Origin: Perkinsus olseni
Lineage: Eukaryota; Perkinsozoa; Perkinsida; Perkinsidae
NCBI GenBank assembly: GCA_013115135.1
Contig: JABANP010000083.1
Span: 1-64,000, forward strand
Reading direction: 5' to 3'
Length of the DNA stretch: 64,000 nucleotides
Below are positions 1 through 64,000 of the stretch, piece by piece (position 1 is the stretch's first letter; each line of letters begins with the position of its first letter). The notes under the pieces were generated by a model. That model was not told the DNA's origin and did not search any database. It saw nothing but the letters and a program-made list of their open reading frames with translations. Position numbers and translations under genes: made by a program.

Positions 1-3000
1 TCAATCCTGGACACTCCAGCACTCTTGCTGATACTGAATTACTATACTTCATCCACAAAGCTTCGACTATGATAAACTGGTCCATCGCTACGAAGCCCAA
101 GCCCGCAGGAAGCTGCCCGTCGCAATCCGAACATGCCAGGAAACAATTTACCACCGAAAACTGCACCTGAGGGCCAATCAAGATCTACTCGTCGGGCGAG
201 CAAAATCTTGACCTATATACTCTCTTTTTACACGGCTCGCAACCCCACGCGAGATAGGGTTATCACCGAGAATGAAGCTACCATTGCAGGACCGCTCGCC
301 TCGAAACGCTCCATCGTAATACATATCGTCGCATACATTCATGTGTGAGCGGATTGATGCAATATCAGACGAGCTTGACCCTAACCCAACCCACGGTGAC
401 CAGTCATAGTCTCGCAGCATAAGGTGATGAAAAGACAGTCGAACGGAGCTCGCTCCGCAGTCCCGCAAGCGCCAGCACATATTCCATACTGCGGAATCAC
501 CAGTGAAACTCTTCCGGGATATCGCCAACCCGTATCGAGCATAACAGTAGCGCTCGCCATGGCGATCGATAGCAACGCACACCGCCAACTTTCACCGCTG
601 CAGAGAATGACGTACCGTGACTACACCAGCGTCGGGTACTGTCAGGACAGAACATCAGCCAGATGGCGTTGAGGACATGCAAGTGCCTGCAGAAGTCGTC
701 ACACAAGAAACGTAAGATGAGATCGGAATGCGGAGCAGGTTGTTATTATATCCTCCAAAGCCACATATGACGGCGACGAACCTAATGGCTAGTCTGAGCA
801 GAAAATGAAAAATTCCCGCCGAGTTGAAACAACAAGTATTCAAGCGACCAACCACGATTCTACTATCACTAGCCTATTTGGGAGTCAGGCTGCAAATGCC
901 TCATCTAGTAAGGCTGCCTCATTTCGGGTAAGGCTGCTGCTGCCGCTGCCTCATTTCGTGTGTCATGCTGCGTGACTCTCCAACTTCTGGTAATACGATG
1001 TAAACGGTATGAGATTGTTCACCACCCGCGCAGAGCATGAGCTGAAACTATCTCAAATTTTATGCGCTACCACGCCGACTTTCGGACCAATCTCTTTCAC
1101 TCTCGATAGTCGCCAGCAACAGTCACCCTCCGACGCCATCTCCACTGCAGAATCATGCTATCGCAGCGCCCATACGTGTAGCGTAAGAAAACAACCCTAA
1201 CGCCGCCCATGCGTCACTGCAAGAGCCCGTGAATCACGAGCCGTGATCGTCTAGCCACGAGCTACGCGAGTCTTCGAGCGGCGTCTCCAAGAAATTTCCA
1301 TGCCTGCGACAAAACGAGCTCCGCGCTCCATCCTCGTAGTCGTGCGCCGGGATCAGTACCGGTAATATCGTTCGCAGAGGGAGTTCCACTCGCGATGCGT
1401 GAGCAATCAATGCGCCGCGACGCACTGTCAAGTTCTCTACTCAGGGTCAGACAGTTATCTGAGCCCGCAGCTATAGCCCTTACACTGGCTACTCCCGCCC
1501 GGCCGAAGGAAGAAGCTGCGCCAAGCGCCGCCTACATTTCTGGCTGGAAAGTTCACGGGTATGTGCACTATTTCTTGATATGGCGGGTGAACTCTCCAGC
1601 GTGTCGTGTATCCATATCTTTATATACTGGCTCTCCACATTACTCTATTCTACTCGATAAACTTGCTTGATCATGGCGGCAATCCACTCTCCAGCCAAGT
1701 CCGCCATTGATACTGGTTGGATGCGAGTTATCTCCATCACGGCCCAAGCCACCTCAGTGTCGAATAAATTGTATGCGCGGAGCAAGACTAGACATCTCAA
1801 TGATCGCCAAGAAAGCTCTCCCCAATCGCAACGTCACTTCCCCCTACGGGCCCAATTCGGGAAACTCCGCTATGTACTATCTTCTCTCATTCCCTAACCC
1901 TGTAGTCAGAATTTCGGATTGCACGAGCACAAGGAATTCCCGGAAAGACAACTGCAGAGATCTCACAGCTTAGTAACAGCTCAAAAGAAAACTCTCGAAC
2001 TGGGTCTCTAAATTCGACCACCCCGGATTACTACAGGAAGATACGCTGCCTACTTCCACTGTGTCTCGCGAAGATCCCCAGTTGCCTGAAAATCAAAAAT
2101 ATTAACGACTCTTTATACTTTCAACAACGATCCAAATTTGGGTAACGCCCTCATTGACGCTCGGTATCGTTACGCGGGATTATGTACCGCTAAATTTGAT
2201 ATTAACGATCTTTTCACGAACATCGACGCAGTGGATGTAAAACGAAATGAACTTAATATGAAGGGTATCATCGTGTAGTATGACATAAAAATCTACATAA
2301 AAACAATAAAATACAACAAAAATTGACATATCAATAAAATATATCGATCGATCAGAATAATAATGACGATTACACTCAAAAGATAAATGAGATTATACAC
2401 AGCAGTAATAGGATAAAACACAGTATATACCAATGAGTTCATACAGAGTAACCGAAGAATATGATATTCGAAGATAAACCATTTCCCCACAGAAGGATAC
2501 GATTCGAGCGATCATAGCTGTTCGCTCCCACTCTACAGGACGAGCTTCGAGTGCGCGTCAGAGTACATGCAGAGAATGATACATGCAGCCTCGTGTCCAC
2601 GCTACTCAGAAAACACGTTCGCAACCCGGCTTCTTCCCAGAACCACAAAACGACTCTCCCTTTCAAAAGGACGACTGCGGCCCTCTAGTACCTCCGCGAG
2701 AATTCTATTATCGTTCTTCCAATCCCTTCCTCCGCCGTCACCGCTGCTATTCTCCCATCTCTTATTGCCACCTCACCATTACTCCAGTTATCACGGCCAT
2801 TATCTGAACATAAATGCACAATGGTCAACGCAAATTGACCCCTCTGAGCATGCACTGCATGCCATGCAGCTCAAACGACAATCGCGTACCAACCATAGAC
2901 GTATATGTGTCAACAAACGAGTCAACCTGATATCCCCTGATGGCCCATCCTGATTGGAAAGATCACGCGCAGCATGCAGAAAGTTGAATCCAATCGTATC

Positions 3001-4046
3001 ACTGATTCAAAACGACTTATCCAGTAACAAGATAGACAAATATTCAGTTACCCCAACTAAACAAATAAGGGCTAGTGGCCAGTCATTGATGGGTCGGTTT
3101 TCGTTGATAAACATATCCAATGGATATTATCCATCAAAACACCTCTGTATGCTACAGAATCCTTCAATTCGTGTGTCTTGTAATTCCCTACAACCCCCAA
3201 CAACATCTGGCGACAATGCAAGGAGACCACAATCCAACACCCCAGACCACTAGAAGGCCCATCTACACCTTTTCCCGAGCAAATAAAATAATTTTTCGTT
3301 CGATTTAAACGATTTTGATAGCAATTTAGCGACTGTCATGGGAATAAAAGAATTGTCAAACCAAATTCGTTTGTCACCCAAATTAAATTTATGAGCAAAT
3401 ATGATTTAACACGTATCATTCTATTTAAATCGATTTTGATGCAATTTCGCTATCTGAATCATTCTGCTACGACGACCTCCTTTTCGCAACTCGAGCACAT
3501 ACTCTGAGCTCATGAAAGACGGGAGAACACCAAAGCTGGTGATTCTTGCCAACGGTTACTATACTTGAATCATTTGAATTGGAGGAACGCTGCCACGTGT
3601 GACATGTCAGTCTGACATTGTTCAGAGCTACTCTATGAGTCTCCAAGAGTCTCCAAGAGTCTCTCTCAGTACATCTCTCCAAGAGTCAAGTGACAGTTAT
3701 ACTCGAGTCGTTCGAGCAAAAACTCTTCGTGCACCAGGTGCACTGCACCTCCATCATCTGCATGGCCACATCTCGCTTTCCGCCGCGGGCTCTAGGAGCG
3801 TATAGAGCATTTCAAATTGCATGAAAAGGTGAGATTTAATATGCGTGACATGAGTATTTTTAAATATCCTAAAGCATTTTAAAGTGGATGAAAACTTTTT
3901 TAAAAACAGAATTCGGTTTTCCAGGCCCTCTTGAATCAAACGAAAAAAACATTTTTATTTGCTCGGGAAAAGGTGTAGTAACAGGCGCAGCATTGACAAC
4001 ACACTGATACGCGTATAACACGACCCCACAATACCAATCCCCAGCA
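1..4046. other. No firm gene recognised
   Basis: Only short open frames are present and none shows a domain I recognise. A minus-strand frame at 178-588 is the longest (136 codons) and ends in a Ser/Arg-rich tail; it could be an exon of a split gene, but I see no splice structure that proves it. The stretch at about 2280-2420 is very AT-rich. Short direct repeats of a CCAAGAGTCT-like word occur at about 3640-3690. Confidence 0.5.
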
Positions 4047-9944
<5,898 letters not shown>

Positions 9945-10483
9945 GCAAGGGGAAATCAACCGCCGACAAACTGATAGGAAAACCGCAAAATGCACGAGCG
10001 AACGATCTAGATGATTGAAGTCCGCCGACGCCACAAAACGATCGGGCCCGAGCCAACACAGCATCCAGTGCCTCACGAGAATGACACAGTGGAAGAAGCC
10101 GCTCCGTTACCGACTGAACAAAACACTAAGAATGCACGATACAATAAGTGGCAATCAGGCAGATACCGTAGAGCAATTCAATTCACGTTAACGCGCGGAG
10201 ACCTGTGGGGGACGGTAGAGCAAGAGAAGGCAAGTGTGACGCAACGCCCAGCACAAAGTACGCTGAACCTGAGAATCAAATCTTACATACTTCCATTTCT
10301 TCAACGCCATCGATGAGAACATGGTGAAGAACAACGTGATATACAGGGATCATTGCGCCACCCTCAGTCCTCCCAACCTCCTATCAAATGACACGGATAG
10401 TCGATTCATAGTTAAGGGCGTAAACTTCATGTTGAGGGTCCTACATGCTCGGGCAGAGAGAAAGGAACGCGGCCACATTCCAG
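9945..10483. other. Helicase upstream region, nothing recognised
   Basis: This is the region 5' of the helicase start on the minus strand, and before tRNA-Met on the plus strand. It has short open frames only. Promoter elements could not be identified. Confidence 0.4.
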
Positions 10484-10556
10484 GCGGCTTTGGCGCAGTA
10501 GGTAGCGCGTAGGTCTCATAATCCTAAGGTCGCGAGTTCGATCCTCGCAGGCCGCA
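10484..10556 (+). tRNA. tRNA-Met(CAT)
   Basis: A 73-nt cloverleaf. The 5' GCGGCTT pairs with 3' AGGCCGC (one G-T pair), the anticodon CAT is at 10517-10519, the T-loop is TTCGATC, and the discriminator is A10556. A run of six Ts at 10558-10563 is a good RNA polymerase III terminator. Sequence is elongator-like. No intron. Confidence 0.93.
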
Positions 10557-11077
10557 CTTTTTTCAACTCGACAATCATAATCTAGTAACAACGCTTGTTA
10601 ACATCTTCCACGACAACTCACCAATAAATACAACCATGCAGTTACTGTCATAATAATGGGGAAAAGAATTTCATCGTTCAGCTACTTTTGCCATCTTCTC
10701 CGGACCGGATTCACTCATTGGCGTCACTATAAAGCTGAAATCAGTGCCTCGAGTGCAAAACATCTGATGAACTACGCAAAAGAGTGCACTCCCAGTTATT
10801 ACGAGTCCATAACGCTCATCGACGACTGCCACTCCGTACTTGCATCAGGCAATTTTAGCGGAGGGAGGAGGCGCCGTGGTGACGCCAGTCGGCGAGGTGA
10901 CTGCGCAGGGATGACCAAAAAACTCCGATCGTTCGATGAGCCGACAGAAGCCCACCTTCAAACGACTCCGGAAGTTCGCTCCATCCCTCCGAAGTCTCCG
11001 ACGAAGGCGTGATGGTTTCAACCTACACCGACTATTTCCGCTCCGCACTCCCCGGCTACCGGAACCCGGTAGTCTGC
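10557..11077. other. Intergenic, nothing recognised
   Basis: It holds the tRNA-Met terminator at its left edge and is otherwise short frames. It is the region 3' of the coiled-coil gene. Confidence 0.4.
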
Positions 11078-12869
11078 TCACCTAGGGCTAAGCCCGACAG
11101 ATCTGATCCATTCGGACATACTTCCATCAGAGTCCTCGTCTGAGCTGTGGTGACCACGAAACCACCATTCAGAAAATTCCTCACGAGATTTCTTCTGAGA
11201 TTCGACCAGCCTCTCGTCACGCTCCCGAGCGTCCAAGTACAAGCGCAACCACACGTCCGGCGTGCCCAGCGGCCGCGGTACAATGAACTGCATAAACTTC
11301 AGTTTGTCGCCTTTCCCTTTTCTAATAGTTTCTTCCACGTATTGAAGTGCCGCCGTCAGGCGCTCAACTTCATGCTTGTAGTTCCTTATTTGCGCCTGCG
11401 CACTCGCCAACTCTCTCAGAGCTTCATCTTCACTGGAAAATCTTCTCGACAATCTCTTCATTGACGCGGCGTGATAGATACTCCCTCGAGACTCCCCAGC
11501 TGCTCCAGAAGGCTCACTCAACCTCGTCGCCTCATCAGCCGTCTCAAGACTTTCACTGTGCGGGAAAACGCTTGCATCAGGCTCTTCTGCGACATGCGCA
11601 AACTCGTCGAATGCAATAATTGGTTTGTGAGGAACTTCTTCCTCGAAAGCGTCCTGCTCACCGCTCGGACGCGCCTCCACAGGGCCTCTTTCTTCAACAC
11701 GAGCACTCAATGCCTCCAATTCGGTTTCGAGCCTTTCATTTTCCCGCGCTAACCTCAAGGCTCGTTCCTCGTGGACCTCGGCGTCTCTCCTAACGCCAGC
11801 CACTTCTACACGCAATCTCTCGACCTCATCTCTGGCTTCCTCCAATTCCTTCGTTTTCTCCACGTTCGAGCCTTTCTCAGCAACCTCCTCAAGCTGTCGC
11901 TGAAGCTCCTGGACTTGCTCGTTCAATCGAGTGCTCAAACCGCGTTCATGATCCACCTCCTTCTGGACCGCCCGGAGTTGCTCTTCCCGCTCGGAGCTCT
12001 CACGTCGTGATTCTTCAAGCTCCTGGCTCAGTTTTTCAACCATCACCTTCCATTCACTGACTTCTTCCATTCGATTCTCACCTTCGCTGAGGAGGCGGTC
12101 CTTCAACTCGACTTCCTGCTCCAACTCAGCCACGCGGTACCGTACTTCGCCCAACTCCTTTCTTAGCCCTTCTGCTGCCATGACATCATTCTCCTTGTTT
12201 TTCTCCGTTTTTTCTCTCTCGTCTTCCAGCTCCTTCCTGAGGCTCTCAGCGGCCATTTTCTGTTCTTCGACGCTCCGGCACGCCTTCTCCCTGGTATCCT
12301 GCAGCTCCTGTCTCAGCCGTTCAACCGCAATTTCGTATTCTTCTTTTATTCGCCTCGCTTCAGTTTCTCTGTTTTCCAGCTCTTTCTCAAGTTTTCGTTT
12401 AATCTCCCTCAACCCCTCCAATTCACTCTGCGTCCTGGCAAACTCTTTCTGAACCTCAGAAAGCGCCTTCTGTCGATCGGCGGCCTGGCATGCACGAGGA
12501 GCTCAACCACCAGTGCTAGCAGACCGCAGCGATGCCGCGAGACGTAGAATAACTTACAGCGTTCCTGAGCTCAGCTCGAACACTTTCGACTTCCTTCGAC
12601 AAGGTCGCGGTCCTGAGACACTGTGTAACAGCATTTTTCCAGTAGTTGCCGCGTTCACACTTTTCCTTCTCTGCAGATAAAACTTCTTCAAGATCCTGGA
12701 CTTTCTGCTTGAGTAGCTCTTCCTGCTCGCTTCTCTGTTCTAGCGGTTCCGTCTGCGTTTCAACCGTGTCCTTCTCTCGTGCCAATATATAGTTCAATTC
12801 ATCTTGCAAGCTCCCTGATGGTCCAGCGAAGAGCTTGGAAGGGGCCGACAACTTCACATCAGAAGACAT
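11078..12869 (-). CDS. Long coiled-coil protein, two exons
   Basis: Exon 1 is 12558-12869 and exon 2 is 11078-12484, joined across a 73-nt GT..AG intron (donor GTAAGT). The product is about 572 residues. Nearly all of it is heptad-rich Glu/Lys/Arg/Leu sequence of a continuous coiled coil. The last ~110 residues differ: they include a compact segment (FMQFIVPRPLGTPDVWLRLY) and an acidic Ser/Asp stretch (SSDEDSDGSMSEW) before the stop. There is no motor, kinase or membrane segment. It resembles golgin- or centrosome-type scaffolds in composition only, so the cellular role is not assigned. The start is the first ATG of the open frame. Confidence 0.82.
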
Positions 12870-13949
12870 CCCGTCGGAAAGCCTTGTGATGTGATTTTGT
12901 CTTCATCGTTGACCGGTTCGAAAATACCAAATTGTTCAATTTGAACGATCTAATATTTTCATTCACCGATAGGCCGAGACTCGGTAAAACATCGACTTTC
13001 AACCTTAGCATTCTTTCTTGCTAGTAAGAGTATTATTCGAAATTATCGTTCTCTGATGTTAACTGTAGTTTATACTGTCCGAACTACACTTAACGAGCAT
13101 ATATACAACACGTGCACATAGTAACCTGTTTACTCACACAGGATGACAGAGGGCGGAGGGCTTGGAAGCGCAAGCTCGAATAACGATCTCGTCTAATCCC
13201 CCGGGAACTCACCAGCACGCTGCTCGGCGGCCCGCAAGGCAGCTGTTAGATTCTCTCCAGAACTCGACAGCCTCCCCAACTTTGCCCTGAGAAAAGAGAA
13301 GATACGGGGCGGGAGAAAGAGATGATCTACTTGAGCATCCAATTTTCGTGCTCGATGCCGTCGAAGAACTTGAAGAGCTCTCGACCGGCGGCACCACCTG
13401 GGGTCTCCTGAATCACCAGAGCATTACGATACTGGACAAGATTCATCGGGCATGCTATGATAAGTCCTGGAGCGTTACTCGCACGCATGCACATGCGACG
13501 TGGCATCCTGGTGTCTGAGAATCTCAAGATCAATAACACAATCAAGTTGGTTTAGTCAGCGTCATGTCATATCTCTTGAATAGGAGTCTCTAATTAAAGT
13601 AGCCTTATGAGATTAGACTGATTTCTCATACATACCGCACCAAACGAGTATCCTAGAGCTCCTTGCTCACGAAATCGCTGGTAAGTCCAAATTCAGAGAA
13701 AACCCAGGACTGAGGCATGCAGTCGATGGTGGTTCCTCACAATAGGAACGACAACGCTTACATATCACGCTTGTTCACGAGTGTGAAACCATGTACTGCT
13801 TGCGCGTCGACATATGCTTTCTCTCGACGGGAGACCCTCTTACCTTCAGCATTTTAAGCACGGTGTTTCTGACTTCCATGCCATCAGTACCGATGTATGA
13901 ACACCCAGATGAGTCGTCATCGGGAAAGTATGGCGATGGAAAAAGTTTG

Positions 13950-14060
13950 GATTGTGCGCTGAGAGCGCCGCCCGGGTTCGATTCCCACAGCGGAACGTTC
14001 TCGTCTTTTTTTTGGAACAGCGCAGCTCTGCATGAGTCCTCTGAGGGTAATTCCTTGAAT
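13950..14060 (+). repeat. SINE-like dispersed repeat, copy 1
   Basis: Contains a tRNA T-arm-like GGGTTCGATTCCCAC at about 13975-13989, followed by a tail (CGCAGCTCTGCATGAGT) that is shared, with changes, by a second copy at 21225-21330. No full cloverleaf is present. Confidence 0.45.
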
Positions 14061-14689
14061 CCAAGGGAGAAGTACAAGATCCAAGGAAGCGTTTTCAGAG
14101 CTTTGCTTTACCTGGGCAACAGTTCGGGTTTCTGGTTGCCCTGGGTAACAGTTTCGGGATCGGGTTGCCCTGTCCGGTTTCGGGAGGGGTTTCTGGTTTC
14201 CCGTTCCTGCCTTCACCCGCAATTCAGGGTTTTTTTCTGTTGATTTTGCCTCCCTGCCGCACGCGCTTCCTTGGATTTTGTACCTTTCCCTTGGATTTTG
14301 TACTTCACCCCCTCTGATGATCTCCGAGATGGGGCAAGGCTTGCACCGCACTGGCATTGCTAAGTTCGACAGTGCCTCACAACGGCAGAGAGGGTGACGC
14401 TAAGGCAAGCCACGCCGAGGGCGAAGGCCATGCAACAAATGGCAATCGCGGTGCGGCTCAGCACTTGACGGCTCGAGCCAGAGTTCAGGACGCTAGCTTG
14501 CTAGCGTGGCGGGGAGCGCCACCGAGACACCAGATGTCCCGTTCCTTACGCGGAGGGCCTCCGCGCCGGTTTCGACCTAGATAGACCACTCGTTAATCGG
14601 CGGAATAAACAACTTCGGTGGGGACTTTAGTTCGTTCACGAAAATTCATCGAAATCTTCTCCCTATTCGGATGAATTCTTCGTGTGACG

Positions 14690-14890
14690 GTAGGTCCGCT
14701 CATTCGACTCAATTACAATAATAAAATCAGTTTCCGCATAATGGTGTCGAGTGCTTACAGTAAAACAGAGGCCTTCTGCCCACAAGAGGGGAGATCCTCA
14801 GCCTGAGGACCTCAGGTCTTCAAGTATAACTGATTTCCGACGCAACACGATCGTTCCACCAGTTCAGTCCCGCGCCTTCCACCGACTTTT
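14690..14890. repeat. Dispersed repeat, copy 1 (second copy 21405-21620)
   Basis: Both copies begin CTTCTGACGGTAGGTCCGCT and run with clear similarity through the words GGGGAGATCCTCAG and AACACGATCGTT to CTTCCACCGA. They contain no long open frame. The copies lie on either side of the Harbinger element. Confidence 0.75.
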
Positions 14891-15330
14891 CTCTGCCCTT
14901 ATCCGGCGTCGTAGTCGTGCACGTCTTCACCTTAGCTACCGCATAGCAGCGCTCGTGACGTGAAGGAGTTGCCGTCACCGAAGACTGGCTGTCGTTGACG
15001 GCAATCTTTTTACGTGTCACCAGCAAAGTGTCTCCATATTTTCGGTGTCACCAGTCTATTTCTCATGTGTATGGCCGATGCACAGACAGGCAGTTCACAG
15101 GGCGGTGACAATCAATAAGAAAAGCTCATAGTTGTTCATATTTTGGTTGACAGGCGAGCGCAGTAGGTTGATACAGGCGTGAAGTAGGTGACGAATGGTA
15201 GACGAACGTGAGCCTGTCTCCGGGCGTCTTAATCGATCCTTGCTCAGCTGAAATGGTGTCACCCACAGCTGAATTCAGTGAACAATCTGCCCTAGCCAAC
15301 GACCACGAGTGTCCTCTTGCTGATACAAAC

Positions 15331-15771
15331 ATGAAGTCCTTCATTCTTGTGACGATTCTACTCCTCACTAACGGCGTCCATGCTAATGAAGACGATGTAA
15401 TTGAGGCTGATTTTGACGCGAAGGGGTCTACCTTCGAAATGGCGAAGGCTACCGGGGGCGGGAAGATCGCTAACTTGCTCTTTGACGACGGCGGCATCCA
15501 GGCTCTAGGTCGCTCGTCGTTGAACGACGTGCTCTCTTCTCTTCGTGGCCATGCTGCTAATCGTGAAAGCGACGAGGCTGCTAACGACGAAGAGTTTGGC
15601 GTTGCTAGCGCTGACGGCGGCAACGGCGGCAGTGGCGGCACCGGTGCGAACGGTGGCAAGGGCGGCCCGGGCGGCAATGGCGGCCCTGGTGGCGTTGACG
15701 CGAAGAATGTCTTGTCACAGATGGTTCTTTTTATCGCGGATCGCGTGTCTCTAAACCAATATTTCCATTGA
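15331..15771 (+). CDS. Small secreted Gly/Asn-rich protein
   Basis: The open frame extends further upstream, but the start is chosen at 15331 because the protein then opens with a textbook signal peptide (MKSFILVTILLLTNGVHA). The mature part is acidic, then has a Gly/Asn/Pro-rich run with GGNGG and GGPGG repeats at about residues 93-120. The total is 146 residues. A secreted or cell-surface role is inferred from the signal peptide only. A small 3' intron cannot be excluded, because the last ~15 residues are hydrophobic and unlike the rest. Confidence 0.6.
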   Translation: MKSFILVTILLLTNGVHANEDDVIEADFDAKGSTFEMAKATGGGKIANLLFDDGGIQALGRSSLNDVLSSLRGHAANRESDEAANDEEFGVASADGGNGGSGGTGANGGKGGPGGNGGPGGVDAKNVLSQMVLFIADRVSLNQYFH

Positions 15772-17561
15772 GTTTAGCATCATCAGTGGCCAGGCCGCCG
15801 CTGCTGTTGGTGAAGTGTGAGCCATCGGCTCGATGATTTACCCGTGTTGTGAACACGAAGCGTTTTTATGGAAATTCTACAAGAAGATAGAAGCTCAAGT
15901 TTTCATGAAGAGTCCGGCTTGTGTTGAAGTCAGTTCTATGAGCTCTCGTTTACCGTTCTTGTTTCCGAACGCTGAAATCACTGTTCATCAGTAATGCCTG
16001 CGTGGCCTGAGAAAGCTCTGTCAGTTTGATAGTGTGACACCCTCGGTATAAGACTAGAGATGAGCATCAAAGACGACGCCACAGCCTTGTCTTGAGCGTA
16101 AACTTGCCTACGAAGATTCATACCGGGTTCTAGCCTGTTGTCATCTTCGTATGATGAAGCGAGACTTGGCTACCGAACTTGCAAGCGGCTCCAACAACTC
16201 CTGGGCATGTCCCAACTAGCCACTTTCATAGAAGGCCACATGCACATTACTAATGCTCGTGACATATCAAACATTCACAGATATTTCAATGGTTCTTTGT
16301 ACTTTGCACGTACTTCTCTCAAGTATGCCAGGCGAAGCATTCGTCCAACAGGCGGGCCCATGACGTTTGCTCGTCAGTATCAGCTCCTGTAGCCGGTGAG
16401 AAGAATCACGACCTCGATGGGAAGTTTCCGAAACGCAGAGGTTGGCAGTGTGTGTGAGTTGAAAGTCCAACACCGACTGTACGGCTTAGTTGGACAAGCA
16501 TCACCGTCGGTGATTCACCGATGAACCATCTGAGGGGGATTAGTTCAGCCTGTTAAATAGGTTGGCAGTATGGGCGATGTGGGGCGTGACCCTGCCGCGT
16601 CCACTTCCCATCATCGTCAGAGCCAGTAACCAGTGCTTGTGTTTGCTGCCAACTGGCAGATTGTTGCCACCACGGTTTAGTAGTACACGACACCTGCCCG
16701 ACTGGTGTTCTCCCTCCACATCAATAAAACTGAGGGGCCGAGCTCAGCTCACATCCACCGTCATCACAGCCACCATCTCATCGCTAACTCCATTAATAGT
16801 CCCTTGCTAGCTCTAGCATTGACCTTCATTCAAGTATTGTAAATCTATCAAACTCGTTGTCGAGTGCAACTGGTCATTGCGCGGGAAGGTTCACCTCTCC
16901 TCCTGCGTAATATTGCTGCTACAAGCAGGGGATTCTATTCACAGCTCAATGGGATGCCTCAGGCTGAGGCCCTCAGCTGCCCTTCGCGCAGAGATGTCCT
17001 TCTCAGCGCGCAAGCCTCGGAATATAATTTCGGCAGGCTGCTACGTCAACGGTGGTCCAGAAGGGCGTTTCTTTCAAGACCATTGTTACTCATTATGCGC
17101 CGATCGTCTCGTGCATACGTGCATAGCTTATTCCCCTCGAGAGAGTAAGCTTAGAAGATGAAGTAGAAGATTTCATACTCCTTCTCGCCTTGCGTTGACT
17201 ATGAGCAACAACGGAGAAGCAACAACCATACAATTTCTCACCAGCAGCTCGTATGGACCAATATCATGGAAATCGTCCTCGGGTAGGATGAAAAGTCGCC
17301 TTCGGATTCATTCCGATACGGCTTTTGTTGGCCCAAAAATCGGCCCACATCAAAGACGAAAATGACTCATCTTTAATGAGGGTACGGTTTTCGGCCTCGT
17401 CGATGCAGGAGGAAGAGCGTTTCCGCTTCCCACCTCAGCACGACTGAGGTGGTGGGGTAAGCTGCCTCCAACCGGGGAGGTAGCGGGGAACTCGGCTGAT
17501 TCGCTTGTCCACGGGTGAGGGCAGCCGACCATGGGAAATTGCGTCGGTTGGAGAAGAGATT
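15772..17561. other. Intergenic, decayed repeats
   Basis: Short frames only. The segment at about 17095-17215 resembles 20890-21000, so part of this region is a duplicated sequence found on both sides of the Harbinger insertion. Confidence 0.4.
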
Positions 17562-17735
17562 CGGGGTGTTCAGTAAACCTATTCCGAAATTCAGAATACA
17601 TTCCAGAATTAGTTTTGGCGAAATCGTGTTCAGTAAACTGCACCCAGAATACATTCTGGAATGGGTTCCAGAATCAATTCCCAACGTGTTCAATGAACTT
17701 CGGAATCGATTCTGAAACGCATTTCAGAATGAGTT
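17562..17735 (+). repeat. Harbinger left end: TIR and subterminal repeats
   Basis: The word TGTTCAGTAAAC occurs at 17567 and again near 17628, with a diverged form (TGTTCAATGAAC) near 17687, so about 60 bp apart. They are separated by GAAT/ATTC-rich spacers. Such arrays are typical transposase-binding sites. Confidence 0.75.
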
Positions 17736-18264
17736 ATTTCGGAATAGGTAAAACGTGTGGATTAGGACAGTTTAGCGCACAATCCCCTTGTGAGCCGGGA
17801 CAGTCTGGCGCACAAGAAATGCTGCGTGCAAGTGGTCTTAACACTATAAGAATCGCATGCCGCACATTCTGACGCGTACCCCCAGCGCAATTGTCTGTTT
17901 CCTATGCGGAAGTCCGACTAGGATTTAGCTATAGCGATGAACACTCCATTCCATCAAAACCACTCCTTTTTCATCTCCTTTATCCCATTTCCTCGGGAAT
18001 CCCTATCCCTTGTGTTGGTCACTCCAAAAACGATTGCTGAGAATTTTGTGGCGCGTGACAAAGCCAGTCTACGTCAATTTCACGTGCGGCCTGTCGTCAC
18101 GGGCGAGACGACGTGGACATGTCTCCCGCCTCCATTACTAAACTCAAGTTTGTTTCACGAAACTACCGTGGTTCAACTTGGAGTACACGCTACATGACAC
18201 GTAATCTACGATACTCTGTCGATTAATAATTGATAATTATCTAAAATTCTAAGAGCATTATGCT

Positions 18265-19409
18265 CTATCGTGCGCCCATCCCAGCCTGTCTCACAAAAGC
18301 CAACCAATTGCCAAGCCGCTGCCTTCTCATTCGAGCGATCTGTCGGAACCCAGCTGCTGTATTTCCGTTCTGCATCAACACTGGATCGTCCCGCAGCACG
18401 CCCCGCTCGACAATATCCCTGATACCCAAATCTTCGCCCTCTCCATTCTCCTCATGGATAGCTCTCATAACTTCCGGGTCAATGTAATCATCAGCTCGGA
18501 AGGAGCGCCATCCTCTTCTTCTACACATATTGTGCAATGTCACTGCTGCTGCCACAATCCTCACAGCCTGTTGCGGTTCTACCCGCAAACCCGAATGTAC
18601 ACATCGCCATCTACTCTTCAGGACCCCAAAAGCTCTCTCACACACGAACCGCGTTGAAGAGTGACAGAAGTTGTAAGTATTAACCAAATCATCATCTTGC
18701 CTCGCTGCATGGGGGAAAGGCGTCAGGAGGTTCGGGAGCAGCGGGTATCCCGCATCACCGATCAGTCTGGCTGGGATGTCCGGGTGAGTCGGCAACAGAG
18801 CGTCAACTCTGGTCAGGGCATTCCATAAAGGAGATTGTTTAAGTATATAACTATCGTGACTTCCGCCCCCAAATTTGCAGACACAGTGTGATATAGTCAG
18901 GTCAGGACTGACGATGAAAAGGCAATTTAGCGAATAAAAGTTCTTTCGGCAGTAATACACAGCAGCGTTACGCCCGGGTTTCCCCGCCAACCTGATGTGA
19001 CAGCCATCAATAGCACCGATCACATACGGTATCCCGCGTTTCTCCTTGAACTCATCCATCGTCCTGTCAGCATTTGAAGGCGGGAAAGCGATTTCGTTTG
19101 ATGCACAGCAAGTGAGGACGGCGTAAATGAACGCGTCGATGCACCTCTGGACAACTCCGAGGCTCAACCCGGAGTTGCAAAAGCAAGCAAGCAACCCCTC
19201 CGGTTGCTTGGCGAGAGAGCGACTGTGAGTAGAGGACTGATTTCGTTCAGGAGACTCTCAACAGCGAGAGGTGCCAGTCTAAACTGCATTAGGAATGCCG
19301 GGTCCGCCAGAGCTCTCGGATCCATCCACAGACGCTGACGTCTTTGCCTCTCAACGCGGGCCTCATGCTCACGTCGGCGATTCAGCAGACGTCGGATGAT
19401 ACCAGGCAT
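18265..19409 (-). pseudogene. Harbinger DDE nuclease (HARBI1/DDE_Tnp_4), frameshifted
   Basis: The main frame (18265-19194) shows the family's catalytic blocks: GAIDGCHI (first Asp), GDAGYPL (second Asp) and CERAFGVLK (Glu), plus the LHNMC block. The N-terminal part lies in a different frame (19164-19409). The two meet at a run of three TTGC units near 19185-19197. Gain or loss of one 4-bp unit would explain the break, since one more unit would join the frames. A short intron is the alternative. The product would cut and join the element ends together with the SANT partner. Confidence 0.88.
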
Positions 19410-19726
19410 CGGTTGAGTTTGAGTTCTCGGTGATTGGAACTGATACGAAGAGTACGATTACTTCATGATTTTTAATACGTGTTCGCGCTCGTGTTTGTCA
19501 AGAAAGGTTCCGCATACGTTAGCCCTAATTGACACGTGAAACTGGCAACAACTCAAAAAACGCTTGATCATAGTATGATCATCATACTGGTTCACGATTA
19601 CTTTCAAATCATTATACTTATAGAATACGCTAAACTAAGACACACGATAACAATTCGATATTACCAAATATGGTCAATACATAAGTGATGGAATCGCCTT
19701 CCAGGAAGGCCCTTGCTCCGCGGACA

Positions 19727-20617
19727 TTAGACACGGGTATCTCGCTGATCATCACTCTCACTATGAAGGCCTTCGTCGTCGAGCCCAAGTTCGGCCAAAG
19801 TTTTCTCGTACAACTTGAGTTTGAGCTTCAAGACACGCCTCCATAGTCTAGTCGTCTTCAGCTCTTCTTCGATGAGAGCGTCTTCAGGTCTACTGGAAGA
19901 ACGAGACTTCTTACCCGGGGGCTTCTCCCTCGGAGTGCTTGATATTCTTTTCAACGAAAACTCACCTTGGGTTGATTTGGCGATCATAGGACTTACAGAG
20001 GACGGTGTCGGCGTAGCTGATTTCTCGTCATTTAGGTTGTTCGTATTCAACTCGGAAGCAGCGTTGGAAACCTCGTGAACTTCGTCTCCGCCATTCGGTT
20101 GTTGATCGTCAAGCACTGCCGCGACAGCCACAGCGGCGTTCAAATTGATAGAACCGTAATCCTCGTTGGTGCAACCTCGAAGTTCTTCCGGAGACAAGCC
20201 TGTGAGATAATCCTGCAAGTGAGCTTCAACACCAGCCTTCCCGCCTCCGGTCGCTGAGAGAGATGCCTTGACCACTGCATTCTGATTCTTGGCTTGCGAC
20301 TTTCCCTTCGTCCAGCGCTGTTTGACTTGCTCAGCTGTTCGAACACAGCCACTGTAACCGCTATCCAGGGCAGCGGCGCGAGTGTTGAATTCCTGAGCAA
20401 CAGCTTCCCAGGCCTCTTTCTTCTTCCTCCTGAAGTCTCCGCTAATGTTCTTGCTCATAATGACTTCCCTTCGCTTTTGGTCTCCGTCGGCAACGAGGCT
20501 TCCGAGCAGTTGAACTTCTTCTGTAGTCCATATGGCCCTCTTTCCAGCGTGGTTCACAGCGAGGCTCATATGAAAAAAGTTGCGAAGGGGTTTGCACTTA
20601 GTCGAATTTTTGATCAT
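19727..20617 (-). CDS. Harbinger-associated Myb/SANT-like DNA-binding protein
   Basis: A 296-residue frame. Residues about 27-115 form a trihelix/SANT-like domain of the Harbinger type: it starts RAIWTTEEVQLLGSLV, has a basic RRKKKEAWEAVAQEFN helix and ends in KQRWTKGKSQAK. A Ser/Pro-rich linker and a basic patch (PREKPPGKKSRSSSR) follow, then a charged C-terminal helix. In Harbinger elements this protein brings the nuclease to the nucleus and to the TIRs. It lies upstream of the nuclease on the same strand. A second Met at residue 17 is an alternative start. Confidence 0.85.
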   Translation of the reverse strand: MIKNSTKCKPLRNFFHMSLAVNHAGKRAIWTTEEVQLLGSLVADGDQKRREVIMSKNISGDFRRKKKEAWEAVAQEFNTRAAALDSGYSGCVRTAEQVKQRWTKGKSQAKNQNAVVKASLSATGGGKAGVEAHLQDYLTGLSPEELRGCTNEDYGSINLNAAVAVAAVLDDQQPNGGDEVHEVSNAASELNTNNLNDEKSATPTPSSVSPMIAKSTQGEFSLKRISSTPREKPPGKKSRSSSRPEDALIEEELKTTRLWRRVLKLKLKLYEKTLAELGLDDEGLHSESDDQRDTRV

Positions 20618-20689
20618 GCAACCTTCGAATGGCGTGCGCTTAGTCCGGAAAGGCGGAGCGAAGTAAACGCCTTCGCGCTACCCGCTCTC

Positions 20690-20875
20690 GGAACTTATTC
20701 TGAGAATCGATTCTCGGAATCGAGTTTCTTGAACACATTTCGGAACTCGTTCTAGAACTCGTTCTGAAATATTTGAGAATAGAGTTCACTGAACAGGATT
20801 CGGGAATGCATTCTGAGAATCGATTCTGAGAACTAGTTCTGGAATAGGTTTTGCCAAAGTTTACTGAACAGCCCG
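20690..20875 (-). repeat. Harbinger right end: TIR and subterminal repeats
   Basis: Mirror of the left end. GTTTACTGAACAG lies at about 20859-20871, and related words (TTCACTGAACAG, TTCTTGAACACA) lie further in, with many GAATCGATTC-like palindromes between them. Confidence 0.75.
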
Positions 20876-21224
20876 ATTGACTCCACCGCCACGCGCCGAT
20901 CGTCTTGTGCGTGCGTGCAAAGCCAATAATGTCTCCTCCCGAATAGAGCCGAGCAAGGGAGACTTTTACGCTTCTCCTCCATTGCATTTACGGGGAAGCA
21001 ACACTACCCCTTAAAATAGCGCTTATGGCGATGAAAATCTTCCGTATCGGTATCCCGGAAATCCACGGCGATACGTTCGGATGCGGACCCGAAGAACATG
21101 GATCCACGTTTCAGAATCACGTAGTCTATGCGGGAACGCTGGTGTGGTTCGTGCGCGGGGAAAAGGGTTGCCGAAGGTCTCTCTCAAGGCATCTGCGAGA
21201 AATTTGAGGCGCCCGAAAGAAAAT

Positions 21225-21330
21225 TCCCCGGCGGGTTGAGAACGCTCGGGTTCGATTCCCACTGCAGGGCATTCTCCGTCATTTATTGAGGCGACGACGG
21301 CGCAACTCCGCACGAGTAACTCTTCCACAC
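21225..21330 (+). repeat. SINE-like dispersed repeat, copy 2
   Basis: T-arm-like GGGTTCGATTCCCAC at about 21240-21263, with a diverged tail (CGCAACTCCGCACGAGT) matching the copy at 13950-14060. Confidence 0.45.
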
Positions 21331-21404
21331 CACAGTCGGGTTCTCACATTAATGCCAACTATCCTCAACGCCGAGACTGGTCCAATCCGTCGGCGGCATT
21401 CTTC

Positions 21405-21620
21405 TGACGGTAGGTCCGCTCATTCAACGCTATTACAATAACAAAATTAGTCTCCGTGTAATGGTGTCGTATGGTTACCGTAAAACCGAGCCTTCTGCTT
21501 ACAATTCGGTATCCTTCGTCCAGAGGGGAGATCCTCAGGTCTTAGAGTATAGCTGACTTCAAACTCAACACGATCGTTTCACCAGTTCACTCCTGCCACC
21601 TCCCAATGGGAGGCTTCCAC
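21405..21620. repeat. Dispersed repeat, copy 2
   Basis: Partner of 14690-14890. It is the same order of shared words, with small indels. Confidence 0.75.
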
Positions 21621-21701
21621 CGATCGGACTGAGCCCGAGCCCTGGTTTAAGTCGTTTTCCTTTCTCAGCGTATCTCGCTGCCCAAGATCGGGTTTCCCAG
21701 A

Positions 21702-24700
21702 AAGAAGGTTCCTGGGCTTGTCACCTTTGTGGCAACATCAACTATCCCGATAGAGAGGTCTGCAACATTAAAATGTGCAAAGTAAGAGCGGAGCGGTGTT
21801 TCCAGTTCGAATGGCCTTCGGTAGTGTTCTGGGGATCTCGCCTGAATTCCAGTACCGCTCCCAGGATGCAATTCAACGTGTTAAGGACGATCCTGGGAGC
21901 ACTCTCGGGACTCAGGAAAGGCGGCAGACTTCTTCACGACTTAGTGTAATTTTGCCAACAACAAATTTTAGTTTGTGATACATCAGGCAAGTGGTCGAAG
22001 AATTATTCGAATTTTAGTCCCAACCATAGGGTTGGAAAGGGGTCGTTCTTCCGGGACAACGAGGGTGGGAAGCGTTCGTGAATTGTCTTTCAAGTGCGTG
22101 TTTGAAAGCAAGCAATTGTGAAGGCCAGAACCGATGCCGAAACCGAGTTTTACACGTGGAAGGTCTTGACACTGTGTCGGTGTGAATGCCGATAATCGCT
22201 TTTGTCAGGGCGCTCGACCGGACAGTTCCCGTTGGAACCCTGGTAGTGTACCAAGACGGGTCTCTCCGCCTCCTCTGGGCCACTTCGATCAACGCAGGTG
22301 AGCTCACCGATCGGGGTTCGGGTGCTACTGAGAAATGTTGGTAGAAGTTGCGAAAGTTGTGGTACAACTTTGTGAATTTATGAATATCATTGAATGCATG
22401 CGAGGGTCCCTGCTCTGCATGTTAAGTCAAGCTTGGGTGGACCGGGAAGAAGTCGGGAAGGAGTGGTATGATGTAGGGGCGTAGAGGGATATTTTTGTAA
22501 TGTGATTTGGTCAAGGAGTGGTATGTCCCTCGTAGTGATGGTCGAGCTCCACTCTTCGCTACTACTACCGAGGACGCCCCGACGGCCCTCGATTGGTCTC
22601 CGGTCCCGATCACGGAAGGTAAAGTCGGTATCCGAGTAGATATTCCCGTGGTAATTTCGTGGCGCGTGACGATGGCCCGCTCTGCTCAGGTCGATCGTTT
22701 TTCGCTACTGAAGAGGCTTCAATAGGTCATCATCATGTTGGGACTTCTCAACCACATCCCTACCGCCCACGGCCGCATAGTAGGGCACCGTTGCCCGTTG
22801 GTGAGTTGGGAGAAGTGTGGTATGATGGTCAGCATTCGAGTGGTTTATTCAGGAGGCAACTGGACTTGCCATTCGTGTGGTAATGTTAACTACTCCGATA
22901 GAACCGTTTGTTATAGAAGACAATGCGGTCGGCCGAGAGAGCAGGTAATAAGTGCTTACGAATTCAACTCTCCCTTGCTTCAAACCAGATCAAAAGATTC
23001 TTTATGGTTACACCGCGTTCAGAGTCGTTGTAGGGCTTTAAACTCGATAGGATGACGAGTCGGTCGCTCGATAGAAGATGATCCCGCCTGATAGCATTTG
23101 GGAACTCAGGAAAATTTGAAAATTGCGCTGAGGTCACCTTCCCCTCGGTGAATGGGGAGATATCAGTGGCAACTCGGGTCTGCACAGATCGAAAAATATT
23201 GCCCAATTTTCTCGTTGTCCACTCAGTGGCAACTCTTGTTTATAGGGGAAAATATTCAATTATTCCGTGCTCGTCTGTCGCTAACCACAAGCCTTACCGC
23301 GATTTTTTACACAATCTCCCGAGCTTGACCAGCAGGCCCCAGCGAATTTTTTTATTGTTCGCGCCGTTTATGGACAAAAACGTTCATCATTACGTTCTCG
23401 TCATGTGCGGATTTTCTCCGAGAGTTTTCCTACTGAAGCTGTCGTGTATCAGGTGAAGCAGGCCCCCGTCGAACCCTCAATTCATCGGTCTTCGGGACGC
23501 CAGACTACCGCGGGAGTGTCGTTCTTCGATGGTAGTATCAACGGGTGGTGTGGTGAAGAGTGTGGATTGGAAATCAACTTTTGAGCGTACTTGTTTTCAG
23601 TAGTAGTAGTAGTTTACTGGAAGTACTAGTTTTTGATGGGAACTCAGTGTCTCCGAAATAGACATGTTGCGCCGCGTCTTACTTTTAAGTTTTCAAGGAG
23701 GAGATAATTGGACAAAAAGAAGTCGCTCAGGGCTTAACAGCGTGCTGTATGATTTCAAGTGGTAGAAGTCGGCTACACGTGTCACCCTCTAGCCTTATCT
23801 TCTATTGCATGTTTTATGCTCTCTGTTCAGCCATGAGTCGATTACTTTTGAGGAAGTATCCTCAATTGTGTATCTTCCCCTGGCGACCTAAAGATTCTCT
23901 TCTCTGTGCGCGATATGGCGGGTTGATACTCAGGGCTGGGTGACGTTGCCGGAAATTGGGAATGCCGCGCGTGCGGGAATGTCAACTATCCAAGTCGCAT
24001 CAAATGTAATAACAGAAGATGCGGTCTACCGAGAGAGGAGGTACTGGGCATGATCGAAAGCGCTCGCCACAGTGATCGATATCCCGAGCAGGCCGTGGCT
24101 TCGAGTCTAACCCCGCAGCCTGCTCGAACGCCCAGAGGAAACGGCCCACAAGCAGGTGATAGGGGGGGGTCTCCCGTTAGTGGGAACCTGGAAATGTCTA
24201 GAAAACAGTGCCGCTGCCGGTAGAATTGATAATCCTGTTTTTCGTCTTCCGAATTCCTCAGTGCGAGGGAAGCTGCTCTCTCCAAGGACTGCTTCCCTAC
24301 CCTGCTTGCGGGCCTTGGAGAGAGTCGAACGATTCCAAGACAAAAAACGCGAATGATTGATATAACAGGAAGATGAAAAATGGGTCTGAATAGATAACTA
24401 GATACTTCAAAAATTTATAACTATTGATGCGAAGGTGTCCGTATGGCGTCATTGCAGGTGTTGACGGTAATTGGCTTTGTTCCGCATGTGGCAATGTAAA
24501 TTACCCCAGCCGAGATCGATGTAACGGTCGGGGGTGCGGACGGCCACGAAAAGAGGTCGGGCAGACTGAATGAGGGTATCATTTCGAGTGCGGCGCGGTT
24601 TAGGTTGACCGTGGGGCCCTGGAGACCTCGCCTACCGCTCGGTATGACGGGAGAAAATCGGTTATAGGTGTGTCAGTAGCATAAAAAGGGGGTTTCTAGA

Positions 24701-25381
24701 TCTCGGTCTTTGAGGTAGGTGACTGGACATGCACTCGATGCGGCAACTTGAACTATCAGAGTAGATCTCGGTGTAATGAGAAGAACTGTGGCATGCCGAG
24801 AGAGGAGGTGAGGAATCGTGAGAGTCATTGGGGAGGGGGAGGGCTGGGCTTTACTGGTGGTTATGCAGTGGAAGGCTGTAGGCTCATTACCTCTCTCGCA
24901 AGGTTTGATTCTGGACACCTTCGTACTGCAATGGGCATTTTCTGTCGTTCACACCTATTAATTCTTACGTAACTGTCAACTACGGCTTGCTAACGCAATC
25001 GAGCTCAGTCCCATCCTATTGGATGAGATCTCGGCTTCCGCTGTATCATCACTCTTGAGAAAGATCGCAATTGCTTTCGGTCGGGGGAATGAGCGAACAC
25101 TTCCCTCAGTAGGGGACTCCTACTCAAAAATATTATTGCTGTATATTGTGAGTAGAAAGTTCGGGCGGGTACATGGTGTGACTTTTAGGTCGAAATGGGC
25201 TCACCCACGGCTCGACGAGGAGACGTGGTAGAGCCTGATGGATGCTGGGTGTAAGGCGGCAATCCAGCGCACGAACAATACGGTCTACTGCAGGTGCCCG
25301 GCTTGCTCCAATTTAAATTACCCTCACCGATTGAAGTGTAATCGGAAGCAATGTGGCGCCCCTCGGCCGATCGATCCATGA
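21702..25381 (+). CDS. RanBP2-type zinc finger protein, at least six fingers
   Basis: Six copies of the RanBP2/RBP finger (W-x-C-x2-C-G-N-x-N-x6-C-x4-C) are visible: near 21702-21780, 22853-22944, 23934-24155, 24458-24555, 24715-24807 and 25268-25381. Most exons have clean AG/GT borders. The last four join in phase, with finger 3's exon also encoding a Pro/Arg-rich linker, and the stop is 25379-25381. Fingers typically read CGNVNYPSR..C followed by GLPREEV. This finger type binds single-stranded RNA (GGU-like) or ubiquitin, so RNA binding is the likely role. The last finger has Ser for Gly (CSNLNYPHR). The 5' end and some linker exons are not resolved. Confidence 0.8.
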
Positions 25382-25590
25382 TCTCTGAACGCCCTAGCGT
25401 TCTGGGCTCCCTCTTTTTTATGAACAGAAGTGTTGTGTTGGTGAATATGCTGTCTGCTGTGGCCTGTTGTGAAGTTTGCCTCTCTCACACGAGTCGGGAG
25501 CGGACTGTTTCAGGTGGATCGCTTTGGACGAGTGTTCTTAGATTATTGCCAAACTGATTCAGCAACGCAACGTATGAGTTTGACATAATA

Positions 25591-25663
25591 TGACCCCCGG
25601 CCCGATCCGAACGGACAACCTTCTGATCTGGAGTCAGATGCGCTACCGTTGCGCCACAGGGCC
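25591..25663 (-). pseudogene. tRNA-Trp(CCA) pseudogene
   Basis: Nearly identical to the tRNA-Trp at 27133-27204, but the T-loop reads TTCGGAT instead of TTCGAAT, so the invariant A58 is lost. The 3' acceptor strand also has one extra C (five instead of four), which spoils the 7-bp stem. Probably not functional. Confidence 0.75.
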
Positions 25664-25838
25664 GAACTACAAGGTCGCATATCCTTCGCGTGGGACTAGA
25701 TGTCCTCACTGATACCTCCCACTTCATTATTTTGTTACTACCAACCCGATCCACGATATCATATCGGAGTCACAAAGAGGTTTTTACAAGGACCGAATAT
25801 CGTCATTAACAACCATCAGGACCGAGCAACTATTGGCC

Positions 25839-26123
25839 TTAATTCTTGGCTGCGGTTTGCTCCCGCCACTCAGCGATGAGGAGAGCCGTCTTGTTGTTTA
25901 TGGCGAGTGGATAGTCTTCAAGCCACTGATAAACTCTGCCATACCCAGAGGGAGGATGGTCCGCTAAGAAAGCAAATATTGCCGCGCATTTATCTCTGTC
26001 TACGGGCGTGATGGGCAGGGCAGAACGCAGTTTGCCGAGAGCGTGTTCGTCCAAGTGACCGAGGAGGAAAATGGGCGAGAAATGCTGACGAGCTGCCGCA
26101 AGGTTGTCGGAGATCGCGACCAT
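25839..26123 (-). CDS. Unassigned small protein or terminal exon
   Basis: A 94-codon frame starting at ATG 26121-26123 and ending 25839-25841. It has a mixed helical composition (HLDEHALGKLRSALPI, YGRVYQWLEDYPLAINN). The frame stays open upstream of the ATG to about 26225, and its composition is similar there, so this may be the last exon of a longer gene. No family is recognised. Confidence 0.45.
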   Translation of the reverse strand: MVAISDNLAAARQHFSPIFLLGHLDEHALGKLRSALPITPVDRDKCAAIFAFLADHPPSGYGRVYQWLEDYPLAINNKTALLIAEWREQTAAKN

Positions 26124-26646
26124 ATCCTTCGTATTTGCGATGATGAGTGATGAGCAATCGTTAATATACCTGAATGATCGAGGAATGTCGTTGACTGGGC
26201 GACAGGGTGGAGACAGATGAGAGGCTTGCGGGCACGTTGTAATTCAAATTCTATTCTATATGGCTAACTCAAACTAATTCAAGGCAAATTCGAATCAATC
26301 TGGGAAAGCTACTCCGCTATATATTTTGTTCTTATGCTGTCACTGACAGCCTGTCAGCATTAGATCATTGCATAACGTTGTGAATAATTTATTAAGAGTG
26401 GTATTATACGATGACTAAGATATATCACAACCTACGCGGCTGTAACATAGACAGAAGGCCTCTTGGCCGCTTGCCCAGGCACGTCCTGGCGGTATACGTA
26501 ACCAACGATCGGGTTGGGAGATGCGGATTCCTCGGCGAAGTAGATGTCGGTGGATCGTCCTTCTCCAAATACAAGTCTACAGCGGTTACTGTCAGCCTTG
26601 GTCTGGCCTCGCAGCTGCAGGAAAGAGGGCATTGAGCGTCGGCAAG

Positions 26647-26897
26647 TCAAGACTCGTAAGATGCGATTACTTTCTTTGCTATCCAGTCATTGATGTGATC
26701 GTTGATGCGGTCGAATTGGCTGCTGAGGCTCTGCAGTCGCTGAGCAATTCCGGCCAGCGGGTCATGTGTCTGCGGAGAATTAATGAGGGGGGAGGGTCCT
26801 GCGGGGTTGCGACTACCTGCGAGTTGCCAGCAGCATGAAGCCCCGAGATGGGTACGCAGGCGAGAGTCGCGGCAACAGCGAATCGGGCGAAGGCCAT
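26647..26897 (-). CDS. Small secreted protein, two exons
   Basis: Exon 1 (26817-26897) starts at ATG and encodes a signal peptide (MAFARFAVAATLACVPISG). A 47-nt GT..AG intron (26770-26816) follows. Exon 2 (26647-26769) encodes a short amphipathic helix with SLSSQFDRINDHINDW and ends in ASYES. The mature protein is only about 45 residues. The two exons join in phase and neither frame alone is convincing, which supports the splice model. The role is unknown; it is presumably exported. Confidence 0.55.
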
Positions 26898-27132
26898 CAA
26901 TGCTGAAGAGAGGAACCGCTACTGGAACAGCGGGCATCGCACGAAGCCTTAGCAAGTCTCGCCCGCCGAAACTTTTCCGTATCGAGCGAGGAACTCGGCG
27001 GCGCTTTGATGAACGCGGAGTCATGGTTGGGAGAGCAGCTCTACCGGACTCAGTCCCCTGAAATGAACTCCACCCCTGTTGTTGGGTTGTATAATTCTCT
27101 CGCGTGTGAGTGACCTTCGTTGGCTGTAAAAG

Positions 27133-27204
27133 TGACCCCGGCCCGATTCGAACGGACAACCTTCTGATCTGGAGTCAGATGCGCTACCGTTGCGCCACAG
27201 GGCC
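27133..27204 (-). tRNA. tRNA-Trp(CCA)
   Basis: A 72-nt cloverleaf. The 5' GGCCCTG pairs with 3' CGGGGTC, the anticodon is CCA (in CTGACTCCAGATCAG), the T-stem GTCCG/CGGGC encloses TTCGAAT, and the discriminator is A. Intact, unlike the copy 1.5 kb upstream. Confidence 0.93.
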
Positions 27205-27245
27205 AGCCTGGGAGGCTCGTCCACCAAACGGTGTTTAGCCGCTTA

Positions 27246-27611
27246 TCACGCACAGGTGGACGTCTCTGCGGGAATCTTTAGGACGCTCGCCCCAATGGAA
27301 CGATGATGAAACAATCTCATCAAGTATTTTATACTGAGCAAAGTCGTGAGGTATGAAAACTAGCGAGTATATACGTGGCATGCGGTGTGGACCATCACCA
27401 GAACGCACTTACCTTCCCTCTGTTGGTTCAACCAAGTTTCGCGTTGTGGCGCCATCAGCAGGTCACGAGGGGGGAGTTTCTGCGGAATGCAAGGGACAGA
27501 ATACCTTGTCGATTCTTCGGCCGTGAACCTAATCACCCTGTGCGCATTGAATTGGTAACACGATGGCAACTACTGCGTGCACAAGAACTGTTGGCGACAC
27601 GAAGTAGTCAT
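27246..27611 (-). CDS. Small unassigned protein, three exons
   Basis: The splice model is exon 1 27574-27611, exon 2 27413-27528 and exon 3 27246-27265, with introns of 45 and 147 nt. The donor of intron 2 is GTAAGT. The joined frame gives about 57 residues, without signal peptide or membrane segment, Pro- and Gln-containing (IPQKLPPRDLLMAPQR). Support is only from splice sites and phase, and no family is recognised. Confidence 0.4.
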
Positions 27612-28024
27612 GCTAAATCGGTGCGACTAAACCGATTACACACCGATATGCATTCGTTTCTTGTGGAAAATATGTAAGTACCTCTCAGAGGTAACCTCTG
27701 GACTCAACCGCTTCAGTAAGACTGGGAGACCCCGTGACAACGGAAGACACTCGAGGACTATTAATAATAAATATTATAATACAAATATGGCGCTGTTATC
27801 TAATATCTAAGATAGTACTACATAACTAAGACGAGTGAATTGATAACGCCTGATATTGGGGGTTATTAAGGTAAGTATATATAATCACATCAAGACGGCT
27901 TGAATGATTCCGCAGGATCTCAGTCTGAAGGCATGTACGCAAGTTAAGTCAGTCTGAGTATCTTCTCTGCTTCCCAATCATCATGATGATCCCATGACCA
28001 TTAGCCGGTGGTAGCAGCAGTTCA

Positions 28025-28321
28025 TCACAGTCGAAGATGGAAAATTAGTAAAACGCGATGTAGGATGGAGCTTGTAGATTTGATATTAGTCTGATGTCGA
28101 CGCGGGTCATGGAGCCATCGGAAATGCTCTCGTCGGATGAACCCGGCAATGAGAATGCAGACGAAGGGAATAGCCAGGAGCAGCAGCGGGCCGCCGTGGT
28201 TGACGCTGATGGGAGTAGCAGCGCCTCCCTCAAAGAAATCCGCTGTCGAAGGTGAGCGGATGCATTTGTCTTTCCTGAGGCCTTCTCTTTCTATGCGGGG
28301 CATGCTACCAGAGAGTTCCAT
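28025..28321 (-). CDS. Small single-pass membrane protein (hypothetical)
   Basis: A 98-residue frame from ATG 28319-28321. Residues about 43-62 form a clear membrane segment (GPLLLLAIPFVCILIAGFI) followed by a basic stretch (RREHFRWLHDPRRHQ), suggesting the C-terminus faces the cytosol. There is no homologue I recognise. It lies head-to-head with DRC7. Confidence 0.42.
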   Translation of the reverse strand: MELSGSMPRIEREGLRKDKCIRSPSTADFFEGGAATPISVNHGGPLLLLAIPFVCILIAGFIRREHFRWLHDPRRHQTNIKSTSSILHRVLLIFHLRL

Positions 28322-28630
28322 AATAGACACTCTTGAACTTGGCAATTTGTGAATCTTTTGAAGGATTGATGCCAAGCATAGCTCAACGGAGGCATCACAG
28401 AGCTCACCATCACTTAGCTAGCACACCAGCTTCGAGTCCAGTTGAACCGGCGATGTCGTTGGACTGTAGCACGCACACGCAGAGCACTTTTCGAGACGTA
28501 TGAGTGTCCCGTACCTTACTATACTTCTTATTCTTTCATCAAGCTTATATGGCCATATTTGGGGGCTATACCGGTAGGAGGTACCACGTTGGTCCACCTC
28601 GTAGAAGAACTTACGGACTGTGACAAACTC

Positions 28631-31600
28631 ATGATCTTATCGAGTTGTTATTTCACTGTTCTCAGATTCTCGAATAAAGTTACGTCGTCTCTTGCTGCTC
28701 TACTGGAAGACCCTGATGCGATCATCCCGAAGGTAGCCCACTCTTGGCTTGTCGTGTAATCGTATTTTCCCAGGCGAAGATGGGCATACCGCCTTTCCTG
28801 AGCTCCTACGCTAGCAACTCCAAGCGCGAGGAGAGAGTGATGCAACATCTTCGGTGCGTGCTGCCGCACACAAAATTCGACTTTGATAATCTTCCTTAGG
28901 TCATTCGAGTCGAAGTTTGCGCAGACCTATGGGGAGGATCGCAAGCTGTACCTGTGTCCCCTCAACGAGATTGGTGTCCCTAAGTTCCTACCAACAACAA
29001 TAAGGCCGACGAAATTGGTATGCGTGAGCTCCTCTCGCCTTCGGCCTCAGTCATCTCAAATTGGATAGTATTTGGCGATGCTGAGTCTGTCGCAGGCATA
29101 CCCCGAGCTCTATGACGCTTCACTATGCGGTAAATTCCTGGCCAACTATATAGCCTACGAGCCTCTCCAGGACCCCGCACAGTACGTTCTTTAGAGGCTC
29201 TCGATTCGGAGATGAATCGTTTTAAGGTTCCCCTCGGTCGTCTGCTCTCCGTCTACGACTCTCTTCTATCAAGCAGGCGATGCATTTGATATCAGCGTGG
29301 TAAGGTCGAAATTGAGCTGTCGAGCGGTGCCACTGTTCTCGGGAAGGTTCTATGCTCCATCCTAGTGGGAGCGGGTTATGATGCCTACTGTGTGGCGGGT
29401 GTCGCGCCCAGATGGATCACGACCCGATCACTGAGGAAGTGCGAGAGCCCAACGAACGATCTACTCCCCTTAGAGGAGGTGCTGGAGTTGGCCTGCTAGT
29501 TGCAGCCTCTGTCTCTACTGCTACGCTTAGATAAGGATTGCGGGAGGTTCAGGGAGAACAGAGGAAGAGAAGATGCTTCGAAGGTGTGGACACGGTTAGG
29601 CCAATTTTTACTCTTGAACCTTAGTTTTTATGAACCTGTCTGATTCAATTCACGTGTTCAACTGGTTCAGAACGGAATTGTGACACCTTTTGCACTTACA
29701 CTCGCCTCCCGACCCGAGAACTGCTCTTTTCAGATACGCCGATCTGCTCCTCCCTCGACCGGTTGCTGATGAGAAGAAGGAAGACAGTCCGACAACTACT
29801 TCAGGTGGCTCACGGCATTTACATTGACTCGCGTTGCTGGAGTGCTGTTGCGGCATTCGCTGACCGTTCCCGTGCAGTCGTCCTTGAGAAGCCTCGAGGC
29901 AGTCTCGTAGGCGGGTACCCTGAAGGGAGACGGCGGAGCTCAGTCGATATGGCTGAGAAGACTCTTGGTAAGCCAGGTCGGGGTCGTGTATGGTGCAAGG
30001 TTGCGTAGAGTTAAAAGGATTCGCCCGATTATCCATCTGCCGTTTATCGCTTTACTTTAGCTCGTCGGGTATACTTTCCTCAGTTTGATGGACGTCTCTC
30101 AGGTGAGGAGTTCTCTCTGATGAAGAAGCCTGTGATGGACAGTGAGTACTTGAAAGAGGAACAAGAAGCAAGTGTAGGAGAAATATTCCGCGGCCGGGAA
30201 TTGAACCCGGGTCTCCTGCGTGACAGGCAGGAATACTCACCACTATACTACCGCGGAACTGATATGATTACACTCCTCTGCACCTGCTCTGACCTTCGTG
30301 TCTAATTTCGTAGGCGCTTGCTCAAGGGAAGGAAATGTTCGAAGCAGAGAGAAGTGACTCGGATGATGCTCTGGCCGAGGAGGTGAACCACTATCTATCT
30401 CTATCCTGTCCCGAAACTCATCCTAATGTTCTGAGCAGCTGAAAGCTCGAGCTGCTAAGCTCGTCCAGTACATCAATGCCACAACTCTAGGCGTTAAGCA
30501 ACTATTTTTCTCAGGAGGAGGACATGGACTTCATTGCCGCATCAACGGCGAATCTTAAAGAACTGGGAAGGACTGCGCAGGAGGAAGCCACGCCTTCGAG
30601 ATTCATCGGTTGGGTGGCATCAGCTTGTGGCTATGCGAATTCCACTTCTTTTCAGGAAGACGAGCCCATTGTTGGGTGATGGTCCGCAAAGGAGCGAGGG
30701 ACGTGGTGGCTGATATGTTCATCGAACCCACTACAGGGATGATCTTCTCTACGGAAACCGAGCCTAGTACGGGACGTCGTTATGGGAGCCGTCCAAGGCT
30801 CATGTTACTATGTGTTCCGTAGGTCCTGGATCCAAGGGCGACTCACTAAGACCTTGCCCGTGAGCATGGGAGAGACTACCTAGTTTGTGCTGTCTTGGAA
30901 TCTTTGCTGTGTGGGTCAGGTATCTTTCCGTGGACACGGTCTGGAACCACAAGAATGTGTGGGTGAATATTCAGAAGAGCTCTGTTGAAGGCAGTGATGT
31001 GCCCGGGAAAAAGAGACCCTTGCGGAAGAGATTGAATCTAACCGGAGTTAGCATGGATGTTGGCAGCACAAGATTCTTCGAGGTGCGCGGGAGATCCTCA
31101 ACTTCCTCGAATGGGGATGTTCGAGACTCGTACACCGAAAACTCGTACACTTTCACTTCGTCCACAACTGGTACACTGAATACTCGTTCACCCCTTGAAT
31201 CCGTGCACCGTTATTCCGAGGTACATCCGTAATACGCAGTGCGTATCACGGGTGTACCTCTGTTGTACTATTTCGGCACAGCCCTCGACATCATTACGAG
31301 CCTCATCCGTTCAGCCCGTCCTTCTCGACCCAATCACTCTCGCTAACCCCGGAAGCGAGCAACAGGATGCCGACGGAAGTGGGGCCAGCCAAGAGAACGC
31401 ACCGGGAGAAGGTCAGCCCAGTACTGCTACCCGGTGCTGTTAAAACGTGTGTCAGAACCCCAACGGCCCACGGTCCCTTTAGCGTATCTTATCGGCGTGT
31501 ACGACTCGCCTAGACCTCTCACCGTGGATGGCGTCCCACCTAGCTGGGCTGCTCCTGCCCTCATCCCGAAGGATCGGTACGTTAAGGTTTGTATGCTCTT

Positions 31601-34600
31601 GTCGAGGCCGGGATATAAGGTTGCAGGTACGGTTCGCGATTCTGCGATAGAGGTGTCAGAATAGAGAAGTACCACAAGGCGACTGTTGAGCTTTTCTCTC
31701 CGTATTCTCAGCCGGACGGCATGGTCGAGAGGTGCGTCCGGTTCGCCGTCCGATCACCGGAAAGGCTGCACTGTACTGTCTCCTCACAAATGCGTCCTCC
31801 CTCGTGCGGCCAGTTAGCTCGGATGCGTGCATGCCAGGGTGACCCGGTTCAAGGACCTGAACCTGCGCCTGCCGGTGATGATCACAGAGTATTTCAAACA
31901 ACGCAAAGATATGCTGCAAGCTCGCATCAAGTAGAAAAACACGACGCAGTACGAACGGGAGGGAGATTCTGTCGAGGTATCTCGCTGATGCTGCGGTCCG
32001 AGAGGAGTTCAACCACGGACGCCCGGCTGCTCTGAAGGTAGGCCGTCAGCCAACTCGGCCAGGGGTGGTCCATGATGCTCTGGTAGTCCCTGGTTGATAT
32101 CGACCAGAGATGGCGTTGCATGGGGTACTATCATGAGACACGACCGGACGGGCTATATCGTACTGTCGACAAGATCGGGGAGAAGATCAAGGTCAGTGAT
32201 GCAGCCGTGCGTGCGGACAACTATCCTTCTTTCATTGGCAGGAGTCCTTTGTTGATCGAGACGACTTACTGGAGTATCACTCCGTGAAGCTGGATCGCAA
32301 CCTGAGAGGCACTGAGGCTAGCCGAAGCCTTCCGAGCCTACCGATAGGTGCGGGTCGAGATGATGCGATGGAGAGGAGGACTGCTGTCCAAGAAAGTCTT
32401 TCTTGTAGATTCCCTCGGAGATATTCCGATGACGAAGATATCGCAGAAGTACCGCACTCCGGATTACTGGGTGGATGATCAGACATGCCGAATCACCGAA
32501 TTGTGCAGTACGGGCGCACCCGAATTTGAACCGAGGACCTGCTGATCTGCAGTCAGCCGCTCTACCACTGAGCTATACACCCGTTGTCTGTGAGTGAAGT
32601 TTCTTAATGCTCTCTCTTATTAGGCAAAATCGTCTTCTACCTTCCTAAGAAGTCCATTCGTATCACTTATCATCGCCCAGAAGGACGACTAATGGGACAA
32701 CAGCTCACCTTCCACAAGACCCCGGATGGTTTGTCTCTGACGTGAGTCTGGCTTGCCAAGTCGCCACCTTTGGTGGGCCCCCCACCGTGGGGGCGATCTG
32801 CCTCACATCAGACTGGACAAGTTGAGCCGTCTCGGGCTGGGAGAGGATATTCAACTACCGACGCCGAAACAACTTCTGCAACTACTTCAACTCGAGAAGA
32901 CTAGCAAGCACAATTTCGTCGAAAGCATGAACAGAAGTAGGCCTCGTGTGCTGTCGGAAGTGCGGCTGTGCTGTTGTCCCGTGGAAAGACAAAAGAGCCT
33001 TCCCTCTATTGAATTGCAGACCATACCATGTATCATGTGGGAGTCCTGAGATAATCATGGCCAGCAATTTCAAAAGAATCGCCGATTTATAATTATCGAG
33101 AGAAATCCGATCCTGATCTATCTCGTGTACCATCACGGCATCGCCTGATTTATCGTACCACAAATCGAAGTATTCGTGGCCCAGTGCCATCGCATTAGTA
33201 CACAGCTGGTGGTAACTGTATTAGAGTGCACTCGAATGTCCGCCGCAGTTACCACAGAGCTGGCTCTACGCCGCAAGGAAGAGAACAATGTGAAGAACGT
33301 CCGACTAGTCGCACAGCAGGAGAGCGCACCGGTGGCCCAGAACGGTACAGCAGTTTCTGCCCCTCTGCCCTCCAGCGCCTTCCGCTCAGCCATGGGCGTC
33401 AGCGGAGGCCCAGTCATTCCAGACTTCGCTGCTCCGCCCGTCGATGTCGGGAAAGGTGGTGGGAGCGGCTTGAGCACTGCGAAGCGAAACCTGGTGGGTT
33501 TGCCGAACTCTCGACTTGTCTCGGAACTCACCTTGCTTCCTTCTTGCTCTTACATTCGTCTCTCTCGTCTTGCTCTCAGCGACTCTGGGTGGCCTGTCCC
33601 GATGTTCTTCTTGTTTCCTGACGTTTCTGATCCCTCTCAAGGCGGAGGCGGACCGCTGGTAAAGTCCTGTGGTTCAGGTCCTAGTGAAGGATGTCTACGA
33701 CTACGCCAGGGATCAGTCCATGGAGGCTCTGCCGGGCCATGATGGGTCAGATGAACGTGAAGAAGAAGAGGGAACGGGGAAGGGCGAGAAGAAGGTGAGA
33801 TGACTCTATGCTGCAGTGTAAAGTAGCAGCTGCGTGGGGCTACACAGCAGATCGCGTATGACCTCACACAGTTCGGGTGTTCAGCTCCTGTAAACTGCGG
33901 TATGCAAGGCGGATGGTGGCACTCGGGTGCTTCCGTCTCGATTGCCCTCGCGTCCGAAATCCTAGCTACGAGCTTTTTTCATCGCTGGCTCTTCAACGCC
34001 TTGGCGGCAGTTCTTCGAGGGAACGTTTTCACGTTCGCGTGGTATCCATCGTGTGGCTTGAGAAGTTCCAGTTGAATCGGACGAGGTGATGCGGGCTCAC
34101 TAAGTGCCCTCAGGTCGATATCCTGGCACCCTATTTGGCCGAGTTCCCAGGGAAGCAGCTGGACGCTCTCCAGGCAGAATTCGTTGCGAAGAAGTAGATA
34201 AATGCATTCAGAGTAACGTGGCCTCTCTGATCTTCCCTGTAGATGTAAAAGTGACTTCCGTAAGAGACTGCTAGATCGCGCGGCTATCATACAGAAGAGG
34301 CTCGAGGACGAACAGGTGAGGGGCCGCTGGGCTTGAAGAATAGTCAAGACGAGCAGCTACCACAGCGCGCCACGTTGAACGCGGCTAATCCTTCTCCTAG
34401 CCTTCAGCGGGGTCGGCACTCGGGGTAAAACGCCTCGTCATCAATAGTGAAGCTGCTCTTCGTTATTCTAGAACAACTCGATTTGAGCGTATTCGGCGCT
34501 GCTTGTGGGCTCGAAGGACCGGAGCGACGGTCGCGTTGTCGGCCGCGGAACTTTCTTGTGTTCAGGAGGCTTTGAAGAAGCGCCGAGCTCAAATTCAGCG

Positions 34601-35154
34601 GCGCAGTGGCCCTGACGTTCAGCAAGGGAGAACGGAGTCTGACTTTGAGAAGTATCAGACTCTCGCGATGTTCCGGTAGGCAACGCAGCCAGGCGAATGA
34701 TAGGAAAATAACTCGGAAAGATGTGTGGTTAACTCGGAGTGGAGTTGCCAACCATCGCACGCGGACGAATATCCAGGTTCCAGAGTGAATCTGACGGCTC
34801 TGAGTGGAATCCTGGACATGGGCCGTGTCACACGGCGTTGATCAGCCACAATGATCATTATTGTTACTACTGCGTTTTGAACTCGCATCAGGCGTATTAA
34901 AGATATTATTCAATCGCGTGTGGTGTGGTCTTTCGATCTATTGCAAGAAGGCCTCTATGGGCCGGACCCACCCAGTCGTACTTGTCAGGATCCAAATTCT
35001 GGAGCAAAGGTTGGCTCGGCACGAGGTCCAGGCTATCAAGAAGTTCACTGAGTTGGAGGAAACCCTGCTGGCGGACCCGAGACTGCAGGCGATGTGGGAG
35101 AATTACTCCTCAGACGAGGAGGGCGAGGATGATCCGTCTTGCGGAGAAGCATGA
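28631..35154 (+). CDS. Dynein regulatory complex subunit 7 (DRC7/CCDC135) homologue
   Basis: DRC7 is part of the nexin-dynein regulatory complex of motile axonemes; the parasite's flagellated zoospores would use it. Family blocks appear in order on successive exons: GIPPFLSSYASNSKREERV (28774-28853); YGEDRKLYLCPLNEIG and FLPTTIRPT (28900-29017); ELYDASLCGKFLANY (about 29095-29181); GDAFDIS then LCSILVGAGYDAYCV, the transglutaminase-like core (about 29305-29410); GRRAHCWVMVRKGA and FIEPTTG (30654-30745); SVDTVWNHKNVWVN (30926-30970); VELFSPYSQPDGMV (31685-31730); YYHETRPDGLYRTV (32127-32165); SFVDRDDLLEYHS (32241-32280); FYLPKKSIRITYHRP (32635-32680); VDILAPYLAEFPG (34112-34150); FRKRLLDRAAIIQKRLEDEQ (about 34250-34315); and the last exon 34989-35154 (IQILEQRLARHE), joined in phase to the exon ending AMFR at 34675. 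Introns are short. The start is uncertain. Confidence 0.92.
30186..30257 (-). tRNA. tRNA-Asp(GTC), inside a DRC7 intron
   Basis: 5' TCCGCGG pairs with 3' CCGCGGA, the anticodon is GTC (in CTGTCAC), and the T-stem CCGGG/CCCGG encloses TTCAATT. The discriminator is A rather than the usual G. It lies antisense in the DRC7 intron ending about 30317. Confidence 0.9.
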
Positions 35155-35499
35155 GAGCACTGTCCATGATCCTGAGATTGTTGTGGCGACCAGTGGTGCG
35201 CCCACAAGGTTGTCCTTGTTGCAGTTGTGAATGAACTGGGCGAGGTTTACCGGGCAAACTGACTGTCTTCGGTGGAACACCACACCACTCCCAAGCGTTT
35301 TCAAATGGCGCCCAGATCAAACTTAGTGAGCTGGTCTAGAAATGGCGAGAGTGGATTCCAGCGGGTAGGCAAGGGGTTTCAGAAAGGGCGCAGCAGTAAT
35401 CGTGTGGTCTGTTTCGGAGGAGCTCACTGGTGAGAACGAGAAAATGAAAAAAAGCGATCATGAATATGGAAGGACGATAACAGTTATCGGATTACCCCG
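31708..35499 (+). repeat. Segmental duplication, copy A
   Basis: It matches 43993-47768 (copy B) almost base for base and includes the 3' half of DRC7, tRNA-Cys and the flank 3' of DRC7. Copies C (about 53360-54070) and D (about 57798-58130) match only its 3' end. Confidence 0.92.
32511..32582 (-). tRNA. tRNA-Cys(GCA), copy 1, inside a DRC7 intron
   Basis: GGGTGTA pairs with TGCGCCC, anticodon GCA, T-loop TTCAAAT. The discriminator position (32511) gives G, whereas copy 2 at 44796 gives the canonical U73 that cysteinyl-tRNA synthetase reads. Charging of this copy may therefore be poor. Confidence 0.88.
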
Positions 35500-36468
35500 T
35501 GACGCCGAAACAACTGCTGCAACTACTTCAAGTTGAACTCGAGAAGACTAGCAAGCACAACTTCGTAGAGACGAACAGAAGTATTGTGCCCAACTCACGA
35601 TTTCGTATTGTGGCTGTATAGATGCTCAACTCAGGTTGAAAGAGAGTCGAAGCATCCACTCTCTATTGCAATGTAATGTGAGGCCGTCCTTGAAGAATCA
35701 TAGCCAACAGTTTCACTGGAACCGCACATCTAATAGATGACGTCTATGATTACCGAGAGACATCCGGTCTCGAACTATCTCGTGAATCATCACGCCATCG
35801 CTTGATTAATCATACCATAAATCGGAGTATTCATAGCCCAGTGCCATCGCATGAGTTCGTAGCTGGTGAAAACTGTATTGGGGTGCACTTGAATGTCCGC
35901 GGCAGTCACTACAGAGCCGCAAGAAAGGGGGCAACGTGAAGAACGTCCGACTAGTCGCACAGCAGGAAGCCGCACGAGTGGCTCAGAACGGTACAACGGT
36001 TTCTTCCTCTCTGCTATCCAGCTCCTTCCGCTCAGCCATGGGCGTCACCGGAGTCTCAGTCATTCCAGACTTCGCCGCTGGCTATCCCACTAAGAATGGA
36101 AGTCTTCCATTGGAAGAGAAAGCTGTGCGATTGTCGCGGGACTCAACGAGAACGATCTTTGCGGGAGTGTATATACGAGAGCGATCTTCGCGGGACACAA
36201 CAAGCAATGCGGATCTGATGACTACGATTACCTTCTCAAAAGGACCGCTGAGTTAAACGGGGGAAAGGGTGGTAGGTCGGGACTCCCGACTTGAGAGTCT
36301 GACTTTCAGAGTCACGAGTCGTGACTCACGACGCTAGCTGTGACTCTCCATGCATATCCTGATTTTACACCGGCGGCCCGACGACGTCCTTCTCGACTGT
36401 TCTATGCAAAGCCAGGCAATTCCACCCTCATAGTGAACACTGGACAACAGTGCTGCCACAGCGCCTGT
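35500..36468. other. Partial re-duplication of DRC7 intron and exon sequence, decayed
   Basis: 35505-35600 repeats the segment around 32855-32960 and 35690-36080 repeats 33050-33420 with many changes. There is no intact frame. It carries three palindromic 22-bp scars (36096-36117, 36276-36297 with two mismatches, 36311-36332). Confidence 0.6.
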
Positions 36469-36638
36469 GTTGGAGTTACCATCCTTATTATCCTCTGAAC
36501 TCTGCGTGGTCATATTAGTGTTGTAGAAACATAGACTTATTAGTTACTTAACAACAGTAGGCAACTGTACTAGCTCAAGGCTAAGCTACAGGGACAGAAT
36601 GATCATCACAAGAGTGAAATGTCCCTAAATCACAACAT
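36469..36638 (-). repeat. 3' LTR
   Basis: 170 bp, minus-strand ends TGTTGTGATT and CTCCAACA. It differs from the 5' LTR at 36542 (T versus G). Confidence 0.93.
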
Positions 36639-36988
36639 TCTCCACTCCCCTAGAGACGAGCACTCTTAGCAAGGGCTTCCGCGATCTCTCCATCGGCACT
36701 TAGAGTTCTCTTGCGCTTGGCAGCAGCAGATCTCTCGACACGCATCTCACGCTCAGCAGCCATGGCCAAGTCGCGAGTGCGATAGCGGGACTGCATAGCA
36801 GCGAATCTAGAAGGCCTCCCGGACTCGGTAAGCGGACCTTGACAACGGCGGAGATTACCAAGATAATGTTCTTCGAGTCCACGGTCAGTAGTCAGAATCG
36901 CCGAACGAGCCGCCAGAGCACTAACAACAAAGGGACCTCGCCAGCAGCTCTCCAGCTTAGAGCTACGGTTAGTATACACATAAACCGA

Positions 36989-37018
36989 CATACCATTGGT
37001 ATCATACTATGATACCAA
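36989..37018. other. Palindromic scar, extended form (W = CATACCAA on plus strand)
   Basis: First seven bases of W, a 16-bp inverted part (8 bp longer than usual), then the last seven. It is 22 bp longer than the inferred empty site and breaks the integrase frame. Confidence 0.75.
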
Positions 37019-37170
37019 CCTTCAAATCATGGTTAGGTTTGAACACAGGCTTAACATTTTCTCTCATATCAAGCCAGCAGTTCATGAAGTCACCGACAGC
37101 CTTCTTCCTGGTGGAGTCCACCTCAGCAGCTACTTGCAACAAATCTCGCAGATGCAGAGTATCGGTAGGG

Positions 37171-37192
37171 ATCTCAATTTGAGATTCTCAAA
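37171..37192. other. Palindromic 14-bp insertion scar (W = ATCTCAAA)
   Basis: Exact form: ATCTCAA, TTTGAGAT, TCTCAAA. It inserts 14 bp into integrase coding sequence and shifts the frame; taking it out makes the flanking frames continuous. Confidence 0.85.
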
Positions 37193-38066
37193 CTCCTCAT
37201 CAAAGGTCTCCTTCACTGGAGCCCTCATACAAGGCAGAACAACGGGCCTTGAGAACATGAGAATTTGCGGACATAGGTTAGAGTCTCCAATCTCCGAATG
37301 GTTTATCGTCCACCGAACATGGGCAAGAATAAAATGGATCATTCCAACGGTCTCCAGTAGCAGCAATCCACCTTCGTAGACTATCCACAACCATTCGATG
37401 TCGTCGCTCGTACCACCCGCCGGACTCACCATGGTTCGGCCAACCAAAAGACCAACGGACGATACCATTTCTAGTGGACCATTCGGCAACCTCCCGGCTT
37501 CGAAACTCATTATCACTCTGAATATAGAGAGGATAACCAGTCCGGAGACATATTGTCTCCAGAGCCCTCAAATATGAACTATGCAACTGGTCAGTTACCA
37601 CTTCGTAGTCCATATACCCACAAAAATAACAGCACGCAGTAAGCAGCATACCGCCGTGCCCAACATGCGAAACATCTATACCAATCTTACGCCAAGGAGC
37701 CATATGACGATCCGGGGCCCGAGTACCATAGGGAATTTTAACCCTACCCGTGTCATCAACCTTCTGGCACACTCTGCACGAAGTCTTCGCCCGAGAACAA
37801 AGATAACCCATCTTAGGCCACCAAGCAAAAGATTGCAACCACCACCGAAGCTGCCGGCCACTCACGTGAACCTCCTTGTGCACAGAGTCAACCAGTTGTA
37901 CACGCATAGACTTAGGAACACATACTTGTCGAACAAGATTACCTTCATAGTCATATCGTAACACACGATAAAGAACGCCGTCAATAACGGAAAAACCGTC
38001 CTTATTTCGGAACTGAGCACACTCTGGACAAACCGCTTGCTCCTCACGAACAGTGTTCAGATCTAA

Positions 38067-39435
38067 CTAATCAGAATACAAAAACTCAGTCGAGTTTTCA
38101 TCATCAGAAGTCTGCATGATGACATCAGCGTCAACCTCTCCTTCCCCCCTCTCGAGCTCGGCATCAATAACCGCGCGAAGAGGATCCTCCTCAGAGGCGG
38201 AAACCGTCAACTTAACCGAACCTTGAGGATAGACATTCACCCGAGCCAGCTTGTCAACAACAGACAATACTTCTCGAGGAACCCAGATAATACCAGAGAC
38301 ATTCCTCTCAAAAGACAAAGCCATGCGAAGATCACCTTCAGTCTGGATAAACTCCTCATAGTTATGCCACCAATGTGTAGAGTTCCGATTATCAGTCACG
38401 ATAAAGGCCGGGGCATACATCATAGGCAGGTATCTGTAAGCGGCCAACAACTGACTCTTACGCTCCTTATAAGTACTACTACGCTTTACATCAGCGGTCG
38501 TAAGGAGACCTCCGTCAAGACATGCCGGTAACACAGCGTAGGACCGATCCGCCTGGTACGGCAGATGAAGCTTCTCAACCACAGCACGAGAAAGTGAAGC
38601 CGCAACCTCAGGCCAACCATGCAATTCAACTTCAGGCACAGAAGCTTGATGCAAAGTCGGATACTCAATCACGTGAAGAAGCATGGACCCCCAACTGTCA
38701 CCATTACAGTCAGTCACGATCAACGATGCAACAACACGGAAGGAAGAGTCAGATCCCACAACATGGAGAGCCACGAGACCGCTGAAGTAGGCAGAAGCAA
38801 TTTCTTCCACTAGCTCAACCGCGTCATCCGACAAAGGATCAACTTTATGAAGACGATGAAGAGACACTTGTAAAGTAGCAGGCAACCATCGACGCAGCCA
38901 CTGAAACTTTCCACACCATTGCCGTATCATCGTCTGACGCTGGTCACGATCTCGTGTCTTCCGAAACGCCAGGAGAGCCTCCTCCACCGCAGCAGTCGTC
39001 AAGCTCTTCCTCTCTGCCGGAATCACACGACTGCCTCGGACCTGTAATCCGCAGAAGTTAACAGCGTCTCCTTGCTCACACTTATCCCTACGGATCGCAA
39101 GTCCACGAGCTTGAGCCATCTCAATAATGACATCCATCGCCGCCTGCGCATCCTCCTTAGTAGGAGAACCACCGAGCAGGTCATCTTGATAACTCACGAT
39201 ATAAGCAGTGATACCACGGTCAGCAAGAACTTCACGCACCTCCGCCATGAAAGTCGTCATCACCTTATGGAAATACCCCGGCGAGAAGCGCCACCCTTGA
39301 GGAATACGCGTCGCCATCCATAACCTCGTACGACCGTCAACTCCCACAGACCTTGTACAGAAGAGCTTACGAAGCGGTTTACTGATATAAACCGACCCAA
39401 AAGCATCACTGATATCTAACTTGAAATACACACCT
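38067..39435 (-). CDS. Reverse transcriptase (YQDD) and RNase H region
   Basis: Continuation of pol beyond the MITE. GVYFKLDISDAFGSV (motif A Asp) lies at about 39385-39430, RIPQGWRFSPGYFHKVM is motif B, and IVSYQDDLLGG is the catalytic YXDD box at about 39175-39205. A thumb/connection and an RNase H-like region follow. The frame ends at TAG (38067-38069), but the same frame continues open into integrase, so a single stop separates them. It could be read through or be a point mutation. Confidence 0.88.
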
Positions 39436-39443
39436 CGGCAAGT

Positions 39444-39764
39444 CAGGGTGGCCCAGCGGGGAAGAATGCTATTCTTTCTTCCCGGGAATTCCAGAAATTC
39501 CCGGGAAGAAAGAATGCTCAATATTCCCTGGAAGAATGATCGCGATTCTTCCCCAGTATTTAGGTGCTTTATTTCAATGGTTCATCGTAGGAAAGCAGCC
39601 AATACAGTTAGGTATGCGCGCCGAAGGCGGGCGGAAAAAACTTTGGGGGCCCTGCTTTAATGGGGAAGAATGCATTCTTTCTTCCCACCTATATTCCTGG
39701 GAATTCCCGGGAATTCCCGGGAATGGAAAGAATGATTCATTCTTCCCACTTATGGGCCACCGTG
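39444..39764. mobile_element. hAT-type MITE inside the retrotransposon pol gene
   Basis: 321 bp with inverted ends CAGGGTGGCCCA (left) and CACGGTGGCCCA (right, read inward). It is flanked by the 8-bp direct repeat CGGCAAGT (39436-39443 and 39765-39772). An 8-bp duplication and CAGGG ends are hallmarks of the hAT superfamily. There is no coding capacity. An internal inverted repeat with ~20-bp arms (CTTCCCGGGAATT core) lies at about 39471-39515. Confidence 0.9.
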
Positions 39765-42046
39765 CGGCAAGTCAACGGCCACCTCATCAACATCGATAGA
39801 GCCGACTCCTGAGACTGGCATATCGCAGAAAGCGTCGCCTTTCCAACATCCTCATCAGCCAACCACACGTAGTCACCAGGACCCTGTTCGTAGAGCTTGA
39901 GACTATTGACCTTCCGCAAATCAAGCGTCACCCGGAAGTGCTTACGGATCTGCTCGTCAGACAAGGTACTAGGATCCACCGCACCAATATTAGTTTTGGC
40001 CACGAGCACAACTTCCGAGATGAACAACTCACTGCTCGGAGCGACTTCCTCGAACCGTCCAAGCCGAGCAGCAATCGATATCCATCTATCGATAATAGCA
40101 GCCTTGGACAGACTCCGTCGCCGAGGCGGCTCTATATGTGGAAAGATGGACGCCGTCTCCAACGGTGGACACCTGATCTCATACCGACCATCATCAGTAC
40201 GTTCCACAAAAAGAGCATTCTCAGACTCGAACAGACGATCACAGACATCATCAACCCTATCGGCCTGCTTATCACCAGAACGTACCGCCTCGTTGAAACA
40301 GTTGTCTAGTTCCATCCTCAAAGTAGGATAACGACACATGGCCGACATACCAATGATGATCTCAAGATCCAGGCAAGGCAGAACCTTGAAACTCAACGGA
40401 CCATAACCATCGACGGACAGGAGAATCTCACCATCGGCGCCGCTAGACGAACTATTACCGAAGCGCACACCACTACAGGGCTTGAGATCGCCCACAATGA
40501 CCCCAGCAGACTTCAAGGCAGTAAATAACGCCTTAGCCATATAACCTTCACCGCGCGCAACCGTATCCAGCAATCCCTTCACACGGGCGCCGCCTTCACC
40601 GCTCTCGCGAACAACTAGGGAGACCAAAGGATCATGAATCTTGACCCGTCGGATCAAATCCACATCCTCATCACGGCCATCGTCATCAACCAATACCCTA
40701 ACAAGTTCGAAATTGCCAGACTGCTGACTAAGAGCCGGACCATCCGCAGTAGGGGCAGGACGATCCACAGTAGGAGCAGGCTTGGGTTGATCAGTAGCCA
40801 CCACTTTGGGTTGTGCCTTACGAAACGGACAGTCCCGCTTCATATGAGGTCCACCACAATCCCAACATTTCACCGGTCTCCTAGGTGGAGGAGCTCGAGC
40901 ATACGGTGCCTGATACTGCACAGGTGGAGCCGTAGAACCCGAAGTCACCTGACTGTCAGACGAACCATTGACTCGATCGGAATCATGCTCCTCAGAACCC
41001 GTCGAAGGATTAGCATCAGCCTCGGAAACGACATTAACCGATGAGGCAGCGGTGGCCTTGGAGTCAGCCACAGCACTCGAACCGGAAATACTGTCACTGG
41101 AATTGGCCGATTCCCACAGCGTGAGCATAGTGCAAAGCTGGTTAACATCACGAACATGAGAGTAGGTGGTACGGACAGCCTTCACATAGTTCGGGCGAAG
41201 ACCCTTCACAAACCGGTCTAGCAGCTCGTCGCTAGAAACATACACGCCCACACATTTACCCTCAGTAAGAAGATCACGTAGACGACCAATATAATCCCCG
41301 ACCAATTCATTAGATCGCTGTTTACATAAGGCGAGCCGGTTACGAAACCGGACCGGATCATTAGTGACACCGAACGCAGACCGCAGGAAATGTTCAGCAG
41401 CTGTCAACAGCTGCTTGGTAGTACCATGCAGCAATAAACCCTCAGTCTCCAAGTAATCCGTGAGCTCACCACGTACCGAAGGACTGATACACCGCAATAA
41501 ATACTTCCAACAATTGTTGGCAGATAACCCATACAACTTCGATAGCTGTATCCATTCCCTAAGGAAATGGGAAATAGATCGTGCCTCACTGCGACCCATA
41601 AAGCATTGGCCACCAGCCGGCAACGGAAGAGTACTCACCATGTTAACGGCGCGAACGTCATTAACATCACCATGATTAGCACCATCACCATATAGATCCG
41701 CAACACTGGGAGCATGTACCTCATGATTATCTGAGTCAGGCAGCACAGTATTATAACGTGCATCAGCGCTGTTCATCGTCTGATTACTCACGGAGCTTGC
41801 ACCAGCAGAAGCACCGGAAATACACGACCAAAGGTAACGTAAACGCAACTGCTCGTTGAGTTCCTTCGCTGCCTTCTCAATAAGACCGTCGACTTCAGAA
41901 GATCTCAGGAAACCAACGAACTGAGGATCCACACCGACTGCTCGACCAAACTCAGCACGAGCCTCCTCGGCGTCCAGGATCCTGCATCGGGTACCAAGGT
42001 TGTTGGAGTTACCATCCTTATTATCCTCTGAACTCTGCGTGGTCAT
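39765..42046 (-). CDS. Retrotransposon gag, protease and start of reverse transcriptase
   Basis: One open frame beginning in the LTR. Gag occupies roughly residues 1-380 and includes an FLREWIQLSKLYG block. A CCHC zinc knuckle (CWDCGGPHMKRDC, CX2CX3HX4C spacing) is at about residues 391-403. A retropepsin-like domain follows, with LLDTVARG in place of the usual DTGA and a partner block EIIIGMSAM. RT begins with FRVTLDLRKVNS. The frame is interrupted at 39764 by the MITE, in RT upstream of the YQDD motif. The altered protease motif may reduce activity. Confidence 0.88.
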
Positions 42047-42170
42047 ATTAGTGTTGTAGAAACATAGACTTATGAGTTACTTAACAACAGTAGGCAACTG
42101 TACTAGCTCAAGGCTAAGCTACAGGGACAGAATGATCATCACAAGAGTGAAATGTCCCTAAATCACAACA
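42001..42170 (-). repeat. 5' LTR
   Basis: 170 bp. The gag ATG (42044-42046) lies inside it, so the first ~15 codons are LTR-encoded. TGGTACCCGATGCAGG at 41996-41981 is a primer-binding-site-like word inside the reading frame. Confidence 0.92.
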
Positions 42171-42539
42171 CTGGTTCAGTAGACGGGAACCAGCGGAATT
42201 GCGTGTGGGGCACTACTCAACTGTCGTCAATCTGGTATTAAAATCTGATGATCACACGCAGTTCCGTGCCGGACCAGCAATGCTGGTCGAGATTCCGTTA
42301 TTTCCGTTATTGACCCTTACAACGTAACTCTTCCATCGGAACGGGTGTAAATACTTCCTCTAGTTGGAGTAATACTGCCTCTAAGCCAAACTTTTGGTAA
42401 TATGTAACTTCTCTACCGATACAGCCCACACGAGCGGCTTGAGGCCGCTGTCAGGCTGAGAAAATAAGGTTCGATCTGCTTGAAGCGAAAAGAAGGTCTA
42501 AGACAATATAGTATTGCCAATACTCGCGACGGACCTTTC
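42171..42539. other. 3' flank of secreted-family gene 1, interrupted by the retrotransposon
   Basis: It matches the corresponding flanks near 47770-48180, 55090-55585 and 59180-59667. The LTR element was inserted into this flank. It carries the conserved stem-loop at 42433-42449. Confidence 0.6.
42433..42449 (-). promoter_or_regulatory. Conserved 3' stem-loop, secreted-family gene 1
   Basis: AGCGGC-TTGAG-GCCGCT on the plus strand, about 90 bp 3' of the stop. The same element follows every family copy, with stem pairing kept by wobble changes. It may be an RNA element of the 3' end. Confidence 0.5.
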
Positions 42540-43304
42540 CTAAAGTCGGTCATGCAGCACTCCTTTAGCAATAGTATGCCTAAACTCAAACCCTTTGCCG
42601 CCTACTTCACCGTACATCGGGTAAGCAGCTACAAAGTTCCATCCTCCCTCCACCTTTTGGATGACCACGGTCAGCCAACTCGTGAGACGAACGCCTTCGT
42701 CGCTATTCGCCATATTGAAGGAGACCAGCTCCAGTCGCTTGCTGTCAGCGTTACCATAGGTTCGATACCACGGAGACCAGGCCTGTTTATTGTCGGGGAA
42801 GCTAGCGTGGATAGTAGAAACCACATAAACAGGGATTTCCCCTTCGAAGGTCTCATTAAAGAAACCCTCAGCGCCAGAGGCTGGATTGAGGTGGAAACTG
42901 ATATCCCCATGCTCGAACCATAGATGGGCCCAGCCACTAGTCTCCACGTTGACCTCAGTCTCTCCGTTCGTAGACCCTTTCTTTAAATCGACCTGGATCC
43001 TCATCTCCCCCCATTTCCCATCCATATTAGTTCTGATAACAATGCCGCCGGTCTCTTGATAAACTCCATCCGATTTCACCCCTCTTAGACTGAAGATGCA
43101 GGAGGGAGGTAGCAGCTCGATGTTGTCCCCTTCCGCCGGACCAGGGCCTTCGTAGCAACCCTTGGGGTAATCAGCGACAGCCTTGAAAAATTCGTCAGAA
43201 CTCGCCATCGCCATGTGGGCGATGCAGGCGAACACAAAGACGCCGCAGTGGACCCAGGCGACGCGGAAGGTGCTGGACCGGGGTCTGGTAGTCGGTAGCG
43301 CCAT
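42540..43304 (-). CDS. Secreted protein family, copy 1 (intact)
   Basis: 254 residues from ATG 43302-43304, where all copies share the start MALPTTR. Signal peptide: a basic/Thr N-region and a hydrophobic core (VHCGVFVFACIAHMAMA). The mature part has two cysteines conserved in all copies, in DYPKGCY and PSCIFS, suggesting one disulfide. Shared blocks are DGVYQETGG, VIRTNM, GKWGEMRIQV, TSGWAH and the C-terminal LHDR. No membrane segment follows the signal peptide. The fold looks beta-rich but I do not recognise the family. An exported or surface role is inferred. Confidence 0.8.
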   Translation of the reverse strand: MALPTTRPRSSTFRVAWVHCGVFVFACIAHMAMASSDEFFKAVADYPKGCYEGPGPAEGDNIELLPPSCIFSLRGVKSDGVYQETGGIVIRTNMDGKWGEMRIQVDLKKGSTNGETEVNVETSGWAHLWFEHGDISFHLNPASGAEGFFNETFEGEIPVYVVSTIHASFPDNKQAWSPWYRTYGNADSKRLELVSFNMANSDEGVRLTSWLTVVIQKVEGGWNFVAAYPMYGEVGGKGFEFRHTIAKGVLHDRL

Positions 43305-43992
43305 TGAAAAATGTGGGAACGTGGCTGAGCAATCTATCAAGGAGCCTTTTTCTCACCGTCAATTCGGTGAAGAGCGGGAACTGGGCCTGTTTTGCTGCGA
43401 TTTTTTTTCAGAGAGCTCCCCACGAGAGCCTCAGTACCGCGGTTGGCTGGAAGCGGGCGAAAATGCAGTTCCCGAGCTCGCGAGAATGGTGAGGGGTCGG
43501 TACCCGACTCAACGACTCCGCGTGTACACAAGTGCACCTCTAGCGTGCAAACTAGAGACACGACAGTAGTCGCCGCCGTCTTGAGGACAATCGGGCGTCT
43601 ATCACCGGAATGAAAAGGCGGAAAATCGAGTATACGTTAGACTCATAGCTTCGGAAATTCAGGCCCGTCTGAGGACACGGTCATCGTCATGTCGAGTATG
43701 GGTCGCCGCATTCGACAGAGAACGTCCGGGGTGGTCTCTACTGGAGACAGTGGTGAGTCACCACTGTCTCCGCGGGCAACTAATGTGGAGCGGAGACGTA
43801 CTCGTAGAACGTAAGATACGGTGGACTGCTGACGAAGAGCGTATACTATTTGAGGCGGTAGAAACCAACTGTCTGTCCTACGGACTGAGAGAGAGCAAGA
43901 CATCAAGACAAGCTTCCACTCTTCAACAGACGGTCTCCGCTCCAACGTCCCCCGTGTCCCGAAAATACTGTGTCCGCCTGAGAAGGGCGTAC
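43305..43992. other. 5' flank of secreted-family gene 1
   Basis: Homologous to the flanks of copies 2 and 3 around 49000-49640. It contains a 29-nt perfect inverted repeat (43743-43771) with 14-bp arms and a single central base; the copy at about 49196-49224 has the same palindrome with one mismatched pair. Confidence 0.6.
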
Positions 43993-44795
43993 TCAACCGG
44001 ACGGCATGGTCGAGAGGTGCGTCCGGTTCGCCGTCCGATCACCGGAAAGGCTGCACTGTACTGTCTCCTCACAACTGCGTCCTCCCTCGTGCGGCCAGTT
44101 AGCTCGGATTCGCGCATGCCAGGGTGACCCGGTTCAAGGACCTGAACCTGCGCCTGCCGGTGATGATCACAGAGTATTCCAAACAACGGAAAGATATGCT
44201 ACAAGCTCGCATCAAGTAGAAAAACTCGATGCAGCAGGAACGAGAGGGAGATTCTGTCGAGGTATCTCGCTGATGCTGCGGTCCGAGAAGAGTTCAACCA
44301 CGGACGCCCGGCTGCTCTGAAGGTAGGCCGTCAGCCAACTCGGCTAGGGGTGGTCCATGGTGCTCTGGTAGTCCCTGGTTGATATCGACCAGAGATGGCG
44401 TTGCATGGGGTACTATCATGAGACACGACCGGACGGGCTATATCGTACTGTCGACAAGATCGGGGAGAAGATCAAGGTCAGTGATGCAGCCGTGCGTGCG
44501 GACAACTATCCTTCTTTCATTGGCAGGAGTCCTTTGTTGATCGAGACGACTTACTGGAGTATCACTCCGTGAAGCTGGATCGCAACCTGAGAGGCACCGA
44601 GGCTAGCCGAAGCCTTCCGAGCCTACCGATAGGTGCGGGTCGAGATGATGCGATGGAGAGGAGGACTGCTGTCCAAGAAAGTCTTTCTTGTAGATTCCCT
44701 CGGAGATATTCCGATGACGAAGATATCGCAGAAGTACCGCGCTCCGGATTACTGGGTGGATGATCAGACATGCCGAATCACCGAATTGTGCAGTA

Positions 44796-44867
44796 AGGGC
44801 GCACCCGAATTTGAACCGAGGACCTGCTGATCTGCAGTCAGCCGCTCTACCACTGAGCTATACACCC
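44796..44867 (-). tRNA. tRNA-Cys(GCA), copy 2
   Basis: Same cloverleaf as 32511-32582, but position 44796 gives the canonical discriminator U73. It lies in the DRC7 copy B duplicate and is the better candidate for a working tRNA-Cys. Confidence 0.92.
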
Positions 44868-45516
44868 GATGTCTGCGAGTGAAGTTTCTTAATGCCCTCT
44901 CTCGTTAGGCAAAATCGTGTTCTACCTTCCTAAGAAGTCCATTCGTATCATTTATCATCGCCCAGAAGGACGACTAATGGGACAACAGCTCACCTTCCAC
45001 AAGACCCCGGATGGTTTGTCTCTGACGTGAGTCTGGCGTGCCGAGTCGCCACCTTTGGTGGGGCCCCATTGGCGGATCTGCCTCACATCAGACTGGACAA
45101 GTTGAGCCGTCTCGGGCTGGGAGAGGACATCCAACTACCGACGCCGAAACAACTGCTGCAACTACTTCAACTCGAGAAGACTAGCAAGCACAACTTCGTA
45201 GAGACGAACAGAAGTATTGTGCCTAACTCACGATTTCGTATTGTGGCTGTATAGATGCATGAACAGAAGTAGGCCTCGTTACCTGTCGTACTGTGGCTGT
45301 GCTGTTGTCCCGTGCAAAGACAAACGAGTCTTCCCTCTATTGAATTGCAGACCATGCGATGTATCATGTGGGTGTCCTGAAATAATCATGACCAGCAATT
45401 TCAAGGGAATCGCTGATTTATAATTATCGAGAGAAATCCGATCCTGATCTATCTCGTGTACCATCACGGAATAGCCTGATTTATCATACCACAAATCGAA
45501 GTATTCGTGGCCCAGT

Positions 45517-45538
45517 GCCATCGGCGATGGCCCATCGC
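45517..45538. other. Palindromic 14-bp insertion scar (W = GCCATCGC)
   Basis: Exact form: GCCATCG, GCGATGGC, CCATCGC. Copy A (33186-33193) and the older copy near 35847 have the plain 8-bp word. Confidence 0.9.
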
Positions 45539-47768
45539 ATTAGTACACAGCTGGTGGTAACTGCATTAGAGTGCACTTGAATGTCCGCCGCAGTTACTAC
45601 AGAGCTGGCTCTACGCCGCAAGGAAGAGAACAATGTGAAAAACGTCCGACTAGTCGCACAGCAGGAGAGCGCACCAGTGGCCCAGAACGGTACAGCAGTT
45701 TCTGCCCCTCTGCCCTCCAGCGCCTTCCCCTCAGCAATGGGCGTCAGCGGAGGCCCAATCATTCCAGACTTCGCTGCTCCGCCGGTTGATGTTGGGAAAG
45801 GACCTTTCCGAAAAGTAGTGGGAGCGGCTTGAGCACTGCGAAACGAAACCTGGTGGGTTCTCCGAACTCTCGCCTTGTCTCGGAACTCACCTTGCTTCCT
45901 TATTGCTCTCATACTCGTTCTCTCAGCGACTCGCGGGTAGCCCATCTCGACGCCCTTGTTGTTTCCTGACGTTTCTGTCGACTCTCAAGGCGGAGACCGA
46001 CCGCTGGGAGAGCTATGTGATTCAGGTCCTAGTGAAAGATGTCTACGACTACGCCAGGGATCAGTCCATGGTGGTCCTGCGGGGCCATGATGGATCAGAT
46101 GAACGTGAAGAAGAAGAGGGAACGGGGAAGGGCGAGAAGAAGGTGGGATAACTCTATACTACCGTTTAAAGTAGCAGCTGCGTGGGGCTATTCAGCAGAG
46201 TGCGCATACCCTCACGCAGTTTGAGTGTTCAGCTCCTGTGCACTGTGGTATGCAAGGCGGAGGAAGGCACTCGGGTTCACGCCTTGGCGAAAGTTCCTCG
46301 AGGGGACTTTTTGCGTTCACGTGTTATCCATCGTGTAGCTTGAGAAGTTCCGATTGAATCGGCGGAGGTTATGCGGGCTCACTAAGTGCCCTTAGGTCGA
46401 TATCCTGGCACCCTATTTGGCCGAGTTCCCTGGGAAGCAGCTGGACGCGCTGCAGGCAGAATTCGTTGCGAAGAAGTAGATAGATACGCTTAGAGCAACA
46501 TGGCTCTTCTGATCTTCCCTGTAGATGTAAAAGTGACTTCCGTAAGAGACTGCTAGATCGCGCGGCTATCATACAGAGGAGGCTCGAGGACGAACAGGTG
46601 AGGGGCCGCTGGGCTTGAAGAACAGCCAGGACGAGCAGCTACCACAACGCGCCACGTTGAACGCGGCTAATCCTTCTCCTAGCCTTCAGCGGGGTCGGCA
46701 CTCGGGGTAAAACGCCTCGTCATCAATAGTGAAGCTGCTCTTCGTTATCCTAGAACAACTCGATTTGAGCGTATTCGATGCTGCTTGCGGGTTCAAGGGA
46801 CCGGAGCGACGGTCGCGTTGTCGGTCGCGGAACTTTTTTGATTTCAGGAGGCTCTGAAGAAGCGCCGAGCTCAAATTCAGCGGCGCAGTGGCCCTGACGT
46901 TCAGCAAGGGAGAACGGAGTCTGACTTCGAGAAGTATCAGACTCTCGCGATGTTCCGGTAGGCAACGCAGCCGGGCGAATGATAGAAAAAGAATTCGGGA
47001 AGATGTGTGATTAACTAGGAAGTGGAGTTGCCAACCATCGCAGGCGGAAGGATATCCAGGTTCCAGAGTGAATCTGGAGGCACCGAGCGAAATCCTTGAC
47101 ACGGCGTTGCTCGATCGCAATGAACATTATTGTTACTACTGCGTTTTGAACTCGCATCAGGCGTATTAAAGATATTATTCAATCGCGTGTGGTGTGGTCT
47201 TTCGATCTATTGCAAGAAGGCCTCTATGGGCCGGACCCACTTAGTCGTACTTGTCAGGATCCAAATTCTGGAGCAAAGGTTGGCTCGGCACGAGGTCCAG
47301 GCTATCAAGAAGTTCACTGAGTTGGAGGAAACTCTGCTGGCGGACCCGAGACTGCAGGCGATGTGGGAGAAGGACTCTTCAGACGAGGAGGGCGAGGATG
47401 ATCCGTCTTGCGGAGAAGCATGAGAGCACTGTCCATGATCCTGAGATCGTTGTCGCGACCAATTGTGCGACCTGAAGGTTGTTCTTGTTGCAGCTGTAAA
47501 TGAACTGGGCGAGGATCGCCGGGCAAACTGACTGTCTTCGGTGGAACACCACACCACTCCCAAGCGTTTTCAAATGGTGCGCAGATCAAACTTGATGAGC
47601 TGGTCTAGAAATGGCGAGAAAGTATTCCAGCGGGTAGGCAAGGGGTTTCAGAAAGGGCGCAGCAGTAATCGTGTGGTCTGTTTCGGAGGAGCTCACTGGT
47701 GAGAACGAGAAAATGAAAAAAAGCGATAATGAATATGGAAGGACGATAACAGTTATCGGATTACCCCG

Positions 47769-48183
47769 ATACTCACGTTAAGTCACTCAATAAACGATCA
47801 GGATCTGATGACAATTCTTGCCCCGCAAGAATGCCGAGCGCAGCTCCGTTGCTGGTCGGCATTCCGTCACTGACAAATACAACTCAACGTCTTCTTCAGC
47901 GTGGGTGTGAAAAGAGGCGTGTTGGAGGAACACTATCCCTCTAACCAAAGCTCGTGATAAAATGTGAGGTTTTCTACCAATAGAGCCGAAATGAGCGGCT
48001 GAGCCGCTGTCAGGCTGAGAACAAATGGTTCCACGTATGGAAGTACTCCCTCACTACGAGGTTCTGAACCATTTTGAGGGTCTGCTCCGAACTTCTGACT
48101 CGATCAGGACTAAAAATTCACGACACGTTTTAGTAAAACGCGAAGCGTTACACAGTCCTGTACCGCGTACTGCACGTTCTCCC
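47769..48183. other. 3' flank of secreted-family copy 2
   Basis: Contains the conserved stem-loop at 47994-48008 (AGCGG-CTGAG-CCGCT) followed by GTCAGGCTGAGA. No gene. Confidence 0.55.
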
Positions 48184-48940
48184 CTAGAGCCGGTCATGCA
48201 GCGCCCCATCAACAATAGTACCAGTAAATTTAAAGTCCTTGCCGGCCTTTTGACCGAACGCCGTGAAAGTGATATTGAAATTCCAGCCTCCCTTCACCTT
48301 CTCTGATGCGTGCTACGTTCCAGATAAAGAGCGGCGCATCTGAGTCCCCAGTCAACTCAGGAATGGCGAGCAGCTCCATTTGCTCGCTGGCAGCATGACC
48401 GTCAATTCCATACCACGAGGACCACGCATGTTTACCCTCAGGATAGTTAACATAGACCACTGACGGCACCGAAACAGAGACTTCGGATGTCCCACTGAAA
48501 TCACGATTACCGGGGGCTGGGTTCCAATGAAAGCTGATATGATCATACTCGAACCCCACGTGAGCCCAACCACTAGTCTGCACGTTGACCTCCGTCTCTT
48601 CGTTCGTAGAGCCTTTCTTCAAGTCGACTTGGATCCTCATTTCACCCCATTTTCCATCCATGTTAGTTCTGATAACAATGCCGCCGGTCTCTTGATAAAC
48701 TCCATCCGGGTTCAACCCTTTCAAACTGAAGATGCAGGAGGGGGGTAGCAGCTCGATTTTATCACCATCTGCCGGGCCAGGGCCATCATAGCAATGTTTG
48801 GGATAATCGGCGACAGCCCTGAAAGCTTCGTCAGAACTCGCAAAGGGCATGTTGGCGATGCAGACGAACAAAAAGACGCCGCAGCGGAACCAGGCGACGC
48901 GGAAGGTGCTGGATTGGGGTCTGGTAGTTGGTAGCGCCAT
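48184..48940 (-). pseudogene. Secreted protein family, copy 2 (frameshifted)
   Basis: Starts at ATG 48938-48940 with the shared MALPTTR and a signal peptide. It keeps both conserved cysteines (DYPKHCY, PSCIFS). Near 48305 it has one extra base relative to copy 4, so the last ~40 residues are out of frame and the frame runs to a stop at 48230. The ancestral stop following LHDRL is still present at 48184-48186. Confidence 0.82.
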
Positions 48941-49682
48941 TAGAAAATGTGGGAACGAGGCTGTGCAATTAATCAGGATCCCCGATTCAGGAAGCCTTCT
49001 AATCCTCAACAATTCGGAGAAGGGCGGAAACTGGGCCTCTCCATGAGAACCTCAGTGCCTTGAAGGTTGCCTGGAAGTGGCCGAAGATGCAGTTCCCAAA
49101 CTTGCGAGAATTCGATTGAGGAGTCGGTACACGACGGAACGTCTTCGCGTGTACGCAAAGACAATAATGGAGCGGAGACCGTCCGCCAGCAGCGGAGACA
49201 GTAGTGAGTCACCGCTGTCTCCAATAAAGACCCTCCCGGAGGTTCTCGGTCGAATGCGGCGACCCATACTCGACATGTCGATGACGGTATCCTCAGACGG
49301 GCCTCTCACCGTGAGAGTCTCACGCATAATCGAATTCCCGTCTTACGATTCTGGTGGTAGACGCCCAGTCGTCCTCAAGACGATGGCGCCTACTGTCATG
49401 TATCTAGTTTGCACACTAGAGGTGCACTTGCGTACACGCGAAGACGTTGAGTCGGGTACCGACTCCTCAATTGAATTCTCGAAGTTTGGGAACTGCATCT
49501 TAGGCCACTCCCAGGCAACCTTCAGGGCACTGAGGTTCTCATGGAGAGGCCCAGTTTCCGCCCTTCTCCGAATTGTTGAGGAGTAGAAGGTTTCCTGAAT
49601 CAGGGATCCTGATTAATTGCACAGCCTCGTTCCCACATTTTCTAATGGCGCTACCAACTACCAGACCCCAATCCAGCACCTT

Positions 49683-49956
49683 GTTGCTATTCGATGCCTC
49701 TGGATGGTTACTGGAGTCAACACGACCCGACATAGCTGGAGAGATGCGCCAACCGAACGTACACTTGAGCCAAGATGGCTACGGACTTAAAAGCTATCAA
49801 CGCTCAATACTCAAGGCTCATGATAAGTACAACATCCCACGCTAGCACGCTAGCACAGGAGACCATCTGCACGCTAGCACGCTAGCACAGGAGACCATCT
49901 GCACGCAAGTACAGAGGGAGACAATCTCTACCAAACTAACTGATCGAGCATCAATA
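49683..49956 (-). mobile_element. 274-bp insertion carrying a spliced-leader sequence
   Basis: Flanked by 5-bp direct repeats ACCTT (49678-49682 and 49957-49961); copies 1 and 2 have the uninterrupted site. It contains two tandem 32-bp units (words GCTAGCACAGGAGACCATCT) at about 49846-49908 and the spliced-leader sequence at 49764-49785. The class of element is unknown. Confidence 0.75.
49764..49785 (-). ncRNA. Spliced-leader sequence (SL RNA gene or retrocopy)
   Basis: The 22-nt minus-strand sequence TCCGTAG..CTCAAG matches the dinoflagellate/perkinsid trans-splicing leader, with C at the variable pyrimidine, as in Perkinsus. It is followed by TGTACG, so a GT donor would begin one base inside the leader (CTCAA|GTGTAC). 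That fits a 21-nt leader exon. Otherwise it may be the 5' end of a reverse-transcribed message. Confidence 0.7.
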
Positions 49957-50687
49957 ACCTTCCGCGTCGCCTGGTTCCACTGCGGCGTCTTTTTGTTCGC
50001 CTGCATCGCCAACATGCCCTTTGCGAGTTCTGACGAGGCTTTCAGGGCTGTGGCTGATTACCCCAAGGGTTGCTATGAAGGCCCTCGTCCGGCGGAAGGG
50101 GACGACATCGAGCTTCTAACGCCCTCTTGCATCTTCAGTTTGAAGGGGGTGAACCCGGATGGAGTTTATCAAGAGACCGGTGGCATTGTTATCAGAACTA
50201 ACATGGATGGAAAATGGGGTGAGATGAGGATCCAAGTCGACTTGAAGAAAAGCTCTACGAACGAAGAGACGGAGGTCAACGTGCAGACTAGTGGTTGGGC
50301 TCACGTGGGGTTCGAGCATGATGATATCAGTTTCCACTTCAATTCAGCCTCTGGCGGAGAGGGTTTCTTTACTGGGACTCCGAAGAGAAAGTACCCGTTT
50401 ATGTGGTTTCTGCAATCTATGCTGACTTCCCTGGGAATAAAAAGGCCTGGTCTCCGTTTTATCGGGTCACAGGTGACGCTGACAGCAAGCAGCTGCAGCT
50501 GGCCTCCTTCAATCAGGCGAATAGCGTCGGAGGTGCTCGTCTCTTAAGTTGGCAGGTTATTAATATCGAGAAGGTGGAGGGAGGTTGGAGCTTTGTAGTC
50601 GCGTTCCCGACGTTTGCCGAAGTAGACGGCAAAAAACTTGAGTTCAGGAATACTATTGCCAAAGGAGTTCTGCATGACCGGCTGTAG

Positions 50688-53359
50688 GAAAAGTGTGTCG
50701 TGAGTATTGCCTCAGACCTCCGTCTTGCTTCAAGCAGATAGGACAGTTTTTTGCGTAGTCTGACAGCGGCCTCAAGCCGCTCATTTCGGCTCTATCGGTA
50801 GAAAGAGTACACGTTACCAAAAGTTTTGTTCAGAGGGTGTATTCCTCCAACTCTCCATTTTTCACATCCCCGATCGATGAAAGCGTAGCGTTGTAAGTGT
50901 CAATAACGGTATGTCGACCAGCACTGAAGCGCCATCTCGCCGCGTCTGATCAATACACGACTGATCATCATGCTGATCATGACATGATCCCCGTCTGATT
51001 CACAGAGTCGATCAAACTGATTGGCACGGGTTGAGCTATAGCACGCACGGAGTATCGCTGGCTCATGTCCAATGAATCAGGTGCTGTGGCAGCACTGCTG
51101 TCCAGTGTCCAGTCGCGCGGAGTTGCCTGGCTTCGTGGAGAAAGGCCAAGAAGAGGATGCCTCCTCGCCGCCGACGTCTAGATTTTATTAATAAAATCTA
51201 TTTATCCTATTATTTAGTTTGAAATTGATAATTTTACGGTGAAATTATAAATGTTAGGATATACACGGTAGCGCTGTGACTCTCAAGTCGGGAATCCCAG
51301 CCCACCAGATTGAGCGCAACTCTTCATGATGGGAATCCCGTGTTGAACTCGACGGTGGATACCATTCTCTTCGGCCACCCCTTCAATTTGAAGGCTTCAA
51401 AGGGCGTTGGAGCACCATACTCGGGATCATAACTTTTAGAAGCTTTGGGGTGTATCAGAGTGGATCCGTCGCTGATTCATGGAAGATCCCTCGTTAACTC
51501 ATTTTAAATCAATCAATCTGTCGAGTAAACTGATTAACAGGATGATATTCCTCGAGATTTTGACGTTGCATGGCAAGTGACTTGCGGGCCGCAAGTTGCG
51601 GCAAGTCTATATTCTCAGAACCAGGCCTGCCTCTATAAGTCATTTAAGTTTTCTGCATACTAGAAAATGAGAGGTCTCCTAAGTTTACGATGTTGGGTTG
51701 GAGTGATACTGACTCGCAACTGCGGGCGGAGCTTTGAGAAAGGCGGACGAAGCGCGGCACTCCAAGCGCCGCACGGTGCGCCAAAAGTTAAAGGGTCCTA
51801 AGATGTAAAGGTCATATGTAAGAACATCTCCTGAGTACATTCAGAGGAGTTTTAGATCGATACTCGAAGTCAGTGGCTCGGACTTGCTCGACCACGATTA
51901 TCATAAGGCTACAAGAGAAGAACGATCAGAGCTAGTATTGTAGGAGCACCGTCGACCAATCCGTCCTCATAAATACTCCTCTGAATAAGGGCGTCTGCCA
52001 AGCTGCCGTGTTTTAGTGGTCAGTTTCATCCTTCCTGTAGTTGACTCAGCGTTGATGCCCCAAGCTAACATATGCTATATGCGTGCCCACGAAACGTGGC
52101 CCACGCTGACAAAGGCTTCCGCCTGGTTTTCGAGTCAGCTGATATCATCGGAAGTGCTATCGGTATTCATCCGAGGACTTCCGAATCCAGGGGTATCTGC
52201 CCCAATTGCAGAATAGCTCTTGGTAATACATTTCGCGGGGAAGCCCCGAGTCAGTCACTGTCCCCAAGAATACAACTTGCCTGTTGGGAATTGAAATTTG
52301 GTGGACGTCGGTCACGCTTTCCGTGACATCGTAACCCAGTCTAGCCACCGAACCTGCGGTCGCAACTGGAGATCTTTCCGATCGAGAGTCCGATCTGATC
52401 GAAGCAGCTGGGATAGCTGAGTTGACGACGTCAACTTGACGTCAAGAATCACTGTAGCTTCGCTCGTAGCTGACATTGTACCAGTGATAGTATTAGATTC
52501 CTCTGCAACCATATTTGAGAGCATGGGAGTTCTCGGTTCCTCGAGACTTAGAACTGGTCTCTCTGGACGTCGTAGTCTTTACGCTACTGCGGCCAGTGGA
52601 GCCATGGCTCTCTAATCAGCCTTGGTCGTGGCTCCCTAATCCGGGGCCTCAATCGGTTTGCACGGAGACTCCGTGGCAAAATCAGCCCGCGATCAATCCT
52701 CTACTCCGAGTTTCGGTGCCGGGTCGTCCCATGGCCGCAGTAGTCTCTCGCCTCATCTGGTGTGATCCATCCGGCTGCATTGTCTTTTTCGCCATTGGGA
52801 CTGCCACGTGGTGCGAGCGAAGGAGTCGCCGCAATTGTGTAGAATCTACACCGTAGACAGTCTCTTCTCCCCTACTCCGGGGCCAAGTCCTTGGAACACA
52901 CCATCTCTACATTGAAGCGCACTCTACGAATAGCTGGCTTACCTGAGCCATGCCACGGCTGCCGTGGCAAGGTAGCCTGTGCTTATTCTTAAGCTATAAC
53001 GTAGCGTAATGAGGATCACTACTCATACGATGTTGACGAGGATAATCCTCGTAGGATTATCCTCAGAGGATACTTGAGTTTTCTCACTCAGCTGCCTGTG
53101 TCAGTGAAAGCGCATCGCTCCGCGACGCTGACGAGACAGGCTCTGTCATCTCAGATGATAGATGACTTATCTGCCGCGGAATTAGACTAGGATGCAGTAT
53201 CATCGGCCGCCGTTCCCTTTGTCTGACCAGGGCGTGACAATTGGAATTGAATCATTCAATCCATGCGATTAGAACCCGAATTCAGTCTTCATTTCTCCAG
53301 AATCATGATGATACCTGATGATACTATCATCAGACCGATAACCGTGCATTGAATCCCTT
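50688..53359. other. Decayed intergenic DNA, no firm gene
   Basis: 50765-50781 is the conserved stem-loop 3' of copy 3 (reverse orientation). 50766-51130 continues as the family's 3' flank. 51180-51260 is AT-rich. A plus-strand frame at 52515-52856 shows no recognisable domain. Palindromic scars lie at 52421-52442 (exact, W = GTTGACGT) and 53037-53058. Confidence 0.5.
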
Positions 53360-54070
53360 GCACCGTTCAAGGGACTGGAGAGACGCACGCGTTGTCGGCC
53401 GCGGAATTTTTCTTGTGTTCAGGAGGCTTTGAAGAAGCGCCGAGCTCAAATTCAGCGGCGCAGTGGCCCTGACGTCCAGCAAGGGAGAACGGAGTCTGAC
53501 TTTGAGAAGTATCAGACTTTCGCGATGTTCCGGTAGGCAACTCAGCCAGGCGAATGATAGAAAAAGAATTCGGGAAGATGTGGGATCAACTCGAACAGGA
53601 GTTGCCAACCATCACAGGCGGGGAGAATATCCAGGTTCCGGAGTGAATCTGGCGGCTCCGAGCGAAAGCCTTGACGCGGCGTTGCTCGATCGCAATGGCC
53701 ATTATTCAGATATTTCCAGTGGAAATTCCCGGAAAGGAAATATTTTCGCGTTTCCGGAAAAAAGGCACACCCTGCTGACGCACCCAGTCGTGCTTGTCAG
53801 GATCCAAATCTTGGAGCAAAGGTTGGTTCGCCACGAGGTCCAGACTTTCAAGAAGTTCACTGAGTTGGAGGAAACCCTACTGGCGGACCCGAGACTGCAG
53901 GCGATGTGGGACAAGGACTCTTCAGACGAGGAGGGCGAGGATGAACCGTCTTGCGGAGAAGCATGAGAGCAGTGTCCATGATCCTGAGATTGTTGTCACG
54001 CCCAGTGGTGCGCCCACAAGGTTGTTATTGTTGCAGTTGTGAATGAACTGGGCGAGATTCACCGGGCAAA
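53360..54070 (+). pseudogene. DRC7 C-terminal fragment, copy C
   Basis: Matches the last two DRC7 exons (RRAQIQRRSGPDVQQG block and the final exon ending at 53966) and the flank beyond. The intron is partly replaced by an unrelated segment at about 53705-53770. It has no upstream exons. Confidence 0.82.
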
Positions 54071-54742
54071 CTGACTGTCACCTCAGGTGACTCACCTGTA
54101 AAATTCTACATTTCCATCGAGGTCGACTCAGTCGACTCGATTCGTTGGGTCAGCTTAATCGGCGATGACTCCCGGCGTGCAATGGGACAGTAGCTTTGTG
54201 TTAGAGCTAGTTGGTGGTTCGGTTGAGGTGAGCTTGAGGTGAGTGGAGCATGTTGCTAGCGAGTAAAGTTATGTCTTATCTTCTAAAAAACCTCCCGCGC
54301 ACCCTGGCGATGTGGCGCGGTTGCCTCTCTGTTGTTGAGAGACGGCCCGTCACATTGGCCTAGGACATGGCGCTCCTTGCGCAGTCTTCCGCCCCACGCC
54401 GGGGTGGAAGGAAGCCGGGAAAGACTAAACTTAACGAGCTGCTCTCATCAAAATGATGTGGATGGATTCCAGGGGGTAGGGCCCACCCGGTGGGCAAGGA
54501 GTTTGGAGAGGGCGCAACAGTGAGCGTGAGGTCTGCTGCAGACCGTCTGAACCCGGGCAGAATGCTATGATGGCCTCATAATAGCATTATGATAATGACG
54601 CCTCTGGAACTCGGGGCCTTGACAAAGTCCACCTTCGTCAACCTTGAACTCTCAGAGTCAGAAGAGTATCTTTCAAAATGTCGATCGCCCTCTGCTCGGC
54701 GCACGTCACAGCAAGTATCTTTACCCTGGATTGGTTCTCGGC

Positions 54743-54764
54743 ATACCAACTTGGTATTACCAAG
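54743..54764. other. Palindromic 14-bp insertion scar (W = ATACCAAG)
   Basis: Exact form: ATACCAA, CTTGGTAT, TACCAAG. The paralogous site at about 58740-58752 is 14 bp shorter. Confidence 0.88.
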
Positions 54765-55063
54765 TTGTCCGCGACAGAGGCGCTCGACTGGTATCTCACA
54801 CCTGAAGCGCATTCAGTTGGAAGCAATCCCTGAACGTTTTCCCAGTTGCTGGCCATGCCTCTCACCCGATAAAAGTTGGATTGGCCTTTGGGGTCGTTAC
54901 GATTATCCGCGATAATTTATCGCGGCCCATCTACAGGCACTTGCCTATCGGGCCCGTCTGACAGCATCCAAGTTCCGCGAATCGTAAAACTGGAGGCTGT
55001 TTGCGGCTAAAGCTAAAGGATATAACCTCCTCCGCGCGGCCTCCCTCCGTAAAGCCGAGCAAT

Positions 55064-55085
55064 CCCAAGCCGCTTGGGCCAAGCG
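55064..55085. other. Palindromic 14-bp insertion scar (W = CCCAAGCG)
   Basis: Exact form: CCCAAGC, CGCTTGGG, CCAAGCG. The paralogous site near 59151-59166 is 14 bp shorter. Confidence 0.88.
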
Positions 55086-55452
55086 GTTCACTTGAAGCGA
55101 ACACTGGGCAGCAGTACTGCGAGTCGCAGTCTGCGACAGCACCTAGCTCGGTAGACAGGAGCCATCGAGTTCGTGTATGTGGCACTGCGTACGCTATAGT
55201 AATGTATGCAGTGCTCCTAGAATACTGAACCTCCACATTGAACGATTGACGTATCTCGATGGATCCTTGATCGGCGTGACCTCGAGACTAACTCCGTGTG
55301 GCCAATTTTTGGCGAATTTTGACCTTGTAAAGGTCACTGGCGTTGAACGCAACATGAATGCGGGCGTGAAAGAGAAGAGTTGGAGGAACTCTATATCCCT
55401 CTGAGAAAAGCTTCTGATAATATGTGAGATTTTGTTTCGAAAAGCCCAAATG

Positions 55453-55469
55453 AGCGGCTTGAGGCTGCT
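55453..55469 (-). promoter_or_regulatory. Conserved 3' stem-loop, secreted-family copy 4
   Basis: AGCGGC-TTGAG-GCTGCT: one stem pair is G-T instead of G-C, so pairing is kept. About 120 bp 3' of the stop. Confidence 0.5.
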
Positions 55470-55585
55470 GTCAGGCAGGAGAAAGGTTCCATATACGGAA
55501 CATTCTCAGACGCGTTTCTGGGAAACGCGAGAAAGTAGAGAATCTAACATAGAGCACCGTGCACCGTGAACCCCAAGTTTTTATC

Positions 55586-56353
55586 CTAAATCCGGTCATG
55601 CAGCACCCCATCAACAATAGTACGAGTAAAATTGAAGAGCTTACCGGCTACGTCACCAGCCGCCGTGAAAGTGATATGAAACTTCCATCCTCCACCCACC
55701 TTCTCTATGCGGAATACGTTCCAGACGTAGAGGGGCACATCTGAGCCCTTGTTTTGCTCAGGCATGGCGAGAAGTTCCATTTGCTTGGTGCTTGCGAAAC
55801 CTTTGATTCCATACCAAGGGAACGACGCCTTTTTACCATCAGGATAGGTAGCGTAGACCGCAGACGTCACAGCAACAGGGACTACGGAAGTTTCCGTTTT
55901 GTCACCGAAAAGTTTATCACCAGGGGCAGGATTCCAGTGGAATCCTATATCATCGTGCTCGAACCATAGATGGGCCCAGCCACTGGTCAGCACACTGACC
56001 TCTGTCTCGCCGGTCGTACTGTCTTCCCTTAAGTTGACCTGGATGACCATCTGACCCCAATGGCCAGCCATGTTAGTTCTGATAAGGATACCGCCGGTCT
56101 CTTGGTAAACTCCATCCGACTTACGCCCTCTCTGGCTGAAGATGCAGGAGGGGTGCATCAGTTCGATGATACCTCCCTCTCCCGGGCCAGGGCCCGCATA
56201 GCAACCCTTGGGATAATCAGCGACATTTCTGAAAGGTTCGTCAGAGCTCGCAAACGACAATTGCGAGATGCAGACGAACATGAAGACGCTGCAGTAGGTG
56301 ACCCAGGTGACGCGAGAGTTATTGGAGTAGAGCCTGGTAGTCGGGAGCGCCAT
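55586..56353 (-). CDS. Secreted protein family, copy 4 (intact)
   Basis: 255 residues from ATG 56351-56353 (MALPTTRLYS). The signal peptide core is YCSVFMFVCISQLSFA. The two family cysteines are in DYPKGCY and PSCIFS. It keeps the DGVYQETGG, TSGWAH and FHWNPAPGD blocks and ends LHDRI. It is more diverged from copy 1 than copy 2 is, and closest to copy 5, with which it shares the QNKGSD region. An exported role is inferred from the signal peptide. Confidence 0.8.
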   Translation of the reverse strand: MALPTTRLYSNNSRVTWVTYCSVFMFVCISQLSFASSDEPFRNVADYPKGCYAGPGPGEGGIIELMHPSCIFSQRGRKSDGVYQETGGILIRTNMAGHWGQMVIQVNLREDSTTGETEVSVLTSGWAHLWFEHDDIGFHWNPAPGDKLFGDKTETSVVPVAVTSAVYATYPDGKKASFPWYGIKGFASTKQMELLAMPEQNKGSDVPLYVWNVFRIEKVGGGWKFHITFTAAGDVAGKLFNFTRTIVDGVLHDRI

Positions 56354-56803
56354 TAGAAAATGTGAAAACGAGGCCGAGTAATCTTCAGGGAAATACTCAC
56401 AAGCGCCGCTTGGGATCGACCCTGTGGCTATATTGCAGGATATTTACTGAGCTATGGGCGTCGGCGCGATATGCGAACAACGGACGCCTCGCGACCGCTC
56501 TTGGCTCAAGGTCGAGTCCTTCCAGGGCTAACTTACGGGAAGCCACTGACCACGAATTTAACATTCAGAATGAAAAGTGGTACTAACTACGAGCGGGATA
56601 TCAGCGCATAAATCATACTCCGACTGGTCGGAAGTGAATTCGCAGCTGCAGCACGCATGTGCATCTAACCTAGGCTAGGCTAGGCGGCCTAGGCTAGGAA
56701 GCCTAGCGTAAGTTCTAGCCTAGAACGCATATTACTGTTACTATTGCGCATCAGATGTATCAAAAATACTATATACATACTACTATGTAATACTAGTAGT
56801 ATT
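56354..56803. other. 5' flank of secreted-family copy 4
   Basis: No gene recognised. A CCTAGGCTAGG-rich cluster lies at about 56669-56705. Confidence 0.45.
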
Positions 56804-57751
56804 CAGGGTGGTAAATTCAGGGAAGCATTGGGCAAAACTTCTTTCTTTCCGAAATTTCAAGGAAAATTTCCAGAATTTCCGGGAATTCAGGAAATATTCT
56901 ACAAGGGCTTAACAGGGCGTTGGTACGCCCCAATCTCATGTAATCTTTGCCAGGCTAAGACTCTCTCTTAGTGCCAAAGCAGTAGCTGATGTTTTCTGGA
57001 TGAAATCCATGCTCGCATCATCCATACGCTGCTTAACGACCGTAATTCAAGCCTTGAATTTCGAGGCCCTTGAATCAAGGGCCTGAGAGTCTCAGGCCCT
57101 TCAATTAAGGTCGTTAAGTCGGAGACCCTGAGGCCTGGGGCCCGTCTTCCAGCTGACGACCAGATCGTCACGATCTCCCGGGTACACGCGAAAGCCATGT
57201 GAGCACCTTGACGAGAGTCCAGCCGAATGTATATTTTTCATACGTGTATCAACAGGGTACGGCAATTCCATTGCCGCAACGGCTGCGGATGTCTTTAGGC
57301 ACGTTGTAATTCGTGACTAGGAATACGACTGCGATTTCCAGTCTTCATTCGAGACTCGGAACTTCTGAGTCGGAAAGTTCTAGGCTAGAACTTCTAGGCA
57401 TGACTCATGGCCCCTGAGGTTATACTGCGATCCTCATACAATCTTCACGTCATATCCTTGAACTTATTCGTAACTTTCTCGACGATGGGACATGTGCTCC
57501 GGAATGAGGCCTAAATTCTAGACTCTAACAATGTCACACCGTGTCATGCACAAAGAGTGCCAAGGTATCGGACGATGTCGCCGTACTCGGCACTGATAAG
57601 TGCCGGCCTTAACAGCTTCCCGCAGCTCTCCTATAGGCTGTAGCCTAAAATTACTTAAATTTCGCTAAATTTCAGCCCCTGCCGAAATTTCCCGAAATTC
57701 CCGAAAATTTCCATCGGAAATTCCCATCCAGATTTCCGATTCACCACCCTG
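56804..57751. mobile_element. hAT-like non-autonomous element, 948 bp
   Basis: Inverted ends CAGGGTGGTAAATTC (left) and CAGGGTGGTGAATCG (right, read inward). No transposase is encoded. The right flank is AATACTAC. The left flank is the first seven bases of that word followed by its reverse complement (AATACTA GTAGTATT, 56789-56803), so the 8-bp target repeat has been rebuilt on one side. It lies in the intron of a decayed DRC7 copy. An internal hairpin cluster is at 57032-57118. Confidence 0.75.
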
Positions 57752-57797
57752 AATACTACTGTGGGGTGGCATTCGGTCTGATCGTCAGACTCTGACG

Positions 57798-58200
57798 CAT
57801 CCAGTCATACTCGTCAGGATCCAAATTTTGGAGCAGAGTTCGCTTGCCATGATTCATGGCGCCCGGACTTCATGGCCCATGAAGTCCAGGCTATCAAGAC
57901 GTCGATGAGGTCACTTAGACCCTGCTGGCGGACCTGAGGCTGCAGGCGATGTGGGAGAAGGACTCTCCAGACGAGGAGGGAGAGGATGATCCGTAATGCG
58001 GAAAAGCATGAGAGCAGTGTCCATGATCCCGACTCGGGATTCCCGAGTTTGTTGTGGCGGCCAATGGTGCGCCCACAAGGTTGTTCTTGTTGCAGTTGTG
58101 AATGAACTTGGGTCCATGGGCCCAAGTCGGCAATTCGTTGGGCCAGCTTACTCGGCGATGATACTTGGCGGCGGCGGCCGGCGCGCAATGGGACAGTAGC
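57798..58200 (+). pseudogene. DRC7 last-exon fragment, copy D
   Basis: Recognisable by GATCCAAATT.TGGAGCA, CCTGCTGGCGGACC and the acidic DEEGEDDP codons, but several palindromic insertions destroy the frame (57846-57887, 58026-58047, 58106-58127). Confidence 0.75.
58026..58047. other. Palindromic 14-bp insertion scar (W = ATCCCGAG)
   Basis: Exact form: ATCCCGA, CTCGGGAT, TCCCGAG. DRC7 copies A, B and C all lack it and are 14 bp shorter here. Confidence 0.9.
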
Positions 58201-58279
58201 TTCGTGATAGAGCTAGTTGGTGGTTCGGTTGAGGGGAGACTCGAGGTGTGTGGAACATGTTGGTATTGATTATAGTTTT

Positions 58280-59270
58280 GTTTTATCTTCTAAATGACCT
58301 CCCGCTCACTCTGGCGATGTGGTGCGGCTGCCTCTCTGTCTTTGGGAGGAGCCCTCGTCACATTGGCCTAGGACATGACGCCCCTTGCGCAGTCCTCCGG
58401 CCCACGCCGCAACGCCGGGGTGAAAGGGAGCCGAGAAAGATCAAACTTGATGAGCTGGTCTGGAAATGGCGTGGATGGATTCCTGCGGGTAGGCAAGGAG
58501 TTTCAGAGAGGGCGAAGCACCGAGCGTGAGGGCTTCTGCAGACCGTCCGCACCCGGGCAGATCGCTATGAAGGCCTCATGATGAGGCCTCTGGAACTCAG
58601 GGCCTTGACACATTCAACCTTTCGCTGCAGTTTTTTCGACTGAAACTCTCAGAGCCGGAGGATTATCTTTCAAGAAGTCCATCGCTCTCGTTCAGCGTCC
58701 GTCTCGGCGAGCTTGTTATCTCTATCGTAGATTGGTTCTCGGCGTACCAAGGTGCCGGCGATAAAAGGCTTTTAAAGCGCTCAACTGCGTTGAGTCAACG
58801 GATATCTCACACCTAAACCGAATTCAGCGGGAAGCAACCCCCGAACGTTTTTCCGATTGTTGACCATGTCTTTCACCCGATAAATTTTGGATTGGCCTTT
58901 GGGGTCGTTGCAATCATTCTTCTACGATGATCGTGCTACGAGCTCCATCCAGAGGCGCTTGCCTGTGAACTGGGTGAGCCGGAGTGCAATTTCTGACGGC
59001 CAGGATGGTCCTGATAGGACCTCCAACGGAGATCGTCAGACTGCATTCCCGGAAGTTTCCCGGAACCTCAGAAACTGTAAAACTGGAAACTGCCTCCGCC
59101 GACGGCAAAAGGATATACCCTCCTCCGCCGCGGCCCCTCTCCATTGAGCCAAGCAATCCAAAAGGGTTCACTTCAAGTGAACACCGAACGAGAGCGCTGC
59201 GACAGCACCTAGTTCAGTGGACAGGAGTCAACGAGTTCGCGTGTGTGGCACTGTGTACGCTATAGTTCTG
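58280..59270. repeat. Unassigned duplicated segment, copy 2
   Basis: Partner of 54290-55200. No gene recognised. Confidence 0.75.
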
Positions 59271-59523
59271 TATGCAGTGCTCCTGAGATAGTGTCTCCGC
59301 AAAACGAACGAATTACGTACCCAGCCGGATCGTGAAGCGACGTGACCAACTTGACACTAACCGTGTCTGGCTGGCCGGAACCTCCTGGCAGAAGGTCGCT
59401 GGAGTCGAACGCAACGTGAAACGCGGGCGTGAAAAGAGGAGAGTTAGAGGAATTCTATATTCCTCTAAGCAAAACTTTCGATGATATGTGAGATAAAGCC
59501 TTTGTCCAGATAAAGCCTAAATG

Positions 59524-59540
59524 AGCGGCCCGAGGCTGCT
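59524..59540 (-). promoter_or_regulatory. Conserved 3' stem-loop, secreted-family copy 5
   Basis: AGCGGC-CCGAG-GCTGCT: the loop has changed but the stem still pairs (one G-T). Confidence 0.5.
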
Positions 59541-59667
59541 GTCAGGCAAAAAAGGGCTCCATTTATGGAGCTTCCTCGTCATGAGGTTCGAGTCACGTTA
59601 TTGGAAAACGCGATAAGTTAGAGGCTCTAACATCAAGAACTGTGTACCGTGTACTGAACCTATTTTC

Positions 59668-60379
59668 CTAAACCCGGTCATGCAGCACCCCATTAACGAT
59701 AGTGCGAGTGAAGTTGAAGATCTTACCGGCTCTGTCACCGGCCGCCGTGAAAGTTATATGATACTTCCAACCTCCCTCCAGCTTCTCCATGCGTAGTATG
59801 TTCCAGACGTAGAGTGGCAAATCTGAGCCCTTGTTCTGCTCAGGAGTGGCGAGAAGCTCCATTTGCTTGCTGCTTGCGAAACCTTTGATTCCATACCACG
59901 GGAACCGCGCCTTTTTTCCCTCAGGATAGTGAGCGTCAACCGTCGACGCCACGGAAACAGGGACTACGGAAGCCTATATCATCATAATCGAACCATAGGT
60001 GGGCCCAACCACTAGTCTCCACACTGACCTTTGTCTCGCCGCTTGTATGGTTCTCCATCAAGTTGACCTGGATCCTCATCTCACCCCATTTCCCAGCCAT
60101 GTTAGTTCTGATAACAATGCCGCCGGTCTCTTGATAAACTCCATCCGATCTCTGCCCTTTCTGGCTGAAGATGCAGGAGGGGTGCAGCAGTTCGATGGTG
60201 TCCCCTTCCGCCGGACCAGGGCCCGCATAGCAACCCTTGGGATAATCAGCGACCGTTCTGAAAGGTTCACCAGAACTCGCAATCGACAATGGAGAGATGC
60301 AGGCCAACACGAAGACGCCGCAGTGGACCCAGATGGCGAGAGACGTCCTGGTGTAGAGCCTGGTAGTCGGAAGCGCCAT
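59668..60379 (-). pseudogene. Secreted protein family, copy 5 (internal deletion)
   Basis: Starts at 60377-60379 (MALPTTRLYT) with a signal peptide and both cysteines. After the TSGWAH block a 53-bp deletion relative to copy 4, with TTCC at both breakpoints, shifts the frame near 59972; the upstream frame stops at 59936. The remainder, in the other frame, runs to LHDRV and the stop at 59668-59670. Confidence 0.83.
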
Positions 60380-61499
60380 AAGAAAATATAAGAACGAGGC
60401 TGAGCAATCTAGTGGGAAATCTTCTCGAGGGCCGCCTGGGATCTACTTTGCGGCTATAGTGCACAATATTTATCAAGCTATGAGGGCCGGCGCAATTAAC
60501 GGAGCGCGAAGAGGAGACTCGTTACACTAGACTGTCGTCACAAGTGAGCGGCTGGCACTCTCAGACCCTTGTGATTCGAGGATAATATCAGCGGACTCCT
60601 CCGCAAAACGACTCGCAGGAGGCATAGGGATGATGGATAATAAGAATAATCTCAATGAATGGGGAATGGACTGTCGTTCATGAACCGCAGCGTAAAGCAC
60701 TCATGCGCATAGCGTTCCTCGTCGGATTGTCTCTCGCGAGGGCAAACCGTGTCGCGGGCACGTGTCATGCGACTAGACGGCAAGAGGTAATTTGACACGG
60801 CTCACAAGATAGGATGATGCCGCTGTCTTGAGGACGTCTGGGCGTCTACATCTGAGATCAAAATCCGGAAATTCAATTACGCGTGATGCGTGTAGCTCCG
60901 GAAACTCAGGTCTGTCTGAGTACACGCCATCAATAAATTGAGCATGCGTCACTATACTCGTCAGAGGAAGTCAGGGATGGTCTGTTGTTCACACGCGGAC
61001 TGTCGACGTACAACTCGATCTAGTTACGCAACACGAAGTTGGTGTCGCTAACCTTGGGTGAGCTTGGAGGCTATAACGGCTCGAACGGCACCCAATCTGT
61101 GAAATCCAGAGTCTACCAATTCCGGAATAAACCCAAGCTGAGTGCACGCAGGTACATAGCTGCAACAGTACGGGTTCTGTTTTGCTGCAGCTAAGTATGT
61201 ACCTGCGTGCTCTGTATTAGAGAAGCGGGCGATGGACCCGGGAGTGCCCTCCACTGAAGGGCTTACACATATCTCCATTCTAAGGTGGGCCACCTTGCAA
61301 GGGACTACCACGGAGCACGAACGGACAAGGGCGAGTAAGCAACTGTGATGCGTACAGACGACGTGACGGCAACGGTAGCAGTATTGTTGTTCATTATGCA
61401 ATTATTGTTGGTGACTTAGTTGAGCTCTACTAAATCGGCCTCTCGTGAAATCAAATTCTTCTGGGTCTCTACTAGTTTGGTCTGAGCTTTATTAAATGT
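60380..61499. other. Decayed family 5' flank and a long hairpin
   Basis: 60830-61000 resembles the 5' flanks of other family copies. 61139-61213 is an imperfect hairpin with arms of about 28 bp (GCACGCAGGTACATA pairs with TATGTACCTGCGTGC). No gene. Confidence 0.5.
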
Positions 61500-61829
61500 T
61501 CTGGGATTTGGGTAAGTAGGTCTGCGAATAGTGTAGAAGACCCCGACGCGGTTATCCCGAACTTCGGGACCCGAAGGTGAGCTGTCCACAGTCTGTAGTC
61601 CAGTCGTACTTTATTCATCGTCCAGACAGGCTCTGCTTAGCAGAGATGGGCATTCCTCCTCTCCTGAGCTCTCACGCTAGTAACTCCAACTCGAAGATGT
61701 TGCATCACTCTCTCCTCTTGTTTGGAGTCTCCAAGCGACTGATGCGGTGGGTGCTGCTGCACACGAAATACAATTTTGATAGCTTTCCTTAGTTCATCGA
61801 AGTTTGCGCAAACGTATGGGGTGGATCGC

Positions 61830-61851
61830 AAGCTTGAAGCTTGAAGCTTCA
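61830..61851. other. Palindromic 14-bp insertion scar (W = CAAGCTTC)
   Basis: Exact form: CAAGCTT, GAAGCTTG, AAGCTTC. DRC7 at about 28938 has the empty site, 14 bp shorter. The core AAGCTT is its own reverse complement, so the scar looks like a triplication. Confidence 0.85.
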
Positions 61852-63127
61852 CTTGTGTCCTCTCAACGAGATTGGTACCAAATTCGTGTCCCCAAACTCC
61901 TGCCAGTTGAATTGGATCGGATTCGGCGATGCTGATTCTGTCGCACGCATACCCCGTGCTCTATGATGCTTCAGAATCTGAAGTTCAGATGTATATGATG
62001 ATGCATTATATATACAGGGTGTTCCCATTCGAATCGAATTTCAGTGATTCGCATATCGAATGATTCGATATGCGAATCACTAAAATTAGTCTAATTCAGC
62101 ACATACTACGTGTTTGAGCTGAAACTTGAGTATGATATGCACTAATATATTTATTATTAAGTTTTTTGATATCAGCTAACCGATCGACCGTTTCACTCAC
62201 CTGAAGACGCGAAGGTAGCCGTGCCAATTCGTTATACTTCGTTATAATTCGTTTCGCCACACACCGTATGTGTGTCACACATGGTGTGAGATGATTTATA
62301 TATGCTTCATATGATGCTTCATTCATGTACAGCCTACGAGTCTCGCAAGAACTTCGCAGAGTACGTCCTTCGGAAGCTTGCCTAGGGTGCTTGTTCGAGT
62401 TTCTACTGCTGAGCTTATATGAGAAATACGGGAGATTGCGAGAGAACAGAGGAGAGATTATACACCGCAGGTGCGGATTCGGTTAAATCTCTTCCTCACT
62501 CTGGGTCCATGGTTCCTGTGGAGCTGCTCGTATTCGTATTAGTAACTGGCCCTGAGCTTCGAATTTCGGCACATTCAGGACCCACACACGTTTCTCAACT
62601 TGACTACGGCTCTTTTCGGGTGCGCAGACCTCCTGCTCTCGGGACCCGAGGGCAACGGGCCGTTGCTGATGAGAAGAAGGACGACAGTCCGACAACTCCA
62701 CCAGGTGACTCACTGCAGCCACAATGTGGATTTCACACTGAGCTGTGTTATTGGATAGTGCTCATGCTTCACTGACCATTCCCGTGCAGCCGTCCCTGGA
62801 ATTTCCAGGGACGGCTGCACGGGAAAGCCAGGCTGGAAAGCCTCTCGGAAGTCTCGGAGGCGGGTAACCTGAAGGGAGACGGCGGAGCTCAGTCGATATG
62901 GCTGAGAAGACTCTTGGTAAGCCAGGTCGGGGTCATGTTGGTAATGAAGCTGCGGAGAGTCAAAAGATTCCCACGACCATCCCTCTGCCGCCTACCGCTA
63001 AACTTTGCCTCGTTGGGAATACTTCCCTGAGTTGATGGCCGTATCTCAGGTGAGGAGTTCTCCCTGATGAAGAAGCCAGTAATGGATAGTGAGCACTTGA
63101 AAGAGGAACAAAAGCGTGGAAGGTATA

Positions 63128-63199
63128 TTCCGAGGCCGGGTATTGAACTCGAGTCTCCTGCGTGACAGGCAGGAATACTCGCCAATATACTACCGCGGA
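63128..63199 (-). pseudogene. tRNA-Asp(GTC) pseudogene
   Basis: Copy of 30186-30257 with the anticodon arm kept, but the T-stem no longer pairs (TCGAG against CCCGG) and the acceptor stem has a mismatch. Confidence 0.8.
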
Positions 63200-63731
63200 A
63201 CTGATAATTTTTTCCTTCTCCGAACCTGCTCTGATCTTGATGTCTAATGTTGTAGGCCTTGCTCTAGAGAAGGCAGTCTTCGAAGCAGAAAGAAGTGACT
63301 CGGATATTGCTCTGACCGGTGACGTAAATCACAATCCATCTCCATGATGTCTCGAAAGTTTCGAGTCGAAACCCATTAACAGTAAGAACATAAGAATTTC
63401 TTATGTTTGGAGCAGCTGAAGCTCAGCTGCTGAGCTCGTCCAATTCATCTATGCCACAACCCCGGCCCGGGGTAAACACAAAACCTGAAAGAACTGCCAG
63501 CTCCCAGTGGGAAGGACTGCGCAGAATTCAGCCACGACTTGAAGGCGTCGCCTTCGAAATTTATCGGCTTGGTGGCAGCAACTGGTGGCTATAGTATAGC
63601 CGCTATACGGAGTTCACTTCTTTCCAGGAAGACGAGCCCGTTGTTGGGTGATGGTCCGCAGAGGGGCGAGGGACGTGGTGGCTGATATGTACATCGGACC
63701 CACTACAGGGATGATCTCCTACACGGAAACC

Positions 63732-63753
63732 GAACCTACTAGGTTCAACCTAG
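63732..63753. other. Palindromic 14-bp insertion scar (W = GAACCTAG)
   Basis: Exact form: GAACCTA, CTAGGTTC, AACCTAG. The DRC7 copy at about 30760 has the empty site, 14 bp shorter. Confidence 0.88.
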
Positions 63754-64000
63754 TGGGGGGCGCCGTTTTGGGAGCCGCCTAAGGCTGGTGTCGCCCTAGG
63801 ATCTAGGACCTACGGACCGCAGGTCCTGCATCCAAGGGCGACTCACTAGGACTCTGCCCTTTAACACGGGGGAGGCTATCTAGTGCTGTCGTGAAATCTT
63901 CGCTGTGCGCATCAGCTATCTTTCTGTAGACACCGTCTGGAACCAGAACAAGAATGTGAGGGTGCAATTCAAAAGAGCTTAGTGGAAGACAGTGATGTGC

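What the first reader, a model, noticed from the sequence alone, without database searches (positions are those of the whole stretch)
32772..63753. About 25 uniform 22-bp palindromic scars: a constant 8-bp inverted, 7+7 flanked geometry
Seen directly: at many places an 8-bp word W has been replaced by 22 bp = W(1-7) + reverse complement of W + W(2-8). This gives two overlapping perfect inverted repeats, each with 7-bp arms and exactly one central base. Exact cases (start: W) are 36096 ATGGAAGA, 36311 GTCACGAC, 37171 ATCTCAAA, 45517 GCCATCGC, 52421 GTTGACGT, 54077 GTCACCTG, 54743 ATACCAAG, 55064 CCCAAGCG, 55116 ACTGCGAC, 58026 ATCCCGAG, 61830 CAAGCTTC, 63732 GAACCTAG. With one or two mismatches: 32772, 34815, 36276, 45795, 53037, 54122, 54474, 54902, 57045, 57377, 57776, 58780, 62268. 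Paralogues without the scar are 14 bp shorter at 34815, 45517, 45795, 54474, 54743, 55064, 55116, 58026, 58780, 61830 and 63732. W differs every time, so this is a process acting on local sequence, not a mobile repeat. All cases I found lie right of 32 kb.
Basis: seen in the sequence. Interest (0 to 1): 0.93.

Follow-up and report, generated by a model that had tools for sequence, protein, structure and literature searches.

The report
Uniform palindromic hAT transposon excision scars
This genome carries many same-shaped 22-base mirror-image scars, which are likely the repair marks left where hAT-type jumping genes cut themselves out, and their sameness would mean that the cell mends such cuts in one nearly fixed way.

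Summary
Twenty further 10-kb stretches of the same 61.5-Mb genome hold 65 more, roughly 20,000 genome-wide by extrapolation. The nearest named proteins place the organism in Perkinsus (alveolate parasites of molluscs). Paralogues are mainly in two states, 8 bp (W alone) or 22 bp (scar). Scars avoid long open frames. Best explanation: footprints of excised hAT transposons. hAT insertion duplicates 8 bp; excision would nick one base outside the element and cap the flanks with hairpins; if both are opened about five or more bases from the tip, the tails are complementary within W and every opening point gives the same 22-bp join. Supporting: resident hAT MITEs with perfect 8-bp duplications, one in the window; empty sites; duplicated words sharing the scars' weak [G/C]TnnnnA[G/C] preference. 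Not shown: a paralogue still filled by an element at a scar's own W. Known hAT footprints are mixed; one dominant class at this scale is the new part.

The parts
2848..2869 (.). exact scar, W=GCATGCAG
   Evidence: W-only paralogues L069, L072, L074
3113..3134 (.). exact scar, W=ATATCCAT
   Evidence: paralogue L069 shorter, with small extra gaps
3729..3750 (.). exact scar, W=GTGCACCT
   Evidence: W-only paralogues L061, L067, L071
14795..14816 (.). exact scar, W=TCCTCAGG
   Evidence: W-only paralogues L062, L063, L068
16500..16521 (.). exact scar, W=ATCACCGA
   Evidence: W-only paralogues L064, L073
16956..16977 (.). exact scar, W=GCCTCAGC; a scar copy with one mismatch also on C428 (L079)
19566..19587 (.). 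exact scar, W=GATCATAC
26336..26357 (.). exact scar, W=GCTGTCAG
27679..27700 (.). exact scar, W=TACCTCTG
36096..36117 (.). exact scar, W=ATGGAAGA
   Evidence: W-only paralogue L070
36311..36332 (.). exact scar, W=GTCACGAC
37171..37192 (.). exact scar, W=ATCTCAAA
45517..45538 (.). exact scar, W=GCCATCGC
   Evidence: W-only at window 33126-33252, L065, L066
49303..49324 (.). exact scar, W=CTCTCACG
51380..51401 (.). exact scar, W=CCTTCAAA
51581..51602 (.). exact scar, W=CTTGCGGC
52421..52442 (.). exact scar, W=GTTGACGT
   Evidence: W-only paralogue L076
54077..54098 (.). exact scar, W=GTCACCTG
   Evidence: shorter paralogue L078, 3 gap positions
54743..54764 (.). exact scar, W=ATACCAAG
55064..55085 (.). 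exact scar, W=CCCAAGCG
   Evidence: shorter paralogue window 59105-59184, 1 gap position
55116..55137 (.). exact scar, W=ACTGCGAC
   Evidence: W-only paralogue window 59165-59263
58026..58047 (.). exact scar, W=ATCCCGAG
   Evidence: W-only at window 35111, 47380, 53923 and L078
61555..61576 (.). exact scar, W=TCCCGAAG
   Evidence: shorter paralogue window 28882-28975, 6 gap positions
61969..61990 (.). exact scar, W=CTTCAGAT
63351..63372 (.). exact scar, W=CTCGAAAC
63587..63608 (.). exact scar, W=GGCTATAC
   Evidence: W-only paralogue window 30591-30696
63732..63753 (.). exact scar, W=GAACCTAG
   Evidence: W-only paralogue window 30700-30800
34815..34836 (.). scar with 1 mismatch, W=GACACGGC
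   Evidence: W-only paralogue window 47038-47165
45795..45816 (.). scar with 1 mismatch, W=GGAAAGGT
   Evidence: W-only paralogue window 33392-33517
54474..54495 (.). scar with 1 mismatch, W=GGGTGGGC
   Evidence: shorter paralogue window 58430-58555, 4 gap positions
39444..39764 (.). resident non-autonomous hAT element (MITE), 321 bp, terminal repeats CAGGGTGGCCCA / CACGGTGGCCCA
   Evidence: 18 of 20 fetched relatives carry perfect 8-bp duplications
39436..39443 (.). left copy of the MITE's 8-bp target duplication, CGGCAAGT
39765..39772 (.). right copy of the MITE's 8-bp target duplication, CGGCAAGT

Best explanation
Each 22-bp scar is likely the footprint of a hAT-superfamily DNA transposon that had duplicated an 8-bp target word W when it inserted and was later cut out, leaving two hairpin-capped ends that are predicted to have been opened and annealed to each other through W. 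Steps: (1) insertion gives W-element-W (shown for resident MITEs of this genome). (2) At excision the transposase would nick each flank one base outside the element, so the left hairpin runs W1-W7, complement of W8, then back, and the right one is its mirror image (inferred; it is the reported hAT geometry, and the single odd central base in each palindrome is what it predicts). (3) If the hairpins are opened a and b bases from their tips, the single-stranded tails read rc(W) and W and overlap by a+b-8 bases (a and b counted up to 8). Every pair of openings with a+b of 9 or more therefore converges, after annealing, fill-in or flap trimming, on the one product W1-7 + rc(W) + W2-8 (arithmetic; the repair route is inferred). 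(4) Openings nearer the tip would give the short, mixed footprints known from Ac/Ds; here these show no excess particular to word length 8, so hairpins are predicted to be opened away from the tip, or the ends to be joined mainly through annealing.
For: Word length is 8: 93 exact at k=8, 0 at k=7, 9 and 10 in 264 kb; one Markov shuffle gives 0 at k=8. Inserted complement length is 8 in 93 cases; lengths 5, 6, 7, 9, 10 and 14 have 1, 2, 2, 0, 1 and 1. Eight bp is the hAT target duplication (PMC4763223, passages read). Palindromes centred on the complement of the base next to the element are the reported hallmark of hAT hairpin footprints (PMC5873905, passages read). Unscarred alleles carry one W: flank-to-flank distance in paralogues is 8 bp in 35 and 22 bp in 16 of 66 pairs; 31 of 227 scars have a paralogue in the sequence held that fits the W-only form better, 23 of them without a gap (that sequence includes relatives fetched for the purpose). 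The genome has at least 21 hAT dimerisation-domain hits, one uninterrupted 581-aa transposase frame, and a hAT MITE family with perfect 8-bp duplications in 18 of 20 fetched copies and empty sites elsewhere for 10 of those 18. W carries a weak palindromic preference, leave-one-out z=9.1 over 171 scars, and 43 target words of resident hAT elements share it, z=2.6, p=0.0045. No scar out of 167 lies in stop-free frames of 300 or more codons, 12.8 expected, as expected if a 14-bp insertion is removed by selection in genes.
Against: No triad (empty, filled, scarred) at one W was found: predicted scar alleles for 18 MITE sites (40 of 61 candidates scored) and for 38 further terminal-repeat sites, some of them duplicates (40 of 58 scored), matched none; a near miss is an exact scar 3 bp from a MITE site in a paralogue (L081). 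No element-filled paralogue turned up at 20 window scars (40 of 89 scored) or. The first target-motif test with 20 words was not significant (p=0.17); the 43-word test includes those words. In 264 kb I saw only two elements with hAT-like ends and exact 8-bp duplications (window 39444 and L023) against 93 exact scars, so the makers are mostly unseen. A simple reason for uniformity, loss of end joining, is not supported: one Ku-domain exon and one SNM1-type nuclease gene are present. Short footprints are not excluded: inserted lengths 0-4 at k=8 are above the shuffles, though so are most of those at k=7 and k=9, and deletions cannot be seen by this scan. The sequence does not say which element family made the scars.
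Confidence: 0.85

Rival explanations
1. The scars are footprints of another transposon superfamily with about 8-bp duplications, such as Merlin or P.
For: Merlin makes 8-9-bp duplications and Merlin-related frames and remnants are reported in Perkinsus marinus (PMC8101967, passages read).
Against: The Merlin transposase domain PF12762 has no hit at E 0.001 in this genome, searched exon by exon. P elements cut with a long stagger and leave element bases (recalled); the scars hold none. The odd central base fits a one-base-offset flank hairpin, which is a hAT feature. P transposases were not searched for.
Confidence: 0.05
2. A transposase or nuclease acts on bare 8-bp sites and makes hairpin ends that are rejoined, without any element having been inserted.
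For: No filled allele was found at scar sites, and few resident hAT elements were seen against many scars. Domesticated hAT transposases that make hairpin breaks exist (Kat1, PMC4763223, passages read).
Against: A bare site has one W; the scar holds two nearly full direct copies of W plus one inverted copy, which follows directly from a prior target duplication. The weak shared target preference points to integration sites.
Confidence: 0.06
3. Replication or repair template switching at short inverted repeats makes the palindromes by chance.
For: A templated insertion of that kind is seen once nearby (C235, L085).
Against: It would not hold the word at 8 and both offsets at one base in 93 exact cases with none at 7 or 9.
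Confidence: 0.02
4. Assembly artefact.
For: None found; raw reads were not available.
Against: Scars are inherited in paralogues (22-bp state at 9 sites) and carry substitutions as old sequences do: 93 with 0, 74 with 1, 67 with 2, against 0, 6, 65 at word length 7 and 0, 1, 7 at length 9.
Confidence: 0.01

Closest known systems
Ac/Ds excision footprints in plants, Saccharomyces cerevisiae and Candida albicans
   Same: hAT element, 8-bp duplication, inverted repeats centred on the complement of the base next to the element, explained by hairpin opening and joining, often with microhomology (PMC5873905, passages read).
   Different: There the products are mixed: 28 kinds in 128 Candida events, P-nucleotide insertions of at most three bases in Candida, palindrome arms up to 20 nt in budding yeast. 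Here one full-length product dominates: 93 exact copies in 264 kb, inserted lengths 5-7 and 9-16 totalling 7.
TcBuster (hAT) excision footprints in human cells
   Same: Small complementary insertions attributed to hairpins (PMC3499496, passages read).
   Different: Variable insertions and deletions up to 50 bp; target consensus nnnTAnnn there, against a weak [G/C]TnnnnA[G/C] here.
piggyBac seamless excision
   Same: A uniform repair outcome (start of abstract seen in the search listing; that it follows from complementary overhangs is recalled).
   Different: piggyBac restores the original TTAA; here a 14-bp palindromic addition remains.
mPing excision repaired through target-duplication microhomology
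   Same: The duplicated target word guides the joining of the ends (PMC4561436, title and start of abstract seen in the search listing).
   Different: A Tourist-like MITE, repaired precisely; here the joining runs through the inverted word and leaves 14 bp.
Kat1 of Kluyveromyces lactis, a domesticated hAT transposase
   Same: Makes hairpin-capped breaks on flanking DNA (PMC4763223, passages read).
   Different: Acts at the mating-type locus, not genome-wide.

Membership tests
hAT transposon excision footprint | target word of exactly 8 bp | tested here: met
   93 exact at 8, 0 at 7, 9, 10 in 264 kb
hAT transposon excision footprint | palindromes centred on the complement of the base bordering the lost element | tested here: met
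   the structure W1-7 + c8...c1 + W2-8 is exact in 93 cases; that an element was there is inferred
hAT transposon excision footprint | no-insertion allele carries a single W, 14 bp shorter | tested here: met
   distance 8 bp at 17 of 30 sites that have a paired-flank paralogue; alignments
hAT transposon excision footprint | hAT elements with 8-bp duplications in the same genome | tested here: met
   18 of 20 MITE copies with perfect 8-bp duplication; transposase domains
hAT transposon excision footprint | W resembles target sites of resident hAT elements | tested here: met
   weak but significant, z=2.6, p=0.0045, 43 words; not significant with the first 20 words (p=0.17)
hAT transposon excision footprint | an allele with the element still in place at a scar's own W | tested here: inconclusive
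   none found, but each genome search scored only 40 candidates and few paralogues per site are expected to be filled
Ac/Ds-type heterogeneous footprint spectrum | many product types, mostly short P-nucleotide insertions and deletions | tested here: not met
   inserted lengths 5-7 total 5 against 93 at length 8; lengths 1-4 total 83 against 50 in shuffles at k=8, but 269 against 188 at k=7 and 28 against 11 at k=9, so no excess particular to 8. Deletions cannot be seen by this scan
Merlin footprint | Merlin transposase present | tested here: not met
   0 hits of PF12762 at E 0.001

The most novel reading that the evidence does not exclude
This lineage has a dedicated, nearly deterministic way to mend hAT excisions: hairpins are opened deep and the ends joined only by annealing through the inverted target word. 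Tens of thousands of excisions over its history would then be written into the genome in one format, a readable record of every such departure.
Probability: 0.3. Interest if true: 0.88.

Novelty: new variant of a known kind. Interest (0 to 1): 0.75.

Why it matters
hAT footprints are known, in the papers that I saw, from reporter assays that give a mixed bag of repair products. Here the geometry of hAT cleavage, an 8-bp duplication with one-base-offset hairpins, can apparently be read from an extrapolated 20,000 natural events, each with its own W and its own age. That would make excision rates, target choice, selection against 14-bp frameshifts and the repair pathway measurable from sequence alone, and it raises a testable question: why does this alveolate give one main product where yeast and Candida give many?

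Tried and rejected
Loss of non-homologous end joining as the cause of uniformity: rejected as a simple explanation, since one Ku-domain exon (C523) and one SNM1/DCLRE1A-like gene (C623) are present. Only these two families were tested; ligase IV and polymerase theta were not.

Finding the scar-making element by predicted scar alleles at MITE sites: no match among the candidates scored. Finding a longer element sharing the exact 12-bp terminal repeat: 88 exact copies (control 5), but no convincing pair a few kb apart. Candidate elements at window 14045-14310 and at the 186-bp C235 difference do not look like hAT: the first has a 7-bp duplication in the window and 10 bp in L090, the second is a templated deletion.

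Scars nested in scars as a hot spot: not supported; 7 gaps under 40 bp against 6.1 expected, 22 under 100 bp against 16.9. Pairs at offset 7 in the mismatch list are mostly shadows of one scar and were dropped and in the substitution and clustering counts; one search also dropped repeated contexts. Of the 66 flank pairs, 15 have a distance other than 8 or 22: seven over 150 bp pair flanks of two different copies (five of them use the scar's own right flank), and eight are 7-29 bp, of which I looked at seven (slipped or diverged alignments; the 17-bp one at window 45056 may be a decayed scar) and the eighth (L075).

Homology of the 581-aa transposase to solved structures by sequence: none at E 0.1. 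A first all-against-all BLAST failed on a parameter and was repeated; there, unselected indels between repeats include five of 14 bp, none of 13, one each of 12 and 15. No structure prediction was run. An earlier count gave the L081 scar as 2 bp from the MITE site; one search shows 3.

Literature: searches (25 of 99 listed; 12 of 19 listed) show no title or abstract start that describes uniform 22-bp hAT scars or palindromic scars in Perkinsus. That library holds only open-licence papers, and I read passages of five papers, none whole.


Full report
Observation. I scanned the window for W(1-7)+rc(W)+W(2-8) at word lengths 4-13. Exact matches at length 8 number 28; at lengths 7 and 9-13 there are none, at 6 one.

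Genome-wide. The window is part of an unnamed 61.5-Mb genome in 968 contigs. I fetched 20 stretches of 10 kb from that genome: 12 contig starts chosen by number and 8 from contigs with hAT hits, so not strictly random. They hold 65 exact scars, and 15 of 20 have at least one. With the window, 264 kb hold 93 exact scars at length 8, none at 7, 9 or 10, three at 6, and none at length 8 in a Markov shuffle. Extrapolation from the 200 kb outside the window gives about 20,000 exact scars. Decayed ones add perhaps as many again: 74 with one and 67 with two substitutions in 264 kb, where the neighbouring word lengths 7 and 9 give 6 and 1 with one, 65 and 7 with two.

Organism. The open transposase frame L007:1402-3147 is 95% identical over 74% of its length to a Perkinsus olseni protein, and 69% over 73% to one of P. 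chesapeaki; these are the only two of 32 relatives that carry an organism name. I take the genome to be a Perkinsus; the species is not settled.

Two states. For 167 scars with at most one mismatch I located both 80-bp flanks in other places of the sequence held. Thirty sites have a paired paralogue, 66 pairs in all: 35 have 8 bp between the flanks (17 sites), 16 have 22 bp (9 sites), and 15 something else. Seven of those 15 pair flanks of two different copies; the eight small ones are slipped or diverged alignments as far as I looked. Alignments to paralogues fetched for the purpose show the 14-bp difference with a single W at scars 2848, 3729, 14795, 16500 and 45517. Of 227 scars with up to two mismatches, 31 have a paralogue that fits W alone better, 23 with no gap at all. 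Scars are also shared between copies, so they are inherited.

Constraint. Scars avoid long open frames: 0 of 167 in stop-free frames of at least 300 codons (12.8 expected), 7 in frames of at least 200 (25.4 expected), 24 in frames of at least 150 (48.1 expected). They are not significantly clustered.

hAT elements. The window holds a 321-bp MITE at 39444-39764 with terminal repeats CAGGGTGGCCCA and CACGGTGGCCCA and an 8-bp duplication. The genome search lists 39 other copies, some partial (40 of 55 candidates scored); of 20 fetched, 18 have perfect 8-bp duplications. A search with the joined flanks of these 18 returned 40 matches, all spanning the join without the element, for 10 of the 18 sites, at 92-100% identity (40 of 102 candidates scored). 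At least 21 hAT dimerisation-domain hits exist. Other small hAT-like elements with 8-bp duplications were met in L004, L023 and L125.

Target preference. W in 171 scars is mildly palindromic, with G or C at positions 1 and 8, T at 2 and A at 7, and nearly flat flanks; leave-one-out z is 9.1. Words next to resident hAT elements score above random genome words under the scar profile, z=2.6, p=0.0045 for 43 words, some of them seen at one end only, although the first 20 words were not enough (p=0.17). The Ac-type consensus nTnnnnAn is recalled and fits.

Mechanism. hAT elements duplicate 8 bp and leave hairpin-capped flanks (PMC4763223, passages), and hAT footprints are palindromes centred on the complement of the base next to the element (PMC5873905, passages). 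If both hairpins keep all of W, the opened tails are rc(W) on one side and W on the other. Openings a and b bases from the tips overlap by a+b-8, so any pair with a+b of at least 9 anneals to the same product, W1-7 + rc(W) + W2-8. That is the observed scar to the base. Shorter openings would leave fewer complement bases; lengths 5, 6 and 7 occur 1, 2 and 2 times against 93 for length 8, and lengths 1-4 exceed the shuffles no more than at control word lengths 7 and 9. In Candida 128 events gave 28 products. So what is unusual here is the uniformity, and it predicts openings away from the hairpin tip, or joining mainly by annealing. Steps shown: the geometry, the empty sites, the presence of hAT elements with 8-bp duplications. 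Steps inferred: that hAT elements sat at the scar sites, the hairpins, and the repair route.

Negative results. No scar was found at the exact W of a resident MITE (18 sites; 38 sequences), though one paralogue has an exact scar 3 bp away from a MITE site (L081). No filled paralogue was found at scars. End-joining genes are not simply missing. Merlin, the other superfamily with similar duplications considered, has no transposase hit.

Verdict. A real feature, spread over the genome as far as sampled, best explained as hAT excision footprints of one dominant kind: a new variant of a known kind.

Noticed in passing
window 17562-20874: A 3.3-kb insertion absent from paralogues on C428 and C235, with a DDE_Tnp_4 frame and a Myb-like frame: a PIF/Harbinger-type element.
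   Followed up: partly
window 14045-14310: A 266-bp repeat present in many copies, some in tandem on C590; the empty site on C235 suggests a 7-bp duplication and copy L090 shows 10 bp, so it is perhaps Mutator-like.
   Followed up: partly
window 3262-3980: A repeat of about 720 bp with terminal inverted repeats of about 48 bp and many copies; in most listed copies the middle 197 bp does not match although a stretch of similar length is there.
   Followed up: no
window 10484-63200: Seven tRNA genes in 64 kb: Met, 2 Trp, 2 Asp, 2 Cys. Dada transposons target tRNA genes in Perkinsus marinus (PMC3706591, passages read).
   Followed up: no
L085 (C235:21020-21140): A 186-bp stretch replaced by 23 bp that partly copies nearby sequence: a templated repair event, different from the scars.
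   Followed up: partly
L079 (C428:37760-37960): An insertion of about 54 bp that forms a long inverted duplication next to an inherited scar, possibly another hairpin-type repair product.
   Followed up: no
L081 (C71) and L054 (C281): In one repeat family a scar and a MITE insertion lie 3 bp apart in different copies, which may be chance or a target hot spot.
   Followed up: partly
window 38067-39521: Reverse-transcriptase frame (RVT_1) on the minus strand whose upstream end overlaps the hAT MITE.
   Followed up: no
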